Assembly (NCBI RefSeq): GCF_009745975.1
Contig: NZ_WHOL01000126.1
Coordinates: forward strand, 1-64,000
Direction: 5' to 3'
Source of the DNA: Actinokineospora pegani
Lineage (GTDB): Bacteria; Actinomycetota; Actinomycetes; Mycobacteriales; Pseudonocardiaceae
DNA: 64,000 bases
The notes beneath the pieces are model-generated. The model was not told where the DNA came from, ran no database searches, and saw only the letters and a program-made list of their open reading frames with translations. Position 1 is the stretch's first letter. Every line of letters starts with the position of its first letter. Shown here one piece after another: positions 1 through 64,000 of the stretch. The position numbers and the translations under genes are program-made.

Positions 1-1
1 G

Positions 2-1102
<1,101 letters not shown>

Positions 1103-1113
1103 GCGCGGGGCTA

Positions 1114-1119
1114 TAGGGT
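1114..1119 (+). promoter_or_regulatory. Probable -10 element of a leaderless SARP transcript
   Basis: TAGGGT lies 7 bases before the GTG start of the following regulator, and no Shine-Dalgarno sequence precedes that GTG. The layout matches the TAnnnT-N6/7-start pattern of leaderless actinobacterial genes. The transcription start is inferred, not seen. Confidence 0.4.
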
Positions 1120-1126
1120 CAGGGTC

Positions 1127-2965
1127 GTGCTGCGCGTCGAGGTGTTGGGTCCGGTGCGGGCGTGGATCGGCGACGACGAAGTCGCCCTGGGCACCGCGCG
1201 TCAGCGGGCGGCGTTCTCCGTGCTGGTGGGCAAAGCCGACGAGAGCGTGCCCTCGCGCGAGCTGGTCGACGCCGTGTGGGGCGCGGGCGCCCCGGCCAAC
1301 GCCCAGGGCAACCTGCACACCTACATCTCCGGTCTGCGCCGCGCCCTCGGCCCGGCCCGCGAGCTGCTGGACACCACGCGGCACGGCTACCGGCTGCGGT
1401 TGGCCGAGGCAGACGTGGACGTGCGCGCCTTCGAGCGGCACCGCTCGGCGGCCGACCGGCTGCTGCTGGTCGGCAGGCTCGAGGCCGCGGCCGACGAGCT
1501 GTCCGCCGGGCTGGCGCTGTGGCGCGGGGAGGCCTACGCGGCGGTGCCGGGGCCGTTCGCCGAGCTCGAGGGGCAACGGCTGGCCGAGGCGCGCACAGCG
1601 GCGGTCGAGCAGCGCGCGCGGGTGCTGATCGAGGTGGGCCGCGCCGCCGACATCGTCGCCGACGCCGACGAGCTGGTCCGCGAGCAGCCGCTGCGCGAGT
1701 CCGCCAGGGAGTTGCTGGTGCTGGCGCTGCACCGGGGCGGCAGGCACGCCGAGGCGCTGGCCGCCGCCGAGGAGTCCCGCCGCGTGCTGGCCAGCGAGCT
1801 GGGCATCTCCCCCGGGCCCGCGCTGGCGGGCCTGCACGCCCACATCCGGGCGGGCGGCGGGGCGGTCTCCGTCGGGCCGAGGCGGGCGCCGGGCCCGGTG
1901 CTGCCCGCCGCGGCGCGCGCGGCCCTGTCCCGCGACCCCGTCCCCGAGCTGATCGGCCGTGACGACGCGGTGCGCCGGGTGCGGGACCTGCTCGCCGGGG
2001 TCGCGGCGGGGACCGGCCGCGCGGTCTGGGTGGAGGGCGACGAGGGCCTGGGCCGCACCGCGCTGCTGCACACGGCGCTGGCGGGCGCGCAGGCGCGCGG
2101 CTGCGCGATCGGCTGGGGCGACGCCGACGAGCTGCTGGCCCGGTTCGAGCTGCAGGTGCTGCTCAACTGCTTCGACATCGACCTGGTCCCCGGCGGGCGG
2201 CTGGCCCCCGGCGCCGACGAGGACCCCGCCGAGGACCGGCTGGCCGAGCTGGTCGAGCGCTCGTGCGCCAAGGCGCCGCTGGTGGTCGTGGTAGAGGACC
2301 TGCACTGGGCCGACCCGGCCACGATCCGCTTCTGGCACCGCCTGGTGGCCATGACCGCGCGGCTGCCGCTGCTGCTGGTCGCCACCTCCTGGCCGGTCCG
2401 GGGCAGGCAGGACCTGGACCTGCTGCGCGGGGCCGTGGACCGGGCGGGCGGCGCGGTGCTCGAACTCACCCCATTGACCACAGAGGACTCGGTCAGCCTG
2501 CTGCGGGTCACCACCGGGTGCGCCACCTGGACCGCGGAGCGGCTGGCCGCCGAGGCCATGGGCAACCCGATGCGGCTGGTGGAGCTGGCCGGGTCGCTGC
2601 GCGGCGGCCCGGAGGCGGCGAAGACGGACTGGCGGCCGCCGGTCCGCTCGTCGGCCGCCGCCGCGCACCGGATGCTGCTGGCGCTGCCGAGCGCGGTGGT
2701 CGACGTGGTCCGCACGGCGGCGGTGCTGGGCGTGCGGTTCGCCGAGGCGGACCTGGTGCTGGTGGCCGACGCGGCGCGGGGCGAGGTCGGGGCCGCCGTC
2801 GACACCGCGCTCGCCGCGCACGTGCTGGTCCGCGAGCACGACCTCCTCTCGTTCCGCACCGCCCCGTTGTGGCGCGCGGCCTACGAGCGCATCCCCGCCC
2901 CGATCCGCAGTCCGCTGCAGCGCCAGTTCACCGCCATCCTCGCCGCGGCCAAAACCGGGGACTGA
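1127..2965 (+). CDS. SARP/AfsR-like regulator 1 (wHTH-BTAD-ATPase)
   Basis: A 612-residue protein. An OmpR-type winged helix (about residues 1-95, opening L-R-V-E-V-L-G-P-V, with the W-G and L-H-T-Y-I-S-G-L-R-R-A-L signature) is followed by a BTAD domain (about 97-240) and an AAA/STAND-like ATPase module (about 270-610). SARPs activate antibiotic and other secondary-metabolite operons by binding direct repeats near -35. Walker B is clear (V-V-V-V-E-D-L-H-W-A-D-P, about residue 388), but the P-loop (G-D-E-G-L-G-R-T, about 303) has Arg in place of the invariant Lys, so ATP hydrolysis may be lost. There is no C-terminal TPR array. It is the first of three paralogues here, and its 3' end is partly duplicated downstream. 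The start is the GTG at 1127, probably leaderless. Confidence 0.88.
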   Translation: MLRVEVLGPVRAWIGDDEVALGTARQRAAFSVLVGKADESVPSRELVDAVWGAGAPANAQGNLHTYISGLRRALGPARELLDTTRHGYRLRLAEADVDVRAFERHRSAADRLLLVGRLEAAADELSAGLALWRGEAYAAVPGPFAELEGQRLAEARTAAVEQRARVLIEVGRAADIVADADELVREQPLRESARELLVLALHRGGRHAEALAAAEESRRVLASELGISPGPALAGLHAHIRAGGGAVSVGPRRAPGPVLPAAARAALSRDPVPELIGRDDAVRRVRDLLAGVAAGTGRAVWVEGDEGLGRTALLHTALAGAQARGCAIGWGDADELLARFELQVLLNCFDIDLVPGGRLAPGADEDPAEDRLAELVERSCAKAPLVVVVEDLHWADPATIRFWHRLVAMTARLPLLLVATSWPVRGRQDLDLLRGAVDRAGGAVLELTPLTTEDSVSLLRVTTGCATWTAERLAAEAMGNPMRLVELAGSLRGGPEAAKTDWRPPVRSSAAAAHRMLLALPSAVVDVVRTAAVLGVRFAEADLVLVADAARGEVGAAVDTALAAHVLVREHDLLSFRTAPLWRAAYERIPAPIRSPLQRQFTAILAAAKTGD

Positions 2966-3067
2966 CCCGGCAGCGGCCCCGGGCGCGCAGCCCACGAACG
3001 CGCCCCCACCGCGCCAATTCACCGCCATCCTCGCCGTGGCGAGAGCCGAGGTCTGACCCGGCGGCGG
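2920..3067 (+). repeat. Imperfect 57-bp direct repeat: 3' tail of SARP 1 duplicated
   Basis: Bases 2920-2976 (the last 14 codons of the first SARP gene, its stop and the next bases) recur at 3011-3067 with about 8 differences and no gaps, including a second R-Q-F-T-A-I-L-A reading and a second TGA. The copy has no gene body in front of it. It looks like the remnant of a deleted tandem paralogue or a partial duplication. Confidence 0.7.
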
Positions 3068-3201
3068 TCCCTGCGGCCTTCCGGTGGTCGAGTCGATGCT
3101 TTATCGTTTCGGTTGGGTCGTGTCGTGCGGATCTCGGCCTGACGGCCGGTGTGCGCGCCAGGCGGTCCGAGTGCCAGCCACCCCGCCACGTGGAGGTCCG
3201 G

Positions 3202-5034
3202 GTGAGTACGGGGAACTCGCTGTCGGTTGCCCTGCTCGGTGAACCCGCGGCCTGCTACGGCGAGCGCGCCGTGCAGCTCGGCGGCGGCCTGCGGCTGGCG
3301 GTGTTCAGCGCGCTGGCGCTGCGTGCCGGGTCCATCGTGTCCCGCCCGGAGCTGATCAACGCGGTGTGGGGCCAGCACGCCCCCGTCAGCGCCTCCGGCA
3401 GCCTCTACACCTACATCTCCGCGCTGCGCCGCGCCCTGGAGCCCGACCGCGCGCGCGGCAGCGGCACCATCAGCGGCTCCAACTCCGGGTACCGGCTCTC
3501 GCTGGCCCCCGACGAGCTCGACGTCAACCGGCTGGTGCGGCTGCGGGACAAGGCCTACGCGCTGCGCGACGCGGGCGACACCGACGGCGAACTCGGGGTG
3601 CTCGAGGAGGCGCTGGGGCTGTGGCGGGGCGAGGCGCTGGCGGGAGTGCCCGGCCCGCTGGCCGAGGCGCACCGGGCCAGGCTGGCCGAGGCGCGGCTGG
3701 CCGTGGTGCAGCGGCGGGCGACGCTGGTCATCGCGGACGGCAGGTCGGACGAGGTCGTCGACGAGCTGATCGAGCTGGTGCGCAGGCACCCGGCCAGGGA
3801 GGCGGTGCACGGCCTGCTGATGACGTCGCTGTTCCGGGCGGGCAGGCAGACCGACGCGCTGGAGGCCTACCGCACGGCGCGCTCGGTGCTCGTCGACCGC
3901 TTCGACACCGAGCCCGGCCACGAGCTGCGCACGCTGCACCAGCGCATCCTCGCCGGGGACATGACCGTCGGCCAGCTACCGACGCCGACGCGCACCCACC
4001 GCACCCGCCGCACCCCGTCCCCGGCCCGGGGGTCGACGCCGTTCGTGGGGCGCGCGGAGGTCGTGGCGCGGGTGCGCGCGGCGCTGGCGGCGGTGGCCGA
4101 GGGCCGGGGCGGCAGCGTGTGGATCGACGGGCCCGCGGGCGGGGGCAAGACGGCGCTGCTGGCCGAGGCGCTCTCCGGCGACGCGGTGGCCACGCACACC
4201 GTGGCCTGGGCCTGCGGCGACGAGCTGACCCAGCAGATCCCCTTCCACGCCCTGGACAAATGCCTCGACGACCTCGGCGCGCGGCTGCCGCGCCCGGCCG
4301 CCTCCCCACTGGGCGCCAGCGCCGGGGCGCAGGCCACCGCGGCGATGGAGCACGTGCGGCAGGTGGTGGGCGCGCACATCGCCGGGCCGCTGGTGCTGGT
4401 CCTCGACGACCTGCACTGGGCCGACCCGGAGAGCCTGGCCGCCTGGCACCAGCTGCGCGGCCTGACCGAGCACCGCCCGCTGCTGCTGGTGGCCGCGGCG
4501 CGGCCGCTGCCGTGCCGCCGCGAGATGCACCTGGCCAAGGCCTTCGTCACCGCGGAGGCGCTGCCGCTGCCGCCGCTGACCGAGCAGGAGGCGCACGACC
4601 TGCTGGGCAGGCTCGGCGAGCACCCGGCGGCCGCGGCGCGCACGATGGTCGCGCTGGCGGGCGGGAACCCGGCCTACCTGGTGGCGATGGCCGAGGCGGT
4701 GCCCCAGCACGGGCACGCGCACCGGTGGCGGTCGGTGCCCGGCCCGGTGGTCGCCGCCGTGGTCAGGCACGTCGACCAGCTCTCCCCCCTGGTCGGCGAG
4801 GCGCTGCGGGCGATGGCGCTGCTGGGCGAGACGTGCGCGGTGGCGGACCTCGCGGTGGCGACCAACACCCCCGCCAGCGGCCTGGTCGACGTGCTGGGCG
4901 AGGCGCTGCAAGCGGGCGCGGTGCACGCTGAGGGCTCCGGTGTGCGGTTCTCGCAGCCCCTGGTGCGGCGCGTGCTCTACGAGAGCGTCCCACCGCAGCT
5001 GCGGCTGGCCGCATACCAGCAGTTCGCCGTCTGA
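3202..5034 (+). CDS. SARP/AfsR-like regulator 2 (wHTH-BTAD-ATPase)
   Basis: A 610-residue paralogue of its left neighbour. It has a winged helix (residues 1-95, with Y-T-Y-I-S-A-L-R-R-A-L), a BTAD domain (100-250) and an AAA module introduced by F-V-G-R-A-E. Its P-loop G-P-A-G-G-G-K-T (about residue 310) is canonical, and Walker B reads L-V-L-D-D-L-H-W-A-D-P (about 399), so unlike regulator 1 it should bind ATP. The GTG at 3202 is chosen because GGAGG at 3192-3196 sits 5 bases upstream; an in-frame GTG at 3190 lacks such a site. The frame stays open far upstream, but that part is a shadow of the previous gene. Its position beside the terpenoid cluster suggests pathway-specific control, which is inference. 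Confidence 0.88.
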   Translation: MSTGNSLSVALLGEPAACYGERAVQLGGGLRLAVFSALALRAGSIVSRPELINAVWGQHAPVSASGSLYTYISALRRALEPDRARGSGTISGSNSGYRLSLAPDELDVNRLVRLRDKAYALRDAGDTDGELGVLEEALGLWRGEALAGVPGPLAEAHRARLAEARLAVVQRRATLVIADGRSDEVVDELIELVRRHPAREAVHGLLMTSLFRAGRQTDALEAYRTARSVLVDRFDTEPGHELRTLHQRILAGDMTVGQLPTPTRTHRTRRTPSPARGSTPFVGRAEVVARVRAALAAVAEGRGGSVWIDGPAGGGKTALLAEALSGDAVATHTVAWACGDELTQQIPFHALDKCLDDLGARLPRPAASPLGASAGAQATAAMEHVRQVVGAHIAGPLVLVLDDLHWADPESLAAWHQLRGLTEHRPLLLVAAARPLPCRREMHLAKAFVTAEALPLPPLTEQEAHDLLGRLGEHPAAAARTMVALAGGNPAYLVAMAEAVPQHGHAHRWRSVPGPVVAAVVRHVDQLSPLVGEALRAMALLGETCAVADLAVATNTPASGLVDVLGEALQAGAVHAEGSGVRFSQPLVRRVLYESVPPQLRLAAYQQFAV

Positions 5035-5046
5035 GGTGTCGAGGTC

Positions 5047-5075
5047 TTGGCCCAGTCGCGCAGAACACGTAGAGA
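5047..5075 (+). promoter_or_regulatory. Candidate sigma-70-type promoter for the LuxR-like gene
   Basis: TTGGCC (5047-5052), a 17-base spacer and TAGAGA (5070-5075) lie in the 103-base gap after SARP 2 and about 60 bases before the next start. This is motif matching only. Confidence 0.35.
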
Positions 5076-5137
5076 GATCTTGTAGGTGCGCACCGCAGAC
5101 TTCTCACGTGGGCCAATTACCAACCAAGGAGGCAGTG

Positions 5138-5761
5138 GTGGAGTCGGTCACCGTGCTAGTCCATGCCAAAGACCCGCTGACCAGAATGGTGCTGGGCAGC
5201 CACCTCGACGCGCAGCCGGGCCTGGGGACCGTCCCCGACGACCGGCCCGACGCGGCCAACGTGGTCGTGTGCGTCGCCGACAGCCTGAGCGTCGAGGTGA
5301 TCTCGCTGCTGCGCCGGATGAAGGCGTACTCCGGGGCGCCCGTCGTGCTGATCGTGAACGAGATCGAGCGGGCGGACCTGATGACCGCCGTGGAGTGCAA
5401 CGTGGTCGCGGTGCTGCCCAGGTCGGTGGCCAGCGGCGAGCGGATCACCGACGCCGTGCGCACCGCCGCGGTCGGCGGCGGGATGCTGCCCACCGACGTC
5501 CTCGGCGACCTGCTCAAGCAGGTGCGGCACGTGCAGCGGGAGGTGCTGACCCCGCAGGGCCTGCACAGCTCCGGGCTGACCCCGCGCGAGATCGACGTGC
5601 TGCGGCTGATGTCCGACGGGTTCGACACCGCGGAGATCGCGGTCAAGCTCAGCTTCTCCGAGCGCGCGGTCAAGCGGGTGATCTTCGGGATGACCAACCG
5701 GCTCAAGCTCCGCAACCGCCCGCACGCGGTGGCCTACGCCCTGCGGGCAGGCGTGATCTGA
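5138..5761 (+). CDS. LuxR/NarL-type DNA-binding regulator with atypical receiver-like domain
   Basis: A 207-residue protein. The C-terminal 65 residues form a LuxR helix-turn-helix (L-T-P-R-E-I-D-V-L-R-L-M, then T-A-E-I-A-V-K-L and V-K-R-V). The N-terminal 120 residues have the alternating strand/helix pattern of a receiver domain, but the strand that should carry the phosphoacceptor reads V-V-V-C-V-A-D-S without the usual D-x-R-M-P, so phosphorylation by a kinase is doubtful. The GTG at 5138 is preferred: AAGGAGG at 5126-5132 is 5 bases away, against only 2 for the GTG at 5135. It converges on SARP 3 with a 6-base gap. The target is unknown; the neighbouring biosynthetic operons are the obvious candidates. 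Confidence 0.8.
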   Translation: MESVTVLVHAKDPLTRMVLGSHLDAQPGLGTVPDDRPDAANVVVCVADSLSVEVISLLRRMKAYSGAPVVLIVNEIERADLMTAVECNVVAVLPRSVASGERITDAVRTAAVGGGMLPTDVLGDLLKQVRHVQREVLTPQGLHSSGLTPREIDVLRLMSDGFDTAEIAVKLSFSERAVKRVIFGMTNRLKLRNRPHAVAYALRAGVI

Positions 5762-5767
5762 GGCCGG

Positions 5768-7849
5768 TCAGGCCTGCCTAGGCCGGGGGACAGCCCGCTG
5801 GACGGGCACCAACCCGGCACCCGGGTGGTCGCGCAGCGCCGCGCGTCCTGCCGCGGGCCGGGCCCCGTACGTCGACAACATCGTTGCCTCGAGCGCGGGC
5901 CCCTCGAGCGCCTGCCCAGCCAGTTCCGACCCTTCGAGCGCAGGCCCATCGTGCCGCGCCTGGTCCTCGATCTCAGCCGCGGGCTCCTCTCCGCTCCGGT
6001 CCCCCTGTGCCGCCTCGGCCAGCACGCGCCGCACCACCGGGTGCCGGAAGCGCAGCCGTGCTCCGTCCACTTCACACAAGATCCCCCCGGTCAGCGCCTC
6101 GTCGACGAGGTTGAGCAGGTCGTGGGCCCGTTTGCCGCTGGCGCGCAGGATGTCGCCCACCGTGTGCGAGTCCCCGAGCAGCGCCGCGCAGCTCAGCATC
6201 TCCCTGGTCGCCTTCGACATCGTGGCCAGGTGCGCGTGCACTTTGTCGGCCACCTCCGCCGGGATCGCGGGCCAGTCCACGATTGGCCGCCGCAGCGAGG
6301 CCCGCGCGATGGCGTCGGCGAAACCGGGGCTGCCGCCGGACATCGTGGCCACCAGCGCCGCCGTCGTGCGCACCCCGGGGTGCGCGCGGTCGAGCAGGTC
6401 GACCACGTCGACGTCGTCGAGCCCGGTCAGCTCCATGTGGCCGCAGCCGGACTCGGTGGCCAGCACCCGCAGCAGGTCCACGTTGCGCCGCCGGGGCAGC
6501 GGCCTGCAGGCGCTGACCAGCAGCAGCGGCAGCGAGTCGGTGGTGGTGAGCAGGTGCCGCCACACCAGCAGGGTCTCCTCGTCAGCCTGGTGCAGGTCGT
6601 CGATGACCAGCAAGACCGGCCGCCCGCCTGCGGACTCCACGAGCGCGCGCACGGTGGAGATCACCGCGCCCAGCCACAGCCTGGCCTCGGTCCTGGGCCC
6701 CGTACCCCCGGTGACCGCGTCCGGCGCGGACAGCCCCACCTGCTCGCGCAGGTCGGGGTCGATGCCCGCCAGGCAGTCCTGCAGGCCCCCGAAGGGGACG
6801 CTGGCCGTCGCGCGGTCGGCGGTGCCCCAGCCCACGACGCAGTCCTCCGTATCGGCCAGGGCGCGGGCCAGCCCCTCGGCCATCAGCGCGGACTTGCCCG
6901 ACCCCTGGGCGCCGTCGATCCACAGCGCGCCGCCGCGTCCGGCGCGGACGCGCTCGACGTCGGCGCGGATGCGCTCGATGCCCTCCGCGCGTCCAACGAA
7001 GGTGACGGGCCGGGCATTCGAGAGGCGTTCCATCGCGCCGACCTGGCGGGGCCCGTCCGCAGCCGGGGCGGGCCGGGCGGTGCGCGGGGAGCCCGCGGCC
7101 AGCACGCCGCGGCGCAGCGCGCGCAGCGCGGCGCCCGGCTCGGTGCCGAAGCGGTCGACCAGCACCTGCCTGGCCTCGCTGTAGACCTCCAGCGCCTCCC
7201 CCGGCCGCCCGGAGCGGCACAGCGCGAGCATGAGCGAGTGGTAGACGTCCTCGCGGGCGGGGTGGCTCGCGGCGAGGTCGCGCAGATCGTCGACGACCTC
7301 GCCCGGGCGGCCCGCGGCGACCAGCAGGTGCGCGCGGCGGGTGCGCAGGCCCAGGCGGACCTCCTCCATCCGGGTGCGCCAGCACTCGGCCAGCGGCCCG
7401 TTCACGCCCGCGAGCGCCTCGCCCCGCCACAGCGCCAACGCGCTCTCCACTGAGGACAGTTCGGCGACGGCGTCGCCGCGGCCGCGGTGCGCCCTGGCCT
7501 CGTCGCGGTGGCGCCGCACGAGGCCGGAGTCCAGCGCGTCGGGCGGCAGCAGCAGCCGGTAGCCGGTGGAGCCGCTCTCCAGCACGTCCGGGCCCGTGTG
7601 CGCGTCGCCGTGGATGGCCCGGCGCAGCGCGGAGACGTAGGTGTAGATGCGGTCGCGCGCGCCCCGCGGCGGCGAGCCGTCCCAGAGCGCGTCGCCCAGT
7701 TCGGCCTTGGACACCACCTGGTTGGCCTGCAACGCCAGCGTGGCGAGCACGGCGGTGGGCAGGCCCCTGCCCAGCGGGACGCGCTCGCCGCCGCGCAGCA
7801 GGGCGGGCCGCCCCAGCAGGACGACGTGCAGATCCGCTTCCGGAGCCAT
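5768..7849 (-). CDS. SARP/AfsR-like regulator 3 (wHTH-BTAD-ATPase)
   Basis: A 693-residue member of the same family as the two plus-strand SARPs. It has a winged helix (D-R-I-Y-T-Y-V-S-A-L-R-R-A), a BTAD domain, and an AAA module with F-V-G-R-A-E, an intact P-loop D-G-A-Q-G-S-G-K-S (about residue 311) and Walker B L-L-V-I-D-D-L-H-Q-A-D (about 415). About 75 C-terminal residues are rich in Ala, Gly, Glu and Pro and look disordered; the other two lack this tail. The ATG at 7849 follows GAGGGAG at good spacing; an ATG 18 bases upstream has no ribosome site. It lies tail-to-tail with the LuxR-like gene, and its promoter must lie in the gap that also holds the terminator of the biosynthetic operon. 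Confidence 0.87.
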   Translation of the reverse strand: MAPEADLHVVLLGRPALLRGGERVPLGRGLPTAVLATLALQANQVVSKAELGDALWDGSPPRGARDRIYTYVSALRRAIHGDAHTGPDVLESGSTGYRLLLPPDALDSGLVRRHRDEARAHRGRGDAVAELSSVESALALWRGEALAGVNGPLAECWRTRMEEVRLGLRTRRAHLLVAAGRPGEVVDDLRDLAASHPAREDVYHSLMLALCRSGRPGEALEVYSEARQVLVDRFGTEPGAALRALRRGVLAAGSPRTARPAPAADGPRQVGAMERLSNARPVTFVGRAEGIERIRADVERVRAGRGGALWIDGAQGSGKSALMAEGLARALADTEDCVVGWGTADRATASVPFGGLQDCLAGIDPDLREQVGLSAPDAVTGGTGPRTEARLWLGAVISTVRALVESAGGRPVLLVIDDLHQADEETLLVWRHLLTTTDSLPLLLVSACRPLPRRRNVDLLRVLATESGCGHMELTGLDDVDVVDLLDRAHPGVRTTAALVATMSGGSPGFADAIARASLRRPIVDWPAIPAEVADKVHAHLATMSKATREMLSCAALLGDSHTVGDILRASGKRAHDLLNLVDEALTGGILCEVDGARLRFRHPVVRRVLAEAAQGDRSGEEPAAEIEDQARHDGPALEGSELAGQALEGPALEATMLSTYGARPAAGRAALRDHPGAGLVPVQRAVPRPRQA

Positions 7850-8126
7850 GCGCACTCCCTCATCCATTCATGGGACCGCACCAGTCGGCGAGGTATTCGA
7901 GCCGTACCAGAAAGATTACGAACCCATGGTGGGGTGGCGCACGGTCAACTGACCGATTGGGCGCAGGCGGCGTCGACTCGGTCACCACTCGATCACTTCG
8001 GGACGATGGACGTGCGACTTTCCCAGTCCACGATGACCGAGTGGGCCCGATCCCGGTTGGAGTTGTCCGAGCGGGCACCACCACCGAGCGGCGGGGAACG
8101 CGCCGGCTAATTCAATTGCACGTGCC
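7850..8126. other. Gene-free region upstream of SARP 3
   Basis: About 280 bases with no supportable gene: the short frames here are shadows with poor codon use. It should contain the minus-strand promoter of SARP 3. I see an AT-richer stretch around 7905-7925 but no convincing -35/-10 pair. Confidence 0.5.
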
Positions 8127-8166
8127 GCTGGCCGCCCATTTCCCCCCGGGGGAATGGGCGGCCAGC
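8127..8166 (-). terminator. Strong hairpin, terminator of the nine-gene minus-strand operon
   Basis: Arms beginning GCTGGCCGCCCATT and ending AATGGGCGGCCAGC continue through C5/G5 runs to give a stem of about 19 bp with one bulged T and almost no loop. It sits 41 bases past the stop of the double-hotdog gene. There is no U-tract, as is common in high-GC actinomycetes. Confidence 0.75.
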
Positions 8167-8207
8167 AAGCAAACTACGCGAAAGTTAATTTTGGAAGTCG
8201 CTACGGG

Positions 8208-9002
8208 TCAACGGCGTAGAACCCCGCTGACGAGGACCTCGCCGCCGGACACGCCGTCGACGCTGACGCCGATCAGCGCGCGGCCGAGCCCGGCCGTGCG
8301 GTCCCACGCCAGGCACTCCAGGGTCGGGTAGCTCAACCACGGCCCGCCGCCGGTCAGGGTCAGCGTCAACGAGCGCACGTCGAACCGGACGTCCTGGTCG
8401 TCGTCCGCCTTGGCGACCAGGGTCGCGACCTGGCAGACGGCCTCCAGCAGCAGGCTGACCTGCTGCACGCCCGCGTCGCCCGGCGCCGACGGCCCGACCA
8501 TGGTCGCGGTCAACCGGGAGTCCGGGGTGCGCCGGGGCGGGCCGACCAGCACCCGCCACGGCTCGGCCTTGTCCAGCAGGGTGTGCCCCGCCCGGGAGCC
8601 CGGGTCGAGGATCCAGGGGGCGAACAGCTCGTCGTCGCGGGAGTGCGACACCCAGACCTGCCCGCGGCACACCTCGACGCGGCCCTGGCCCACCGCGAAC
8701 CGCACGCCGCTGGCTCCCCGCCACAGGTCGGGGGCGGCCAGCCGCAGGTCGGTGCGGACGCCGCGCCTGCACGGCTCGGGGAAGGCGACCACCAACGCGG
8801 TCACCGCGCTGGAGTCCCGGTCGCGGTCGACCCGGCCGAGCATGACGGCGGCGGCGCGCACGGCCGCGTCGGCCAGCGCCACGGCGGGGATGTGGTCCTG
8901 GGTGGGGTCGGCGAAGAACGAGTCGCGCTCCACCTCGCCTGCGCTCATCCAGCACTGGTCGTACCGGGTCGACCCGAGGCCGACGACGTCGGTGACCGTC
9001 AT
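8208..9002 (-). CDS. Double-hotdog-like protein, AvrD/AfsA-related (tentative)
   Basis: A 264-residue protein with two repeats of the hotdog pattern. A helix motif D-H-I-P-A-V-A-L-A-D-A-A-V-R (about residues 41-54) is followed by strands; a second helix Q-Q-V-S-L-L-L-E-A-V-C-Q is followed by strands ending G-E-V-L-V-S-G-V-L-R. The first motif resembles the helix of AfsA and AvrD-type proteins, which act on beta-ketoacyl thioesters to make butenolide or syringolide signals; similarity is weak and by eye only. Its ATG overlaps the stop of the upstream cyclase gene (ATGA), so it is translationally coupled to it and ends the operon. It could be a signal-molecule enzyme, a thioester dehydratase-like protein or an accessory cyclase factor. 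A specific function is not claimed. Confidence 0.5.
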   Translation of the reverse strand: MTVTDVVGLGSTRYDQCWMSAGEVERDSFFADPTQDHIPAVALADAAVRAAAVMLGRVDRDRDSSAVTALVVAFPEPCRRGVRTDLRLAAPDLWRGASGVRFAVGQGRVEVCRGQVWVSHSRDDELFAPWILDPGSRAGHTLLDKAEPWRVLVGPPRRTPDSRLTATMVGPSAPGDAGVQQVSLLLEAVCQVATLVAKADDDQDVRFDVRSLTLTLTGGGPWLSYPTLECLAWDRTAGLGRALIGVSVDGVSGGEVLVSGVLRR

Positions 9003-9763
9003 ACCGCCACCTCCTCGACCTCGGTGGCGGCCCGTTCGGCCGGTCGCGGCGCGCGGGCCCGCAGGTCCCACAGCGGCCGCCCCTCGGCCAGCATCCTCCT
9101 GCGCAGCAACACGATGTAGACGACGTCGAGCGCGACCATGGTCGGGATCAGGACGAGGAACAGCGTGCGCGACGGGTAGAGCATGAACCCGGTCAGGCCG
9201 GCGAACAGCGATCCGACGAACTTCGCCACCGCTATGTGCATCGACTGGCCGACCGAGGACCCGCGCGAGCGCAGCATGACGAGGAACCCGGCGCTGAGCG
9301 GGACGTTCACCATCATCCCGATGTACATGCCGTCCAGGTCGTGGAACTCGTTGGCCCCGGCCATGACCAGCAGCGCCGCCCAGACCAGCATCCCGCCCAG
9401 CGCCCAGCGGAAGCCCCTGGGGGACAGCCAGGTGTGGTCGCGGCGGCCGTGGCGGAAGGCTTGGTAGACCAGCACCGAGTTGACAACGGCCCAGGCGCCG
9501 TTCATCACCCGCTGCTCCGGGTACTGCTCCAGCAGGAAGGTCAGGCTGAACTCCCACGCGAAGTTCACCGCGACCAGGAACGCCGGGATGGCCACCCGGC
9601 TGTCGCGCGCGGCCTGGCGGATCGCCAGCACGTAGGTGGTCAGCCAGCCCAGCGCGGTGAGCCCCGCGGTGAGCGCGAACAGCCACTGCGGCACGTCCGC
9701 CCGGCCGATCGAGACCGGCGGCACCTCGGACATCGGGAACAGGAACGGCGGCAACCAGTCCAC
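8999..9763 (-). CDS. Membrane-bound terpene cyclase, Pyr4/PaxB-like
   Basis: A 254-residue polytopic protein with about seven hydrophobic segments and a basic C-terminal tail. The motif N-F-A-W-E-F (Glu about residue 71) matches the catalytic Glu motif of fungal Pyr4/PaxB/AndB-type meroterpenoid cyclases. An Asp in A-L-D-V-V-Y (about 213) matches their second essential acid. Related bacterial enzymes cyclise epoxidised prenyl-indoles (for example in drimentine biosynthesis). The expected role is to protonate or open a terminal epoxide and cyclise the prenyl chain in the membrane. The GTG at 9763 follows GGAAAGG. Neighbouring prenyl synthases and flavin monooxygenases supply the other steps expected for such a pathway. 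The family call is by motif recognition; the substrate is inferred. Confidence 0.72.
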   Translation of the reverse strand: MDWLPPFLFPMSEVPPVSIGRADVPQWLFALTAGLTALGWLTTYVLAIRQAARDSRVAIPAFLVAVNFAWEFSLTFLLEQYPEQRVMNGAWAVVNSVLVYQAFRHGRRDHTWLSPRGFRWALGGMLVWAALLVMAGANEFHDLDGMYIGMMVNVPLSAGFLVMLRSRGSSVGQSMHIAVAKFVGSLFAGLTGFMLYPSRTLFLVLIPTMVALDVVYIVLLRRRMLAEGRPLWDLRARAPRPAERAATEVEEVAV

Positions 9764-9791
9764 GGGGGCACCCTTTCCTAGAGCTGGATTC

Positions 9792-10982
9792 CTAGAGGCT
9801 AGGTACGATGCTGTCGAGGCCGAAGAACGCCCCGCCGTAGAGCTCGTGGCCGACGCGGGTGTTGAGCATGGCGTGCCGGGCGGCGGTGTTGGCGTCGCGC
9901 CAGTACTGCTGCAACGGGCTGGACAGGCCGAACGCGCCCGCGCCGTGCGCCCACATCAACTCGTCGAGCGCGGTGGTGACCAGGTTGACCGCCTGGCCGA
10001 CATCGCCGCGGATGCGGCGCAGCTCGGCGTCCGGCACGCCCACACCCGCCGCCGCGGCCGCGTCGAGCACGTCCGCGGCCCGGCTGACGTGCATCTCCGC
10101 CGCGTCCAGGGTCAGCGCGGTGCCGCCCAGCGCGGAGACGAAGGTCTGCGACATCGGGGCGCTGCTGTAGACCGTCGGCGCGATCCCCTTGGCCGGGGCC
10201 TTGTCGACGACGTGCGCCCGCGCCGCGAGCCCCGCGCCGACGACCACCGACGCGCAGATCACCGCCATCCCCGCCACCGCGGCGGTGCGCAGCAGCGGCG
10301 GCAGCGACAAGTCGGTGGTGTTGGCCCGGCCGAGCTGGTCGGCGAAGGAGATCACCCGGTGCCCGGGGACGAACACGTCCGTCGCCGTGGCGGTGTGGCT
10401 GCCGGTGCCGCGCATCCCGACGGTGTTCCAGGTGTCCTGGACGACCAGGTCCGCGACCGGCGCCAGCACCGACAGCGGCGCTCCGCCGGGGTCCTTGGCC
10501 AGCAGGATCGCCCAGTCGTCGTGCAGGATTCCCGAGGCGTAGGGCCACTTGCCGCTGAGCTGGTAGCCGCCGTCGACCGGGGTCGCCGCGCCGGGGGCGG
10601 CGAAGATCGAGGCCAGCCGCGCGCCCGGGTTGTCGCCGAACACCTCGTCGCGCACACGCCGGGGGAACCGGGTGGCCAGCAGGTTGGAGCCGTTGATGTT
10701 GTTGACCACCCAGGACGTCGACGGGCAGTAGCGGGCCAGCGCCTTGGTGACCTCGCTGAGCGTGCGCACGTCGGTCTCCAGGCCGCCGTAGCGCCGCTCG
10801 GTCCAGAGCGCCGCCAACCGCTCCTCGTCGATCGCGCGCAGCGTGGCGTCGGGGAGCCTGCGCTCCAGGTCGCCCTCGGCCACCCCGGCGGCGAGCGTGT
10901 CGCCGACGGAGTGGACCCGCTCGACCACACCGGCCCAGCGCTCGGTGGCGGCGGGCGCGGTGGGTTCGACCGTGTTCGTCAT
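9792..10982 (-). CDS. Acyl-CoA-dehydrogenase-fold flavin monooxygenase (indole-oxygenase-like)
   Basis: A 396-residue protein of the group D flavin monooxygenase/acyl-CoA dehydrogenase fold. It has an N-terminal helical domain, a central segment with Y-Q-L-S-G-K-W-P-Y-A-S-G and W-N-T-V-G-M-R-G-T-G-S-H (typical of HsaA/HpaB/IifC/XiaF-type oxygenases), and a C-terminal four-helix bundle. Such enzymes use reduced flavin from a separate reductase to hydroxylate aromatic rings; XiaF-type homologues hydroxylate indoles in xiamycin biosynthesis. The ATG at 10982 has AGGAGG upstream. The next gene downstream is the membrane cyclase and the previous one the LEH-like protein, all in one operon. No dedicated flavin reductase is visible in the cluster. 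True acyl-CoA dehydrogenase activity is the less likely alternative. Confidence 0.75.
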   Translation of the reverse strand: MTNTVEPTAPAATERWAGVVERVHSVGDTLAAGVAEGDLERRLPDATLRAIDEERLAALWTERRYGGLETDVRTLSEVTKALARYCPSTSWVVNNINGSNLLATRFPRRVRDEVFGDNPGARLASIFAAPGAATPVDGGYQLSGKWPYASGILHDDWAILLAKDPGGAPLSVLAPVADLVVQDTWNTVGMRGTGSHTATATDVFVPGHRVISFADQLGRANTTDLSLPPLLRTAAVAGMAVICASVVVGAGLAARAHVVDKAPAKGIAPTVYSSAPMSQTFVSALGGTALTLDAAEMHVSRAADVLDAAAAAGVGVPDAELRRIRGDVGQAVNLVTTALDELMWAHGAGAFGLSSPLQQYWRDANTAARHAMLNTRVGHELYGGAFFGLDSIVPSL

Positions 10983-11008
10983 GGACTGCCTCCTGTGTCT
11001 GGTGCGCG

Positions 11009-11395
11009 TCAGTCCCGCTGGGCGGAGATCAGGTTCGTGATGTCGAAGTAGTCCCGCCAGGCCGCGATCCGGCCGTCGCGCACCTCGAAGGCGGCCATCA
11101 CCTTGAGGTTGCGGGCGATCGGCGTCCCGTCGACGCGCAGCATGTCCTCGACGCGCTCGACCAGGACGGTGCCGCCCGCGTGGGCGATGTGGCGGAACTC
11201 GACGTCGAGCTGGGCGAAGTCCGGCGGCATCAGCTCCAGCACCGCCGCCTTGCCCCGGCACACCGGCGACCCGGGGTTCTCCCAGACGACGTCGTCGGTG
11301 AGGAACTCCTCGACCGCGGCCCGCACGTCGCCCGGCGTCGGGCCCATCCTGGTCAGGAACTCGCGGACCAGCTTCTCGTTGTCGCTCTCGGACAT
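11009..11395 (-). CDS. SnoaL / limonene-epoxide-hydrolase-like protein
   Basis: A 128-residue NTF2-like protein. The fold signature includes N-E-K-L-V-R-E-F-L and a C-terminal V-R-D-G-R-I-A-A-W-R-D-Y-F-D that carries the Asp equivalent to Asp132 of limonene-1,2-epoxide hydrolase. The other catalytic positions differ: the Tyr-x-Asn water site reads W-E-N, and the Arg-x-Asp pair reads R-V-E followed by D. It may open an epoxide by an altered mechanism or act as a SnoaL-type cyclase. Its ATG lies 2 bases after the stop of the upstream monooxygenase, so the two are probably translated together. In an epoxide-driven terpene pathway an epoxide-acting partner makes sense, but the role is inferred. 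Confidence 0.7.
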   Translation of the reverse strand: MSESDNEKLVREFLTRMGPTPGDVRAAVEEFLTDDVVWENPGSPVCRGKAAVLELMPPDFAQLDVEFRHIAHAGGTVLVERVEDMLRVDGTPIARNLKVMAAFEVRDGRIAAWRDYFDITNLISAQRD

Positions 11396-11397
11396 GG

Positions 11398-13143
11398 TCA
11401 GCTCCCGGTGCTCTGGTGGGCGAGGACGCGGCGCAGCACGTCGGTCAGCCGGTCGGGGCCGTCGGCGCCGCTGCGCCAGGCCACGTGGTTGTCGGGGCGG
11501 ACGAGCACGGCCCCGCCGTCGTCGACGCCGCGCACCCTGGCCCAGCGGCCGGTGGCGACGGGCGCGACGGCGATGGGGACGCCGAGGGCGTCGGCGGCCT
11601 GCTTGGCCGCGACCGCCCAGGCGCCGTCCGACGTGCCGGTGATGAGCGCGAACCCGCCGTGCGCGCCGACCAGGTCGTGCGAGGACACCTGCTCGCCGGG
11701 GTCGAGCCAGGCGTGCGGCAGCCGGTGGCCGGGGATGGTCACCGGGTGGTGCTCGGCGCCCATCGGGTCCAGCGGCGGCGGCGGGGTGCCGTCCGGGACG
11801 AAGGCGCCCTCGGGGTAGGCGATGCCGATCTCGATGTCGTGCGCCTGGTACTCCACCCGCTGGGTGCGGAACACCTCGGCGGCGCGGACCCGGCGGGTCT
11901 CGCCCATCGGCGTCTCGGAGAACAGCGCCTCGAAGTTGGCCTTGGTCGCCTCCGGCGGCTGCCCGGGGAACAAGCCGAGCCCGGCGTGCGCCACGGCGTG
12001 GTTGCGGAAGGCGTACATCGCCCAGGGGACGTTGCGCTCGGCGACGGCCCTGCGCTCGGGCTCGTAGGTGTCGAGCAGCCCCTCCCCCGCGTGCCCGCCG
12101 ACCACCGCGGCCAGCTTCCAGGCGAGGTTGTGCGCGTCCTGCACGGCGGAGTTGAGGCCCAGGCCGGTGGCGGGCGGGTGCCGGTGCGCGGCGTCGCCCG
12201 CGAGGAACACCCGGCCGACGCGGAAGGTGTCGGCGATGACCGCCTCGGGGATGTACTGGCTGACCTTGTGCACGGTGACGTCGAGGTCGGGCAGCTTGAG
12301 CAGCTCGCGGACGGTGGCGGTGACCGACGCGTCGTCGGTCTCCGGCGTGACGCCCACGGGCAGGTGGAAGTGCAGCGCCCACTCCTGGGAAGCCAGGCCC
12401 CAGTCCGGACCCATCGCGACCATGCCGTAGCGGGAGATGCGCCCGCCGTCGGGGCTGACGAAGTTGGTGATGAGCACCTTGTCGCCGGGCCAGTGCGCGG
12501 ACAGGTCGGCGCTGAAGTGCACGGAGATGACGTTGAACGCGCCGCCGTCGCCGACCATGGACACGCCCAGCCGCGTGCCGACGCTGCGGCCGCCGTCGGC
12601 GGCGACGAGGTACTGCGCGCGCACGGTGGTCGACTCGCCGGTGACCCGGTCGGTGACCAGGGCGGTGACGCCGCTGTCGTCCTGGGTGAACCCCTCCATC
12701 ACGTGGTTGAAGCGCAGGCTGCCGGGCGCGCGCTCGGTGGCGTGGCGCAGCAGCAGCGGCTCCAGCCGGTGCTGGGGCAGGTTGGTCGACGGGCCGGGGC
12801 TGTCCTCGGCGTAGGGGGCGGCCGTGCTGCCGCCGCCGAAGGAGTCCATGCGGTGCAGGTCGCGGGCGTCGAGCGGGCCGTCACCGGCCAGCGACGTGCG
12901 CCAGACGACCTCGCCGATGTTCTCCAGCGGCGCGCTGACGGCGTAGACGTCCTCGGCCAGGCCGTGCTGGCGGAAGACCTCCATCGTGCGCTGGTTCAGG
13001 TAGTGCGCCCTGGGCAGCGCGGACGTGGTCGCGCGCCGCTCCACGAGCAGGTGCCCCACGCCCAGGTCGGACAGGAAGATCGACGCGGCCAGGCCGCACC
13101 CGCCTCCGCCGACCACCAGGACCGGGACTGACACTTCGGACAT
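11398..13143 (-). CDS. FAD-dependent aromatic-ring monooxygenase (PheA/TfdB family)
   Basis: A 581-residue class A flavoprotein monooxygenase. The N-terminal Rossmann motif V-P-V-L-V-V-G-G-G-G-C-G-L and acidic E-R-R bind ADP. The D-G motif reads V-A-A-D-G-G-R-S, and the third FAD motif F-L-A-G-D-A-A-H-R-H-P-P (about residues 290-305) is intact. About 150 extra C-terminal residues form the thioredoxin-like domain of the phenol hydroxylase branch. It should add one oxygen to an aromatic or polyunsaturated substrate using NAD(P)H and O2. GAGGAG lies upstream of the ATG at 13143. It sits between the ferredoxin reductase and the LEH-like gene, so it is a likely tailoring enzyme. Confidence 0.82.
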   Translation of the reverse strand: MSEVSVPVLVVGGGGCGLAASIFLSDLGVGHLLVERRATTSALPRAHYLNQRTMEVFRQHGLAEDVYAVSAPLENIGEVVWRTSLAGDGPLDARDLHRMDSFGGGSTAAPYAEDSPGPSTNLPQHRLEPLLLRHATERAPGSLRFNHVMEGFTQDDSGVTALVTDRVTGESTTVRAQYLVAADGGRSVGTRLGVSMVGDGGAFNVISVHFSADLSAHWPGDKVLITNFVSPDGGRISRYGMVAMGPDWGLASQEWALHFHLPVGVTPETDDASVTATVRELLKLPDLDVTVHKVSQYIPEAVIADTFRVGRVFLAGDAAHRHPPATGLGLNSAVQDAHNLAWKLAAVVGGHAGEGLLDTYEPERRAVAERNVPWAMYAFRNHAVAHAGLGLFPGQPPEATKANFEALFSETPMGETRRVRAAEVFRTQRVEYQAHDIEIGIAYPEGAFVPDGTPPPPLDPMGAEHHPVTIPGHRLPHAWLDPGEQVSSHDLVGAHGGFALITGTSDGAWAVAAKQAADALGVPIAVAPVATGRWARVRGVDDGGAVLVRPDNHVAWRSGADGPDRLTDVLRRVLAHQSTGS

Positions 13144-13172
13144 CGTGCGGCTCCTCGGATGGGGACCCCGGG

Positions 13173-14339
13173 TCAGCGGTGGTCCGCTGTGATGAGTTGG
13201 CGGGCGGTGCGCACGCCCTTGGCGCTGTTCCAGCCGACGACGCCGACGACGGCCCCGTCGCGCTCGGCCACGGCGACGAACTTGCGGTCGCGCGGGTCGC
13301 CGTCGACCACGCGCAGCGGCCCGCCGAGCAGGTCGCCGTGCACCTGGACGCGCACGCCGTGCTGGTCGGTCCAGAAGTAGGGGACGGGGGTGTAGGCCCG
13401 GTCCGCGCCGAGGATGTTCCCGGCGACGGCCAGCGCCTGCTCGGTGGCGTTGGTGCGGTTCTCCATGCGCGCCGACCGGTCCCAGCCCTCGTGGTGCCAG
13501 CGGGCGACGTCGCCCACGGCCCACACGTTCTCGGCGGCCCGGCACCGGGAGTCGCACACGACCCCGTCGTCGATGCCCAGCCCGCTGTCGGCGAGCCAGC
13601 CGGTGGCCGGGGTGGAGCCGATGGCCACCACGACCACGTCGGCGTCCAGGGTCCCCGCGGAGGTGACCACGCCGGTCACCCGTCCGTCGGCGACCACCGG
13701 GGCGTGGGCCTTGGTGCCGGTGAGCACCTCGACGCCCTGGTCCCGGTGCAGGTCGGCGAGGAACCCGCCGACCTCGGCGCCGACCTGGGCGACCATCGGC
13801 AGCGGGGCCGGGTCGACCATGGTGGTGCGCAGGCCCAGCGCGCGGGCGGTGGCGGCGATCTCGCAGCCGAGGACGCCCGCGCCGAGCACGACGACCTCGC
13901 GGGCGGCGAGCAGGTCGGCGCGCAGCGCGGCGGTGTCCTCGACGGTGCGCAGGGTGTGCACGCCCGCCAGGCCCGCGAACGCGGGCAGGACCCTGGGGAC
14001 CAGGCCGGTGGCGATCACCAGGTGGCCGTAGCCCAGGCGCCGCCCGTCCTCGAGCTCGACCTCGGCGGCCGCGGTGTCCACACCGGACGCCCGGGCGCCG
14101 AGCACGACGTCGGCGTCCAGCGCCGCGATGACCTCGGGCGGGCGCAGCGCGGCCTGCTCGGCCGTCCACTGCCCCGTGAGGACCTTCTTCGACAGCGGCG
14201 GCCGGTCGTACGGCGCGTGCGGCTCTTCGCCGACCAGACACAGCGAGCCGGTGAAGCCTTTGCGGCGCAACGCCTCCGCCGTGGCCAGACCGGCGGCCGA
14301 CGCGCCGACCACCAGCACGTCGGTCACGGCCCCGCTCAC
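13173..14339 (-). CDS. Ferredoxin reductase, FAD/NAD(P)-dependent
   Basis: A 388-residue pyridine-nucleotide-disulphide-type reductase of the putidaredoxin reductase kind. The FAD site is V-L-V-V-G-A-S-A-A-G-L-A, the NAD(P) site V-V-V-L-G-A-G-V-L-G-C-E, and the second FAD motif V-W-A-V-G-D-V-A-R. The C-terminal reductase domain is complete. The GTG at 14339 overlaps the ferredoxin stop (GTGA), so it is translationally coupled to its electron acceptor. With the adjacent ferredoxin and P450 it forms a self-contained electron chain from NAD(P)H to the P450; it might also serve other oxygenases of the cluster. Confidence 0.9.
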   Translation of the reverse strand: MSGAVTDVLVVGASAAGLATAEALRRKGFTGSLCLVGEEPHAPYDRPPLSKKVLTGQWTAEQAALRPPEVIAALDADVVLGARASGVDTAAAEVELEDGRRLGYGHLVIATGLVPRVLPAFAGLAGVHTLRTVEDTAALRADLLAAREVVVLGAGVLGCEIAATARALGLRTTMVDPAPLPMVAQVGAEVGGFLADLHRDQGVEVLTGTKAHAPVVADGRVTGVVTSAGTLDADVVVVAIGSTPATGWLADSGLGIDDGVVCDSRCRAAENVWAVGDVARWHHEGWDRSARMENRTNATEQALAVAGNILGADRAYTPVPYFWTDQHGVRVQVHGDLLGGPLRVVDGDPRDRKFVAVAERDGAVVGVVGWNSAKGVRTARQLITADHR

Positions 14340-14545
14340 GTCGACGTCGCCTTCTCCAGCAGCAGGATCGCCGCCGCCGGGCACAACTGCGCGGCCTCGC
14401 GCGTGTTCTCGTGCTCGTGCTCGGGCGGGTCAGCGTCGAGCAGGATCACCACGCCGTCGTCGTCGCGCTGGTCGAACACCTCCGGCGCGGCCACGACGCA
14501 GTGCCCGGCGCCGACGCACTTGAACTCCTCGATCTCGACCTTCAT
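14336..14545 (-). CDS. [3Fe-4S]-type ferredoxin
   Basis: A 69-residue ferredoxin. Cys10 and Cys16 in C-V-G-A-G-H-C and a third Cys in L-C-P near residue 55, with Ala at the position of the missing fourth ligand, define the single-cluster 3Fe-4S (or labile 4Fe) P450-partner family. It shuttles electrons from the overlapping reductase gene product to the P450 encoded just upstream. GAGGAGG precedes the ATG. It is the usual length for the family. Confidence 0.93.
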   Translation of the reverse strand: MKVEIEEFKCVGAGHCVVAAPEVFDQRDDDGVVILLDADPPEHEHENTREAAQLCPAAAILLLEKATST

Positions 14546-14560
14546 CGTCGCCTCCTCGGG

Positions 14561-15769
14561 TTACCAGGTGACCGGCAGGGCGTTGACGCCGAAGACCAGC
14601 GCCGTGGTGCGGTAGTCGACCTCGTCGTCGGGGACGGCGAGCGTGAGCGTGGGGAACCGCTGGAACAGCGCCGGGAGCGCGACCCGCAGCTCCATCCTGG
14701 CCAGCTGCTGGCCCAGGCACTGGTGCGCGCCGTGGCCGAAGGTGACGTGCGGGCGCTGCGGGCGGCGCACGTCGAGCGTGTCGGGATCGCCCTCGACGTC
14801 GTCGCGCTCGTCGCGGTTGGCGGCGAGGATGGAGAAGACCACCCGCTCGCCCTTGCGGATCTCCTGGTCGCGGACGGCGAAGTCCTCGGCGGCCTCGCGC
14901 GGCATGATCGTCGCCGGGCACACGTAGCGCAGCAGCTCCTCGATCGCGCGGTCCACCGCCTCGGGCTCGTCGCGGACGACGGCGAGCTGCTCGGGGTTCT
15001 GCAGCAGCAGCGCGGCGCTGGCCGAGAGCATGCTGGCGGTGGTCTCGTGGCCCGCGATCAGCAGCATGTTGCCGATGCCGGTCAGCTCGTCGTCGTCGAG
15101 CTCGTGGCCGAAGTCGCGCACGACCTGCCCGAGCATGTTCTCCCCCGGGCTGCGCCGGTGCGCGGCGACCAGGCCGGACATGTACTCGTCCATGTCCTTG
15201 AGGTTCTGGACCTGCACCTCGAGCGTGGTGTTGACGTCCAGGCCGACCTTGGCCCGGCGCTGGAAGTCGGCGCGGTCGGCGTAGGGCACGCCGAGCAGCT
15301 CGCAGATGACCTGCGTCGGGATGGGCGTGCTGAACAGCCGCACCAGGTCGGCCCCCTGGCCAGCCGCCTCGACCTCGTCGAGGCGGTCGGCGACGACCTG
15401 CTCGATCATCGGGCGCAGCGCGCGGATCCGCTTGATGGTGAAGAACCCGGTCAGCATCCGGCGCAGCCTGCTGTGGCCCTCGCCGTTGTAGTTGAGCAGG
15501 TTGCCCGGCTGGTTGAGCATGGTGCGCGGCTTGTCCGGGTCGAACTCGAAGCCCATTTGCAGCCGCGAGTCGCCCAGGGCGTCCTTGACGTCCTCGTAGC
15601 GGGTGATGGCGACCGCGTCGAACTCGCCGAGCAGCGGGCTGGGCACCTTGACCCTGGGCAGCTCCGCCTCCTTCTGCAGCGCGCGCAGCTCGGCGGCGGG
15701 CTGGTAGGGGCACTGGGGCTCGCGCGCGGCGATGGGCAGCGACTTCGGTTCGGTGTGTGCCTCGGTCAT
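14561..15769 (-). CDS. Cytochrome P450
   Basis: A 402-residue soluble bacterial P450. Visible landmarks are the I-helix A-G-H-E-T-T-A-S (acid/alcohol pair), E-E-L-L-R as the E-x-x-R motif, and the heme loop F-G-H-G-A-H-Q-C-L-G-Q with the Cys thiolate. It should perform a hydroxylation or C-C/C-O coupling on the cluster product. The dedicated ferredoxin and reductase genes follow directly (15-base gap, then GTGA overlap). The exporter gene precedes it by 31 bases, with GAGAGGA as ribosome site. The CYP family cannot be assigned by eye. Confidence 0.94.
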   Translation of the reverse strand: MTEAHTEPKSLPIAAREPQCPYQPAAELRALQKEAELPRVKVPSPLLGEFDAVAITRYEDVKDALGDSRLQMGFEFDPDKPRTMLNQPGNLLNYNGEGHSRLRRMLTGFFTIKRIRALRPMIEQVVADRLDEVEAAGQGADLVRLFSTPIPTQVICELLGVPYADRADFQRRAKVGLDVNTTLEVQVQNLKDMDEYMSGLVAAHRRSPGENMLGQVVRDFGHELDDDELTGIGNMLLIAGHETTASMLSASAALLLQNPEQLAVVRDEPEAVDRAIEELLRYVCPATIMPREAAEDFAVRDQEIRKGERVVFSILAANRDERDDVEGDPDTLDVRRPQRPHVTFGHGAHQCLGQQLARMELRVALPALFQRFPTLTLAVPDDEVDYRTTALVFGVNALPVTW

Positions 15770-15800
15770 CTCAGCGATTCCTCTCGGGGGACAAGGGTTT

Positions 15801-17237
15801 TCAGCGTTCCGCCTGCACGGTCGGGATGAGGGCGCTGACGGCCAGGGCGGCCACCGACCCGACGACGCCGATGACGCCGACCAGGACGAAGGCGCCCCGC
15901 AGCGGGACGTGCGCGCCGCCCGCCGCCGTGCTGCCCTGCGCGGCGAACACCGCGCCGACCACGGCGCCCGCCGCGGCGGAGCCGATCGAGCGCATCAGGG
16001 TGTTGAACCCGTTGGCCGCGCCCGTCTCCGACGGCGCGACGGCGCGCATGATCAGCGCGGGCAGCGACCCATAGGCGAAGCCGACGCCCGCGTTGGTCAC
16101 CACGGTCCCGGCGACCAGCGCGGCCACCGAGTCCAGGGCGGCCAGGCACACCAGGTAGCCTAGTCCCATTAGGACAGTGCCGAGCAGCAGCGCGGCTTTG
16201 GGCCCGCGCGCCGCCGCGATCCGCGCGGCGGCCGCCGACGCGGCCATCATCGCCGCCCCGGCAGGCGCCATCAGCAGGCCCGCGGCCAGCATCGCGAAGC
16301 CCAGCCCGTGGCCGGTGGCCTCGGGCAGTTGCAACAGTTGCGGCACCATCAGGATCTGCGCGTACATGGCGAACCCGACGACCACCGACGCGGTGTTGGT
16401 CAGCAGCACCGGTGTCCGCGTGGCCGTGGCCAGGTCGATCAGCGGGGTGGCGACGCGCCGCTCCCAGCCTGCCCACGCAGCCAGGGCGAGCGCCGCGCCG
16501 ACCAGGAGTCCGACGGTTCCCGGGGCGGTCCAGCCCCACTCGCCGCCGCGCGAGACCACCAGCAGCAGCGCGGTGAGCCCCGCGGACAGGGTCACCGCGC
16601 CGACCAGGTCGAACCGGCCCTCGGCCGGACCGGGGGCGGCGGTCACCAGCCGCGCGACGAGCACGGCGATGACCGCGGTGAGCACCCCGACACCGGCGAA
16701 GAGCAGGTGCCAGTCGGCCACCTCGGCGATGGCGGCGGCGAACGGCAGCCCGAAGGCCGCGCCGACGCCGAGCGCCGAGGAGGTCACCGCGATGGCCGAG
16801 CCCACCCGGCGCGGGGAGATCACCTCGCGCAGCAGGCTGATGCCCAGCGGGACCACGCCCATGCCGAGCCCCTGCAACGCGCGCCCGGCGACCATCGGGG
16901 CCAGCGACCAGGACACCGCGCACAGCAGCGACCCCAGTGTCACCAACCCCAGCACGACCAGCAGCACCAGCCGCTTGCCGTGCAGGTCGCCCAGCCTGCC
17001 GATGACCGGGCTGGTCACCGCGCCGCTGAGCAGGGCCGCGGTGACCACCCAGGAGGTGGCCGCCGGACCGGCGCCCAGCAGCGCGGGCAGGTCGCCGAGC
17101 AGCGGGACCACCAGCGTCTGCGACATCGCCGCGATCCCGGCGGCCACCGCCACCACGACCACGACGGCGCGCTCGCCATCGGTGCCGTCATGGTCGGTGA
17201 CCTGCTGATCGGTGATCCTGACTGCCCGCTCGCCCAT
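15801..17237 (-). CDS. MFS drug/metabolite exporter, DHA2-like
   Basis: A 478-residue polytopic protein with at least twelve, probably fourteen, hydrophobic segments. The loop 2-3 motif G-R-L-G-D-L-H-G-K-R and a motif-C-like G-P-like bend support the DHA1/DHA2 proton-antiport exporters. It is the first gene of the minus-strand biosynthetic operon and divergent from a TetR gene, the usual arrangement for product export under repressor control. The ATG at 17237 follows AGGTGGGG. It probably exports the cluster product and may confer self-resistance. Confidence 0.88.
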   Translation of the reverse strand: MGERAVRITDQQVTDHDGTDGERAVVVVVAVAAGIAAMSQTLVVPLLGDLPALLGAGPAATSWVVTAALLSGAVTSPVIGRLGDLHGKRLVLLVVLGLVTLGSLLCAVSWSLAPMVAGRALQGLGMGVVPLGISLLREVISPRRVGSAIAVTSSALGVGAAFGLPFAAAIAEVADWHLLFAGVGVLTAVIAVLVARLVTAAPGPAEGRFDLVGAVTLSAGLTALLLVVSRGGEWGWTAPGTVGLLVGAALALAAWAGWERRVATPLIDLATATRTPVLLTNTASVVVGFAMYAQILMVPQLLQLPEATGHGLGFAMLAAGLLMAPAGAAMMAASAAAARIAAARGPKAALLLGTVLMGLGYLVCLAALDSVAALVAGTVVTNAGVGFAYGSLPALIMRAVAPSETGAANGFNTLMRSIGSAAAGAVVGAVFAAQGSTAAGGAHVPLRGAFVLVGVIGVVGSVAALAVSALIPTVQAER

Positions 17238-17299
17238 GGGGCCCCACCTCGGCGTGTCGGTGCCGCTGCTCGCATTGTGGGACCCACCGTAGCATTAAT

Positions 17300-17314
17300 T
17301 GGCACGCCGTGCCA
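17300..17314. promoter_or_regulatory. Perfect 15-bp palindrome, probable TetR operator
   Basis: TGGCACG-C-CGTGCCA is an exact inverted repeat in an AT-rich patch of the 155-base divergent gap, 62 bases before the exporter start and 78 bases before the TetR start. TTGACT (17317-17322) just beside it could be a -35 for the plus strand. TetR proteins typically bind such sites in their own divergent promoter; binding here is inferred. Confidence 0.65.
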
Positions 17315-17392
17315 TTTTGACTTTGATAGACATTTTGTCCCGATACGGCGCGGCGGCCCCCACCCGCCCCGCGGCCGGGGGAGGATGGGCGC

Positions 17393-18037
17393 GTGATCAT
17401 GAAGCAGACCGACGACCAGGACAAGACCGGGGAGGAGCGGGCCGAGCGCGGCCGGGGCAGGCCGCCGATGACCGAGCGGCGCAAGGACATCATCCGGTTG
17501 CAGATCGCGACGGCGGCGCTGGAGCTGTTCATGGCGCAAGGGGTCGCGGCGACCTCGGCCGAGCAGATCGCCGGGCAGCTGGGGATCTCCACCAGGACGC
17601 TGTGGCGGTACTCGCCGTCGAAGGAAGACTGCGTGCTGCCGCTGCTGTCGCACGGGATCGACGTGGTGGTGGAGAAGTTGCGCGCCTGGCCGCACGGCGA
17701 ACCCTTGGTCGAGCAGCTGCTGCACGAGACCGACCTCATCGAGCGCACCCCCGAATCGACGTTGGACCTGGTGCGGCTCACCAGGACCGAGCCGTCGCTG
17801 CGCGCGGTGTGGTTGCAGAGCCACCTGAACTCCGAGGCGGCCTTCGCGGGCGTGATCGCCGAGCGCACCGGCCTGGCGACCGAGGCGCTGGAGACCAAGG
17901 TGCAGGCGGGAATGCTGAACGTGGCGCTGCGACTGGCGGTGGAACACCACGCCTGGCACGGCGGCTCCGCCCCCGGCGGTCTCACCGACGCCACCCGGAC
18001 CGCGTTGCGCACCGCACTCGGCGGCCTGTCGATGTGA
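17393..18037 (+). CDS. TetR-family repressor
   Basis: A 214-residue regulator. A basic leader (E-R-G-R-G-R-P-P) is followed by a TetR HTH: A-A-L-E-L-F-M-A-Q-G-V, T-S-A-E-Q-I-A-G-Q-L-G-I-S-T-R-T-L-W-R-Y. Its helical ligand-binding domain is of the AcrR type with a C-terminal helix pair for dimerisation. It is divergent from the exporter and upstream of the prenyl synthase arm, so it may control both. The GTG at 17393 is used because GGGGGAGG lies 8 bases upstream; the in-frame ATG at 17399 is further away. The ligand is probably a pathway intermediate or product (inference). Confidence 0.9.
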   Translation: MIMKQTDDQDKTGEERAERGRGRPPMTERRKDIIRLQIATAALELFMAQGVAATSAEQIAGQLGISTRTLWRYSPSKEDCVLPLLSHGIDVVVEKLRAWPHGEPLVEQLLHETDLIERTPESTLDLVRLTRTEPSLRAVWLQSHLNSEAAFAGVIAERTGLATEALETKVQAGMLNVALRLAVEHHAWHGGSAPGGLTDATRTALRTALGGLSM

Positions 18038-18166
18038 CGCCCGCGCGCGGGGCCCCCTTACGCGCGCGCAAAATCTTGTGGGAAAAGAGATCCGTTGCGC
18101 GAACGGCTCGGACGGACCGAAGAGACCAGACCGGTTTCCCCTTCGGGCCCCACCCGAGACGACCTC

Positions 18167-18196
18167 ACGACAACCGCTTCCCCGCCTACCTACAGT
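18167..18196 (+). promoter_or_regulatory. Candidate promoter of a leaderless prenyl synthase transcript
   Basis: ACGACA (18167-18172), an 18-base spacer and TACAGT (18191-18196) end 7 bases before the ATG at 18204. No ribosome-binding sequence precedes that ATG, so a leaderless transcript for the right arm of the cluster is likely. Confidence 0.4.
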
Positions 18197-18203
18197 CGAT
18201 CGC

Positions 18204-19193
18204 ATGACGGAGATCGATGTGCCCCAGGTGGCCGATCCCGAGATCGCCGCCCTGATCCGGTCCGAGGTGGAGACCCGGTGGCCCGCCGATGTCTCCGGAC
18301 TCGACGAACTCGTCCGCTACGGCCTGGTGCCGTTCGGCAAGATGATGGGCCCCTGGCTGCTGGTGCGCTCCGCGCTGGCGGTCGGTGGGACGGTCGGGCC
18401 GGTGCTGCCCGCCGCGGTCGCGGTGGAGTGCGTCCAAGTGGGCGCGATGATGCACGACGACATCGTCGACGGCGACGGGCAGCGACGCGGCAAGGTCGCC
18501 GCGCACGCCGCCTTCGGCGCGTCGTCGGCGATCGTCGGCGGCGACGGGCTGTACTTCCACGGGTTCGCCGCGCTGGCCGACTGCCAGGCCGCGGGCGCGC
18601 CGGTGGAGGGGGTCGGCCGCGCGCTGACCATCCTGTCCCAGGCCGGTCTGCGCATCGGCGACGCGGCCATCCAGGAGATCAGGATGGGCGGCGGGATCTG
18701 CTCGACCGAGAGCTACCTGTCCATGATCCGCGACAAGAGCGGCGGGCTGCTGTGGATGGCCTGCGGCGTCGGCGCCGCGCTGAGCGGGGCCACCGAGCTG
18801 GAGCTGGCGGCGCTGCGCGACTACAGCGACCTGCTGGGCATCGCCTACCAGATCCGCGACGACCTGATGGCCTTCGACGGCACCCGCGCGGGCAAGCCGT
18901 CCACATCGGACGCCCGCAACGGCAGGCCGACGCTGCCGGTGCTGCTGGCCCACCGCCGGGCCCCCCGCGAGCACCAGCGGGCCATCGAGGTGCTGCTCGG
19001 CGACGCCGAGCTCACCGTCGACGAGCGCCACCGCCGGATAACGGCGCTGGTCGACGAGCACCAGGGCGTCGCGGCCGCGCGCGCGATGTCGCACCGCTAC
19101 GCCGATGAGGCGGGGAGGGCGCTGGCGGACCTGCCGCCCTCGCCGCACCGCAGCGCGCTCGCCGCGCTGACGGTCCCCGGCCACCTGGTCTGA
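18204..19193 (+). CDS. Polyprenyl synthetase-family prenyltransferase 1
   Basis: A 329-residue all-helical isoprenyl synthase homologue. The first Asp-rich motif is M-M-H-D-D-I-V-D-G-D (about residues 91-99); the second is Q-I-R-D-D-L-M-A-F-D-G-T. Both can bind Mg-diphosphate. Positions -4 and -5 before the first motif are Ala and Gly, so no aromatic plug limits chain length. The usual K-P-S and basic residues for the second diphosphate are partly kept. It could make a C20 or longer prenyl diphosphate or, as PaxC- and XiaM-type relatives do, transfer a prenyl group to indole. It begins the plus-strand arm; the next gene starts 43 bases later. Which of the two synthases makes the chain and which transfers it is open. 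Confidence 0.82.
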   Translation: MTEIDVPQVADPEIAALIRSEVETRWPADVSGLDELVRYGLVPFGKMMGPWLLVRSALAVGGTVGPVLPAAVAVECVQVGAMMHDDIVDGDGQRRGKVAAHAAFGASSAIVGGDGLYFHGFAALADCQAAGAPVEGVGRALTILSQAGLRIGDAAIQEIRMGGGICSTESYLSMIRDKSGGLLWMACGVGAALSGATELELAALRDYSDLLGIAYQIRDDLMAFDGTRAGKPSTSDARNGRPTLPVLLAHRRAPREHQRAIEVLLGDAELTVDERHRRITALVDEHQGVAAARAMSHRYADEAGRALADLPPSPHRSALAALTVPGHLV

Positions 19194-19236
19194 GGACCTT
19201 CCCGGTCTGCCCGCAGAGAACCCCGGAGGTGGCCCG

Positions 19237-19830
19237 TTGTCCGCGCCGACCTACGCAAGCTACTTGCACCTGGACGAACTGCTGTCGTTGCAGCGCCCGT
19301 TCAGCCCGCCGGACGACGTGGACCTGCACGACGCCGAGCGGCTGTTCATCGTCGTGCACCAGGCCTCGGAGGTGCTGCTCGGCCAGGCCCTCACCGACCT
19401 GCGGCGCATCGCCGGGCCCGGCGGCGCCGAGTCCGCCGGGCACCGGGCGGACCGGGCGACGTGGGTCGTGCACACGCTCGTGGGAAACGTCGGCCTGCTG
19501 CGCGAGGCGTTGCGGCCACGGGACTTCCTCGGCTTCCGCGACCTGTTCGGCAGCGCGAGCGGGTTGCAGTCCACCCAGTTCCAGGAGCTGTTCCGGCTGA
19601 CCGACCGGTTCGCCGCGGCGGGCCTACCCGACCGGGCGCGCGCCGAGCGGCTGCGGGCGGCCGTCGTCGCCTGGCGCGAGGCGCACCTGGAGCTGGTCCG
19701 GCACACGATCGGCGACCACCCCGGCTCCGGCGACACCTCCGGGATCGACTTCCTGCGGCGTCGGCTGACCGCCTCGGCCCGCGGCAAGGCGGTCGCCGCG
19801 CCGGGGTGCCCGGTCGGCGCCAACCACTGA
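19237..19830 (+). CDS. Shortened tryptophan 2,3-dioxygenase-like heme protein
   Basis: A 197-residue protein recognisable as TDO family from T-Y-A-S-Y-L-H-L-D-E-L-L near the N-terminus, L-F-I-V-V-H-Q (His41, equivalent to the active-site His55 of Xanthomonas TDO), F-R-D-x-x-G-x-A-S-G-L-Q-S-T-Q-F-Q-E, and a C-terminal E-A-H-x-E-L-V-R-H-T-I-G with G-S-G-D-T-S-G-I-D-F-L-R. His150 would be the heme ligand. It is about 80 residues shorter than normal TDOs, which use tryptophan for kynurenine synthesis. Relatives such as MarE do other indole oxidations. The TTG start follows GGAGG by 7 bases. In this cluster it hints at a tryptophan or indole-derived substrate. Confidence 0.75.
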   Translation: MSAPTYASYLHLDELLSLQRPFSPPDDVDLHDAERLFIVVHQASEVLLGQALTDLRRIAGPGGAESAGHRADRATWVVHTLVGNVGLLREALRPRDFLGFRDLFGSASGLQSTQFQELFRLTDRFAAAGLPDRARAERLRAAVVAWREAHLELVRHTIGDHPGSGDTSGIDFLRRRLTASARGKAVAAPGCPVGANH

Positions 19831-19849
19831 ACCCCTGGAAGGACAAGCG

Positions 19850-21205
19850 ATGCCCGCACAGAGCCTGGGCCACGTGGTCGTCCTCGGTGGCGGCGTGGCC
19901 GGTCTGCTGGCCGCCCACGTCCTGGCCCGGCACGCCGAGCGCGTGACGGTCGTCGAGCGCGACCACCCCGGCGCGGGCCCGGCCCCGCGCCCCGGCGTCC
20001 CCCAGTCCCGGCACACCCACGTCCTGCTGACCAGTGGCATCGACGCCTTGGACGCCCTGCTGCCCGGCCTGCCCGACGAGGTGCGGGCGGCGGGCGGGCC
20101 GCGCCTGGACATCCCCGGCGACGTCGGGGTGTGGCAGGGCGGGCAGTGGGTGAACCGGCGCAACCCCTCGCGCCCGGTCCTCACCGCCTCCCGGCCGCTG
20201 TTCGAGCACGTGCTGCGCGAGCGCGTCCTGTCCGGGCCCGGCATCGAGGTGCTGGCCTCGACCGAGGTCGTCGGCCTGACCGGCGACCCCGGCGCGGTCA
20301 CCGGGGTCGTCCTGCGCGAGCGGGGCGAGCAGGCGCGGCCCACGGGGTTGGCCGCCGACTTGGTCGTCGACGCCACCGGCCGCTCCAGCAGGCTCCCCAG
20401 GTGGTGGGCGGAACTGGGCGGCGGAGCGGTCGAGGAGGACCTGCTCGAGACCGGCCGCGCCTACGCGACCTGCGTGTTCGAGTCCGACGACGCCCCGCCG
20501 CAGGACATCGGCGGCTTCTACCTGGTGCCCGAGGCGGGCCAGCCGCTCGGCGCGATCGTGCTGCCCGCCGAGGGCGACCGCTGGATGGTCACCCTGTCCG
20601 GGCCGCGCGGGCAGGCCCCGCCCGCCGACGTGGCCGGGTTCGTCGACTTCGCCCGCCTGCTGCCGCACGACGCCCCGCACAAGTGGCTGAGCACCGCCCG
20701 CGCGGTCGGCCGCCCGTCCGGGTACCGGCACACGGCCAACCGGCGCCGCCGCTGGGACCGGGCGCTGCGCCGCACGACGGGCCTGCTCGTCGTCGGCGAC
20801 GCGCTCAGCGCCTTCAACCCCGTGTACGGGCAGGGGCTCTCGGTCTCCGCGCTCAACGCCGTCGCCCTGCGCGACGCCCTCGACCGCTCCGGCGAGGTGT
20901 CCCGGTGGCAGCGCGCGGTGCTGCGCTCGGGGGCGGGGGCCTGGGTGGTGGCGACCGGGGCCGACTCGCCGATGCCCGGAGCCGAGGGCGGCGCGCTGCG
21001 CTCCGGCCCGGTCGAGGGCGTGCTCAACCGCTACCTGGCCCGGGTCCGCGACCGCGTGCCCGGCGACCCGGTGGTGTGCGCGGCGTTCCGCGACGTGCTG
21101 TTCCTGCTCGCCCCGCCGACCAGCTTGCTGACGACTCCGGGGGTGCTCCGCCGGGCGCTGCTCTCCCCGGTGGTCCCCACCCCGCCCGACCTGCCCACCC
21201 GGTGA
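19850..21205 (+). CDS. FAD-dependent monooxygenase, possible prenyl-chain epoxidase
   Basis: A 451-residue class A flavoprotein. It has the dinucleotide site H-V-V-V-L-G-G-G-V-A-G-L with acidic V-V-E-R-D, a central D-A-T-G-R motif (V-V-D-A-T-G-R-S-S), and the FAD ribityl motif V-V-G-D-A-L-S-A-F-N-P-V-Y-G-Q-G (about residues 317-332). The sheet domain that contacts substrate is of the squalene epoxidase/geranylgeranyl reductase-like group rather than the phenol hydroxylase group. In indole-terpenoid pathways a PaxM- or XiaO-like flavoenzyme epoxidises the terminal prenyl alkene before membrane cyclisation, and this gene is the best candidate here. GGAAGG precedes the ATG. It ends 25 bases before a short coupled ORF. 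Confidence 0.8.
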   Translation: MPAQSLGHVVVLGGGVAGLLAAHVLARHAERVTVVERDHPGAGPAPRPGVPQSRHTHVLLTSGIDALDALLPGLPDEVRAAGGPRLDIPGDVGVWQGGQWVNRRNPSRPVLTASRPLFEHVLRERVLSGPGIEVLASTEVVGLTGDPGAVTGVVLRERGEQARPTGLAADLVVDATGRSSRLPRWWAELGGGAVEEDLLETGRAYATCVFESDDAPPQDIGGFYLVPEAGQPLGAIVLPAEGDRWMVTLSGPRGQAPPADVAGFVDFARLLPHDAPHKWLSTARAVGRPSGYRHTANRRRRWDRALRRTTGLLVVGDALSAFNPVYGQGLSVSALNAVALRDALDRSGEVSRWQRAVLRSGAGAWVVATGADSPMPGAEGGALRSGPVEGVLNRYLARVRDRVPGDPVVCAAFRDVLFLLAPPTSLLTTPGVLRRALLSPVVPTPPDLPTR

Positions 21206-21230
21206 CCGCCCGACAGCGAAGGTGACACCC

Positions 21231-21287
21231 ATGCGCGACAACCGCGGCCTGACAGTCCACATCGGAGCAGAGGAGGTGGCGGCATGA
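21231..21287 (+). CDS. 18-codon ORF translationally coupled to prenyl synthase 2 (tentative)
   Basis: ATG at 21231 after GAAGG, encoding MRDNRGLTVHIGAEEVAA. Its TGA overlaps the ATG of the next gene (ATGA), and the AGGAGG of that gene lies inside the small ORF. It is too short for homology; it may be a coupling leader, a remnant, or spurious. Confidence 0.4.
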   Translation: MRDNRGLTVHIGAEEVAA

Positions 21288-22309
21288 CCACGACACCGGT
21301 CCGCAGGCTGCCAGGGGCGATCGAGGCCGGGCTGCGGCTGGTCGACCCCGCGCTGCGCGCCGCCGTGCGCGAGCACCTGTGCGGGGAGGCGGCCACGATC
21401 GCCCGCTACCACCAGGGCTGGATCGAGGCCGACGGCACGCCCACCAGCGCCTGGGGCGGCAAGCTGCTGCGCCCCGCGCTGGCCCTGCTCGGCGCCCAGG
21501 CCGCGGGCGGGCCCGCCGAGGGCGGCGTCCCGGCCGCGGTGGCGATCGAGTTCGTGCACAACTTCTCACTGCTGCACGACGACATCATGGACGGCGACAC
21601 CGAGCGCCGCGGCCGGGCCACCGCCTGGACCGTCTTCGGCGTCCCGCAGACAATCCTGTCCGGCGACGCCCTGCTCACCGCCGCCGTGTCGGTCCTGCTC
21701 GACTCGGGCGCCCCGGGTGCGGCGCGGGCGGCGACGTCGCTCATGACGGGCACCCAGCGCATGATCACCGGCCAGGCCTCCGACGTCGACTTCGAACGCC
21801 GCGACGACGTCACCCTGGCCGAGTGCGTCCGGATGGCGGGCGACAAGACCGGCGCCCTGCTGGCCTGCGCCTGCTCCCTCGGCGCCGCCCTGGTCGGCGC
21901 CGACCGCGACCTAGTCGACCGCCTGGCCGCCTTCGGCGAGAACGTCGGCCTGGCCTTCCAGTTGGTCGACGACCTCCTGGGCATCTGGGGCGACCCCGAC
22001 CGCACCGGCAAGCAGGTCGGGGCCGACCTCCGGGCCCGCAAGAAGTCCCTCCCCGTCGTCGCCGCCCTCAACGCCCCCGGCTCCACGGCCCTGGCCACCG
22101 CCTACCTCCGCCCCGGCCACCTCGACGAGCAGGCCGTCGCCCACGTCACCGCGCTGATCGAGTCCCTCGGCGGACGGGCCTGGGCCCAGGACGAGGCCGA
22201 GCGCCGCATCGCCGCCGCCCGCGACGCCCTCCTCGGCGCCGACCTCCCCGACGACGTCCGCCAGTCCTTCTTCGACGTCGCCGCCTTCATCACCGGGAGG
22301 GCCTTCTGA
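21284..22309 (+). CDS. Polyprenyl diphosphate synthase 2, probable GGPP synthase
   Basis: A 341-residue trans-isoprenyl diphosphate synthase. The first Asp-rich motif is F-S-L-L-H-D-D-I-M-D-G-D-x-x-R-R; the second is F-Q-L-V-D-D-L-L-G-I-W-G-D. G-G-K-L-L-R-P and G-Q-A-S-D-V-D-F-E are the IPP and helix motifs. A Phe at position -5 with an uninserted D-D-x-x-D resembles type I (archaeal-like) GGPP synthases, so C20 is the best guess, with C15 possible. AGGAGG is 7 bases before the ATG. It closes the plus-strand arm; a hairpin follows the stop. Precursor IPP/DMAPP would come from the MEP pathway that includes ispG at the window edge. Confidence 0.88.
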   Translation: MTTTPVRRLPGAIEAGLRLVDPALRAAVREHLCGEAATIARYHQGWIEADGTPTSAWGGKLLRPALALLGAQAAGGPAEGGVPAAVAIEFVHNFSLLHDDIMDGDTERRGRATAWTVFGVPQTILSGDALLTAAVSVLLDSGAPGAARAATSLMTGTQRMITGQASDVDFERRDDVTLAECVRMAGDKTGALLACACSLGAALVGADRDLVDRLAAFGENVGLAFQLVDDLLGIWGDPDRTGKQVGADLRARKKSLPVVAALNAPGSTALATAYLRPGHLDEQAVAHVTALIESLGGRAWAQDEAERRIAAARDALLGADLPDDVRQSFFDVAAFITGRAF

Positions 22310-22312
22310 GCT

Positions 22313-22336
22313 GACCGGCACCCGCCCCGGCCGGTC
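22313..22336 (+). terminator. Short GC hairpin after prenyl synthase 2
   Basis: GACCGGC and GCCGGTC (7 bp) flank a 10-base loop starting 4 bases after the stop. It has no U-tract; a modest terminator candidate for the right arm of the cluster. Confidence 0.45.
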
Positions 22337-22383
22337 GCGCGGCTGCGCCTACCATCGGGTCCGAGTCGGGAGGGGGCTTGGGC

Positions 22384-23979
22384 GTGGCCGTTCGGGGGTC
22401 TGGGGTGAGCGGGCGGTGGGTGACCGCCGGGGTGTGGGTCGGCGTCGCGGTGCCGTTCCTGCTGGCGGTGTGGGCGGCCGCGCGGAGCACGCGGGTCAAC
22501 CTGCTGCTGGACTTCTGGTACGTCCTGTCCAAGGTCACCGACGACGGGGGCGGGCTGCTGGTCGGCCCCCTGTTCTCCTACTACCTCGAGCAGCCGTTCG
22601 CTGTGCCGTCGCTGCTGTTCTACTCGGACGCCGCGGTGTTCGGCGGGGACAACCGCGTGCTGACCGTGTTGGCCGTCGTCCTGCTCGGGGTGGTGGTGGC
22701 GGCGCTGGTGTCCATGCTGGCGCCGCGCGGGGCGGTGCGCGCGGCGGTGGCCGTGGTGTTCTCGTCCCTGGTGTTCACCCCGCACCTGTCCGAGCTGTGG
22801 GTGCAGGCGTCGAACGGCGTGAGCTGGGCCCCGGCGCTGGCGCTGGCCGTCTGCGCGCTGGCCGCCGCGCACCGGGGCAGGCACGTCCCGGCCCTCGTCG
22901 CGGCGGTCGGGGCGACGCTGTCGTTCGGGTCGGGGCTGGCGGTGTGGTTCCCGCTGGCGGTGGTCGCGTGGGTGCGGCGGGACAAGCGGTGGGCGCTCGC
23001 GCACCTCGGCGCCGGGGTGGTCGTCGTGGGGGCGTGGCTGCTGACCCGGCCACCCGGTCCGCAGGCGGGCGCCATCCCGGGGTTCGCGCCGGTCGAGCAG
23101 GCCAAGGTCGTGCTGGCCACGCTCGGCGCGGTGTGGTCCGCGGAGAGCCCGAGGACCGCCGTGGTCGCGGGTGGGCTGGTCGCGCTCGTCCTGCTGGTGC
23201 TGGTGATCTTCACACTGGGCGAGCGGGACCCGCTCGACGCCGGGTGGATCGGGCTCGCCGGGTACGCGGGAGCGCTGGCGGTGCTGATCGGCGTCGGCCG
23301 GGCCAGCGACGCCGTGCCGGGCAGCAACACGGGGATGCTCAGCCGCTACGCCGTGGTGGGTGTGCTGGCGCTGTGCGCGGTGATCGCCATGGTCGTCCGC
23401 CGCGTTCCGGCCCGGCGGTCGACGGCCGTGGCGGGGGTCGCGGTCGCGGTGCTGGTCGTGGGCGCCACCTACGCCGCGGGCCTGCCCAAGGAAGCCGCCG
23501 TCCGCGCCTCGTACGCGCCGCTCGGGGTTGTCCCGGTCGCGCTGCGGATGGAGTCGGTGCCCGCGCTGGACCAGCTCGACATCGAGCCGACGGTGCTGCC
23601 CGCCGCCAAGGCCCTGGGCATGTACCCCTTCGACGGCGGGTTCACCCTCGGCTGCCACGGCGTCGAGCTCGGCGACACCGTCGACCTGGGCCGCGTCGAG
23701 GACCTCCCACCCAGCGCGGGGACGGTCGACTCCCGGACCCTGGTCCAGGACACGGTCGTCGCCGGCTGGGCCGCCATCCCCGCGGACTGCGTCCTCGCGG
23801 TGTCCGCCGAGGGCGAGGTCGTCGGCGGCGGTGTCACCAGGCTCCAGCGCCCCGACGTCCCGCACGCCGACGGCCTGGCCGGGTTCCGGGTCGTGCTCGG
23901 GCCCGGGACGCGGGACGTGCTCGTGCACGACGGGCAGGTCCTGCGCCGGGTCACCGGCCGAGCCGATCCCGAGGCCTGA
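22384..23979 (+). CDS. Polytopic membrane protein of unknown function
   Basis: A 531-residue protein. About the first 390 residues hold ten or more hydrophobic segments separated by short basic loops (R-R-D-K-R, R-R-V-P-A-R-R). The last 140 residues are hydrophilic and probably extracytoplasmic, with Cys pairs (G-C-H-G, D-C-V). The overall shape recalls GT-C glycosyltransferases, but I see no catalytic D-D or D-E motif in the first loop that would prove it. The GTG at 22384 has GGGAGGGGG 7 bases upstream; a TTG two codons earlier is too close to it. It stands alone after the biosynthetic cluster and may or may not belong to it. Confidence 0.7.
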   Translation: MAVRGSGVSGRWVTAGVWVGVAVPFLLAVWAAARSTRVNLLLDFWYVLSKVTDDGGGLLVGPLFSYYLEQPFAVPSLLFYSDAAVFGGDNRVLTVLAVVLLGVVVAALVSMLAPRGAVRAAVAVVFSSLVFTPHLSELWVQASNGVSWAPALALAVCALAAAHRGRHVPALVAAVGATLSFGSGLAVWFPLAVVAWVRRDKRWALAHLGAGVVVVGAWLLTRPPGPQAGAIPGFAPVEQAKVVLATLGAVWSAESPRTAVVAGGLVALVLLVLVIFTLGERDPLDAGWIGLAGYAGALAVLIGVGRASDAVPGSNTGMLSRYAVVGVLALCAVIAMVVRRVPARRSTAVAGVAVAVLVVGATYAAGLPKEAAVRASYAPLGVVPVALRMESVPALDQLDIEPTVLPAAKALGMYPFDGGFTLGCHGVELGDTVDLGRVEDLPPSAGTVDSRTLVQDTVVAGWAAIPADCVLAVSAEGEVVGGGVTRLQRPDVPHADGLAGFRVVLGPGTRDVLVHDGQVLRRVTGRADPEA

Positions 23980-24214
23980 AACGCCCTCTACCCGTCTGGA
24001 ACACATGTCGGCGGTAAACCTCGGGTTTTCGTCGCCATGGGTGCGCCGCGGCGGGACGGGCTGTCCGCCGTTCACGCTGCCGGGTGGTGGCCGGTGGCGG
24101 GCGAACGCGAAGCGGAACGGGGAGACGATCAGTGCGACCATGATCGAGTCGTGGCTGCCCGGTGGGGTTGATAAAGCTGGATAAGCAACGTCCCACCAGC
24201 GAGGAAGCCAACAG

Positions 24215-24601
24215 ATGCGCCACGAGAAGACAGCTCGAATCGCCGCCGCCGTCACCGCCGTCGTCGCGCTCTCCGGGATCGGGGTCGCGGCCGCCCTCGC
24301 CGAGCCCGTCGCACCCACCGCCGGGGTGAGCCAGCCCGCCCCGTCCACGACCCCCTCGCAGTCCTCGGAGCCCTCGGAGGAGCCGACCTGCGAGGAGCCC
24401 ACCCCGTCGGAGTCCTCGTCCTCGACCCCGTCCACGACCCCGTCGAGCGCCGCGGGCGAGCGCCAGCCCGACCCGACGTCCTCGGCCACGTCATCGACCC
24501 AGCCTTCGGAGGAGCCGGACCCGTGCGAGACCCCGTCGGAGGAGCCGACCTCGTCCTCCCCGTCCTCCTCGACCTCCCCGTCCGGCGAGAGCGGGGCATG
24601 A
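24215..24601 (+). CDS. Small secreted Ser/Pro/Glu/Thr-rich protein
   Basis: A 128-residue protein with a signal peptide (basic M-R-H-E-K-T-A-R, hydrophobic core to about residue 29, A-L-A cleavage site) followed by a low-complexity region made almost wholly of S, P, E and T, with S-E-E-P recurring five or more times and two isolated Cys. Such regions are cell-wall spacers or mucin-like secreted peptides; no folded domain is visible. GAGGAAG precedes the ATG. It faces the CitE-like gene across a strong bidirectional hairpin. Function unknown. Confidence 0.6.
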   Translation: MRHEKTARIAAAVTAVVALSGIGVAAALAEPVAPTAGVSQPAPSTTPSQSSEPSEEPTCEEPTPSESSSSTPSTTPSSAAGERQPDPTSSATSSTQPSEEPDPCETPSEEPTSSSPSSSTSPSGESGA

Positions 24602-24605
24602 GTGG

Positions 24606-24642
24606 TCCCGCCTGTGCGCGGCGCCCCCGCGCACAGGCGGGA
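24606..24642. terminator. Bidirectional 16-bp perfect hairpin
   Basis: TCCCGCCTGTGCGCGG pairs perfectly with CCGCGCACAGGCGGGA around a 5-base loop, directly after the secreted protein stop and in front of the converging CitE-like gene's 3' end. A likely shared terminator. Confidence 0.8.
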
Positions 24643-24732
24643 GTCCCACGACGCAGGCGAACCGCGCGCCGGTCAGCGGATTCCCGGTCGTCCTGACCGG
24701 GGCGGTTCATGTCCTAACAGGACAGACGTGGG

Positions 24733-25515
24733 TCAGGGCGCCCCGGCGCGGGCCAGCAGCGCCCGGGCGCGCTCCAGCACGGGCCGGTCGACCATCTGCC
24801 CGTCGTACCGGGCGACCGCCCCGTCGGCCACCGCGGCGAGCAGCCCGCGCGCCCAGGCCAGTTCCTCGGCGCTGGGAGCCAGGCCGGTGTTGACCGCCGC
24901 CACCTGGTTCGGGTGGACGCAGAGCTTGGCGGTGAAGCCGAGGGCGGCGGCGTGCCGGAGGTCGGCGTCGAGCACCTCGGCCGAGCGCAGGTCGGTGGTG
25001 GCGCCGTCGACCGGCCCCGGCAGCCCGGCGGCCGCGGCGGCGAGCACGAGGGTCGACCGGGCGTGCCGCAGCGCGTCGTGGTCGCGGTGGTCGACGCCGA
25101 GCTGGGTGGCCAGGTCGACGCTGCCGAAGGCCAGCCGCACCACCCCCGGCGCCGCGCACACCGCGTCCACGTCCCGCACCCCGCGGGCCGTCTCGACCAG
25201 GGCGATCACCGGCACCCCCGCGGGCAGGTCGCGCTCGGCCTTGGGCACCATGACGGCCCGGGCGCCGCGCGCCGCGGCGAGGTCGTCGTCGTGCCACTCG
25301 GTCCCCAGCGCGTTGACCCGGACCACGGCCTGACCGCCTGCAGCCAACCACTGCCGCGCGTTCTCCCTGGCCGCGGGCTTGTCCTCGGGCGCGACAGCGT
25401 CCTCGAGGTCGATGACCACCACGTCCGCGCCGCTGGCCGCGGCCTTGTCGAACCGCTCCGGCCGGTCGCCGGGGACGAACAGGAAGCTCCGCGCGCTCAC
25501 CAGGTCCCGGCCCAT
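24733..25515 (-). CDS. CitE-like CoA ester lyase (HpcH/HpaI family)
   Basis: A 260-residue TIM-barrel protein. R-S-F-L-F-V-P-G-D-R-P-E-R opens the barrel, V-V-I-D-L-E-D-A-V-A gives the Mg-ligand Glu/Asp, V-R-V-N follows, and L-V-E-T-A-R-G-V carries the second Glu ligand. Stand-alone CitE homologues (CitE2, Mcl, CLYBL type) cleave or form malyl-, citramalyl- or similar CoA esters rather than serving the citrate lyase complex. No citD/citF genes are nearby. Substrate unknown. Its 5' side faces the PAP2 gene divergently, about 98 bases away. Confidence 0.85.
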   Translation of the reverse strand: MGRDLVSARSFLFVPGDRPERFDKAAASGADVVVIDLEDAVAPEDKPAARENARQWLAAGGQAVVRVNALGTEWHDDDLAAARGARAVMVPKAERDLPAGVPVIALVETARGVRDVDAVCAAPGVVRLAFGSVDLATQLGVDHRDHDALRHARSTLVLAAAAAGLPGPVDGATTDLRSAEVLDADLRHAAALGFTAKLCVHPNQVAAVNTGLAPSAEELAWARGLLAAVADGAVARYDGQMVDRPVLERARALLARAGAP

Positions 25516-25613
25516 GCCCGGCAGCCTACCGAGCGGCCGGTTGACGAAAGTAAGGGTCGACCCTCGCCGGTCGGCAGCGTCGCGGGCCCACCCCCGCGCC
25601 CCAGCGTCGAGGC

Positions 25614-26171
25614 ATGATCGAGTTCTTCGCGACGGCAGTGACGGACGGCGTGATCCTGGTCCTGGGGGCGCTGCTCCTGGTCGCCTGGTGGCGCGCCAGG
25701 ACCAACGACGCGGCGGCGGTGGCCAGGGCCCTGCTCGGCCCGGCGGCCGTCGTCGTGGCCTACCTGGTGAGCGAGGTGGTCAAGGTGCTCTGGCGCCAGG
25801 ACCGACCGTGCCGCACGGCGCCCTCCCTCATCGAGTGCCCGGAGGTCGGCGACTGGTCGTTCCCCAGCAACCACGCGACCGTCGCGGCCGCCGCCGCCGT
25901 GGCGCTGCTGTGGTCCGGGTGGCGGTGGGGCGCGGCGGGCGCGGTCCTGGCGGTCGTCGCGGCTTCCTCGCGGGTGCTGGTGGGGGTGCACCACGTGCAC
26001 GACGTGGTCGCGGGGATGGCGCTGGGCGCGGCGGTCGTGGCGACGGTGTCGCTGCTGCTGGGCGGTGTCACCACGGGGGTGGCGCGGGCCCGGTGCCGCG
26101 GGAGGGCGGCGTTCGTCGTCGGACGGGTGTGTGATGCTCCGACAGTGACGTTGCCGCGGGTTCGGGGGTGA
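25614..26171 (+). CDS. PAP2-family membrane phosphatase
   Basis: A 185-residue integral membrane phosphatase with four to five hydrophobic segments. The three-part PAP2 site is present: K-V-L-W-R-Q-D-R-P (motif 1), F-P-S-N-H-A (motif 2, with Asn where P-S-G-H is usual), and S-R-V-L-V-G-V-H-H-V-H-D (motif 3, with the nucleophile His). It probably dephosphorylates a lipid phosphate such as undecaprenyl diphosphate or a phosphatidic acid. Its stop overlaps the GTG of the kinase gene (GTGA), making it the first gene of a three-gene operon with a two-component pair. Confidence 0.88.
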   Translation: MIEFFATAVTDGVILVLGALLLVAWWRARTNDAAAVARALLGPAAVVVAYLVSEVVKVLWRQDRPCRTAPSLIECPEVGDWSFPSNHATVAAAAAVALLWSGWRWGAAGAVLAVVAASSRVLVGVHHVHDVVAGMALGAAVVATVSLLLGGVTTGVARARCRGRAAFVVGRVCDAPTVTLPRVRG

Positions 26172-27607
26172 GCTCGGGGGTGAGCACAGTGGTCGCGCGC
26201 TGGTTCGGCTGGATGGCGCCTGCCTGCGCGCCGGTCGCCCTGTCGGCCGTGATCGCCCGCGAGGGCAGGCTGGCGGTGTGGGAGGCGGCCGCGCTGGTCG
26301 TCGTGTTCGGCGTGGCGGTGGCCTCGGCGCGCCGGTGGCCCGGACCGGTCACGGTCGTCTCGGCCGGGGCGTGGCAGCTCGTGTACCTGTCCCGCGTCGA
26401 TGTGGACAGCGCGCTGGGGGCGGTCGCGGCGGCGGGCGGGGTCGCGGTCGTGGCGTTCCTCGCCGGGCGCCACCGCGTGGGGTCGGCGCCCCTGGCGGTC
26501 GCGGGCACCCTCGGCGCCGTCGCCGGGGCCGTCGCGGGCGATGTCGACACGGCCATCGCGGTGGCCGCCGGGACGGCCGTGCCGTGGGCCGTCGGGCACT
26601 ACCGCGCCCGCTACGCGGAGATGGTCCGGATGGGCTGGGACCAGGCCGAGCGGTGGGAGCGGGACGCGGACCGGGCAGCGGAGCGCGAACGGGCCCGCCT
26701 CGCCGCGGACGTGCACGACCTGGTGGGCCACGAACTGGCCCGCGCGGCTCTCCTGGTGGGCTCGCTGGAGGTCTCCCCGACCCTGGCCGCGGGCCAGCGC
26801 GCCACCGTCCGCCAGGCCAGAGCGGCGGTGACGGCGGCGGCCGAGCGGCTGTCCGACGCCGTGCGGCTGCTGCGGTCCGAGGATCGCGAGCCGGTCGAGT
26901 CGGTGGTGGGGCGGGCTCGTCGGTCCGGTGTGGACGTCCAGGTCGTGCAGGAGTGGGAAGGCGACAGAGATCCGGTGGTGGAGCGGACCGTGCACCGGGT
27001 TGTGACGGAGGGGTTGACGAACGCGATGAAGCACGCGGCGGGCGCGCCGGTTCGGGTGCGGGTGCGTGGGGCGGAAGCGGTCGAGGTGGTGGTGACCAGC
27101 GGGCCTGCGAGGTCGACGGTGGGACAGGGGGCGGGGCAGGGCTTGGCGGGGTTGGCGGAGCGGGTGGCGTTGGTGGGGGGTGAGTTCTCGGCTGGGGCGG
27201 CGGCAAGGGGTGGGTTCGAGGTCCGGGCGGTGCTGCCCGTCGTGGCCGCGATCGGGGACGGGGTGACGCGGGCGGCGGTGGAGCGGGGGGTTCGGGACAG
27301 CGCGCGGCGGACGGCGGGCATCGTGGTGGGGGTGTGCGGGGGCGTCCTGGTGTGCGTGCTCGGGTACCTGGTGTTCGACGCCGCGTCGTCGGTGGTGCGG
27401 GCGGAGGACTTCGCGCGGCTGCGGGTCGGGCAGGCGCGGGCGGAGGTCGAGCGGGTGCTGCCCGGTCGGACCCGGGACCGGGACGACGAGCCGGGGTGCC
27501 GCTCGTACGGGACGCACGCCAACCCGTTCGACGGGCAGCGGGCCGACCGGTACCGCCTCTGTTTCCGCGGTGGCACGCTGGTGTCGAAGGAGGTGGTGCG
27601 GCGGTGA
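26168..27607 (+). CDS. Histidine kinase with an extra C-terminal membrane anchor and outer domain
   Basis: A 479-residue NarL-class kinase. The N-terminal 150 residues have several hydrophobic segments. The HisKA_3 motif is R-A-R-L-A-A-D-V-H-D-L-V-G-H-E-L (phospho-His about residue 182). The ATPase domain has T-E-G-L-T-N-A-M-K-H-A and G-Q-G-L-A-G-L-A-E-R. After the ATPase, where such kinases normally end, come another transmembrane helix (about 380-402) and about 75 hydrophilic residues with R-V-G-Q-A-R-A-E-V and two Cys, resembling a SmpA/OmlA-like fold. This places a small domain outside the cell at the C-terminus, which is unusual. It overlaps its partner genes on both sides by 4 bases. 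Confidence 0.85.
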   Translation: MSSGVSTVVARWFGWMAPACAPVALSAVIAREGRLAVWEAAALVVVFGVAVASARRWPGPVTVVSAGAWQLVYLSRVDVDSALGAVAAAGGVAVVAFLAGRHRVGSAPLAVAGTLGAVAGAVAGDVDTAIAVAAGTAVPWAVGHYRARYAEMVRMGWDQAERWERDADRAAERERARLAADVHDLVGHELARAALLVGSLEVSPTLAAGQRATVRQARAAVTAAAERLSDAVRLLRSEDREPVESVVGRARRSGVDVQVVQEWEGDRDPVVERTVHRVVTEGLTNAMKHAAGAPVRVRVRGAEAVEVVVTSGPARSTVGQGAGQGLAGLAERVALVGGEFSAGAAARGGFEVRAVLPVVAAIGDGVTRAAVERGVRDSARRTAGIVVGVCGGVLVCVLGYLVFDAASSVVRAEDFARLRVGQARAEVERVLPGRTRDRDDEPGCRSYGTHANPFDGQRADRYRLCFRGGTLVSKEVVRR

Positions 27608-28797
27608 CCGGCGTGCGGGTCGTGCTGGCCGACGACGAGCCGCTGGTGCGGGCAGGCATCCGAGCGGTGCTGGCCGCCGCCGGGGGTGTCGAGGTCGTCG
27701 CCGAGGCGGCGACCGGGCGCGAAGCCGTCGACCTGGTGCTGGCGCACCGGCCGCGGGTGGCGGTGCTCGACATCCGCATGCCCGACCTGTCCGGCCTCGA
27801 CGCCACCGCCGAGCTGCGCCGCGTGGCCCCCGGCACCGCCGTCCTGATCCTCACGACCTTCGCCGACGACGCCTACATCTCCCGCGCCCTCACCGCCGGG
27901 GCCGCGGGCTTCGTCCTCAAGACCGGCGACCCGCACGACATCCTCCGCGGCGTCCACGCCGTCGCCGCGGGCGCCGCCTACCTGTCCCCCACCGTCGCCA
28001 AGCGCGTCATCGACCACCTCACCGACGGCCCCCGCCTGCGCACCACCGACCGCGCCGCCGCCCTCACCCCCCGCGAACGCCAAGTCCTCGGCCTGGTCGG
28101 CGCGGGCCTGTCCAACGCCGAGATCGCCCGCGCCCTGCACGTGGTCGAGGGCACGGTGAAGGTCTACCTCACCACGATCTTCAAGCGCCTCGACGTCCGC
28201 AACCGCGTGGAGGCCGCCGTGACCCCCACCGCTCACCGCCCTGGCGCCCGCCACGGGATCGCGGCGTCCAGCAGGCCGATCATGCCGGACACGAGGCGCA
28301 TCTGGGCGATGGTGCGGATGTCGGCCTCGACCAGGCGGGGCGAGCAGACCAGGACCGCGGTCGACTGGGCTCGCGACAGCGCGACGTTGAGGCGGTTGCG
28401 GGAGAGCAGGAAGTCCAGTCCCCTGGGCAGGTCCGTGGCCGAGGACGAGGTCATGGTGGCGATGACGACCGGGGCCTCCTGGCCCTGGAAGCGGTCGACG
28501 GTGCCCACGCGGACCTCGGGGTGGCCCGCGTCCTTCAGGGCGCGGGCCACGATGCGCTGCTGCATGTTGTACGGGGCCACGACGAGGAAGTCCGACTGGT
28601 CCAGCGGGCGGGTCCGCGTGCCGTCGGACCAGGGGCGGCCGAGCAGGGAGGCCACTGTGGACACCACGACGGCGGCTTCCTCGGTGGAGCGGGTGGTGTT
28701 GCCGGAGTGCTCGACCATCGCCACGTGCAGCCCCGGCGCCACGCCGTCGACGGCGCGGGTGGCGGCGACCGGGTGGGACTGGAGCATGCCCGCGTAG
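27604..28797 (+). CDS. NarL-type response regulator; C-terminal part of the frame is doubtful
   Basis: The recognisable protein is about 205 residues: a receiver domain with D-D-E near the start, phospho-Asp in V-L-D-I-R-M-P (about residue 55) and T-T-F/K switch residues, then a LuxR helix-turn-helix ending V-R-N-R-V-E-A-A-V near base 28220. It pairs with the histidine kinase whose stop overlaps its GTG. The frame stays open to 28797, but those 190 codons run antisense to the end of the nuclease-helicase gene and are basic, composition-shadow sequence. A TGA in the neighbouring frame at 28220-28222 suggests that the real gene may end there, with an indel in this sequence. Only the first 205 residues should be trusted. 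Confidence 0.75.
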   Translation: MTGVRVVLADDEPLVRAGIRAVLAAAGGVEVVAEAATGREAVDLVLAHRPRVAVLDIRMPDLSGLDATAELRRVAPGTAVLILTTFADDAYISRALTAGAAGFVLKTGDPHDILRGVHAVAAGAAYLSPTVAKRVIDHLTDGPRLRTTDRAAALTPRERQVLGLVGAGLSNAEIARALHVVEGTVKVYLTTIFKRLDVRNRVEAAVTPTAHRPGARHGIAASSRPIMPDTRRIWAMVRMSASTRRGEQTRTAVDWARDSATLRRLRESRKSSPLGRSVAEDEVMVAMTTGASWPWKRSTVPTRTSGWPASFRARATMRCCMLYGATTRKSDWSSGRVRVPSDQGRPSREATVDTTTAASSVERVVLPECSTIATCSPGATPSTARVAATGWDWSMPA

Positions 28798-31571
28798 GAC
28801 AGGTTCGACACCGGGGCGCACACCGCCGGGTGCATGCGGCGGGACTGGTCGAGGAAGTAGCCCAGGGCGGGCGGCACGACGTCGGCGGCGCCGATGAGGT
28901 GGCCCAGGGCGGAGGCCTCGGCGCCCGCGGGGTGGGTGCCCTGCACGACCTGGGGGAGCTGCTGCGGGTCGCCGAGCAGGACCAGGTTGTCGGCGGCCAT
29001 CGACACGGCCAGGGCGTCGACCAGCGAGAACTGGCCCGCCTCGTCGACCAGGAGGATGTCGAGGCCGCGCACGGACGGGTTGGCGAAGGTCCACGCGGTG
29101 CCGCCGACCACGTGTCCGCCGGGGTGGTCCTCGCGCCAGCGGGCGAGCGCCTTGTTGTCCTTGGGCGTGTCCCACGGGACCTCGACGGGCTTGCCGCGGC
29201 CCAGGCCCTTGGCGACCGGGATACCGGGCGCGGCGGTCAGGGCGGCCGACAGCACGTTCTCCACGGCCTTGTGGCTGTTGGACGTGACGCCGACGGACTT
29301 GCCCTGGTCGACCAGGTGCTTGATCAACTGGGCGGCGAGGTAGGTCTTGCCCGCGCCGGGCGGGCCCTGCACCGCCAGCACCGACCGGTCCAGGCCGTCG
29401 ACCGCCTCCAGCACCGTCGCGACCAGGTCGAAGCCGGGGTCGGGCAGCTCGCGCGGCGGCAGGCGGCGCAGCAGGTCGACGCCGGGGTGCGCGGGCAGGT
29501 CGGGCAGCCCGGCGGCGACGAGCTCGGCGAGCTCCTCGACGGCCTTGTCCTTGGGCGTGGGCGAGATCGGCTTGCCCGGCAGCACCGCCTCCGGCGCCGC
29601 GGCGAACTGCTCGGCCACGGGCGCGGTCTCCACCAGCTCCAGCCGGTCGGCGTGGGCCGAGACCACGGTGGCGTCGCGGCCCTCGTCGGGGTAGCGCAGG
29701 CGCACCTGGTCGCCGGGGGCGAACGGGTGCGGGCGGTCGGGGTCGCACGCCATGGTGATGGTGCGGCGGGCGTTGCGCTGGCGGCCCTGCGGCTGCTCCC
29801 ACTCCCCCACCCGCATCGACACCGGGACCGCGCAGTTGCCGTCGGACTCCAAGTCGGACAGCGGCACGGCCATGCGGTGGAAGAACTCCCACCACGCCGG
29901 GTTCGCCTCGCGCCGGTAGTAGCCGACGGCGGCGGCCAGCAGCGCGCGGGCCCGGTCGTCGCCGGTGAAGTCGGCCGAGTCCTCGGGCAGGCCCTCGATC
30001 AGCGGTTCGACCAGCATGGCGATCCGCTTCTCGCGCTCCTCGCGCTCGGCCGCCTTGGCCTCGTCGACGATGTCCGGCGGCGGCGGCTCGACCGACTCGA
30101 TGCCGCGCTCGGCGCGGACGCGGTGCAGGAAGCCGAACAGCTCCATGGTCGACACGCAGTCGTACTCGTTGTAGTCGGCGATGCCGCGCAGCACCTCGTC
30201 GGCGCGCTCGACCTCGCCGAGGGCGGTCAGCGTCAGGTACTCCTCGTAGGCCTCGATGCTCGACGCGGCGGTCTTCACCTCGCCCTCGCGCGCCGAGGGC
30301 ATGTAGAGCGGTTCGAGGTACTTGATGGAGTACGAGCGCTGCGACACCCGCAGGCCCTTGCGGACCACGGCGTAGAGGTCGACCAGGGCGCCCGCGCGCA
30401 GCAGCTCGTCGACCGCGGCCTCCCGGGTGCCGTGCAGGGCGGCGAGCCGCTTGACGGCGGCGGCCTCGTAGGGCGCGTAGTGGTAGATGTGCGCGCCGGG
30501 GTGCTCGGCGAGCCGGTTGACGGCGAAGTCGACGAAGTCCTCGAACGCCTCGCGCTCCTGGCGCCGCGAGTGCGCCCAGAACGGGGTGAACTGGCGGACC
30601 CCGTCGCGGGTGACCGCGCCGAACAGGTACTCCAGGCCCTCCCCGCCGACCGCGTACGGGTCGCCCTCCATGTCGAAGAAGACGTCGCCGGGGCTGGGCG
30701 CGGGCAGCTCGGCCAGCGCCGCGGGGTCGACGACCTCGTAGCTGACCTCGCCGGTGGCGTCCTGGCGGACCTGGATGGCGGCCTGGGCGCGCAGCGCGGC
30801 GAACGACCCGGCGGAGACCGACCTCGGCCGCTCGTCCGCCTCGGCCAGCGCGTCGATGGTGTCGAGCCCGGCGGCGGCGAGCTTGCGGCGCTGGTCGGCG
30901 CGGATGCCCGCGACCAGCGACAGGTCGCGGGCGCTCGCGCGCCCGTCGGCGCAGTGCGTGGCGAACGCGCAGCCGCCACAGGCCGGGCGCTCGTCGGCCC
31001 ACAGCCGCTCGGGCAGGCCGGGGGCCCGCGACAGCAGCCGGTCGCGCAGGCGGCGCAGCAGCGGCAGGAAGTCCTCGACCAGGAAGGACTCGGTGGTGCC
31101 GTCGCCGAGCAGCAGGTGCATCCTGGGCCCGGTCGGCCATCCCGCCCGGCGCAGCGCGTCGGCGTAGGCGGCGAGCTGGATCACCGCGGACGGCTTGGCC
31201 CGGCGGGCCAGCTTGGTGTCGTAGACCTCGTAGCGGCCGCGCTCGTCGCGGCGCAGGAAGTCCGCCCGCCCGGAGAACTCGCCGTCGACGAACACCGCCT
31301 GGTAGACGACCTCGGCCCCGGCGGCGAGCGCCTCGGCGGTGCGGGCGGCCGCGGTGTCGGTGTCGACCTCGGCGATCTCCACCACCGCGCTGACCTCGGC
31401 GCGCAGCGCGCCGAGGGTGGCCTTCTCGTGCTCGCGGCCGTGCTTGGCGGCCAGCCCGTCGCCGCCGTCGCCGGGCTCGGGCGCCCCGGGCAGACCGGCC
31501 TTGCGCGCCTGCCGCAGAACGCTGCGGTGCTCGCAGTCCAGCAGGTCGGCGAGGTCGGACGGCGTGTACAC
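28233..31571 (-). CDS. RecB-like nuclease / RNase H-like / SF1 helicase fusion
   Basis: A 1112-residue protein. Residues 1-260 form a Cas4/RecB-like nuclease (TM0106 family) with D-C-E-H-R near the start and a Cys cluster C-G-G-C-A-F-A-T-H-C for an Fe-S site. Next is an RNase H/YprB-like exonuclease domain (D-V-F-F-D-M-E-G-D-P at about 320, Y-N-E-Y-D-C-V-S-T later). The C-terminal half is an SF1B (Upf1/Dna2-like) helicase with Q-G-P-P-G-A-G-K-T, L-L-V-D-E-A-G-Q, G-D-P-Q-Q-L-P-Q and N-V-A-L-S-R-A-Q. It probably processes DNA or RNA ends in repair or defence; the exact role is not established. It starts at a GTG (31571) and stands alone. Confidence 0.9.
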   Translation of the reverse strand: MYTPSDLADLLDCEHRSVLRQARKAGLPGAPEPGDGGDGLAAKHGREHEKATLGALRAEVSAVVEIAEVDTDTAAARTAEALAAGAEVVYQAVFVDGEFSGRADFLRRDERGRYEVYDTKLARRAKPSAVIQLAAYADALRRAGWPTGPRMHLLLGDGTTESFLVEDFLPLLRRLRDRLLSRAPGLPERLWADERPACGGCAFATHCADGRASARDLSLVAGIRADQRRKLAAAGLDTIDALAEADERPRSVSAGSFAALRAQAAIQVRQDATGEVSYEVVDPAALAELPAPSPGDVFFDMEGDPYAVGGEGLEYLFGAVTRDGVRQFTPFWAHSRRQEREAFEDFVDFAVNRLAEHPGAHIYHYAPYEAAAVKRLAALHGTREAAVDELLRAGALVDLYAVVRKGLRVSQRSYSIKYLEPLYMPSAREGEVKTAASSIEAYEEYLTLTALGEVERADEVLRGIADYNEYDCVSTMELFGFLHRVRAERGIESVEPPPPDIVDEAKAAEREEREKRIAMLVEPLIEGLPEDSADFTGDDRARALLAAAVGYYRREANPAWWEFFHRMAVPLSDLESDGNCAVPVSMRVGEWEQPQGRQRNARRTITMACDPDRPHPFAPGDQVRLRYPDEGRDATVVSAHADRLELVETAPVAEQFAAAPEAVLPGKPISPTPKDKAVEELAELVAAGLPDLPAHPGVDLLRRLPPRELPDPGFDLVATVLEAVDGLDRSVLAVQGPPGAGKTYLAAQLIKHLVDQGKSVGVTSNSHKAVENVLSAALTAAPGIPVAKGLGRGKPVEVPWDTPKDNKALARWREDHPGGHVVGGTAWTFANPSVRGLDILLVDEAGQFSLVDALAVSMAADNLVLLGDPQQLPQVVQGTHPAGAEASALGHLIGAADVVPPALGYFLDQSRRMHPAVCAPVSNLSYAGMLQSHPVAATRAVDGVAPGLHVAMVEHSGNTTRSTEEAAVVVSTVASLLGRPWSDGTRTRPLDQSDFLVVAPYNMQQRIVARALKDAGHPEVRVGTVDRFQGQEAPVVIATMTSSSATDLPRGLDFLLSRNRLNVALSRAQSTAVLVCSPRLVEADIRTIAQMRLVSGMIGLLDAAIPWRAPGR

Positions 31572-31665
31572 CGCGGAGAGTCTGGCAGCCGGGCCGGACC
31601 GGACACAGGAGCGACACGCCCGGAACCCGCGCGCGCCCGACGGCCCGGCTCGCCATCATGTCGGC

Positions 31666-32229
31666 ATGCCCCTCGACACCCTCCGCCTCGATGTGGCCGT
31701 CCCGCTCGACTCCACCGACAGGCCGACCCACGCGGTGCGGGTGTTCGTCGACGAGGTCGAGCGGACCGAGCGCGGGGCCGGGATGGGGATGGACCCCTAC
31801 GACGTGTTCGTGCCGGTCAACCGCCTGGTCGCGGCGGCGGAGCCGCGCACGGTGCCGATCGCCCGCTGCTCGTGCGGGAGCTACGGGTGCGGCCGCACCG
31901 ACGTGACGATCACCCGGGTCGGCTGGCGCTGGCCGGGGCGGACTGGGAGGCGTTGGCGCGGCACGGGTTGACGCCGGGTTTCGTGGGTGGGGCCCCCTGG
32001 GACCCCGGGGTGTTCGTGATCTCGTTGAGATACCGCGCCTCCGAGCACCAGGTGTTCTTGCGCGAGCCCTGGGGCGAAGGCTCCCCCGGAGGACCTGGCG
32101 GAGCGGTTGATCGCGCGGCTGGCGGCCCCGCCGCGGGAGTGGGATGCCACCTGGCACCCCATCGTCGTCAAGAAGACCGACCCACCCGCGATCGCGGGTG
32201 CGGGGTGGCAGCGCCACAGGTACCCCTAG
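31666..32229 (+). pseudogene. Frameshifted hypothetical gene (two breaks)
   Basis: The frame from ATG 31666 (M-P-L-D-T-L-R-L-D-V) is protein-like up to about 31915, with a C-S-C-G-S-Y-G-C-G cluster. Protein-like sequence then continues in a second frame (L-A-G-A-D-W-E-A-L-A-R-H-G-L-T-P, later W-D-P-G-V-F-V-I-S-L-R-Y) to about 32084. A run of five C is followed by a third frame (E-D-L-A-E-R-L-I-A-R-L, then W-H-P-I-V-V-K-K-T) to the TAG at 32227. Joined, it would give about 187 residues of a hypothetical actinobacterial protein. Either a decaying gene or two indel errors. Confidence 0.65.
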
Positions 32230-32361
32230 CCGTCCGCCCGCGCTCGCTGACCCCGCGTCGCGGCGGCGAATCCGATAGTCCTAGTAGGACGATCAACTCA
32301 CCTGGCGGTGGTGTGGCCACCGACCACGGCCACCCCGTTGCGCCTCTGCGAACATGAGGAC

Positions 32362-32772
32362 ATGTTCAGCCGTTTCACCACCACCGCGCGGAACGCGGTC
32401 CTGCACGCGGGCTTGCGCGCGAAGGCGGAGCAGAGCGACGAGATCCACGCGGGCCACCTCCTGCTCGGCGTGGTCGACGCGGGCGGAATCGGAGCCGCGG
32501 CGCTGGACCGGGACGCCGACGCGGTGCGGCGGGCGCTGGACACGGCCCCCGTCCGCTGGTCGGCGTGGCGGCGCTGGCGCGACCGCCGCTTCGAGCCGCC
32601 CCTGTCGGCTGAGGCCAAGCGCGCCCTGCGGGCGGCGGAACGGGCGGCCGCGGGACCGATCGACTCGGGGCACCTCGCGCTCGGCGCGCTGGAGGTCGTC
32701 GCCATGCCCGCGGACGGCGTGGCCGACCGCGTCGCCGAGCGGCGAGCGGCCCAGGCGGAGCCGACCGCCTAG
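32362..32772 (+). CDS. Clp N-terminal (Clp_R) domain protein
   Basis: A 136-residue protein opening M-F-S-R-F-T-T-T-A-R-N-A-V-L-H-A, with H-A-G-H-L-L-L-G-V and a second half-repeat H-L-A-L-G-A-L-E. This is the two-repeat N-domain of ClpA/ClpC chaperones without any ATPase. Stand-alone Clp_R proteins may act as adaptors or decoys for ClpC; no partner is nearby. The start at 32362 is chosen by family N-terminus; the ribosome site GAGGA is unusually close. Its TAG shares bases with the stop of the converging exporter gene (CTAG). Confidence 0.8.
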   Translation: MFSRFTTTARNAVLHAGLRAKAEQSDEIHAGHLLLGVVDAGGIGAAALDRDADAVRRALDTAPVRWSAWRRWRDRRFEPPLSAEAKRALRAAERAAAGPIDSGHLALGALEVVAMPADGVADRVAERRAAQAEPTA

Positions 32773-33983
32773 TCCCTGGTCCCGTGGGCGGTGGAACGCA
32801 GTGCGCGCGGGAGGCTGATCGCCACCGCGGCGGTGGCCAGCACGCCCGCGCCGCCCGCGATGAGCAGTGTCGTCGGGGCGTCGGTGGCGTCCAGCAGGAG
32901 GCCGCCGCCCAGGTAGGAGATGGCCGCTGCGATGCCGATGGCCCCGTAGAGGTTGCCGAAGACCCGGCCCAGGAGGGCGGCGGGGACCAGGCGTTGCAGC
33001 AGGGTCGAGGAGGCCACGTCCATGGCGGCCAAGCCCAGGCCGCGGACGGCCTGGACCGCGAAGGCGGCGGACACGGCCCAGGCCAGGCCGGTGAGCAGGT
33101 TGCCCGCGCTGCTCACCAGGAAGCCGCCGACCAGCAGCGCGGTCATCGATGCCGCGGGGGCGAACCGGGTCAGCAGGGCGTACCCGGCCAGCAGGCCGAC
33201 GCCGACCGCGCCCAGCAGCAGCCCGACCGCCGAGCCGCCCGCCTGGAAGGTCTCGGTGGCCAGCAGCACCAGCGCCACGTCGTCGACGCCGTTGCACGCC
33301 ACGACCGCCACGAACCCGATCGCGACCACCCGCACCGGCCGGGTCCGCAGGATGTAGCCCAGCCCCACCCTGGCCTGCCCCAGCAGCGACTCCCCCGGCG
33401 ACGGCGTCGGCGGCAGCGACGGCACCCGGACCAGCACCAACGCCGAGATCAGGAAGGACGCCGCGTCCACCAGCAGCACCCCGCGCACGCCCAGCACCGG
33501 CAGCAGCGCCGCCGCGAGCAGCGGTCCGAACGCCTCGGCGGCGTTGGCGCCGAAGCCGACCGCCGAGTTCGCCGTCTCCAGGTCCCGGTCGCCCACCAGC
33601 GCGGGCACGGCCGACCGGGACGCGGGCTGGAAGACCTGGCCCGCCAGCGCGCGCACCCCGACCAGCACCAGCAGCGGCCCCAGCGGCGGCAGCGCGACCG
33701 CGATCGCCAGCACGGCGGCGGCCTGCACGAGTTCGCACACCACCATCACCCGCCGCCGGTCGAACCGGTCGGCCACCGCCCCGGCCAGCGGGCCGGTCAG
33801 CGCGGGCACGAAGTCGCCGACCAGCAGCAGCAACGCCACCGCCACGCCCTGCCCGGTGGTCGCCGCGACGTGCAGCATCAGGGCCACCAGGCTCAGCGCG
33901 TCGCCCCCGTAGGAGATGACGCGCGCGGTGAACAGGGCGCGCAGCGGCCGATTGGCGCGCAACAGCCCGAAGGCGGTGGGCAT
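32769..33983 (-). CDS. MFS transporter, EntS-like
   Basis: A 404-residue polytopic protein with about twelve hydrophobic segments. G-A-V-A-D-R-F-D-R-R-R-V is the loop 2-3 motif, and R-A-L-A-G-Q-V-F-Q-P-A-S-R-S-A is typical of the MFS_3 (enterobactin exporter/macrolide efflux) branch. It exports a small molecule by proton antiport; the substrate is not predictable. It is monocistronic, convergent with the Clp-N gene, and divergent from the hydrolase region across about 280 bases. Confidence 0.87.
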   Translation of the reverse strand: MPTAFGLLRANRPLRALFTARVISYGGDALSLVALMLHVAATTGQGVAVALLLLVGDFVPALTGPLAGAVADRFDRRRVMVVCELVQAAAVLAIAVALPPLGPLLVLVGVRALAGQVFQPASRSAVPALVGDRDLETANSAVGFGANAAEAFGPLLAAALLPVLGVRGVLLVDAASFLISALVLVRVPSLPPTPSPGESLLGQARVGLGYILRTRPVRVVAIGFVAVVACNGVDDVALVLLATETFQAGGSAVGLLLGAVGVGLLAGYALLTRFAPAASMTALLVGGFLVSSAGNLLTGLAWAVSAAFAVQAVRGLGLAAMDVASSTLLQRLVPAALLGRVFGNLYGAIGIAAAISYLGGGLLLDATDAPTTLLIAGGAGVLATAAVAISLPRALRSTAHGTRD

Positions 33984-34167
33984 GGCTCCCCCGAGGCGTC
34001 AGCCGTTGGTGATCGGGGCACCGTAGCGGGCCGGGTCCGGCGCCACGCACCGGTTTTCGCCGCGCCCGGGTGTTGTCACGCGATTGCCAGAAGCGGCCCC
34101 CGCCGGTGTCAGGCCCCGGCGAAGACCCACCGGGTGGCGACAAAACCGGGGTCGCGCCATTTCGAAA

Positions 34168-34196
34168 TTGACAATTTTCCCCGCTCCGCAACGATT
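34168..34196 (+). promoter_or_regulatory. Candidate promoter upstream of the small ORF and hydrolase
   Basis: A perfect TTGACA (34168-34173), a 17-base spacer and a weak ACGATT (34191-34196) lie in an AT-rich patch of the 34.0-34.3 kb gap, about 70 bases before the small ORF. Confidence 0.4.
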
Positions 34197-34268
34197 GCGT
34201 CCCAGTATTCCCAGGTGGAACACTTCGGTCACCAACCCATGGGAATGACCGCAGGAGGCGATACCGGA

Positions 34269-34424
34269 ATGGCAGGAAAATCCTGGGTCGCAACCGCGCG
34301 CACGGCTTCGGACCGCCACCACGCCCACACCGCCCCGGCGGCCACCCCCGCGCGGCGCGAGGAGCCCCACCCCGAGGACCGCGCGAAGGCGATCGCCCGC
34401 GCCCAGGCCGCGCCCGTCCCCTGA
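34269..34424 (+). CDS. Small ORF whose tail resembles the downstream hydrolase C-terminus
   Basis: A 51-codon frame with AGGAGG 10 bases before its ATG. The body is His/Ala/Pro-rich with no recognisable domain, but its final residues A-I-A-R-A-Q-A-A-P-V-P match the last residues A-V-A-R-A-Q-A-A-Q-V-P of the hydrolase encoded 79 bases downstream. It may be the remnant of a tandem hydrolase paralogue that lost its middle, or a real small peptide. An in-frame ATG also exists at 34245, before the ribosome site. Confidence 0.5.
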   Translation: MAGKSWVATARTASDRHHAHTAPAATPARREEPHPEDRAKAIARAQAAPVP

Positions 34425-34502
34425 CCCGGGACACCGGCCGCTGGTCCTCCCTCCCCGTCCGGGCCCCATGAACCCCTGGCACGACAACGAAGGAGAACCT
34501 TG

Positions 34503-35915
34503 ATGGGCAGCAAGCTCCGAAGCCGGTTGGCGCTGGGCGCCGCCGCCACGGCGCTGGTGGCGGGATCGGCGGTGGCCCTGGTGCCCGGCGCGACCGCGGC
34601 GGAGCCGGGGGTCCCCACCGTCACCCCGATCGCGCCGCAGGCGGGCAAGGGCCACGGCGTGTCCACCGGGCAGGGCGTCATCGACCTGGACGCGATCGGC
34701 TACGCCGAGTCCGAGTTCCTGATGTCCGGCCAGGCGACCACCTACGGCCAGTCGGGCCTGTGGACCGACAACGGCCGGTGGGCGACCAAGGTGGCCGCCG
34801 AGGGCACCGACTACACCACGCGCCTGCTCGTCGAGCGGCCCAAGGACCCGGCCGAGTTCAACGGCACCGTCATCGTCGAGTGGATGAACGTCAGCTTCGG
34901 CGTGGACATCCCCGTCGACCTCTCGCAGTCCTACCAGTACGCCGCGCGCGAGGGCTACGCCTACGTCGGGGTGACCGCGCAGCGGCGGGGCGCGCAGAAG
35001 CTCACCGAGCTGGACCCCGAGCGCTACCCGGGCGTCGACCTGCCCAACGACGACATCTCCTACGACGTGCTCACCCAGGCCGCGCGCGCGGTGCGGACCA
35101 ACCCCGAGATCATCGGGGCCACGCCGACGACCGTGCTGGCCTCCGGGCACTCGCAGTCGGCCGGGCGGCTGGTCACCTACATCAACGCCGTCCAGCCCCA
35201 GGCCGGGCTCTTCGACGGCTTCCTCGTCCACGGCCGGGCGGGCGGGGCCGCGAAGGTCGCGGGCGGCAGCGCGCCGCTGTCGGCGAAGATCCGCACCGAC
35301 CTCGACGTCCCGGTCTTCGTGCTGCAGGCCGAGACCGACGTGCCGCTGTCGTCGTCGGCGCGGCAGAACACCCCCCTCGTGCGCACCTGGGAGGTCGCGG
35401 GCACCGCGCACGCCGACCAGTACGGCCTGGACCTCTACAACCCGGTCAACGCCAGGGACAAGGGCATCAACGACGGCGCCGCGACCTACTGCGACAAGCC
35501 GGTCAACTCGATGACCTTCCGCTACGCGCAGAACGCCGCCTACCACCACCTCAACCGCTGGGCCCAGGGCGGCCCGCCGCCGCCGAGCGCCCAGCAGATC
35601 GACGCCTGGTTCGGCGTGCTCATCCAGCGCGACAAGGACGGCAACGCCGTCGGCGGCGTGCGCCTGCCCGACCTGGTGGCCCCGGTCGCCACGTACTCGC
35701 CGAACAACAGCGGCGGCAACGTGCTCGGCGCGTGCCTGCTGCTGGGCACGACCACCCCGTTCACCGCCGAGCGGCTCAAGGAGCTCTACCCCGACCACGC
35801 CGCCTACGTGAAGCGGTTCACCGAGGCCGCCGACGTGGCGACCCGGCTCGGGTACATGCTCCCCGCCGACCGCGACGAGGCCGTCGCGCGCGCCCAGGCC
35901 GCCCAGGTCCCCTGA
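34503..35915 (+). CDS. Secreted alpha/beta-hydrolase-domain protein
   Basis: A 470-residue exported protein. The signal peptide (K-L-R-S-R then a hydrophobic stretch ending T-A-A about residue 33) is followed by a catalytic region with nucleophile elbow G-H-S-Q-S-A-G-R. Segments such as E-W-M-N-V-S-F-G and P-V-F-V-L-Q-A-E-T-D, and a late H-A-D, fit the bacterial alpha/beta hydrolase domain family (Abhydrolase_10-like) of about 450-500 residues. The natural substrate is unknown; esters or lactones are likely. AAGGAGA precedes the ATG at 34503. It precedes another secreted lipase-type gene on the same strand. Confidence 0.8.
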   Translation: MGSKLRSRLALGAAATALVAGSAVALVPGATAAEPGVPTVTPIAPQAGKGHGVSTGQGVIDLDAIGYAESEFLMSGQATTYGQSGLWTDNGRWATKVAAEGTDYTTRLLVERPKDPAEFNGTVIVEWMNVSFGVDIPVDLSQSYQYAAREGYAYVGVTAQRRGAQKLTELDPERYPGVDLPNDDISYDVLTQAARAVRTNPEIIGATPTTVLASGHSQSAGRLVTYINAVQPQAGLFDGFLVHGRAGGAAKVAGGSAPLSAKIRTDLDVPVFVLQAETDVPLSSSARQNTPLVRTWEVAGTAHADQYGLDLYNPVNARDKGINDGAATYCDKPVNSMTFRYAQNAAYHHLNRWAQGGPPPPSAQQIDAWFGVLIQRDKDGNAVGGVRLPDLVAPVATYSPNNSGGNVLGACLLLGTTTPFTAERLKELYPDHAAYVKRFTEAADVATRLGYMLPADRDEAVARAQAAQVP

Positions 35916-36046
35916 CCGGTCGGTAACGAGACCGCGGCCCGCGCCCAGTCCCAGCAGCGGACCGGGCGCGGGCCGTTCCACACCCGCTGACAACGCACGG
36001 GCGTGGAATTGCGCGTATCGCACAACTATTCATTGTTTCACCGCCC

Positions 36047-36076
36047 TTGTCCTGGTATTGGCGTCACTTGTAGATT
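36047..36076 (+). promoter_or_regulatory. Candidate promoter for the secreted lipase
   Basis: TTGTCC (36047-36052), an 18-base spacer and TAGATT (36071-36076) lie in the AT-richer gap, about 57 bases before the GTG start. Confidence 0.45.
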
Positions 36077-36132
36077 CATTTCTGGAAACCACCGGTTTCC
36101 CCCAGGTCAGACAGGCTCGACGAGGAGTTCCC

Positions 36133-37368
36133 GTGAGGCCAGTGTCCCGGTTTTTCCGTAAGTCCGAGGGCGGGGCGCGGCGGTGGCCTGTGGTCGCCGC
36201 GGTCGTGACCGCGTTGTCCGTTCCCGCGGCTGTCGGTGTGTTCGCCACGGTGTCCGCCGCGCCGGTCAGCCAGGCCGCCGAGCCGCCGCAGGGTCCCGTC
36301 GGCGACGCGTTCTACACCCCGCCGACCCCGCTGCCGCCGGGTGGAAACGGTGATGTGATCTGGTGGCGGCAGATCGCGGACAAGTCCAACGCCAAGGGCT
36401 ACCTGGTGCTGTACCGCTCGGAGTCGGCCACCGGCCAGCCGATCGCGGTGTCCGGGCGGGTGTTCGTGCCGAAGAAGGCGTGGACCGGCAACGGGCCGCG
36501 CCCGATCATCTCCACCGCCCCTGGCACCCGCGGCATCGGCGACTCCTGCGCGCCGTCGAAGTACCTCGACTACGAGGCCCCCTTCACCGACCCGCTGCTG
36601 AACAAGGGCTACGCGATCGCCACGACCGACTACGAGGGCCTGGGCACCCCGGGCACCCACACCTACGTCGTCGGCCAGTCCGAGGGCCGCTCGGTCATCG
36701 ACGCCGCCCGCGCCGCAACCCGCCTGCCCGCCGCGGGCCTGGCCCCCGGCGGCCAGATCGCCTTCGCCGGCTACTCCCAGGGCGGCGGCGGCGCGGCCTG
36801 GGCCGGTGAACTGGCCCCGACCTACGCCCCCGACCTCAACGTCGTCGGCATCGCCGCGGGCGGTGTCCCCGCCGACCTCACCGAGGTCGCCAACTTCCTC
36901 GACGGCGGCCTGGGCTTCGGCTTCCTGCTCCTGGCCTCGCTGGGCCTCAACTCCGCCTACCCGGACCTGGACCTCCCGAAGTACCTCAACGACAAGGGCC
37001 AGGAACTCTACGAGACCAAGCAGGGCGTCTGCGTCGACGCGGTCTTCGGCTACGCGTTCCAGAAGATCTCCGACTACACCACCACCAACCCGCTCAACAC
37101 CCCGGAGTGGCAGGCCAAGCTCGCCGAGAACAAGCTCGGCTCGGCCAAGCCCAGCGCCCCGGTCTTCCTCTACCACGGCCTGGTCGACGAGATCATCCCG
37201 CTCAAGCAGGCCGAGACCCTGCGCAAGGACTACTGCGAAGCAGGCGTGAAGGTCCAGTGGGGCCCGTTCCTCGGCGAGCACGTGACCACCATGGCCTTCG
37301 CCTCGCACGACGTGGAGAAGTTCCTGACGGACCGCTTCGCGGGCAAGGCCCCCAGGAACAACTGCTGA
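36133..37368 (+). CDS. Secreted lipase/esterase (secretory lipase LIP family)
   Basis: A 411-residue exported hydrolase. The N-terminus R-P-V-S-R-F-F-R-K followed by a hydrophobic core (W-P-V-V-A-A-V-V-T-A-L) is a signal peptide ending near residue 50 (S-Q-A-A-E). The catalytic triad is visible: G-Y-S-Q-G-G-G (Ser), G-L-V-D-E-I-I-P (Asp) and G-E-H-V-T-T (His). Paired Cys (D-S-C-A, G-V-C-V, D-Y-C-E, N-N-C) suggest disulphides. It should cleave lipids or esters outside the cell. The GTG at 36133 follows GAGGAG. A very strong hairpin follows the stop. Confidence 0.88.
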   Translation: MRPVSRFFRKSEGGARRWPVVAAVVTALSVPAAVGVFATVSAAPVSQAAEPPQGPVGDAFYTPPTPLPPGGNGDVIWWRQIADKSNAKGYLVLYRSESATGQPIAVSGRVFVPKKAWTGNGPRPIISTAPGTRGIGDSCAPSKYLDYEAPFTDPLLNKGYAIATTDYEGLGTPGTHTYVVGQSEGRSVIDAARAATRLPAAGLAPGGQIAFAGYSQGGGGAAWAGELAPTYAPDLNVVGIAAGGVPADLTEVANFLDGGLGFGFLLLASLGLNSAYPDLDLPKYLNDKGQELYETKQGVCVDAVFGYAFQKISDYTTTNPLNTPEWQAKLAENKLGSAKPSAPVFLYHGLVDEIIPLKQAETLRKDYCEAGVKVQWGPFLGEHVTTMAFASHDVEKFLTDRFAGKAPRNNC

Positions 37369-37394
37369 TTCACCCCTGAGCCAACTGGATCGGT

Positions 37395-37434
37395 AGACGT
37401 GTCCCCCGCCGGGTTCCCGGCGGGGGACACGTCT
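37395..37434 (+). terminator. 19-bp perfect hairpin terminator after the lipase
   Basis: Arms 37395-37413 and 37416-37434 are perfectly complementary (AGACGTGTCCCCCGCCGGG and its reverse complement) around two T, starting 27 bases after the stop and followed by TTCTCC. One of the strongest terminators in the window. Confidence 0.88.
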
Positions 37435-37485
37435 TCTCCGGGCCCCCCGGGGCGCGGGCGAGGGTGTGTTCGAGCTGATCCGGCG

Positions 37486-38484
37486 ATGGACGCGGGCGAG
37501 GTCGATGACCTCGACTCCGACGCGGTGGGGCACGAGCGGCTCGCGGAGGTGCTGGAGGACTTCTGCGACCGCTGGCAGGTCGGTGTGGAGAACCTGCTGG
37601 CAGACGGCGGGGTAGACGGCGCGGCGCCTGGTGGACACCGCCGCCCAGTACGAGACGACCGAGGCGGGCCTGGCTGAGCTGGGGCAGTCGCGCGACCCCC
37701 GGGAGCTGGTCCCCGGCGACCCGGCCGCGCTGCGGGCCACAGCGACGGGGATGCAGCGCTTCGGCGAGGCGCCGGGCCGGGTGGGCGACGGGTTGCGCGC
37801 GATCGACGACGGCGGCTGGACCGGCGAGGCGGCCGACCGGTTCCGCGACCACTTCGACGAGGAGCCGCGGCGCTGGGTCACCTGCGGCGAGTCGTTCGAC
37901 AACGCCCGGGACGCGCCGCGGCGCTAAGCCGGCCTGGGCGCACGAGCGGGCCGAGGAGGCGGCGCTGGCGTGGGACCGGGCTGAGCGCAGGCCCGCCGCG
38001 AGCACGACCCCGGCCCGTTCGACGACCCCGGCGAGCCGGGCCGGGCCGAGGCCCGGCGGGTGCTGGCGCAGGCCCGCGACCAGGTGCGTGCCGACGACGA
38101 GGCAGCAGAGGTCGTCGACCAGGTGCAACAGGCCGCGCCCCAGGAGCGCGGCCTGCTCGAGTCGGCGGTGAACGCGGTCGCGGACTTCGTCGGCGGGGCG
38201 GTGCGGGCGACGGGCGAGGCGGTCAGCGGCGTCATCGACGCGGTGGGCGATGTGGGCAGGGAGGTCCTGGAGACGGGCGGGTCGGCGGCGGCCACGCCCC
38301 GCACACGGGGTCGCCGAACAAGACGGAGTTCCCCGAGCGCTGGGACGACGAGAGCATCGACAACGTCGAGGACGTGGCCCGCGACCCGGACTCCCCACCG
38401 GTCCAGCAGGACAACGACCGGTGGCGGGTCACCGGCACCCGCGACGGCGTGATCTTCAACGACGAGAACGGCAACCCGGAGTAG
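37486..38484 (+). pseudogene. Broken secreted/polymorphic toxin gene, probable EndoU-type end
   Basis: Protein-like stretches lie in successive frames. An N-terminal part (M-D-A-G-E-V-D-D-L, about 45 codons from 37486) is followed by a WXG-like helical region from about 37631 (T-A-A-Q-Y-E-T-T, then D-D-G-G-W-T-G-E-A-A-D-R-F). An Ala/Glu-rich linker comes next, and the C-terminal N-K-T-E-F-P-E-R-W-D-D-E-S-I and D-R-W-R-V-T-G-T-R-D-G-V-I resembles the EndoU nuclease tip of T7SS polymorphic toxins. At least three frame changes are needed, so no full protein can be made as written. The next gene is immunity-like. It was once a toxin/immunity pair, or the sequence holds several indels. Confidence 0.6.
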
Positions 38485-38496
38485 CGGAGGAACACG

Positions 38497-38846
38497 GTGG
38501 ACCTGGTCAAACTGCACAACCAGACGCGCGAACTGCTCGAGGCGCTGGCTGATCGGCTGCCCGCCGACCGGGTGGCGGGCTACCGGTCGCTGAGCGCGGC
38601 GGGCGAGTGGGCCGAACTGGTGGACATGGTGAGCGCGAGCCTGGTGAAGCGGCGGATCCCGGTCACCCCCGCCGAGCGCGACCAGTTGGCCGAGGTGCTG
38701 GCGCAGTTCACCCCCGACCCGGAGTACCGCTACCTCAGCGACCCCGATCTGCTGACCAAGCTCACCATCGCCTGCCCCCGGCAGGCGCGGCCGGGTCCGT
38801 GGCGGCGGCGTGGTCGATCGGGTCGCCACCGCTGGTGCTGTCCTAA
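38497..38846 (+). pseudogene. Immunity-like protein gene with a 3' frameshift
   Basis: The GTG at 38497 follows GGAGGA, 12 bases after the toxin-like frame ends. The first 92 codons read like the small helical immunity proteins that follow EndoU-type toxins (G-E-W-A-E-L-V-D-M-V-S-A-S-L-V-K-R-R-I-P-V-T-P-A-E). Near a run of five C at about 38777 the natural continuation moves to another frame (A-A-G-S-V-A-A-A-W-S-I-G-S-P-P-L-V-L-S) and stops at 38846. In the original frame the sequence instead runs on over the end of kdpD. Expected full length is about 116 residues. Confidence 0.6.
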
Positions 38847-38862
38847 GACCGGCCCGGGTGGC

Positions 38863-41316
38863 TCAAGCGGCGGCGGGCAGCGCCACGACGACGGTCAGGC
38901 CGCCGCCCGGTGTGTCCTCCAGACGGATCTCGCCCGCCATCGCCTCGACGAACCCCTTGGCCACGCTCAGCCCCAGGCCCGTCCCCGTGGTGGAGCGGTC
39001 GCCCAGGCGGTGGAACGGCTCGAACGCCTCGTCGGCGGTCTTGTGCGGCAGGCCGGGGCCGTGGTCGACGACGCGCAGCTCCACCCGGGGGCCGTGGGCG
39101 CTGGCCCGCAGGGCGACGGTGGTGCGGCCGTGGCGCAGGGCGTTGTCGACCAGGTTGGCGATGACCCGTTCCAGGAGGCCGACGTCGGCCAGGACCGGGG
39201 GCAGGTCCTCGGCCACGGAGACCGAGACCGGGGCGGCGAGGGGGGCCAGGGCCCGGGCCACGACCTCGTCGTAGCCGGTGGGGCGCAGGGCGGGGCGGAC
39301 GGCGCCGGTGGCCAGGCGGGAGGAGTCCAGGAGGTTGTCGACCAGGGCGGTGAGGCGGTCGGCCGACTCCTCGACGCCTGCCATCAGCTCGGCCACGTCG
39401 GACCCGCTCAGCACCAGGTCGGGGTCGCGGAGGCTGCCGATGCCCGCCTTGATCGACGTCAGCGGGGTGCGCAGGTCGTGGCCGACCGAGGACAGCAGGG
39501 CGGTGCGCAGCTCGGTGTCGGCGGCCCGGCGCTGGGCCTGCGCCTTCTCCTCGGTGAGCCGCTGCTGGCGCAGCGCCAGGAACGCCTGGCGGGCGGCGGC
39601 CTCGAGGACCAGCCGGTCGCGGGCGGGCAGGGTGCGGCCGCGCAGCACGAGCCGGACGTCGTCGGTGACCGCCACGTCCACATCGGACTCCGCCGCCGCC
39701 TCGTCGCCCGCGACCCGGGTCCACGCGCCGCCGCGGCGTTCGAGCAGGGCGACCGCGTCCATGGCGAAGTTCTCCCGCACCTTCTCCAGCAGCCGGGCCA
39801 CGGGGTCGTCGGCCATGAGGACGGTGCGCGCGTAGGAGGCCAGCAGCGCCGCCTCGGTGCGGGCGCGCGCGGCCTGCGCGGCCAGCCGCGCGGCGCGGTC
39901 GACCACCGCCGCCACGAGCACGGCCACGACGACCATCGCCACCAGGGCGACGACGTTGTCCGGGCCCGCGACGGCCAGGCTGCGGTACGGCGGGGTGAAG
40001 AAGTAGTTGAGCAGCCCGGCGGCGAGCACGGCCGAGAGCACCGCGGGCCCGATGCCGCCCACGACCGCCACGGCGCACGCGGCCAGGATGAACGCGGCCA
40101 GGTCGGTGGGGTAGCCCGCCCACGACCGCCAGAGCAGGCCCGCCGCCGTCACCAGCACGGGCAGCGCGACGGCCAGGACCCAGCCCAGCACCCGGGTCCG
40201 GCCCGGCGGCCGGGCGCGGGCGCGGCGGGCCCGCGGGTGGGTGACCATGTGCACGTCGATGGGCCCGGAGGCGGCGATGACCGCGGCGCCGACGCCCTCG
40301 TCCAGGGCGCGGGCCAGCCGGGAGCGGCGGGAGGTGCCCAGCACGAGCTGGGTGGCGTTGACCCCGCGGGCGAAGTCGAGCAGGGCGGTCGGCACGTCGT
40401 CGCCGACCACCGGGTGGAAGGTCGCCGACAGGTCCAGCGCGGTGCGGCGGCAGCGGGCCACCACCTCCGGTGACGCGCTCGCCAGCCCGTCGCCGCGCAG
40501 CACGTGCACCACCAGCAGCTCCGCCCCGGCGCGCTGGGCGACCCGCCTGCCCCGGCGGATCAGCGTCTCGCTCTCCGGGCCGCCGGTCACCGCGACGACG
40601 ACGCGCTCGCGGGCCTCCCAGGTCTCGGTGATGTCCTGCTCGGCCCGGTAGCGCTGCAACGCCACGTCGACCTGGTCGGCGACCCACAGCAGCGCCAGCT
40701 CGCGCAGCGCGGTGAGGTTGCCGACGCGGAAGTAGTTGCCCAGCGCGGCGTCGACCCTGTCCGCGGCGTAGACGTTGCCGTGGGCCAGCCTGCGCCGCAG
40801 CGCCTGCGGGGTGAGGTCGACCAGCTCGATCTGCTCGGCCCGGCGGACCACGGCGTCGGGGACGCACTCGCGCTGCGCGACGCCGGTGATGCGGGCGACG
40901 ACGTCGTTGAGCGACTCCAGGTGCTGGACGTTGACCGCGGAGAGGACATCGATCCCGGCGGCGAGCAGCTCCTCGACGTCCTGCCAGCGCTTGGCGTTGC
41001 GGGAGCCGGGGGCGTTGGTGTGCGCGAGCTCGTCGACCACGGCCACCTCGGGCCGCCGCGCCAGCAGCCCGTCGAGGTCCAGCTCGCCCCCGCGCCGCGC
41101 CAGGACCTCGAGCCCGGCGACCAGCTCGGCGGTCTTGGCCCGCCCGTGCGCCTCGACCAGGCCGACGACCACGTCGGTGCCGCGCTCCCGGCGCCGGTGC
41201 GCCTCGCCCAGCATGGCGAAGGTCTTGCCGACGCCGGGCGCGGCCCCGAGGTAGATGCGCAGCTCACCGCGTTTGCCCACCGGGTGATTCTGCGCCCGGA
41301 CCTCAGCCCCGCGCAT
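38863..41316 (-). CDS. kdpD: Osmosensitive K+ channel histidine kinase KdpD
   Basis: An 817-residue sensor kinase. It has the N-terminal KdpD domain with P-loop G-A-A-P-G-V-G-K-T, a UspA-like domain (about 230-360), four closely spaced transmembrane helices (about 385-490, DUF4118), a GAF-like region, a HisKA site S-S-V-G-H-D-L-R-T-P-L-T-S (about 590) and an ATPase domain (N-L-V-D-N-A-L-R-H, G-T-G-L-G-L-S). It senses low K+ and turgor and normally phosphorylates KdpE to induce kdpFABC. Its ATG overlaps the kdpC stop by 14 bases. Oddly, no kdpE follows: the next sequence is toxin/immunity debris on the other strand. The partner regulator must be elsewhere or lost. Confidence 0.96.
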   Translation of the reverse strand: MRGAEVRAQNHPVGKRGELRIYLGAAPGVGKTFAMLGEAHRRRERGTDVVVGLVEAHGRAKTAELVAGLEVLARRGGELDLDGLLARRPEVAVVDELAHTNAPGSRNAKRWQDVEELLAAGIDVLSAVNVQHLESLNDVVARITGVAQRECVPDAVVRRAEQIELVDLTPQALRRRLAHGNVYAADRVDAALGNYFRVGNLTALRELALLWVADQVDVALQRYRAEQDITETWEARERVVVAVTGGPESETLIRRGRRVAQRAGAELLVVHVLRGDGLASASPEVVARCRRTALDLSATFHPVVGDDVPTALLDFARGVNATQLVLGTSRRSRLARALDEGVGAAVIAASGPIDVHMVTHPRARRARARPPGRTRVLGWVLAVALPVLVTAAGLLWRSWAGYPTDLAAFILAACAVAVVGGIGPAVLSAVLAAGLLNYFFTPPYRSLAVAGPDNVVALVAMVVVAVLVAAVVDRAARLAAQAARARTEAALLASYARTVLMADDPVARLLEKVRENFAMDAVALLERRGGAWTRVAGDEAAAESDVDVAVTDDVRLVLRGRTLPARDRLVLEAAARQAFLALRQQRLTEEKAQAQRRAADTELRTALLSSVGHDLRTPLTSIKAGIGSLRDPDLVLSGSDVAELMAGVEESADRLTALVDNLLDSSRLATGAVRPALRPTGYDEVVARALAPLAAPVSVSVAEDLPPVLADVGLLERVIANLVDNALRHGRTTVALRASAHGPRVELRVVDHGPGLPHKTADEAFEPFHRLGDRSTTGTGLGLSVAKGFVEAMAGEIRLEDTPGGGLTVVVALPAAA

Positions 41317-41845
41317 CCAGGGCCCGGTTGAGCCGGGTGACGTTCACGGTCACCTCGCCGACGAGACCGAGCCCGCGCCCGCTGGTCGCCTCGGCCACCA
41401 GCGCGCGCACCCGGTGCTCGTCCACGCCCCTGGCCCGCGCGACCCTGGGCACCTGCAGCTCGGCGTAGGCGGGGCTGATGTGCGGGTCCAGCCCGGACGC
41501 CGACGCGGTGACCGCGTCCTGCGGGACCCGGTCCCCGGCCACGCCCTCCCGCCGGGCGACCCCGGCCCGGCGCTCGGCGACGACGGCGGTCTGGTCGGCG
41601 TCCACCTCGGACTTGTTCGACCCGCCGGAGGCGGGCGGCGCCGCCGCCGACGGCCGGGTGTGGAACCACTGGTCGCCCTCGCGGTCGACGCCGACCAGGG
41701 TCGTGCCGACGGCCTCGGCGTTGGCGTGCAGGCCGGGCGCCCGGCTCACCGCCCACACCGACGCCGGGTAGAGCACGCCGGTGATCACGGTGAGCACCAG
41801 CAGGACGCGCAGGCCCGCCAGGGACTGCTTGGACAAGGTGGACAC
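41303..41845 (-). CDS. kdpC: K+-transporting ATPase subunit KdpC
   Basis: A 180-residue single-pass membrane subunit. The N-terminal helix (L-R-V-L-L-V-L-T-V-I-T-G-V-L-Y-P) is followed by a periplasmic-facing part with the signature F-H-T-R-P-S-A, S-G-S-N-like S-G-G-S-N, S-G-L-D-P-H-I-S-P and a C-terminal V-N-V-T-R-L-N. It stabilises the KdpA/KdpB complex and raises its K+ affinity. It starts 3 bases after the kdpB stop and overlaps kdpD, so it belongs to the tightly coupled kdp operon. Confidence 0.97.
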   Translation of the reverse strand: MSTLSKQSLAGLRVLLVLTVITGVLYPASVWAVSRAPGLHANAEAVGTTLVGVDREGDQWFHTRPSAAAPPASGGSNKSEVDADQTAVVAERRAGVARREGVAGDRVPQDAVTASASGLDPHISPAYAELQVPRVARARGVDEHRVRALVAEATSGRGLGLVGEVTVNVTRLNRALDARG

Positions 41846-41848
41846 GGG

Positions 41849-43888
41849 TCACCCGATTCCGGGGATGAGGCGGACGAGCAGGTCGATGAGCCAGATCCCG
41901 GCGAACGGCGCCACGACGCCGCCCACGCCGTAGACCAGCAGGTTGCGCCGCAGCAGCGCGCCCGCGCTGGTGGGCCGGTACCGCACGCCGCGCAGGGCGA
42001 GCGGGATCAGCACCACGATGACCAGCGCGTTGAACACCACCGCCGACAGGATCGCCGACTCCGGCGTGGCCAGGCCCATCACGTCGAGCCCGCCGAGCTG
42101 CGGGTGGACGGCGGCGAACATGGCCGGGAGGATGGCGAAGTACTTGGCCAGGTCGTTGGCGAGGCTGAAGGTGGTCAGCGCGCCCCGGGTGATCAGCAAC
42201 TGCTTGCCGATCCCGACGACCTCGATCAGCTTGGTCGGGTCGGAGTCCAGGTCGACCATGTTCCCGGCCTCCTTGGCGGCCGAGGTGCCGGTGTTCATCG
42301 CCACGCCGACGTCGGCCTGGGCCAGCGCGGGGGCGTCGTTGGTGCCGTCGCCGGTCATCGCGACCAGCCGCCCGCCCGCCTGCTCGCGGCGGATGAGCGC
42401 CACCTTGTCCTCGGGCCGGGCCTCGGCGAGGACGTCGTCGACCCCGGCCTCGGCGGCGATGGCCGCGGCGGTGCGCGGGTTGTCGCCGGTGACCATGACC
42501 GTGCGGATGCCCATCGAGCGCAGCTCGGCGAACCGGGCGGCGATCCCGGGCTTGACCACGTCGGACATCCGGATCACGCCGAGCACCCGGTCGTCGACGG
42601 CGACCACCAGCGGGGTGCCGCCCCCGGCGCTGACCTCGTCGACCACGGCCCGCGCGGCCCCGCTGAGCGCGAAGCCGCTCGCCGCGCCCTTGCGGACCCG
42701 GCGGCCGTCGAGGTCGACGCCGCTCATCCTGGTCTGGGCGGAGAACGGCACGAACCCCCCGGTCTTCTCGTGCGCGGACGGCTCGGCGGGCAGCCCGTGG
42801 TCCGCGGCGCACAGCGCGACGACGCTGCGCCCCTCCGGGGTGCCGTCGGCCAGGCTGGACAGCCGGGCGGCGGCGGCGAGTTCGTCGAGGGCGGCGCCGT
42901 CGACCGGGTGCAGCGCGGTGGCCCGGCGGTTGCCGAAGGTGATGGTGCCGGTCTTGTCCAGCAGCAGGGTGTCGATGTCGCCCGCGGCCTCGACCGCCTT
43001 GCCCGAGGTGGCGAGCACGTTGCGCTGCACCAGCCGGTCCATGCCCGCGATGCCGATCGCCGACAGGAGCGCGCCGATGGTGCTGGGGATGAGGCAGACC
43101 AGCAGCGCGGTCAGCACGACCACCGACTGCTTGCCGCCGGAGAACGCCGCGAACGGCTGCAGGGCCACCACCGCGAGCAGGAAGATGACCGTCAGCGTGG
43201 ACAGCAGGATCGTCAGCGCGATCTCGTTGGGCGACTTCTGCCGCCGCGCGCCCTCGACGAGCGCGATCATCCGGTCCACGAAGGACTCGCCCGGCTTGGT
43301 GGAGATCTCCACGACGATCCGGTCCGAGAGCACGGTGGTGCCGCCGGTGACCGCGCACCGGTCTCCCCCGGCCTCGCGGACCACCGGCGCGGACTCGCCG
43401 GTGATCGCCGACTCGTCGACCGTGGCGATGCCCTCGACGACGTCGCCGTCGCCGGGCACCTGCTCCCCGGCCTCGACCACGACCCGGTCGCCGACCCGCA
43501 GGTCCGCGCCCGGGACCCGCTCCTCGGCCCCGTCCGCGCGCAGCCGCCGCGCCACGGCGCCGGTCTTGGTCCGGCGCAGCGAGTCGGCCTGCGCCTTGCC
43601 CCTGCCCTCGGCGACGGCCTCGGCCAGGTTGGCGAACAGCACGGTGGCCCACAGCCACAGCGCGACGGTGGCGGTGAACACGCTCGGGTCGGCGACCGCG
43701 AAGGCGGTGACCAGGACCGAGCCGACCCAGACCACGAACATGACCGGGTTGCGCACCTGGTGGCGCGGGTGCAGCTTGCGCAGCGCGTCCGGCGCGCGGG
43801 CCAGCAGTTGCCGGGGGTGGAACGCGCCCGCGGCGACCTGGCGCGCGGCGAGGGCCCGGGTCGGCGGGGGGTCGAGGACGGTGCTCAC
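41849..43888 (-). CDS. kdpB: K+-transporting P-type ATPase catalytic subunit KdpB
   Basis: A 679-residue P-type ATPase. Phosphorylation motif [15 protein letters not shown] in the actuator domain, M-V-T-G-D-N and [10 protein letters not shown] in the P domain are all intact. About seven membrane helices are visible. It hydrolyses ATP to drive high-affinity K+ uptake through KdpA. The GTG at 43888 overlaps the kdpA stop (GTGA). Full length for the family. Confidence 0.98.
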
Positions 43889-45498
43889 AGCATGGCCTCC
43901 GCGATGGGACCGAGGGCGAGGGCGGGGACGAAGGCCAGCGCGGCGACGAGGACGACCACGCCGCCGAGCAGGGACGCGAACAGCGGCCCGGTGGTGGGCA
44001 GGGTGCCCGCGGTGACCGGGGCCCCGCGCTGCGCGGCGAGGGACCCGGCCAGCGCCAGGACGGCGATCATGGGGACGAACCGGCCCACGGCCATGCACAC
44101 GCCCAGCGAGGCCTGGAACCAGTCGCCGGTGGCGGTGATGCCCGCGAACGCGCTGCCGTTGTTGTTCGACGCCGACGCGTAGGCGTAGAGGACCTCGGAC
44201 AGGCCGTGCGGCCCGTCGTTGGCCAGCGCGTCCGCGGTGCCGGGCAGGGCGGCGGCGACGCCCGCGCCGACCAGCAGGACCGTCGGCACGGCCAGGATGG
44301 ACACCGCGGCGGCGGTGACCTCCTTGCGCCCCAGCTTCTTGCCCAGGTACTCGGGCGTGCGGCCGACCATCAGCCCGGCCAGGAACACCGCGATCACCGC
44401 CATGACGAGCATGCTGTAGAGGCCGGTGCCCACCCCGCCCGGCGTCATCTCGCCGAGGAGCATGTTGAGCAGCGCCCCGCCGCCGCCGAGGCCGGTGTAG
44501 CTGTCGTGCGTGGAGTTGACCGCGCCCGTGGAGGTGCCCGTGGTCGTGTTGGCGAACAGGGACGACCCCGCGATGCCGAACCGCAGCTCCTTGCCCTCCA
44601 GCGGGCGGGTCCCGGCCGCCTCGGCCGCCCAGATGAGCGCCAGCATGGCCGACCAGAGCGCGCCCATCACGCCCAGCAGGACGTGGCCCTGGCGGCGCTC
44701 GCCGACCATCGTGCCGAAGGTGCGGGTCAGGCAGACCGGGATGAGCAGGATCAGGAAGACCTGGACGAGGTTGGACCAGGCGTTGGGGTTCTCGAAGGGG
44801 TGCGCGGAGTTGGCGTTGAAGACCCCGCCGCCGTTGGTGCCGAGCACCTTGATGGCTTCCTGGCTCGCGGTCGGCGCCTGCGCGATGGTCTGACCGTCAA
44901 CGGTGACACCGCCGCGCAGGCTCATCGTCACGCCGGTCGCGATGAGCACCAGCGCGAACACGAACGCCACCGGCAGCAGGATGCGGATCGTGCCGCGCAC
45001 CAGGTCGACCCAGAAGTTGCCCAGCCGGTCGGTGCCGACGCGGACGAACCCGCGCACCAGTGCCATAGCCACCGCCAGGCCCACGGCGGCGGAGACGAAG
45101 TTCTGCACCGTGAGCCCGACCGCCTGCACGGTGTGCCCCATGACCTCCTCGGGCACGTAGGACTGCCAGTTGGTGTTGGTCACGAAGCTGACGGCGGTGT
45201 TGAACGCCATCGCGGGCTCCACCGCGCCGCGACCGAAGTCCAACGGCAGCAGCGGTTGCAGCCGTTGCAACAGGTAGAGCGCCACGACACCGACGAGGGA
45301 CAACCCCAGCACACCGAACGCGTAGGTGCCCCAGTTCTGCTCGGAGCGCGGGTCCACACCGGTCACGCGGTAGACCGCCGACTCGGCGCGGGAGTGGTCC
45401 GCCCTGGTGTAGACCCGCGCCATGTAGTCACCGAACGGGCGGTAGACCACCGCCAGCGCCGCGAGCACGAGCGCCACCTGCGCCAGGCCCGCCCACAT
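43885..45498 (-). CDS. kdpA: K+-transporting ATPase K+-binding subunit KdpA
   Basis: A 537-residue protein with about ten membrane helices and four channel-like selectivity regions ([49 protein letters not shown]). It selects and conducts K+ in the Kdp complex. The ATG overlaps the kdpF stop (TGATG). Normal family length is about 550 residues. Confidence 0.98.
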
Positions 45499-45593
45499 CA
45501 GAACCTCTCCGGCCGCAGCAGGACGAGGAACAGGTACGCCAGCAACCCCAGCGCCACCACCCCGCCGATGACGTCACCGAGCACTCCGCTCAC
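45498..45593 (-). CDS. kdpF: KdpF, small accessory subunit
   Basis: A 31-residue membrane peptide, mostly one hydrophobic helix (G-G-V-V-A-L-G-L-L-A-Y-L-F-L-V-L-L) ending in R-P-E-R-F, the conserved KdpF tail. It stabilises the KdpABC complex. It is coupled on both sides: its GTG overlaps the previous tiny ORF's stop (GTGA) and its TGA overlaps the kdpA ATG. Confidence 0.92.
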   Translation of the reverse strand: MSGVLGDVIGGVVALGLLAYLFLVLLRPERF

Positions 45594-45673
45594 AACCGCC
45601 CCAGCCCACGGACGATGAGCGCCAACCCGGCGAACACCGCGACGATGAGCACCGCGTAGGCCATGTCAGCCAC
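45590..45673 (-). CDS. 27-residue membrane peptide upstream of kdpF
   Basis: GTG at 45673 (or ATG at 45664) encodes M-A-D-M-A-Y-A-V-L-I-V-A-V-F-A-G-L-A-L-I: one hydrophobic helix followed by basic V-R-G-L-G-R-L. Its TGA overlaps the kdpF GTG, extending the chain of overlaps from here to kdpD. It has the size and topology of a second KdpF-like accessory peptide. The sequence is not KdpF itself and lacks R-P-E-R-F. The start is uncertain because the nearest GGAG is 12-15 bases from the GTG. Confidence 0.65.
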   Translation of the reverse strand: MADMAYAVLIVAVFAGLALIVRGLGRL

Positions 45674-45707
45674 GCCGCACCTGCTCCCACTTGTCTGCGC
45701 GCCCACC

Positions 45708-45754
45708 CCGCTGGTGGCCGCTGGAGCAGGACACTCCGGCACGGCCACCAGCGG
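45708..45754 (-). terminator. 13-bp stem hairpin upstream of the kdp operon
   Basis: CCGCTGGTGGCCG (45708-45720) pairs perfectly with CGGCCACCAGCGG (45742-45754). The 21-base loop can form a further short GGAG/CTCC stem. It lies 35 bases before the first kdp peptide: either a terminator of transcription coming from the right or a leader structure of the kdp mRNA. Confidence 0.5.
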
Positions 45755-45821
45755 CTGAAGGGGTCAGAACGGGCTCTTGACGCGCCTGCCCGGGATCTTT
45801 ACGACTCCTTGACGGCCCAGC

Positions 45822-46048
45822 ATGCCGACCGGCAAGCAGAACACCTTCGGCAACCGCACCCTGCCCGACGCCGTGCTCGTCGTCGCACGGGAACCAGGCC
45901 GGTCAACCTGGCCGGGGCGTTCGAGGAGGCTGTCGGCGACGGGACCGAGGGCGGCCGCATCGCGGCGTCCATCGTCCGCGTGGTCGAAACGGGGCGGGGG
46001 CAGCGGCGCCGCCAGCGGTCGTCCTGGCGCGGCTGTCGCGGACACGCC
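45822..46048 (+). other. Gene-poor stretch with a possible decayed plus-strand frame
   Basis: Between the kdp leader and the ABC-F gene there is no intact gene I can support. A frame from ATG 45822 (M-P-T-G-K-Q-N-T-F-G-N-R-T-L-P-D-A-V-L-V) reads plausibly for 26 codons; a neighbouring frame continues plausibly (V-N-L-A-G-A-F-E-E-A-V-G-D-G, then I-A-A-S-I-V-R-V-V-E-T-G) after about 45900. One lost base would explain this. No family recognised. Confidence 0.25.
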
Positions 46049-47530
<1,482 letters not shown>

Positions 47531-47542
47531 GAGGGGGCTCCG

Positions 47543-47648
47543 CGGCTCGGAAGGGAGCCGGGCAGCACAACTATCGCCGCCCGGCCAAGGACCGGGACGA
47601 CGGAGCAGGACACAGATCGCCAACGCACCGCCGTCAGCGGCGGTTGCG
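47543..47648 (-). promoter_or_regulatory. Attenuator with alternative hairpins upstream of the ABC-F gene
   Basis: In transcript order: hairpin 1 (47648-47624) covers the end of the leader ORF. Hairpin C (47596-47580, CCCGG/CCGGG) shares its CCCGG arm with hairpin B (47585-47557, 7-bp GCCGGGC/GCCCGGC). B shares GCCG with hairpin A (47560-47543, CGGCTC/GAGCCG), which ends beside the GGAG before the TTG start. The mutually exclusive pairs are what drug-dependent ribosome stalling would switch. The mechanism is inferred from layout. Confidence 0.7.
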
Positions 47649-47672
47649 CAACCTCATGAATCTGATGTTCAT
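47634..47672 (-). CDS. 12-residue leader peptide controlling the ABC-F gene
   Basis: ATG at 47672, stop TGA at 47634-47636, encoding [12 protein letters not shown]. The R-L-R (Arg-x-Arg) motif is the kind that arrests ribosomes in the presence of macrolides in Erm-type leaders. Short R-x-R-rich upstream ORFs are known before WhiB7-regulated and ABC-F genes in actinomycetes. A purine-rich GGGTGGGGG lies just upstream. It ends 104 bases before the ABC-F start. Confidence 0.75.
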
Positions 47673-47760
47673 GCCCCCACCCTACCCAGGCCCCTGACCC
47701 CCCACCACCGAATTACCCACGCCCCCCACACCCGCCACTCCCCCACCCAGCCACACATAC

Positions 47761-47826
47761 GCACCAAACCCCACCGCACCAAACCCCACCGCACCAAACC
47801 CCACCGCACCAAACCCCACCGCACCA
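47761..47826. repeat. Four perfect 15-bp tandem repeats
   Basis: GCACCAAACCCCACC occurs four times without change (47761-47820) followed by GCACCA. It lies about 90 bases upstream of the ABC-F leader in a very C/A-rich (plus strand) stretch. No coding frame is supported. It could be a binding array or a slippage product. Confidence 0.85.
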
Positions 47827-47916
47827 CTGGGGGCGGCCCTCAGCCCATTCTACCGGTCTCACCCGATCGACACCGCGAAGTCGATCAAGCCTGTGGACAA
47901 CTCCAGGGCGCCCCCA

Positions 47917-47958
47917 GGCAGCGGCTCAGCGAGGGCAGCGGCTCAGCGAGGGCAGCGG
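47917..47958. repeat. 17-bp tandem repeat at the 3' end of the HNH gene
   Basis: GGCAGCGGCTCAGCGAG is present twice in tandem (47917-47933, 47934-47950) plus the first 8 bases of a third unit. The second copy contains the HNH gene's stop codon, so the tail of the gene has been copied just past its end. Confidence 0.75.
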
Positions 47959-48587
47959 GCCAGCAGGGAGTCCAGGGTCTCGCGCTCGGCCCGGTCCACG
48001 GTGAGCTCGTACTTGCTCTTCACCGCCACCCACTTCACCGCGTACTCGCAACTGTGGGAGGCGTCGGGCAGCCACTTCGCCGGGTCCTGGTCGCCCTTCT
48101 GGCGGTTGGAGCGGGCGGAGACGACCAGGAGCTGGTCGAGGTCGTTGGCGAAGGCCTTGCGCTGCTCGCGGGTCCAGTGCCGGGTGCCGGAGCGGTTGGC
48201 CTCGGCGAGCGGGACGACGTGGTCGAGGTCGGCCTCGCGGGCGTTGGTGATGGTCACACCGTCGTAGAGGCTGGTCCACGAGCCGCTCTCGACCTTGCAG
48301 GCGGCGCCCGTGCGGACCTCGGCGCCCTGGCGCTTGAGGGCCTCCTCGCGGGTGTCGCAGCTCTCGCCCTGGGCGGACCAGTGCGGCCAGTCGTCGCGGT
48401 CGTAGGGGTTTCCGGTGTCCTCCTCGGCGACGACCAGCCGGGCGAGCTGGTCGCGGGCCTGCTGGGCGTCGACGCCCGCGGGCTCGTCGGCGCCCCAGGT
48501 CGACCACAGGATCGTGGCCGCCAGCACGATGACCGCCAGCAGCGCCGACAGCCACCTGGTCTGCTTGGACTTCGCCCGCTGCGCCAA
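47943..48587 (-). CDS. Membrane-anchored HNH endonuclease-family protein (DUF1524-like)
   Basis: A 214-residue protein with an N-terminal signal anchor (R-W-L-S-A-L-L-A-V-I-V-L-A-A-T-I-L) and an outer nuclease-like domain. The site E-A-D-L-D-H-V-V-P-L-A-E-A (D-H dyad) with later D-L-D-Q-L-L-V-V-S-A-R-S-N-R-Q-K and D-P-A-K-W-L-P is the HNH/DUF1524 pattern, and C-E-Y-A follows. Four Cys may pair outside the cell. It probably cleaves extracellular nucleic acid. The TTG at 48587 with GGAGAGGGG upstream is preferred; an in-frame ATG at 48617 is the alternative. Confidence 0.82.
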   Translation of the reverse strand: MAQRAKSKQTRWLSALLAVIVLAATILWSTWGADEPAGVDAQQARDQLARLVVAEEDTGNPYDRDDWPHWSAQGESCDTREEALKRQGAEVRTGAACKVESGSWTSLYDGVTITNAREADLDHVVPLAEANRSGTRHWTREQRKAFANDLDQLLVVSARSNRQKGDQDPAKWLPDASHSCEYAVKWVAVKSKYELTVDRAERETLDSLLARCPR

Positions 48588-48672
48588 CCCCGTCCCCTCT
48601 CCGCTCGACCACCGCATGGTCGCCCATGCGTCCCCCGATCGTGTGAGGGGGGTCGGCACTACGCTGACACCG

Positions 48673-49533
48673 GTGCGGATCGCCACCTGGAACGTCAACT
48701 CCGTCAAGCAGCGCGTGCCCCGGTTGCTGCCCTGGCTCGACGAGCGCGCGCCCGACGTGGTGTGCCTGCAGGAGACCAAGCTGACCGACGAGGCGTTCCT
48801 GGCCCTGCTGGCCGACGACCTCGCCGAGCGCGGCTACCAGGTCGCCAGCCACGGCCAGGGGCAGTGGAACGGCGTCGCCCTGCTCTCCCGGGTCGGCCTC
48901 GACGACGTGGTGCGCGGGCTGCCCGGCGGGCCCGGCTTCCCGCAGCAGGAGGCGCGGGCGGTCTCGGCCGTGTGCGGCGGCGCCCGGGTGTGGTCGGTCT
49001 ACGTGCCCAACGGCCGCGAGCCCGACTCCGACCACTACCGGTACAAGCTGGAGTGGCTCGCCGCCCTGCGCGACGCCGTGGCGCCCGACGCCGCGTCGAC
49101 CGCCGTCTGCGGCGACATCAACATCGCCCCGACCGACGCCGACGTGTTCAGCCCGGCCGCGTTCGAGGGGCACACGCACGTGACCGCCCCCGAGCGCGCC
49201 GCCCTGGCCGCGCTGCGGGACCTGGGGCTGCGCGACGTCGTCCGCGAGCGCTGGCCGGACGAGACCGTGTTCAGCTACTGGGACTACCGCGCGGGCATGT
49301 TCCACACCAACCGCGGCATGCGCATCGACCTCGTCCTGGCCGCCCCCGCGCTGGCCGACCGCCGCGCGGCGGCCTGGGTGGACCGCGCCGCCCGCAAGGG
49401 CGCCAAGCCCAGCGACCACGCCCCCGTCATCGTCGACCTCGACGAGGCCCCCGACGGCGACGTCGGCCCCATGGTCCCGCCGCCGTCGGCGCGGACCGAG
49501 CGCTCCGGAAGGCCGCCGCGGGTCCCGAGGTGA
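48673..49533 (+). CDS. xthA: Exodeoxyribonuclease III
   Basis: A 286-residue AP endonuclease/exonuclease III. R-I-A-T-W-N-V-N-S-V opens the fold; L-Q-E-T-K carries the metal-binding Glu, Y-V-P-N-G follows, C-G-D-I-N-I-A-P carries the active-site Asp/Asn, and S-D-H-A-P-V the final His. It repairs abasic sites in DNA. The GTG at 48673 has no ribosome site, but TACGCT ends 7 bases upstream, so a leaderless message is likely. A Pro/Arg-rich tail of about 25 residues extends past the fold. Confidence 0.93.
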   Translation: MRIATWNVNSVKQRVPRLLPWLDERAPDVVCLQETKLTDEAFLALLADDLAERGYQVASHGQGQWNGVALLSRVGLDDVVRGLPGGPGFPQQEARAVSAVCGGARVWSVYVPNGREPDSDHYRYKLEWLAALRDAVAPDAASTAVCGDINIAPTDADVFSPAAFEGHTHVTAPERAALAALRDLGLRDVVRERWPDETVFSYWDYRAGMFHTNRGMRIDLVLAAPALADRRAAAWVDRAARKGAKPSDHAPVIVDLDEAPDGDVGPMVPPPSARTERSGRPPRVPR

Positions 49534-49855
49534 GCCTGCCGGGCGAGTGGCCGCGCTCGCGAACGATCAACCGCCGGCGCAGATGAGACATCGTCGTCGT
49601 CGAATCCGCCCAGATTGGTCTCCGCCGGTACCACACCACTCCCAATTATTTGTCAAGGCCGAAACACACCCACGCGCGGAACTCCGGTAAAAGCCGACAA
49701 ATATCCACCGAAACACTGTCTCGATCAGTCTGGACCACTTTCCCGCCGCCCGCGGAAAACCGGTGCGCGACATTTCCGATCGCGTCCGGGGTCTCCTAGA
49801 TTGGCCCTCGGGCGACAGCGCCCGCCAACCGCCGGTGGCGACCGAGGAGCCGTGG
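49534..49855 (+). other. Gene-free, AT-richer region before the glycosyltransferase
   Basis: About 320 bases. No supportable gene. The stretch 49640-49720 is unusually AT-rich (CCCAATTATTTGTCAAGGCC, AAATATCC). TAGATT at 49797-49802 with TTCCGA 17 bases before it is a weak promoter candidate. Confidence 0.4.
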
Positions 49856-51397
49856 ATGAGCACGACCGACCAACGGCGCTCGTCCGGCGCGCTCGCCGCG
49901 CCCGCGGTCGCCGGGGTGGCGGCGGTCCCGTGGCGGGGGGTGCTCGCCATCGCGGGCGCGGTCGTGGCGCTGCTGCTGCTGGTGAGCCCGCGCTACGGCC
50001 ACGACGGCGACGAGATGTACTTCGTCATCGCGGGCGGGCACCCGTCCTGGGGCTACGTGGACCAGTCGGCGGTCATCCCACTGCTGGCCAAGGGCGTCGA
50101 CCTGCTGTTCCCCGGCGAGGTGGCCGCGCAGCGGGTGCTGCCGGCGCTGATCACCGGCCTGACCGTGGTGCTCGGCGCGCTGATCGCCAGGGAGCTCGGC
50201 GGTCGGCCGCGCGCGCAGCTCCTGACGGCCGTGGCCACCGCGGGCGGGCCGTTCCTGCTGTGGACCGGGCACCTGCTGGCCACCACCACCTTCGACATCA
50301 CGCTGTGGGTGGCGATCAGCTACCTGGTGCTCAAGTGGACCCGCACCCGTCAGGACCGGCTGCTGCTGGCCGCCGGGCTGTGCACGGCGCTCGCTTTGCA
50401 GATCAAGTACCTGGTCCCGCTGCTGTGGGTGGGCATCGCGATCGGCGCGCTGGTCGCGGGCCCCCGCGACCTGTTCGGCCGCCCGGCGCTGTGGCTCGGC
50501 GCGCTGATCACCGTCGCCACCGCCGTGCCGGGCCTGCTGTGGCAGGCCGACCACGGCTGGCCGTACCTGGCCATGAGCGACGCCGTGGGCCAGGAGCAGG
50601 ACGCGTTCCAGGGCGGCAGGCTCGGCTTCGTCGGCTGGTTCGCCCTCTACCTGGGACCGGTCGGGCTGGTGCTCGGCGCGCTGGGCCTGCCCGCGCTGCT
50701 GCGCGACCGGCGCACCCGGTTCCTGGGGATCGCGCTGCCGCTGCTGTTCGCGCTGCTGGTCCTGTCGAACGGCCGCCCCTACTACCTCGTCGGCCTGTTC
50801 CCCCTGCTGTACGCGGCGGGCGCGGTCGCGTTGCAGAACCGCGCCCCCGGCTGGTGGCGCGGCCGGTGGCCGTTCGTCGCGACCGCGGCGCTGGGCGTGG
50901 TGGCCGCGGTGGCCCTGCTGCCGGTGCTGCCGCAGTCGGTGGCCGAACGCCACCCCGCCGCCGTGCCCAACCCCCTCCTGCGCGCCCAGGTCGGCTGGCC
51001 CGCCCTGGCGGACGACGTGGCCCAGGTCTACCGCGGCCTGCCCGCCGACCGGCGGGCGGACACCGTCGTGCTGGCCGACGTCTACCCGCACGCGGCCGCC
51101 CTGGACTTCGAACGCGAGCGCGCGGGCCTGCCCGCCGTCTACAGCGGACACCGCGGCTACTGGTTCTTCGGCGCCCCACCGGACACGGCCACCACGGCCG
51201 TCGTCGTCGGCGGCAGCCCGGACTTCCTCCGCGAGCGCTTCGCCTCGGTGACCGCCGTCGGCAAGGCCGACGACGGCTCCGCGCTGGACAACGTCGTGCT
51301 CCGCTCGCCCACGATCTACCTGGTGGCGGACCCGGTGCGCCCGTGGTCGGCCATGTGGCCGGAGTGGATGCACATGACCATCGACGACACCCAGTAG
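49856..51397 (+). CDS. GT39/ArnT-like membrane glycosyltransferase
   Basis: A 513-residue polytopic protein. The first long loop has G-H-D-G-D-E-M-Y-F (acidic pair after helix 1) and W-G-Y-V-D-Q-S-A-V-I-P, the signature of the PMT/ArnT GT-C family (dolichyl-mannose-like transferases). About eleven to twelve helices are followed by a 140-residue outer domain. It transfers a sugar from a polyprenyl-phosphate donor to a cell-envelope acceptor; the sugar is unknown. GAGGA precedes the ATG at 49856. An open frame upstream of this ATG is not supported by a ribosome site. Confidence 0.85.
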   Translation: MSTTDQRRSSGALAAPAVAGVAAVPWRGVLAIAGAVVALLLLVSPRYGHDGDEMYFVIAGGHPSWGYVDQSAVIPLLAKGVDLLFPGEVAAQRVLPALITGLTVVLGALIARELGGRPRAQLLTAVATAGGPFLLWTGHLLATTTFDITLWVAISYLVLKWTRTRQDRLLLAAGLCTALALQIKYLVPLLWVGIAIGALVAGPRDLFGRPALWLGALITVATAVPGLLWQADHGWPYLAMSDAVGQEQDAFQGGRLGFVGWFALYLGPVGLVLGALGLPALLRDRRTRFLGIALPLLFALLVLSNGRPYYLVGLFPLLYAAGAVALQNRAPGWWRGRWPFVATAALGVVAAVALLPVLPQSVAERHPAAVPNPLLRAQVGWPALADDVAQVYRGLPADRRADTVVLADVYPHAAALDFERERAGLPAVYSGHRGYWFFGAPPDTATTAVVVGGSPDFLRERFASVTAVGKADDGSALDNVVLRSPTIYLVADPVRPWSAMWPEWMHMTIDDTQ

Positions 51398-51406
51398 GGT
51401 CGTGCC

Positions 51407-52045
51407 ATGGCAGGGCAATGGGACGGTGTCACGCTCCGCACCACCTTCAAGGAGCACATCACCGCCCGTCGCGACGCCGTCGCCGACGCCGCCCACGCGG
51501 GCGACTGGGACACCCTGCTGGCGGCCCTGCGCACCCACCCGGACCTGGTCAACTCGTGGCGCCTCGGCGGCTCGTCGTGGTTCACGCCGCTGCACCAGGC
51601 CGCCTGGCACAACGCCCCGCTCGAGGTCGCCCGGGCCCTGCTCGCACACGAGCCCTGGCTGTCGCTGCCCGACGCCGCCGGGGACACCCCGTGCGACATC
51701 GCGCTGCGCAACGGAAACCACGCCTTGGCCGAACTGCTCACCCCCGTGTTCCGGCACCCCGCCCCCACCCAGGCGCTGCGCCCGCACCTGCACGCCGTGA
51801 TCCTGGAGCGCGTCGCCCCCGAGGTCGCCGAGCACCGGCTGCGCCTGCCCGAGGTCTCGATCATCGCCGAGCAGCGCGACCCGCGCATCGGCTTCCCCAT
51901 CCCCGGCATGTACGGCGGCTTCACCCTGCGCCTCGACGGCGACACGCTGGTCTCGGAGAGCTGGTCGCGGGTGGTCGGCGGCTCCGGTCAGCGGCACGTC
52001 ATCACGGCGGCGGGCGCGGAGCTGGTGGAGTCCGGTTTCGTCTGA
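51407..52045 (+). CDS. Ankyrin-repeat protein
   Basis: A 212-residue protein. Residues 20-110 hold two to three ankyrin-like repeats (D-A-A-H-A-G-D-W-D-T-L-L, W-F-T-P-L-H-Q-A-A-W-H-N-A-P-L-E-V-A-R-A-L-L, G-D-T-P-C-D-I-A-L-R-N-G-N-H). The C-terminal half is a beta-rich region of unknown type with G-M-Y-G-G-F and S-E-S-W-S-R. Ankyrin repeats mediate protein contacts. TAGGGT ends 6 bases before the ATG, suggesting a leaderless start inside the end of the previous gene. It converges on the siderophore-interacting protein with 3 bases between stops. Confidence 0.8.
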   Translation: MAGQWDGVTLRTTFKEHITARRDAVADAAHAGDWDTLLAALRTHPDLVNSWRLGGSSWFTPLHQAAWHNAPLEVARALLAHEPWLSLPDAAGDTPCDIALRNGNHALAELLTPVFRHPAPTQALRPHLHAVILERVAPEVAEHRLRLPEVSIIAEQRDPRIGFPIPGMYGGFTLRLDGDTLVSESWSRVVGGSGQRHVITAAGAELVESGFV

Positions 52046-52048
52046 TCC

Positions 52049-52801
52049 CTAGGCGGCGTCGGTGCGCTTGGACTCCTGGAACTCCGGCTCGGCCATGCCC
52101 TTGCGCCAGTAGCCGGACAGCGAAAGCCGGTCCACGCCCGCGAACACCGGGCGGAGCTGCTTCATCGCGCCTGTCTCGCCGTGGGCGAAGACGTGGCCCG
52201 AACCCGTGGGCAGCGCGACGGCGCGGACTTCCTCGACCAGGGAGTCCGGGGACACCCAGCGCACGTCGAGGTCGGCGGTGGTGTCGAACTTGACCTCGTC
52301 GGCGGGGTGGTCGACGGCGATCAGGGCGGTGGCGCGGGCGCCGACCGGGAGGGCCTCGATGCCCGCGGCGATGGCGGGCAGGGCGGCGGTGTCGCCGACG
52401 AACAGGTGCCAGTCGGCCTCGGGGGCGGGCGCGTAGCCGCCGCCGGGTCCGAGGAAGAGCAGGTCGTCGCCGGGCTTGGCGGCGGCCGCCCAGGGGCCCG
52501 CGAGGCCGACGTCGCCGTGGTGGACGAAGTCGATGACGAGCTCGTCGGCGGTGCGGGCGCGGATGGTGTAGGTGCGGGTCACCAGCCTGCCCGCGGCGCG
52601 CAGGGCGGCGGGGTCGATCGCGCCCTCGGGGCGGCCGTCGGGGAAGAACAGCAGCTTGACGTAGGCGTCGGTGCAACCGTTGTCCGGCACCGCGGCCAGG
52701 CCGGGGCCACCCGCGCGGACGCGCACCATGTGCGGGGTGAGCCACTCGGTCCCGGTGACCGTGAGCGCGTGCACCGGCCGCTGTCGTTGTGGGGTCGTCA
52801 C
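52049..52801 (-). CDS. Siderophore-interacting flavoprotein (SIP/ViuB family)
   Basis: A 250-residue protein. The FAD-binding motif R-T-Y-T-I-R (R-x-Y-T-x-R) ends the N-terminal barrel. The C-terminal NAD(P)H-binding part has L-F-V-G-D-T-A-A-L-P-A-I and W-R-K-G, as in ViuB/YqjH. It reduces and releases iron from ferric siderophores in the cytoplasm. The GTG start has GGAGG 8 bases upstream, inside the stem of a palindrome that also carries an iron box, which fits iron-dependent expression. Confidence 0.92.
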   Translation of the reverse strand: MTTPQRQRPVHALTVTGTEWLTPHMVRVRAGGPGLAAVPDNGCTDAYVKLLFFPDGRPEGAIDPAALRAAGRLVTRTYTIRARTADELVIDFVHHGDVGLAGPWAAAAKPGDDLLFLGPGGGYAPAPEADWHLFVGDTAALPAIAAGIEALPVGARATALIAVDHPADEVKFDTTADLDVRWVSPDSLVEEVRAVALPTGSGHVFAHGETGAMKQLRPVFAGVDRLSLSGYWRKGMAEPEFQESKRTDAA

Positions 52802-52808
52802 GTGCGAA

Positions 52809-52854
52809 ACCTCCCGGGAGTTACTTAGGTGAGCCTAAGCTACTCCCGGGAGGT
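52809..52854. promoter_or_regulatory. IdeR/DtxR-type iron box inside a 46-bp palindrome
   Basis: CTTAGGTGAGCCTAAG (52824-52839) matches the TTAGGTnAGnCTAA core of IdeR boxes. It is flanked by 13-bp perfect arms ACCTCCCGGGAGT and ACTCCCGGGAGGT with the same centre; only two position pairs mismatch across 46 bp. The left arm holds the siderophore-interacting gene's ribosome site. It may double as terminator of the gene to the right. Confidence 0.82.
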
Positions 52855-52872
52855 CCCGTTGCGCAGTGTGGA

Positions 52873-54408
52873 TTAACGCACGCTCGACACGGGCTCCTCG
52901 ATGCTGGTCAGCTCCGCGTGGCGGACCGAGCGGCCGCGGGCGTGCGTGACGCGCCAGAGCGTGGTCAGGCTCTGCAGCGGGTGCAGGAACCATCCCCACG
53001 CGCCGATCACCGGCAGCGAGCGGGCGACCCGGCCGCGGGCGCGGCGCTCGGAGCGCGAGTGCCAGCCGATGTGCAGCTCGAACAGCAGGATGCCGACGGC
53101 GGCGGGGGCGGCGAACATGATCGACGCCTCGATGCCGTAGCCCTTGCCCGCCGCGTGCTCCCAGTTGAGGTAGCACGAGCCCGCCAGGAGCAGCAGCAGC
53201 GCGATGCGCGGCCCGGCGCCCGAGTAGGGCGAGAGCGCGTACCGGTGCGCCAGGCCCGCCACGATGAGCGCGGACGCGTCGAACACCAGGGAGACGACCG
53301 CGGCCAGCGGGGTCGGGATGCTGAACCCGCGCGCGTACTCGAACAGCGACCACCACGAGATGCCCATCGCGGCGATCAGCACCACGATCCAGGCCATGTT
53401 TGCCGAGAAGCTCAGCACGACCGGCATCCGCTGGGTGGACATCGGCTCCGGCTCGGGGTCGCCCGCCGGGGCGACCCGCTGCGCGTGCGCGGTGACCGGC
53501 TCGACCGGCTCCGGCTCGGTCGCCTGCGCATCGGCGACGATCAGGTCCTTGCTCACCGCGGCCTCCGCCTCGGCGCCCTGCGCGCCCTTGACGACCTTCA
53601 GGTCCTTGGCGGCGGCGGCGTCGGCCGCCTCGCCCTTGATCGCTTTGCCGTCCTCGGCGACCCCGGTGACCTCCGGGTCGTCGACCGCGTCGAGCCAGCT
53701 CAGGTCGGCGCCGTCGCGGGCCGGGTCGCCGAGCCAGCTCGGGGTCTCGGCCTCGGCGTCGGGGTGCTTGGCCGGGTCGACCGCGCTGAGGATCTCGGTC
53801 GCGGCCTCGGCCGGCTGCTTCTTCCCGCCCGCGTTCGCGTCCGGTTCGACCGCTGTGTCCATGCTCTTCGCTGTGTCCTTGTCTGCCGGGGCAGTCTCTG
53901 CCGGGGCACTCTCCGCCGGGGGTGCGGCCTGCGGCGGTGTGCCTGCGGCCTTCCCGTTGGCCTTGCCGTTGACCTTGCCGTTGGCCTTCGCCTTCGCCGG
54001 ACCATTCGCCTTGGCCTTCGCGCCGTTGGCCGAGCCGTTGGTCGAACTGTTGGACGACGCGCCGTTGGCCCCTGCGCCGGTGGACGCCGAACCGTTGGAC
54101 GCGGCACCCTTGGACGACGGGTCGTCGGCGGAGCCGTTCTTGAGGGCGTCGAGCTCGGCGAGCAGCCCGGGGCTGAGCGCCACGAGGTCGCCGGTGTCGC
54201 CGACCGCGTTCTCCCGCCGCCAGGTGTCGATGACGTTGGTCGCGTACGACTGCGCTGTGGTCACGCCGTAGGCGTCGAGGAACTGCCGGACCTCGTGGGT
54301 CGTCGGCGGGTCCACCTGCCCGCAGGCGTAGCGGATCTTGTCAGCGATGGTGTTCCGCTCGGCCAGCGCGACGGCGTGTGCGGGGTCGAGGGCGCTCTCC
54401 TGACTCAC
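52873..54408 (-). CDS. DUF2637-domain membrane protein with long disordered linker
   Basis: A 511-residue protein in three parts. Residues 1-85 are a helical domain (T-I-A-D-K-I-R-Y, H-E-V-R-Q-F-L-D-A-Y-G-V). Residues about 90-320 are low complexity, with Asn-Gly-Ser-Ala repeats and K-A-N-G-K-V-N-G-K-A-N-G-K. The C-terminal 180 residues carry four membrane helices with the DUF2637 pattern (V-V-S-L-V-F-D-A-S-A-L-I-V-A-G-L-A-H-R-Y-A-L-S, S-C-Y-L-N-W-E-H). DUF2637 proteins are common in actinomycete chromosomes and integrative plasmids; function unknown, possibly linked to DNA transfer or cell division. Confidence 0.8.
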   Translation of the reverse strand: MSQESALDPAHAVALAERNTIADKIRYACGQVDPPTTHEVRQFLDAYGVTTAQSYATNVIDTWRRENAVGDTGDLVALSPGLLAELDALKNGSADDPSSKGAASNGSASTGAGANGASSNSSTNGSANGAKAKANGPAKAKANGKVNGKANGKAAGTPPQAAPPAESAPAETAPADKDTAKSMDTAVEPDANAGGKKQPAEAATEILSAVDPAKHPDAEAETPSWLGDPARDGADLSWLDAVDDPEVTGVAEDGKAIKGEAADAAAAKDLKVVKGAQGAEAEAAVSKDLIVADAQATEPEPVEPVTAHAQRVAPAGDPEPEPMSTQRMPVVLSFSANMAWIVVLIAAMGISWWSLFEYARGFSIPTPLAAVVSLVFDASALIVAGLAHRYALSPYSGAGPRIALLLLLAGSCYLNWEHAAGKGYGIEASIMFAAPAAVGILLFELHIGWHSRSERRARGRVARSLPVIGAWGWFLHPLQSLTTLWRVTHARGRSVRHAELTSIEEPVSSVR

Positions 54409-54637
54409 CTGCGCGGTCCTCCTGGCTATGGCGGCTGACGAGTGTGGTCGGCGTGATCGGGCGGGGTGTGCACTTTTGGGGTATGAGCACTGTGGCGGAC
54501 AGGGGAACGAGCACCACCACCGGGGTACCGGGCGACCGCGATCTTGATGCAGTCGTGCTCCACCTGTTATCTCCGCCTCGGCGCGGCATACCGAACGTCA
54601 CACTAGACGCAGCCCCGAAAAGTTTTCCAGCCGACCC
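54409..54637. other. Divergent intergenic region with one doubtful small frame
   Basis: A frame of 63 codons (ATG 54483 to 54674, M-S-T-V-A-D-R-G-T-S) lies here, but its codon use is ordinary and its ribosome site poor, so I do not call it. The region should hold the minus-strand promoter of the DUF2637 gene. Confidence 0.35.
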
Positions 54638-54665
54638 TGTCGATCCGCGGGCGCCCGGTTCGTTC
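54638..54665 (+). promoter_or_regulatory. ECF42-type autoregulatory promoter
   Basis: TGTCGA (54638-54643), a 17-base spacer and CGTTC (54661-54665) match the -35 TGTCGA and -10 CG(A/T)-type elements described for ECF42 sigma factors, about 52 bases before the YCII gene that opens the sigma operon. Confidence 0.6.
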
Positions 54666-54716
54666 AGGGTGTGAGCGCGCACGACGGCGCGCCCGCAGAC
54701 ACGAGGAGCGACCGAC

Positions 54717-55097
54717 ATGTCGAACACCACGACAACCCCTCAGCCGGACACCACGCAGCACTACCTGCTCAGCATCTTCCAGCCCGAGGGCCCCACCCCC
54801 ACCGAGGAGCAGCTCGCCCCGGTGATGGCCGAGCTGGGCAAGCTCAACGACGAGCTGCGCGCGGCGGGCGCGTGGGTGTTCGGGCAGGGCCTGGAGGCGC
54901 CGGAGACCGCGACCGTGCTGCGCGCCGACGGCGACGGCGTGCTGGTCACCGACGGGCCGTTCGTCGAGCTCAAGGAGTACCTGGGCGGGTTCAGCGTCAT
55001 CCGGGCCGCCGACCTGGACGAGGCGCTGGGCTGGGGCGGGCGGCTGGCCCGGGTGCTCGGGCTGCCGGTCGAGGTCCGCCCGTTCGCCGCGGGCTGA
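54717..55097 (+). CDS. YCII/DGPF-domain protein
   Basis: A 126-residue YciI-like ferredoxin-fold protein with the diagnostic V-T-D-G-P-F-V-E-L-K-E-Y-L-G-G-F (DGPF motif), H-Y-L-L-S-I-F-Q near the N-terminus and G-A-W-V-F-G-Q-G-L. These proteins are genetically tied to ECF sigma factors; a catalytic role is not established. Its TGA overlaps the sigma factor's ATG (TGATG). GAGGA precedes its start. Confidence 0.92.
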   Translation: MSNTTTTPQPDTTQHYLLSIFQPEGPTPTEEQLAPVMAELGKLNDELRAAGAWVFGQGLEAPETATVLRADGDGVLVTDGPFVELKEYLGGFSVIRAADLDEALGWGGRLARVLGLPVEVRPFAAG

Positions 55098-56296
55098 TGG
55101 ACGAGCGCGTGGCCCGGGTGTTCCGGGCCGAGCACGGGCGCGCGGTGGCCGTCCTGACCCGCGTCCTCGGCGACATCGACCACGCCGAGGACGCGGTCCA
55201 GGAGGCCTTCGTCGAGGCGCTGCGGCGCTGGCCCGAGACCGGGCAGCCGCCGAGCCCGGCCGGGTGGATCATCACCACCGCCCGCAACCGCGCCATCGAC
55301 CGGCTGCGCAGGGAGTCCACCCGCGGCGACCGCGAGGCCGCCGCGCACGCCCTGCTCAGCGCCGAGCCGGACGAGCCGGAGGAGCTGGGCCCGGTGCGCG
55401 ACGACCGGTTGCGGATGCTGTTCACCTGCTGCCACCCCGCGCTGGCCGCGCCCGCCAGGGTCGCGCTGACCCTGCGGCTGCTGGGCGGGCTGACCACGGC
55501 CGAGATCGCGGGCGCGTTCCTGGTCCCCGAGCCCACCATGGCCCAGCGGCTGGTGCGGGCCAAGGCGAAGATCAAGAAGGCCCGCATCCCCTACCGCGTC
55601 CCGCACGACGTCGACCTGCCCGCCCGGCTGACCGGCGTGCTCGCCGTCGTCTACCTGGTGTTCACCGAGGGCCACACCGCGACCTCCGGCGACGCCCTGG
55701 GCCGGGCCGACCTGTGCGCGGAGGCGGTGCGGCTGGGCAGGCTGCTGGTCGAGCTGATGCCGGACGAGCCGGAGGCGGTCGGGCTGCTGGCGCTGATGCT
55801 GCTCACCCAGTCCCGCGCGCCCGCGCGCACCGCCCCGGACGGCTCCGCGGTCCTGCTGGCCGACCAGGACCGCACCCGCTGGGACGCGGCGCTGGTCGCC
55901 GAGGGCCGGTCCCTGGTGCGCGCCTGCCTGCGCCGCGACCGCCCCGGCCCCTACCAGGTGCAAGCCGCCATCCAGGCCGTCCACAGCGACGCCGCGAGCG
56001 CGGAGGACACCGACTGGGCGCAGGTCCTGGCCCTGTACGACCATTTGCTGCGGCTGTCGCCGACACCCGTTGTCGCGCTGAACCGGGCCGTGGCGGTGGC
56101 GGAGGTCCACGGGGCCGCCGCGGCGCTGGCCGAGGTGGACCGCATCGATCTCGACGCCTTCGGGCCCGGCCACACGCTGCGCGGCGAACTGCTGCGCAGG
56201 CTGGGGCGGGAGGAGGAGGCCCGTGCGGCGTTCGGGTCGGCGGCCGAGCGGACCGCCAACGCGGTCGAGCGGGCCCGCTTGTGGGGCCTCATCTAG
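55097..56296 (+). CDS. ECF42-like RNA polymerase sigma factor with C-terminal extension
   Basis: A 399-residue factor. Sigma region 2 (D-H-A-E-D-A-V-Q-E-A-F, P-A-G-W-I-I-T-T-A-R-N-R-A-I-D-R-L-R-R) and region 4 (L-T-L-R-L-L-G-G-L-T-T-A-E-I-A-G-A-F-L) are followed by about 200 helical residues (F-T-E-G-H-T-A, later P-V-V-A-L-N-R-A-V-A-V-A-E) typical of the ECF42/SnoaL-less DUF6596 family. The extension replaces an anti-sigma factor in controlling activity. It is co-transcribed with the DGPF-motif protein, the standard partner. Confidence 0.93.
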   Translation: MDERVARVFRAEHGRAVAVLTRVLGDIDHAEDAVQEAFVEALRRWPETGQPPSPAGWIITTARNRAIDRLRRESTRGDREAAAHALLSAEPDEPEELGPVRDDRLRMLFTCCHPALAAPARVALTLRLLGGLTTAEIAGAFLVPEPTMAQRLVRAKAKIKKARIPYRVPHDVDLPARLTGVLAVVYLVFTEGHTATSGDALGRADLCAEAVRLGRLLVELMPDEPEAVGLLALMLLTQSRAPARTAPDGSAVLLADQDRTRWDAALVAEGRSLVRACLRRDRPGPYQVQAAIQAVHSDAASAEDTDWAQVLALYDHLLRLSPTPVVALNRAVAVAEVHGAAAALAEVDRIDLDAFGPGHTLRGELLRRLGREEEARAAFGSAAERTANAVERARLWGLI

Positions 56297-56390
56297 GCGT
56301 TTCCCCTGCTGGGGGTCGATATCGTTGCGGGAACCGACCCCTGCGCCGCTAGCGTCCGCCGCGCTGAACAGCTACTGGCGAGGGGGAGCG

Positions 56391-57053
56391 ATGGGAACGT
56401 TCGCGGTGTTCGGGGCCGGTGGGCGCGTGGGAAGCCGGATCGTGGCGGAGGCGGTGCGGCGGGGCCATGACGTGGTCGCCGTGCTGCGCTCCCCCGGTCA
56501 GGCGCCCGGTGCGCGGGCGGCGGTCGGCGACGTGACCGACGCGGGGTCGGTGGCGGCGGTGGCGCGCGGGTGCGACGCGGTGATCACCTCGGTCCACTCG
56601 GCCGACTTCGCGGACGGGTTCCACGCGCGGGCGGTGGCGGCGCTGGCCGAGGGGCTGGGGCGGGCGGGCGTGCGGCGGCTGGTGGTGGTCACCACGGGCA
56701 GCGTGCTGCCGGTCCCGCCGGGGGTGCCGTTCCACGACCTGGACTCGTTCCCCGCCGGGTACCGCGGTCTCAGCCGCGCCCGGGAGCACGAGCTGCGCTT
56801 GCTGGCGGGGACCGACCTGGACTGGGTCGCCGTGGCGGGCCCGCCGTCCGTCCTCGCCGACGGCGACGCCACGGGCGACTACGCCGTGTCCACCGAGCTC
56901 GAGCCCTACGCCACCCCGGACGGCCTCTCCCACGACTTCCCCTGGCAGGGCCCACCCCTGCGCGCCGCCGACCTCGCCCACGCGGCCCTCGGCGAGGCCG
57001 AGGCCCCGCTCCACCGCCACGTCCTCGTCGGCGTCGCACCCCGCGATCCCTAG
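56391..57053 (+). CDS. NAD(P)H-binding Rossmann protein (SDR a-type, NmrA/YwnB-like)
   Basis: A 220-residue protein. G-A-G-G-R-V-G-S (residues 8-15) is the glycine-rich nucleotide loop, followed by an extended SDR fold with D-A-V-I-T-S-V-H and R-L-V-V-V-T-T-G-S-V-L. The catalytic Tyr-Lys pair of true SDRs is not clear, so a flavin reductase/NmrA-like or sensor role is possible. GGGGGAG precedes the ATG. The next gene is an HxlR regulator 9 bases on, a common pairing in which the HxlR protein controls the oxidoreductase. Confidence 0.82.
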   Translation: MGTFAVFGAGGRVGSRIVAEAVRRGHDVVAVLRSPGQAPGARAAVGDVTDAGSVAAVARGCDAVITSVHSADFADGFHARAVAALAEGLGRAGVRRLVVVTTGSVLPVPPGVPFHDLDSFPAGYRGLSRAREHELRLLAGTDLDWVAVAGPPSVLADGDATGDYAVSTELEPYATPDGLSHDFPWQGPPLRAADLAHAALGEAEAPLHRHVLVGVAPRDP

Positions 57054-57062
57054 GATCGGGCT

Positions 57063-57449
57063 GTGGGCGAGGACTTCCGCTACGCCGAGCTGACCCCGGA
57101 CACCTTCGCGGGCTGCGGCGCCGCGCCCTCGCCCATCCGCATCGGCGGCAAGTGGACTTCCCGGATCCTGGTCTGCCTCGACCGCGGGCCGCTGCGCTTC
57201 AGCCTGCTCCGCGTGCCGCTGCCGGAGGTCACGCCCAAGGTCCTCACCGAGTCGCTGCGGTCGATGCAGCGCAGCGGACTGATCACGCGCACCGACCACG
57301 GCGGGGTCCCGCCCCGGGTGGAGTACGCGTTGACCGACGTCGGCCGCGGCCTGCTGGAGTTCCAGTGGCAGGCGTGCGACTGGACCCGGGAGTTCGGTTC
57401 GCGGCTGGCCGACGCCCGGCGGGAGTGGGCGGGCCGCGACCCGGCATGA
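57063..57449 (+). CDS. HxlR-family transcriptional regulator
   Basis: A 128-residue winged-helix protein with I-G-G-K-W-T-S-R-I-L-V-C-L, F-S-L-L-R-V-P-L-P-E-V-T-P-K-V-L-T-E-S-L-R-S-M and Y-A-L-T-D-V-G-R-G-L, the conserved HxlR track. The usual N-terminal Cys is represented by C-G-A-A-P-S-P, so thiol or aldehyde sensing is possible. TAGGAT ends 6 bases before the GTG, suggesting a leaderless or internal start. It probably regulates the preceding NAD(P)H-binding gene. Confidence 0.9.
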   Translation: MGEDFRYAELTPDTFAGCGAAPSPIRIGGKWTSRILVCLDRGPLRFSLLRVPLPEVTPKVLTESLRSMQRSGLITRTDHGGVPPRVEYALTDVGRGLLEFQWQACDWTREFGSRLADARREWAGRDPA

Positions 57450-57456
57450 TGCCCGG

Positions 57457-58215
57457 GTGCCCAGAACCGTCACCGCCACCCGGTACGTGACCCCCCTGCG
57501 CGAGGGCGGGTCCCTGCCCGGTCTCGTCGAGGCCGACGACCTGGGCATGTACGTGGTCAAGTTCCGCGGCGCGGGCCAGGGCCCGCGGGCGCTGGCGGCG
57601 GAGTTGATCGTCGGGGAGCTGGCCAGGGCGCTCGGGTTCCGGGTGCCGGAGCTGGTCCTGGTCGAGCTGGACCCGGAGCTGGGGCGCACCGAGCCGGACG
57701 AGGAGGTGCAGGAGCTGCTGCGGGCCAGTGGCGGGCGCAACCTCGGTCTGGACTACCTGCCCGGCTCGTTCGACTACAACCCGCTCGTGCGCGACCCCGG
57801 GCCGGTCGAGGCCGCCCGGCTGCTGTGGTTCGACGCGCTGGTGCTCAACGTGGACCGGTCGTGGCGGAACCCGAACCTGCTGCTGTGGCACCGGGACATG
57901 TGGCTGATCGACCACGGGGCGAGCCTCTACTTCCACCACCGCTGGGGTCCCGGGTGGACGCCCGCGGCGAGCTACCGGTGGGAGCCCGCCGACCACGTGA
58001 TGCTGCCCGTGGCCGGTCCGGTCGACAACCTCGCCGACCAGGTCCCGGCCAGCGCGGTGGACGCCGCCGTGGGCGCGGTGCCGGACGAGTGGTTGGTCGG
58101 CTACCCGACGCCGGATGAGACACGGGGCGCGTACCGCGAGTTCTTCACCGCCCGCCTGGCCTCGGCCGGGGCGTGGACGGCAGACCTGGAGGCCGCCCGT
58201 GCCGCACGTGTTTGA
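57457..58215 (+). CDS. HipA-like kinase domain protein
   Basis: A 252-residue short HipA-family protein. M-Y-V-V-K-F-R-G carries the ATP-binding Lys; F-D-A-L-V-L-N-V-D-R-S-W-R-N-P-N is the catalytic loop (Asp, Asn) and L-I-D-H-G the metal-binding D-x-G. It is about 180 residues shorter than E. coli HipA and lacks its N-terminal lobe extension and a HipB partner. Its end overlaps the DUF3037 gene by 17 bases; this pair recurs in bacteria and may act as a unit. Substrate unknown. Confidence 0.85.
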   Translation: MPRTVTATRYVTPLREGGSLPGLVEADDLGMYVVKFRGAGQGPRALAAELIVGELARALGFRVPELVLVELDPELGRTEPDEEVQELLRASGGRNLGLDYLPGSFDYNPLVRDPGPVEAARLLWFDALVLNVDRSWRNPNLLLWHRDMWLIDHGASLYFHHRWGPGWTPAASYRWEPADHVMLPVAGPVDNLADQVPASAVDAAVGAVPDEWLVGYPTPDETRGAYREFFTARLASAGAWTADLEAARAARV

Positions 58216-58579
58216 GTACGCGCTGCTGCGCGCCGTGCCCCGGCAGGACCGCGGGGAGGCGCTCAACGTCGGGGTCCTGGTGCACTGCAAGGCGTTGGAC
58301 TACATCGGCTGCCGCACGCACGTGGACGGCGACCGCCTGCGGGCGCTGGACCCGGCCATCGACCTCGACGTGCTCGCGGACTTCCTGGACAGCCTGTCGG
58401 CGGCCTGCGCGGGCGACCGGGGCCCGGTCACCCGCATCCCGCCCGGTCAGCGCTTCCGGTGGCTGACCGCCCCGCGCAGCACGCTGGTGCAGACCTCCCC
58501 CACCCACACCGGCCTCACCGACGACCCCGAGGCCGAGCTGGCGCGCATGTACGAGCGCCTGGTCCTCCCCCTGCGCTGA
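58199..58579 (+). CDS. DUF3037 protein, partner of the HipA-like kinase
   Basis: A 126-residue protein with H-V-F-E-Y-A-L-L-R-A-V-P-R-Q-D-R-G-E-A-L-N-V-G-V-L-V-H, the conserved DUF3037 opening, and a C-terminal R-M-Y-E-R-L-V-L. The function of the family is unknown. The GTG at 58199 lies inside the kinase gene's end, so the two are coupled. It may be the substrate, regulator or neutraliser of the kinase; the sequence does not decide. Confidence 0.85.
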   Translation: MPHVFEYALLRAVPRQDRGEALNVGVLVHCKALDYIGCRTHVDGDRLRALDPAIDLDVLADFLDSLSAACAGDRGPVTRIPPGQRFRWLTAPRSTLVQTSPTHTGLTDDPEAELARMYERLVLPLR

Positions 58580-58595
58580 GCTGATCAGCCCGCCC

Positions 58596-58610
58596 GTCCC
58601 GGCGCGGGAC
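58596..58610 (+). terminator. Short hairpin after the DUF3037 gene
   Basis: GTCCCG and CGGGAC (6 bp) around GCG, 16 bases after the stop. Weak; no U-tract. Confidence 0.35.
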
Positions 58611-58624
58611 AGGTCACACCCATT

Positions 58625-58669
58625 TTGGTTGCGTTCAACAACCAAGCGTCTTATGGTTGCACGTACCAA
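58625..58669. promoter_or_regulatory. MarR-type operator repeats
   Basis: TTGGTTG (58625-58631) and CAACCAA (58639-58645) form a 21-base interrupted palindrome. A second pair TGGTTG...ACCAAC follows at about 58654-58670. Both lie within 65 bases upstream of the MarR start in the only AT-rich patch of the gap, where autoregulatory MarR sites normally sit. Confidence 0.65.
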
Positions 58670-58686
58670 CTTATTTGGGGGTCGAC

Positions 58687-59163
58687 ATGGTGGCGACGAC
58701 AACGGCGTCCGAGCTGCTCGAGTCCCTGCGCGCGGTGCTCCGCGCCGGGCGGGCGGTGCGGCAGGCACGAGCCGACGACCTGCACACCGCGCCCGCGGCG
58801 CTGCTCGGCGTCCTCGACCGCGGCGGCGCGCAGCGGATGGGCAGGCTCGCCGAGCACCTGGACGTGGACCCGTCGGTGGTCAGCAGGCAGGTGGCCGCGC
58901 TGATCCAGGCGGGCATGGTGTCGCGGCGGCCGGACCCGGACGACGGGCGGGCGAGCCTGCTGGAGCTGACGCCGACCGGGGCGGACTGCCTCGTGCGGCA
59001 CCGGGACCGGTGGGCGGCCTGGCTGGACCGGGTCGTCGCCGACTGGGCCGAGGCCGACGTGACCGCCCTGGCCGGGCTGCTGAACCGGCTGTCCGACGAC
59101 GTGCGCGCGCACCTGTGCGCCCCCGAGAACGAGAAGGAGGAAGTCCTTGACCACGTCCGCTGA
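58687..59163 (+). CDS. MarR-family regulator
   Basis: A 158-residue winged-helix regulator. R-M-G-R-L-A-E-H-L-D-V-D-P-S-V-V-S-R-Q-V-A-A-L is the recognition helix region and R-R-P-D-P-D-D-G-R-A-S-L-L the wing with the conserved D-x-R. It probably represses itself and the downstream exporter until a drug or phenolic ligand binds. The ATG at 58687 follows GGGGG. Its end overlaps the exporter's TTG start by 17 bases. Confidence 0.93.
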   Translation: MVATTTASELLESLRAVLRAGRAVRQARADDLHTAPAALLGVLDRGGAQRMGRLAEHLDVDPSVVSRQVAALIQAGMVSRRPDPDDGRASLLELTPTGADCLVRHRDRWAAWLDRVVADWAEADVTALAGLLNRLSDDVRAHLCAPENEKEEVLDHVR

Positions 59164-60733
59164 GTCCGCGGGGCCGCTGACCGCCGAGGAGAGCGGCCGG
59201 ATGGACCACCGCAGGGTGGTCGAGGCCCTGACCGGGCTGCTGCTCGCGATGTTCACCGCGTTCCTGTCCTCGACCATCGTGTCCAACGCGCTGCCGACGA
59301 TCATCGGCGACCTGCGCGGCACGCAGAGCCAGTACACCTGGATCATCACCGCCACCCTGCTGGCCTCCACCGCGAGCACCCCGATCTGGGGCAAGCTCTC
59401 CGACCTGATCAGCAAGAAGCTGCTGGTGCAGGTCGCGATCGTGGTGTTCACCGCCGGGTCGGTGCTGGCCGGGCTGTCGCAGTCGGTCGAGACGCTGATC
59501 GCCTGGCGGGTGCTGCAGGGCCTGGGCCTGGGCGGCCTGCAGGCGCTGGTCGTCATCGTGATCGCCGCGATGATCAGCCCCCGCGAGCGCGGCCGCTACG
59601 CCGGCCCGATCGCCGGGGTCATGTCGGTGGCCACCGTGGCGGGCCCGCTGCTGGGCGGGCTCATCGTCGACACGCCCTGGCTGGGCTGGCGCTGGTGCTT
59701 CTTCGTCTGCGTGCCGCTGGCGGTCGTCTCACTGGCCGTGGTGCGCCGGACGCTGAACCTGCCCGCGGTGGCCAAGCGCGAGGTCACCGTCGACTACCTG
59801 GGCGCGGCGCTGCTGACCGCCGGGGTGAGCGCGCTGCTGATCTGGGTGACGCTGGCGGGCAACCAGTTCGCCTGGGGCTCCACGACCTCGCTGACCCTGC
59901 TCGGGGCGGGCGTCGTGCTGCTGGCCGCGATGGTGTTCGTCGAGACCCGCGCCGCCGAGCCGATCATCCCGCTGCGCCTGTTCCGCGACCGCACCACCCT
60001 GCTGGCCACCATCGCCAGCATCGCCGTGGGCACCGCGCTGTTCGGCAGCGCGGTCTTCCTCGGCCAGTACTTCCAGATCGCCCGCGGCTACTCCCCCACC
60101 GCGGCGGGCCTGCTGACGCTGCCGATGATCCTGGGCTCGCTGCTGTCCTCGACCGGCTCGGGCATCCTGATCACCCGCCTGGGCAAGTGGAAGGGCTTCC
60201 TGGTCGCCGGGTCGCTGCTGATGGTCGGCGGGTTCGGCCTGCTGGGCACCATCGACCACGCCACCGACATGGTCCTCATCGGGGTGTTCCTGTTCGTCCT
60301 GGGCACCGGCCTGGGCATGACCATGCAGAACCTGGTCCTGGCCGTGCAGAACACCGTCGCGGCCACCGACCTGGGCGCCGCGAGCTCCACCGTGGGCTTC
60401 TTCCGCTCGCTGGGCGGCACGATCGGCGTCTCGGTGCTGGGCGCGGTCCTCGCCTCGCGGGTCACCACGCTGACCACCGAGGGCCTGACCGGCCTGGGCA
60501 TCGCGGTCCCGGCGGGCGGCGCGGAGGCGGGCATCGGCAACCTGGCCCAGCTCCCCGCCCCCGTCGCCGAGGTCGTCCGCGCCGCCTACGGCGACGCCAC
60601 CGCCACGATCCTGCTCGTCGCCGCCGCCCTGTCGGTCATCACGGTGGTGTCGATCGCGCTGATCGAGGAGAAGCCGCTGCTCACCTCCTCCGGCATGCAG
60701 CGCCAGGCGGAGGAGGACAAGGTCGCCGCCTGA
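59147..60733 (+). CDS. MFS drug exporter, DHA2 (EmrB/QacA) family
   Basis: A 528-residue transporter with about fourteen membrane helices. Motif D1 (L-S-S-T-I-V-S-N-A-L-P-T-I-I-G-D), loop motif W-G-K-L-S-D-L-I-S-K-K and motif C-like G-P-L-L-G-G are present. It expels lipophilic drugs by proton antiport. The TTG start follows GGAGGAAG. It forms an operon with the MarR regulator and ends at a strong hairpin. Confidence 0.94.
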   Translation: MTTSAESAGPLTAEESGRMDHRRVVEALTGLLLAMFTAFLSSTIVSNALPTIIGDLRGTQSQYTWIITATLLASTASTPIWGKLSDLISKKLLVQVAIVVFTAGSVLAGLSQSVETLIAWRVLQGLGLGGLQALVVIVIAAMISPRERGRYAGPIAGVMSVATVAGPLLGGLIVDTPWLGWRWCFFVCVPLAVVSLAVVRRTLNLPAVAKREVTVDYLGAALLTAGVSALLIWVTLAGNQFAWGSTTSLTLLGAGVVLLAAMVFVETRAAEPIIPLRLFRDRTTLLATIASIAVGTALFGSAVFLGQYFQIARGYSPTAAGLLTLPMILGSLLSSTGSGILITRLGKWKGFLVAGSLLMVGGFGLLGTIDHATDMVLIGVFLFVLGTGLGMTMQNLVLAVQNTVAATDLGAASSTVGFFRSLGGTIGVSVLGAVLASRVTTLTTEGLTGLGIAVPAGGAEAGIGNLAQLPAPVAEVVRAAYGDATATILLVAAALSVITVVSIALIEEKPLLTSSGMQRQAEEDKVAA

Positions 60734-60748
60734 CCGCTGTGCGCGACC

Positions 60749-60787
60749 GCCCGCGCCGCCGGGTCCCGAGGGCCCGGCGGCGCGGGC
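60749..60787 (+). terminator. 15-bp perfect hairpin after the MFS exporter
   Basis: GCCCGCGCCGCCGGG (60749-60763) pairs perfectly with 60773-60787 around a 9-base loop, 15 bases after the stop. Confidence 0.82.
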
Positions 60788-60807
60788 GTCTCTGGGAAGC
60801 TGACCGG

Positions 60808-61254
60808 GTGGACGACCTGCGAGCGGCGGCGGAGATCTGGGCCCGCGCGACATCCCGGCGCGACGGCGAGCACGCGCCGGTCGACGAAGCGGCCCTGCGC
60901 GAGCGCCTCGCCCTCGACGGCGCCGAGCTGATCCTGGCCGCGCGCGACGGCGAGGCGGTGGGATTCACCCTGCTCGCGCCGCACGAGCGGACGGTGGAGA
61001 TCTACTACCTCGCGGTCGACCCCGACGCGTGGGGCAGCGGTGTGGCCGACGAGCTGCTGGCGAGCGCCGAGCGGCACGCCCTCGGGATCGGCCGGACGGC
61101 GTTGGAGCTGTGGGCGATCCGGGACAACCACCGCGCGATCCGCTGCTACGAGCGGTCGGGGTGGACCGCCACTGATGAGCTCAAGAGCGACCACCCGCGG
61201 GGCCGGGTGGAACGCCGCTTCGTCAAGGAGATCGTCAGTCCCACCGCTGGATGA
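60808..61254 (+). CDS. GNAT-family N-acetyltransferase
   Basis: A 148-residue acetyltransferase. I-Y-Y-L-A-V-D-P-D-A-W-G-S-G-V-A-D-E-L-L is strand 4 with the acetyl-CoA pyrophosphate loop (G-S-G-V-A in place of G-x-G-x-A); the C-terminal N-H-R-A-I-R-C-Y-E-R-S-G-W follows the canonical pattern. It acetylates an unknown amine (protein N-terminus, antibiotic or metabolite). GGAAG lies before the GTG at 60808. Confidence 0.87.
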   Translation: MDDLRAAAEIWARATSRRDGEHAPVDEAALRERLALDGAELILAARDGEAVGFTLLAPHERTVEIYYLAVDPDAWGSGVADELLASAERHALGIGRTALELWAIRDNHRAIRCYERSGWTATDELKSDHPRGRVERRFVKEIVSPTAG

Positions 61255-61426
61255 CCGACAGCCCGCGGCCGGGGCTGGACGGCTGGACGGCGGACCGGCT
61301 GGAGTTCCAGCACGCCGCCCCGCGCGCGCCCGGCACCCCCGGGCCGCCCGACCTGTGAGACTGTTCCCTTGCGACCTACCGCCGGGTAGGGTCTGCTCAG
61401 CCCAACGAGAAGAGGTGGAGTTCCCC

Positions 61427-61684
61427 ATGGCTCTGGTGTCGGCGAAGACCGCGGGATTGGCCCTGGCGGCGACGGGCGCGGCGCACTTCGTGGCCCCCAA
61501 GGCGTTCCTGGGGATCACCAAGGCCGCCTTCCCCCAGGACACCGACCAGTGGGTGCTGCGCAACGGCGCCACCGAACTGGCCGTCGGCCTGGCCCTCAGC
61601 GCGGGCAAGACCCGCAAGCTGGGCGTGCTCGGCGCCCTGGGCTACCTCGGCTGGCTCGGCTTCAACGCCGCCAAGAACCGCTGA
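61427..61684 (+). CDS. Small membrane-associated hypothetical protein
   Basis: An 85-residue protein rich in Ala, Gly and Leu, with two or three short hydrophobic helices (G-L-A-L-A-A-T-G-A-A-H-F-V, E-L-A-V-G-L-A-L-S-A-G, G-V-L-G-A-L-G-Y-L-G-W-L-G-F). It resembles small actinobacterial membrane proteins of the DoxX/SPW-like size, but no motif fixes a function. GAAGAGGTGGAG precedes the ATG. Confidence 0.7.
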   Translation: MALVSAKTAGLALAATGAAHFVAPKAFLGITKAAFPQDTDQWVLRNGATELAVGLALSAGKTRKLGVLGALGYLGWLGFNAAKNR

Positions 61685-61823
61685 CACCCGCCTGACGCGG
61701 GGCGCCGCGAACCGTCCTGCTCGGACGCGGCGGCACCGGGTGGGGTTTGTCGAGGCGCCCGGCTGTCATGCGCCGGGGCGCGCACCAACTCGGGCAGCGG
61801 CAGGGCCTGCCCAGAAGCGCGAC

Positions 61824-61844
61824 GCGGCCCGGGAGCCGGGCCGC
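61824..61844. terminator. Hairpin between converging genes
   Basis: GCGGCCCGG and CCGGGCCGC (9 bp) around GAG, between the small membrane protein (plus) and the CocE-like hydrolase (minus). It could serve either gene. Confidence 0.55.
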
Positions 61845-61875
61845 CCCGACGACCCGGCTCTCCACTGTGGAGCGG

Positions 61876-63459
61876 CTATCTCACGGGGATGTCGACCCAG
61901 GGCTGGGTCGAGGTGTTGCCCAGGGTCACCGCGCTGCCGGGCTTGTTGGCGTCGACGAACAGGGTGTCCTTGCCGTCGACGACGACGGCGAGCCTTCGGC
62001 CGGGTTCGACGTCGTAGGCGGTGGGCTGGAAGGTGAAGTCGGCCGTGCGGGGCTGACCCGCGGTGGCGCCCGCCCAGGTGTGCGGGGCGTAGCCGACGAG
62101 GCGGGCGTTGTTGAAGACGTCGACGTCGAGGATGTAGGCGATGAGGGTGCCCCGCGCCGTCGACGGGGTGTAGGGCAGGTGGAGCTTGCTGACGCCGCGG
62201 ATCCTCATGCGGGTCTTGGCAGGCTGCCCGGTCCAGACGCCCGCGACCTCGCGGTTGATGTTCGCCACGGGGAAGGGGCTGGGTTCGAGCAGGAGGGTGT
62301 TGAGGGTCTGGGTGACCATCGCGTCGCCGCCGGAGACCGAGCTGTCGGTGTCGGTGTCGATGGTGCGCGCCCAGGTCGGCACCTCGGTCGAGGGGGTCAG
62401 CGCGTCCTCGGTCAGGTGCAGGCGCCGCGGCGCGGCGAAGGCCTCGGCGCTGGCGGAGTACGTCTCGAACGGGCGGCCCACCGGGCGCGGCTTGTACCGC
62501 AGGTTCGGCTCGCCCGCGATCGAGGTGTCGGTGCCGCCGACGAAGGCGTCGAACCAGCGGTAGACCGGGTCGAGCACGCCGTTGGGCAGGCCCATCAGCG
62601 CCGGGATCTCCGGGCCCGCGTGGTCGCCGGGGCGCAGTTCCACGCGCTTGGGCCCCTGGTAGGCGTTGTAGAAGTCCAGCATCGGGCCGGGCGGGAACGC
62701 CGTCTCGCCCCAGGCCTGCTCGATCAGGATGGCGGGCTTGTTGGCGTTGAGCCCGTCGAGGTGGGTCTTCGGTGAGCGCTCCAGCGCCCACTCGTGCAGC
62801 GCCTGGTAGTCGGCGTCGGACAGGTCGGGGTCGTAGACCTGGCCCAGGCGCAGGTCGGACTCGGCGCTGAGGCGGCCCTTCTCCTTGCCGGTCGTGTGCA
62901 GCAGCTCGCCCGCCGAGAGGCTGCGCACCTTGTCGCGGGCGAAGGACTCGGGCAGGTCGTACCAGCCGCTGAGCGCGGCGACGGCCTTGATCCGGCTGTC
63001 CTTGGCCGCGGCGATGAGGCTGATCCCGGCGCCGTAGGACAGGCCGTAGGCGCCGATCCGGGCCGGGTCGGAGTCGGTGTTGGCCAGTCCCCAGTCGATC
63101 ACCTCGGAGAAGTCGCGCACGTCGCGCGGACCGGCCACCCCGACCTCGCCGCCGGAGTTCATGAACCCGCGGGCGACGTAGCTGACGACGGTGTAGCCCT
63201 TGCTCGCCAGGGTCACCGCGGGCAGCACGTTCTGCGTCCAGTCCATCGTCCACGGGCTGGCGAACACGGCCAGCGGGTGCGGGCCCGCACCCCAGGGCTC
63301 GAGGACCAGCGCCTCCAACCCCACCCCGTCGTCGGCCTGGACCATCACGATCTCGCTGGTGAACCCGAACGCCTGCGCCGACCCGCCGGTCGGCACGACG
63401 AACGCCAGTCCGGCGACCGCTGCCACGGCGACCGCGACCCGCGCTGTCCGCCCCCGCAT
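61876..63459 (-). CDS. Secreted CocE/NonD-family (X-Pro dipeptidyl-peptidase-like) hydrolase
   Basis: A 527-residue exported hydrolase. Signal peptide M-R-G-R-T-A-R-V-A-V-A-V-A-A-V to about residue 29 (A-Q-A). The alpha/beta hydrolase core has nucleophile elbow G-A-Y-G-L-S-Y-G-A-G, an acid candidate in the E-Q-A-W-G-E region, and R-P-G-D-H-A-G-P-E for the His. A C-terminal beta-sandwich (T-R-M-R-I-R-G, A-Y-I-L-D-V-D-V-F) belongs to the S15 peptidase/CocE family. It may cleave peptides, amides or esters outside the cell. The ATG at 63459 follows GGAGG; the open frame upstream lacks a signal peptide and is not used. Confidence 0.87.
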   Translation of the reverse strand: MRGRTARVAVAVAAVAGLAFVVPTGGSAQAFGFTSEIVMVQADDGVGLEALVLEPWGAGPHPLAVFASPWTMDWTQNVLPAVTLASKGYTVVSYVARGFMNSGGEVGVAGPRDVRDFSEVIDWGLANTDSDPARIGAYGLSYGAGISLIAAAKDSRIKAVAALSGWYDLPESFARDKVRSLSAGELLHTTGKEKGRLSAESDLRLGQVYDPDLSDADYQALHEWALERSPKTHLDGLNANKPAILIEQAWGETAFPPGPMLDFYNAYQGPKRVELRPGDHAGPEIPALMGLPNGVLDPVYRWFDAFVGGTDTSIAGEPNLRYKPRPVGRPFETYSASAEAFAAPRRLHLTEDALTPSTEVPTWARTIDTDTDSSVSGGDAMVTQTLNTLLLEPSPFPVANINREVAGVWTGQPAKTRMRIRGVSKLHLPYTPSTARGTLIAYILDVDVFNNARLVGYAPHTWAGATAGQPRTADFTFQPTAYDVEPGRRLAVVVDGKDTLFVDANKPGSAVTLGNTSTQPWVDIPVR

Positions 63460-63480
63460 GAGACCTCCACAGCATGTTGG

Positions 63481-63510
63481 AATATCGATGTTATCTGAAT
63501 ATTGGCGCAA
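63481..63510 (-). promoter_or_regulatory. Candidate promoter of the CocE-like hydrolase gene
   Basis: On the minus strand, TTGCGC (63510-63505), an 18-base spacer and GATATT (63486-63481) lie 22 bases before the ATG within an AT-rich patch. Confidence 0.42.
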
Positions 63511-63728
63511 TCCTAACTGTGGTCGGACGCGAAACCGAGAGGTAATTCCACTCCGGTCTGACACACGATCCCCGGCAAAGCCGCACCTCGGTGACACATC
63601 CGCGTCGAGGCGACGAGCCCACCGCGGCCGCGGCCGAGCCCCCGGCGCACCCCCTTTTTATCTTGATAAAGGATAGAAGATGGTTAACTCCGGGTGGCCG
63701 GGTGGCGGCGGCCGGCTAGAATCCAGCC

Positions 63729-64000
63729 ATGACCGCCGACTCCTTCCCGCTCGAGCGGACCTCCCGGCCGCTGCCGGACGACGAGCGATCCGCGATCCTG
63801 GCCGACCCGGGGTTCGGCAAGCACTTCACCGACCACATGGCCACCGCGCAGTGGACCCCCGACGCCGGGTGGCACGCGCGCGGGGTGGGGCCGCTGGAGC
63901 CGTTCACGCTGCACCCGAGCGCGGCGGTGCTGCACTACGCGCAGGAGATCTTCGAGGGCCTCAAGGCCTACCGGCACGCCGACGGCAGCGTGTGGCTGTT
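63729..64000 (+). CDS. ilvE: Branched-chain amino acid aminotransferase, 3' end outside window
   Basis: The first 90 codons are in the window. T-D-H-M-A-T-A-Q-W, followed by H-P-S-A-A-V-L-H-Y-A-Q-E-I-F-E-G-L-K-A-Y-R, is the conserved N-terminal region of class IV (fold type IV) aminotransferases of the IlvE kind. It is a PLP enzyme for the last step of Val, Leu and Ile synthesis. The catalytic Lys lies beyond the edge. TAGAAT ends 6 bases before the ATG and there is no ribosome site, so a leaderless message is likely. Confidence 0.93.
   Translation, partial: MTADSFPLERTSRPLPDDERSAILADPGFGKHFTDHMATAQWTPDAGWHARGVGPLEPFTLHPSAAVLHYAQEIFEGLKAYRHADGSVWL

Follow-up and report, generated by a model that had tools for sequence, protein, structure and literature searches.

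The locus described here is very probably a xiamycin (xia)-type indolosesquiterpene gene cluster (probability roughly 0.9), with a product of that class predicted from its gene content. It occupies the left part of a 64,000-nucleotide stretch of DNA from Actinokineospora pegani (contig NZ_WHOL01000126.1, positions 1 to 64,000; hereafter the window). This kind of cluster is already known, and the window is a further example of the xiamycin type. The assignment is based on the match of a membrane cyclase to the Pyr4 family and the conservation of its two acids, the orthology of a second protein to XiaF, a xia-like gene set, a prenyltransferase resembling PDB entry 9v4g, and a gene set shared by 18 clusters. 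An earlier note on this DNA had proposed an indole- or other aromatic-terpenoid pathway with a Pyr4-like cyclase, which is borne out by the family match, the XiaF orthology and the xia gene set; it cited xiamycin as a comparison only, which was too weak, as the XiaF orthologue and the xia cassette mark the locus itself as xia-type. Gene identities, orthology, neighbourhood and conservation were established by sequence analysis, from which the chemistry of the strain, its product and the chain length are predicted. All genes listed in the earlier note are present, with clean reading frames and family matches in open reading frame and profile searches. The features of the locus and its left flank are:

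20..1102, plus strand: ispG (GcpE, MEP pathway), 5′-truncated at the beginning of the contig (PF04551, 477 bits, match at 11-1033 of the contig)
1127..5761, plus strand: genes for SARP/AAA-like and LuxR-like regulators (families assigned by reading the sequence; boundary uncertain)
5768..7867, minus strand: SARP-family regulator with BTAD and AAA_16 domains (Pfam BTAD, 2.5e-33)
8208..9002, minus strand: 264-aa protein, its gene sharing 4 bases with that of the cyclase (no Pfam match; in 3/18 clusters within the stretches fetched)
8999..9763, minus strand: Pyr4-type membrane terpene cyclase (XiaE/XiaH type), 254 aa, acids E71 and D213 (PF25129, 1.8e-23)
9792..10982, minus strand: XiaF/XiaI orthologue, ACAD-fold two-component flavin indole hydroxylase / indosespene cyclase (XiaF, 5lvu, 567 bits)
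11009..11395, minus strand: XiaG-type limonene-epoxide-hydrolase-like (LEH) protein (Pfam LEH, 2.7e-18)
11398..13143, minus strand: FAD monooxygenase (FMO) of the XiaH type, XiaK in other nomenclature (FAD_binding_3, 9.7e-96; Rng_hyd_C)
13173..14339, minus strand: ferredoxin reductase (Pyr_redox_2, 9.1e-53; Reductase_C; in 6/18 clusters)
14336..14545, minus strand: ferredoxin, 69 aa (Fer4_13, 2.1e-11)
14561..15769, minus strand: XiaJ/XiaM-type cytochrome P450 (p450, 3.7e-30; 62-77% identity to the other 17 clusters)
15801..17237, minus strand: MFS exporter (MFS_1, 3.8e-41; homologue in 5/18 clusters)
17393..18037, plus strand: TetR-family regulator, divergent from the exporter arm (TetR_N, 1.6e-9; homologue in 6/18 clusters)
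18201..19193, plus strand: isoprenyl-synthase-fold aromatic prenyltransferase (9v4g, 490 bits, 69.3% identity)
19237..19830, plus strand: compact heme protein resembling tryptophan 2,3-dioxygenase (TDO-like), 197 aa (Trp_dioxygenase, 6.9e-24)
19850..21205, plus strand: Lsd18/MonCI-like flavin epoxidase of prenyl double bonds (LasC/Lsd18, 235 bits; MonCI, 231 bits)
21284..22309, plus strand: isoprenyl diphosphate synthase, 341 aa (polyprenyl_synt, 3.4e-55)

Gene content and organization

The cassette order in the window, i.e. cyclase, ACAD oxygenase, LEH, FMO, ferredoxin (with reductase) and P450, is that of xiaE-xiaFGHIJ, with genes and lettering as in the accessible passages of PMC5481743; these passages give no product for xiaI, which would correspond to the ferredoxin gene. 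Core genes for an isoprenyl synthase, a prenyltransferase and a flavin epoxidase (published as xiaKLM) were also found, matched by family. Among the published xia proteins, XiaF was the one compared directly by sequence, the others being matched by family and position. Clusters of this type have been described in Streptomyces sp. HKI0576 and SCSIO 02999, with a putative locus in Amycolatopsis nigrescens (PMC5481743, accessible passages). The window shares with them a single cassette containing the cyclase, XiaF, LEH, FMO and P450 types, together with core genes for making, attaching and epoxidising the prenyl chain. It differs in having two divergent arms and an MFS/TetR pair, in the additional ferredoxin reductase, in gene 8208-9002, and in the absence of a flavin reductase from its contig.

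The comparison set comprises 18 clusters, i.e. the window and 17 others. Both arms of the locus are conserved together in these relatives: cyclase, ACAD, LEH, FMO, ferredoxin, P450, TDO-like, epoxidase and synthase genes are present in 18/18, two clusters (L004 and L009) being pieced together by inference from two contigs each. The prenyltransferase gene was found in 17 of the 18, the stretch of the remaining cluster (L008) ending before it. The two arms had been described in the earlier note as divergent, an arrangement that holds for 5/18 clusters; in the other 13 they are co-directional.

The cluster probably extends to the left over the regulator genes to ispG, a probable precursor-supply gene. 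Of the 17 other clusters, 12 have an ispG on their contig at a distance of up to about 15 kb from the nearest gene of the cluster (G399, G400, G401, G404 and G405 do not). The cluster of one xia strain reportedly includes five MEP genes, compared with the single ispG seen here; the contig begins at this point, and more are possible. The genes at 1127-5761 are possible cluster regulators. SARP homologues follow the cyclase gene in L002 and L010, and homologues of the SARP regulator at 5768-7867 adjoin the cluster in L002, L003 and L010. Gene 8208-9002 falls inside the region covered by the earlier note yet was left undescribed there. An AfsA/ScbA identity was considered for its product and not adopted, the resemblance to these hotdog-fold proteins being very weak: the orthologues in L002 and L010 reach an E-value of only 0.07 with AfsA, and the NCBIfam ScbA match (0.0044) is far below cut-off.

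The membrane cyclase and related systems

Membership of the 254-residue protein in the Pyr4 family, proposed previously from its sequence, was confirmed by profile search (PF25129, Pyr4-TMTC; 83.9 bits against a cut-off of 27). It is 63-75% identical to the cyclases of the other 17 clusters. The alignment has 20 rows, two of which (L058 and L061) are the same gene, leaving 19 distinct bacterial genes. The two acids singled out earlier were correctly numbered, and both also occur in distantly related bacterial members: every one of the 18 distinct genes covering position 71 has the glutamate, and D213 is conserved in 18/19, the exception (L059) being a decayed fragment. These columns would correspond to E60 and D214 of DmtA1. 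E60 and D214 are the two conserved acids of DmtA1 according to the accessible part of PMC6173783. A search by sequence for a solved structural relative of the cyclase returned none at E≤1.

Fungal Pyr4/PaxB cyclases share the Pfam Pyr4-TMTC match and the two acids, a likeness by profile, the sequences aligned being bacterial; the context of the window is bacterial, however, and its tailoring set differs. Drimentine (dmt) clusters likewise have a Pyr4-like membrane cyclase, DmtA1, acting on farnesylated indole, but combine a cyclodipeptide synthase with a phytoene-synthase-like prenyltransferase and proceed by alkene protonation, whereas the window has an epoxidase (PMC6173783, accessible part). 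Neither of these two dmt hallmarks turned up in the scan of the cluster proteins. The zigralone (zig) cluster also has a bacterial Pyr4-like cyclase (ZigF) and an indole-derived substrate, but differs in its UbiA-like prenyltransferase, TPP enzyme, P450 epoxidase and C20 chain (PMC13307353). The same survey, from 2026, describes XiaH-type cyclases as a large group among bacterial Pyr4-like cyclases, which weakens the earlier suggestion that generic cluster finders could miss the locus. Outside the cluster set, six plasmid records carry Pyr4-like proteins, all distant (25-36% identity), and in genome G180 the sole trace is a cyclase fragment of 66% identity, probably from a decayed xia cluster.

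The XiaF orthologue and other tailoring enzymes

The ACAD-fold protein is 68.6% identical to XiaF, and the next family scores 160 bits, compared with 567 for XiaF. Seven XiaF residues are named in the accessible passages of PMC5481743 (W87, S121, F123, Y144, I237, R266 and H371), five of which (W87, S121, F123, Y144 and H371) are kept in the alignment, with conservative changes at the other two (I237V and R266K). In the ACAD tree, XiaF is nested among 8 of the 19 cluster-type sequences, in a set with support of 97/99; the branch leading to the window protein is long and its position inside the family weakly supported, and two paralogues of the same genome (31-32% identity) lie outside on very long branches. 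No XiaP-like flavin reductase gene was found on the contig of the window, and three Flavin_Reduct genes are present elsewhere in the genome. Since XiaP can be replaced in vitro by Fre of E. coli (PMC5481743, accessible passages), a flanking flavin reductase is not a strict requirement. As for XiaG, the gene is the only one without a proposed function in one xia scheme (figure legend in PMC5481743, accessible in part).

The nearest solved structures of the FMO are chlorophenol and hydroxybiphenyl monooxygenases, which would fit a non-indole meroterpenoid, for example a phenolic one, in which the TDO-like and XiaF-like genes would have been co-opted to act on a different aromatic acceptor. Such a product is most improbable, as the FMO is by position of the known XiaH type, the indole-positioning residues S121 and F123 of XiaF are kept, and neither PKS, UbiA nor similar acceptor-forming families were found among the cluster proteins scanned.

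The prenyl arm and chain length

The earlier note counted two isoprenyl synthase homologues, and both proteins do match polyprenyl_synt (6e-39 and 3.4e-55), but the 9v4g match identifies one as prenyltransferase-like rather than a chain-length synthase. This protein, whose start at 18201 was picked by alignment (the longest frame begins at 18078), has its next family at only 112 bits after 9v4g, a solved structure named "prenyltransferase" for which no paper was found in the openly accessible literature. It is a putative indole-3-glycerol-phosphate farnesyltransferase. The flavoenzyme, described earlier as squalene-epoxidase-like, is indeed similar to FAD epoxidases but resembles Lsd18 and MonCI more closely than it does squalene epoxidase (Pfam SE, 0.024); it is of the XiaO/XiaL type.

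The synthase at 21284-22309 probably supplies FPP. Its best NCBIfam models are family-2 encapsulin cargo and IdsB (GGPP-type), both below cut-off. Unlike that of typical bacterial FPP synthases, its first aspartate-rich motif has no two-residue insertion. A C20 chain had been raised as a possibility; the synthase would then make GGPP for an indole diterpenoid, by a route parallel to that of fungal paxilline. The 290 bits obtained with the IdsB model, albeit against a cut-off of 475, point in this direction, as does the action of the bacterial Pyr4-type cyclase ZigF on a C20 chain elsewhere. This reading is nevertheless very unlikely: the XiaF, XiaG, XiaH and P450 types, with 62-77% identity across clusters, point to the published C15 route, and the synthase shares 62-73% identity with its counterparts in the other 17 clusters, so that a chain-length switch in the window is not indicated. 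A C15 chain is thus favoured over C20, the latter being unsupported by a tailoring set (XiaF, XiaG, XiaH, ferredoxin and XiaJ types) that is that of the reported farnesyl pathway.

Proposed pathway

By orthology to the published xia route (PMC10884874, PMC9113183 and PMC5481743, each accessible in part), the following steps may be proposed. The synthase would convert IPP and DMAPP to FPP, which the prenyltransferase would couple with indole-3-glycerol phosphate to form 3-farnesylindole. Epoxide formation would fall to the flavin epoxidase with its TDO-like partner; protonation of the epoxide by E71/D213 of the cyclase would then close the decalin, yielding a preindosespene-type skeleton. The P450, with the ferredoxin and with the ferredoxin reductase as its presumed partner, would oxidise a methyl group to the carboxylate. 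The XiaF orthologue is predicted to hydroxylate indole C3 with reduced flavin, leading to carbazole closure, and the XiaH-type FMO may act as a carbazole N-hydroxylase, opening the way to dimers. The MFS protein would serve in export, and the TetR and SARP genes in regulation.

A compact TDO-like protein associated with the epoxidase

The TDO-like gene adjoins the epoxidase gene and is fused to it in frame in 6/18 clusters. Its product exceeds the Pfam cut-off (85.3 bits against 34.9) but not that of TIGR03036, the model for canonical tryptophan 2,3-dioxygenase (80.7 against 390.7). The proximal heme histidine H150, the distal histidine H41 and the substrate-pocket arginine R101 are present in the TDO-like proteins of all 18 clusters; matched through the alignment, pocket positions F51, H55, R117, G125 and H240 (X. 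campestris TDO numbering, as for position 254) are kept, with S or T at 254. The heme and pocket positions are thus common to both, but the window protein has only 197 aa and, unlike canonical TDO, is missing much of the middle segment. Gap lengths are 14-49 residues in xia-type proteins; of the 35 further TDO-like proteins in the alignment, 27 have 79-97 and the remaining eight 33-59, so that the ranges overlap.

In the order sample, TDO-like proteins above 260 bits occur in 5/397 genomes, all five with a xia cluster, and none was found in the other 11 Pyr4-positive genomes of that sample (G180 included). Likewise, the three genomes with matches above 300 bits in a Streptomyces sample of 392 are all xia genomes found before. 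Compact forms are also encoded behind a carrier/thioesterase-like region (L060) and beside NRPS-like genes (L108).

The accounts of the xia pathway consulted assign no role to this protein, and among the openly accessible papers searched, no title or opening of an abstract pointed to a TDO-like protein in xia clusters. Retention in 18/18 clusters and the six fusions argue against a passenger gene. That it is such a passenger, or an ordinary tryptophan-degrading dioxygenase, appears unlikely. Tryptophan cleavage is conceivable, as all TDO pocket positions checked are kept, and the compact form does not need the pathway, relatives being found away from xia genes in two Streptomyces genomes (L106, 153 bits, 41% identity; L107/L094, 168 bits, 44%, with one internal stop). 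However, the gene is retained throughout next to the epoxidase gene, to which it is fused in six clusters, the genome already encodes a canonical TDO, and none of the xia steps needs N-formylkynurenine in the accessible parts of the published accounts. We tentatively propose, at somewhat less than even odds, that the compact TDO-like protein is an obligate component of indolosesquiterpene formation in bacteria, binding heme and indole and acting as a partner domain to the flavin epoxidase, with a role in either docking or oxidation. In the former case, it would hold 3-farnesylindole by its indole end and so bring the other end of the chain to the flavin; in the latter, it would perform a so far unrecognised oxidation step of the pathway.

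If this proposal is correct, the TDO fold would have been repurposed from cleaving tryptophan to assisting a flavoenzyme as its partner, and the natural TDO-epoxidase fusion makes this a directly testable hypothesis on a conserved, unexplained protein. Independently of this proposal, the xia-type assignment places the locus and the 17 further clusters in a small antibiotic family, for which antiviral and antibacterial members have been reported.

Identity and gene content of the cluster

The gene list of the earlier note proved accurate, every gene named in it being confirmed by reading frames and family searches. The genes that matter here are:

20..1102 (+), ispG, its first bases cut by the contig start
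8208-9002, gene of 264 aa overlapping the cyclase start
8999-9763 (-), membrane cyclase, 254 residues
9792-10982 (-), acyl-CoA-dehydrogenase-fold (ACAD) enzyme, XiaF orthologue
18201-19193 (+), putative indole prenyltransferase
19237-19830 (+), TDO-like protein, 197 aa
19850-21205 (+), flavoenzyme, putative epoxidase
21284-22309 (+), isoprenyl diphosphate synthase

The 254-residue protein matches the Pyr4-type transmembrane terpene cyclases (Pfam search, 1.8e-23); a sequence search at E<=1 returned no solved relative. In an alignment of 20 rows, some of them 29-37% identical, with one gene present twice (L058 and L061) and one decayed fragment (L059), 18 distinct bacterial genes cover the position of E71, and all of them keep it; D213 is kept in 18 of 19. 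The fragment, of a xia-type cyclase and 66% identical, probably marks a decayed xia cluster in its genome (G180), where the TDO search gave nothing at E<=1e-10.

The decisive comparison is that with xiamycin biosynthesis. The ACAD-fold enzyme is 68.6% identical to XiaF and matches its crystal structure with 567 bits (next family, 160). Seven XiaF residues named in PMC5481743 were compared: W87, S121, F123, Y144 and H371 are kept, and I237 and R266 are replaced by V and K (alignment, offset 16). A tree was built from the 18 clusters discussed below, XiaF (19 sequences in all) and two paralogues encoded in the window's genome. It nests XiaF in a supported subset of eight and sets both paralogues well apart at the end of very long branches; most inner branches are weakly supported. 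The same study places the xiaFGHIJ cassette between the cyclase gene xiaE and the core genes xiaKLM; xiaF codes for an ACAD oxygenase, xiaG for an LEH homologue, xiaH for a flavoenzyme resembling phenol hydroxylase and xiaJ for a P450 (PMC5481743). Gene order points to a ferredoxin as xiaI. The cassette and the window share this gene order, whereas a ferredoxin reductase is extra in the window. The kind of cluster is thus known. A 2026 survey, which found 1107 bacterial candidates and retained the 264 that have terpenoid neighbours, names the XiaH group as one of its two largest (PMC13307353).

The right arm agrees with the xia core genes. At 18201-19193 lies a protein 69.3% identical to the solved "prenyltransferase" 9v4g and its variants, which it matches with 490 bits; no chain-length synthase scores above 112 bits, and on this difference the protein is taken as a putative indole prenyltransferase. 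A search of the open literature for entry 9v4g found no paper. The flavoenzyme most resembles Lsd18/LasC (235 bits) and MonCI (231 bits), both polyether epoxidases, a likeness which supports prenyl-chain epoxidation as its predicted reaction; it matches Pfam squalene epoxidase at 0.024 only. The synthase would supply FPP, a presumed chain length. The published route runs from IPP/DMAPP condensation and joining to indole-3-glycerol phosphate, through 3-farnesylindole, its epoxide, preindosespene and indosespene, to xiamycin, N-hydroxyxiamycin and dimers (PMC10884874, PMC9113183).

Conservation of the two arms

Close cyclase relatives came from two sources: 13 loci from a one-genome-per-species scan, and four further clusters, besides the window, from 397 sampled genomes of the order. 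Four clusters cut in the first locus were completed with extra stretches (L090-L093), and two of these four (L004 with L092, L009 with L091) consist of two contigs each that we infer to be joined. The two arms, taken in the earlier note as one pathway, are conserved together in these relatives: cyclase, ACAD, LEH, XiaH-type FAD monooxygenase, ferredoxin, P450, TDO-like gene, epoxidase and synthase each occur in 18/18 clusters, and the prenyltransferase in 17/18, the stretch fetched for L008 stopping short of its place. Five clusters are divergent or rearranged like the window; thirteen are co-directional. Within the stretches fetched, other genes are more sporadic (ferredoxin reductase 6/18, TetR 6/18, MFS 5/18). 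In the same stretches the gene at 8208-9002 was seen in 3/18 clusters only (window, Umezawaea, Saccharothrix); its product has a marginal AfsA-hotdog resemblance and is perhaps related to butyrolactone signal enzymes. The TetR gene of L008 (3317-3774) was matched in two pieces, and is probably frameshifted or affected by a sequencing error.

Copies of ispG

The cluster-side ispG (window 1-1052) has three further copies in the same draft genome, with different flanks but 100% identity over 1,052 bases; in one pair of copies the likeness extends for another 39 bases (98.8% over 1,091). Within-genome copies are 100%, 99.3% and 96.0% identical in G407, G200 and G318, respectively; in G402, G408 and G409, by contrast, identity between the cluster-linked and the other copy is no more than 80-82%, and among cluster-linked copies from different genomes (7 compared) it is 79-88%. 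The comparisons draw on window 1-1052, L117-L120, L132/L146, L137/L149 and L131/L145. These figures point to recent homogenisation by gene conversion, or to capture, of ispG in some lineages. Several contigs, the window's included, end inside ispG, and the exact identity and copy number may stem partly from assembly repeat collapse.

A compact TDO-like protein beside the epoxidase

The TDO-like gene is the part of the cluster still lacking explanation. The stretch between two landmarks of the alignment is 14-49 residues long in the cluster proteins, compared with 79-97 in 27 of 35 other TDO-like proteins and 33-59 in the remaining 8. All 18 keep the residues aligned to TDO F51, H55, R117, G125, W236, R237 and H240, the last being the heme ligand of TDO; position 254 is always S or T, and Y113 is replaced by F, likewise in 34/35 of the others. 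Cleavage of tryptophan is the main rival reading of such a protein, against which stands a canonical TDO already present in the same genome.

Compact TDOs above 260 bits occur in 5 of the 397 genomes, each with a xia cluster, and are absent from the other 11 Pyr4-positive genomes of that sample. More distant ones have NRPS-like neighbours or, in two Streptomyces genomes, stand apart from xia genes, so that the compact shape is not unique. One 627-aa protein (L060, 7730-9613, -) carries a compact TDO domain C-terminally, with heme and distal His kept, behind a part that reads from sequence as an NRPS-like carrier and thioesterase region. A 232-aa TDO-like gene of a Streptomyces genome (L108, 8906-9601, +) adjoins a P450 gene and large genes, likewise read from sequence as NRPS-like. 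The two compact genes that stand apart from xia genes, 41% (L106, about 9007-9570, -) and 44% identical to the cluster gene (L107, about 8967-9530, -, one internal stop), have no other window genes by similarity within the surrounding 19.0 kb and 9.7 kb, respectively.

In six of the 18 clusters (L005, L006, L009/L091, L011, L013, L014) the TDO-like part comes first and is fused in frame, via a proline/alanine-rich linker, to the epoxidase; the epoxidase tree requires two changes for this fusion, a single origin being possible. The literature found, two primary cluster papers aside, assigns the TDO-like gene no role in the xia pathway; those papers may already do so, e.g. as the N-terminal part of the epoxidase. 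Since its gene adjoins that of the epoxidase and is sometimes part of the same protein, the TDO-like protein may most simply be seen as an epoxidase partner, a putative indole-binding heme domain.
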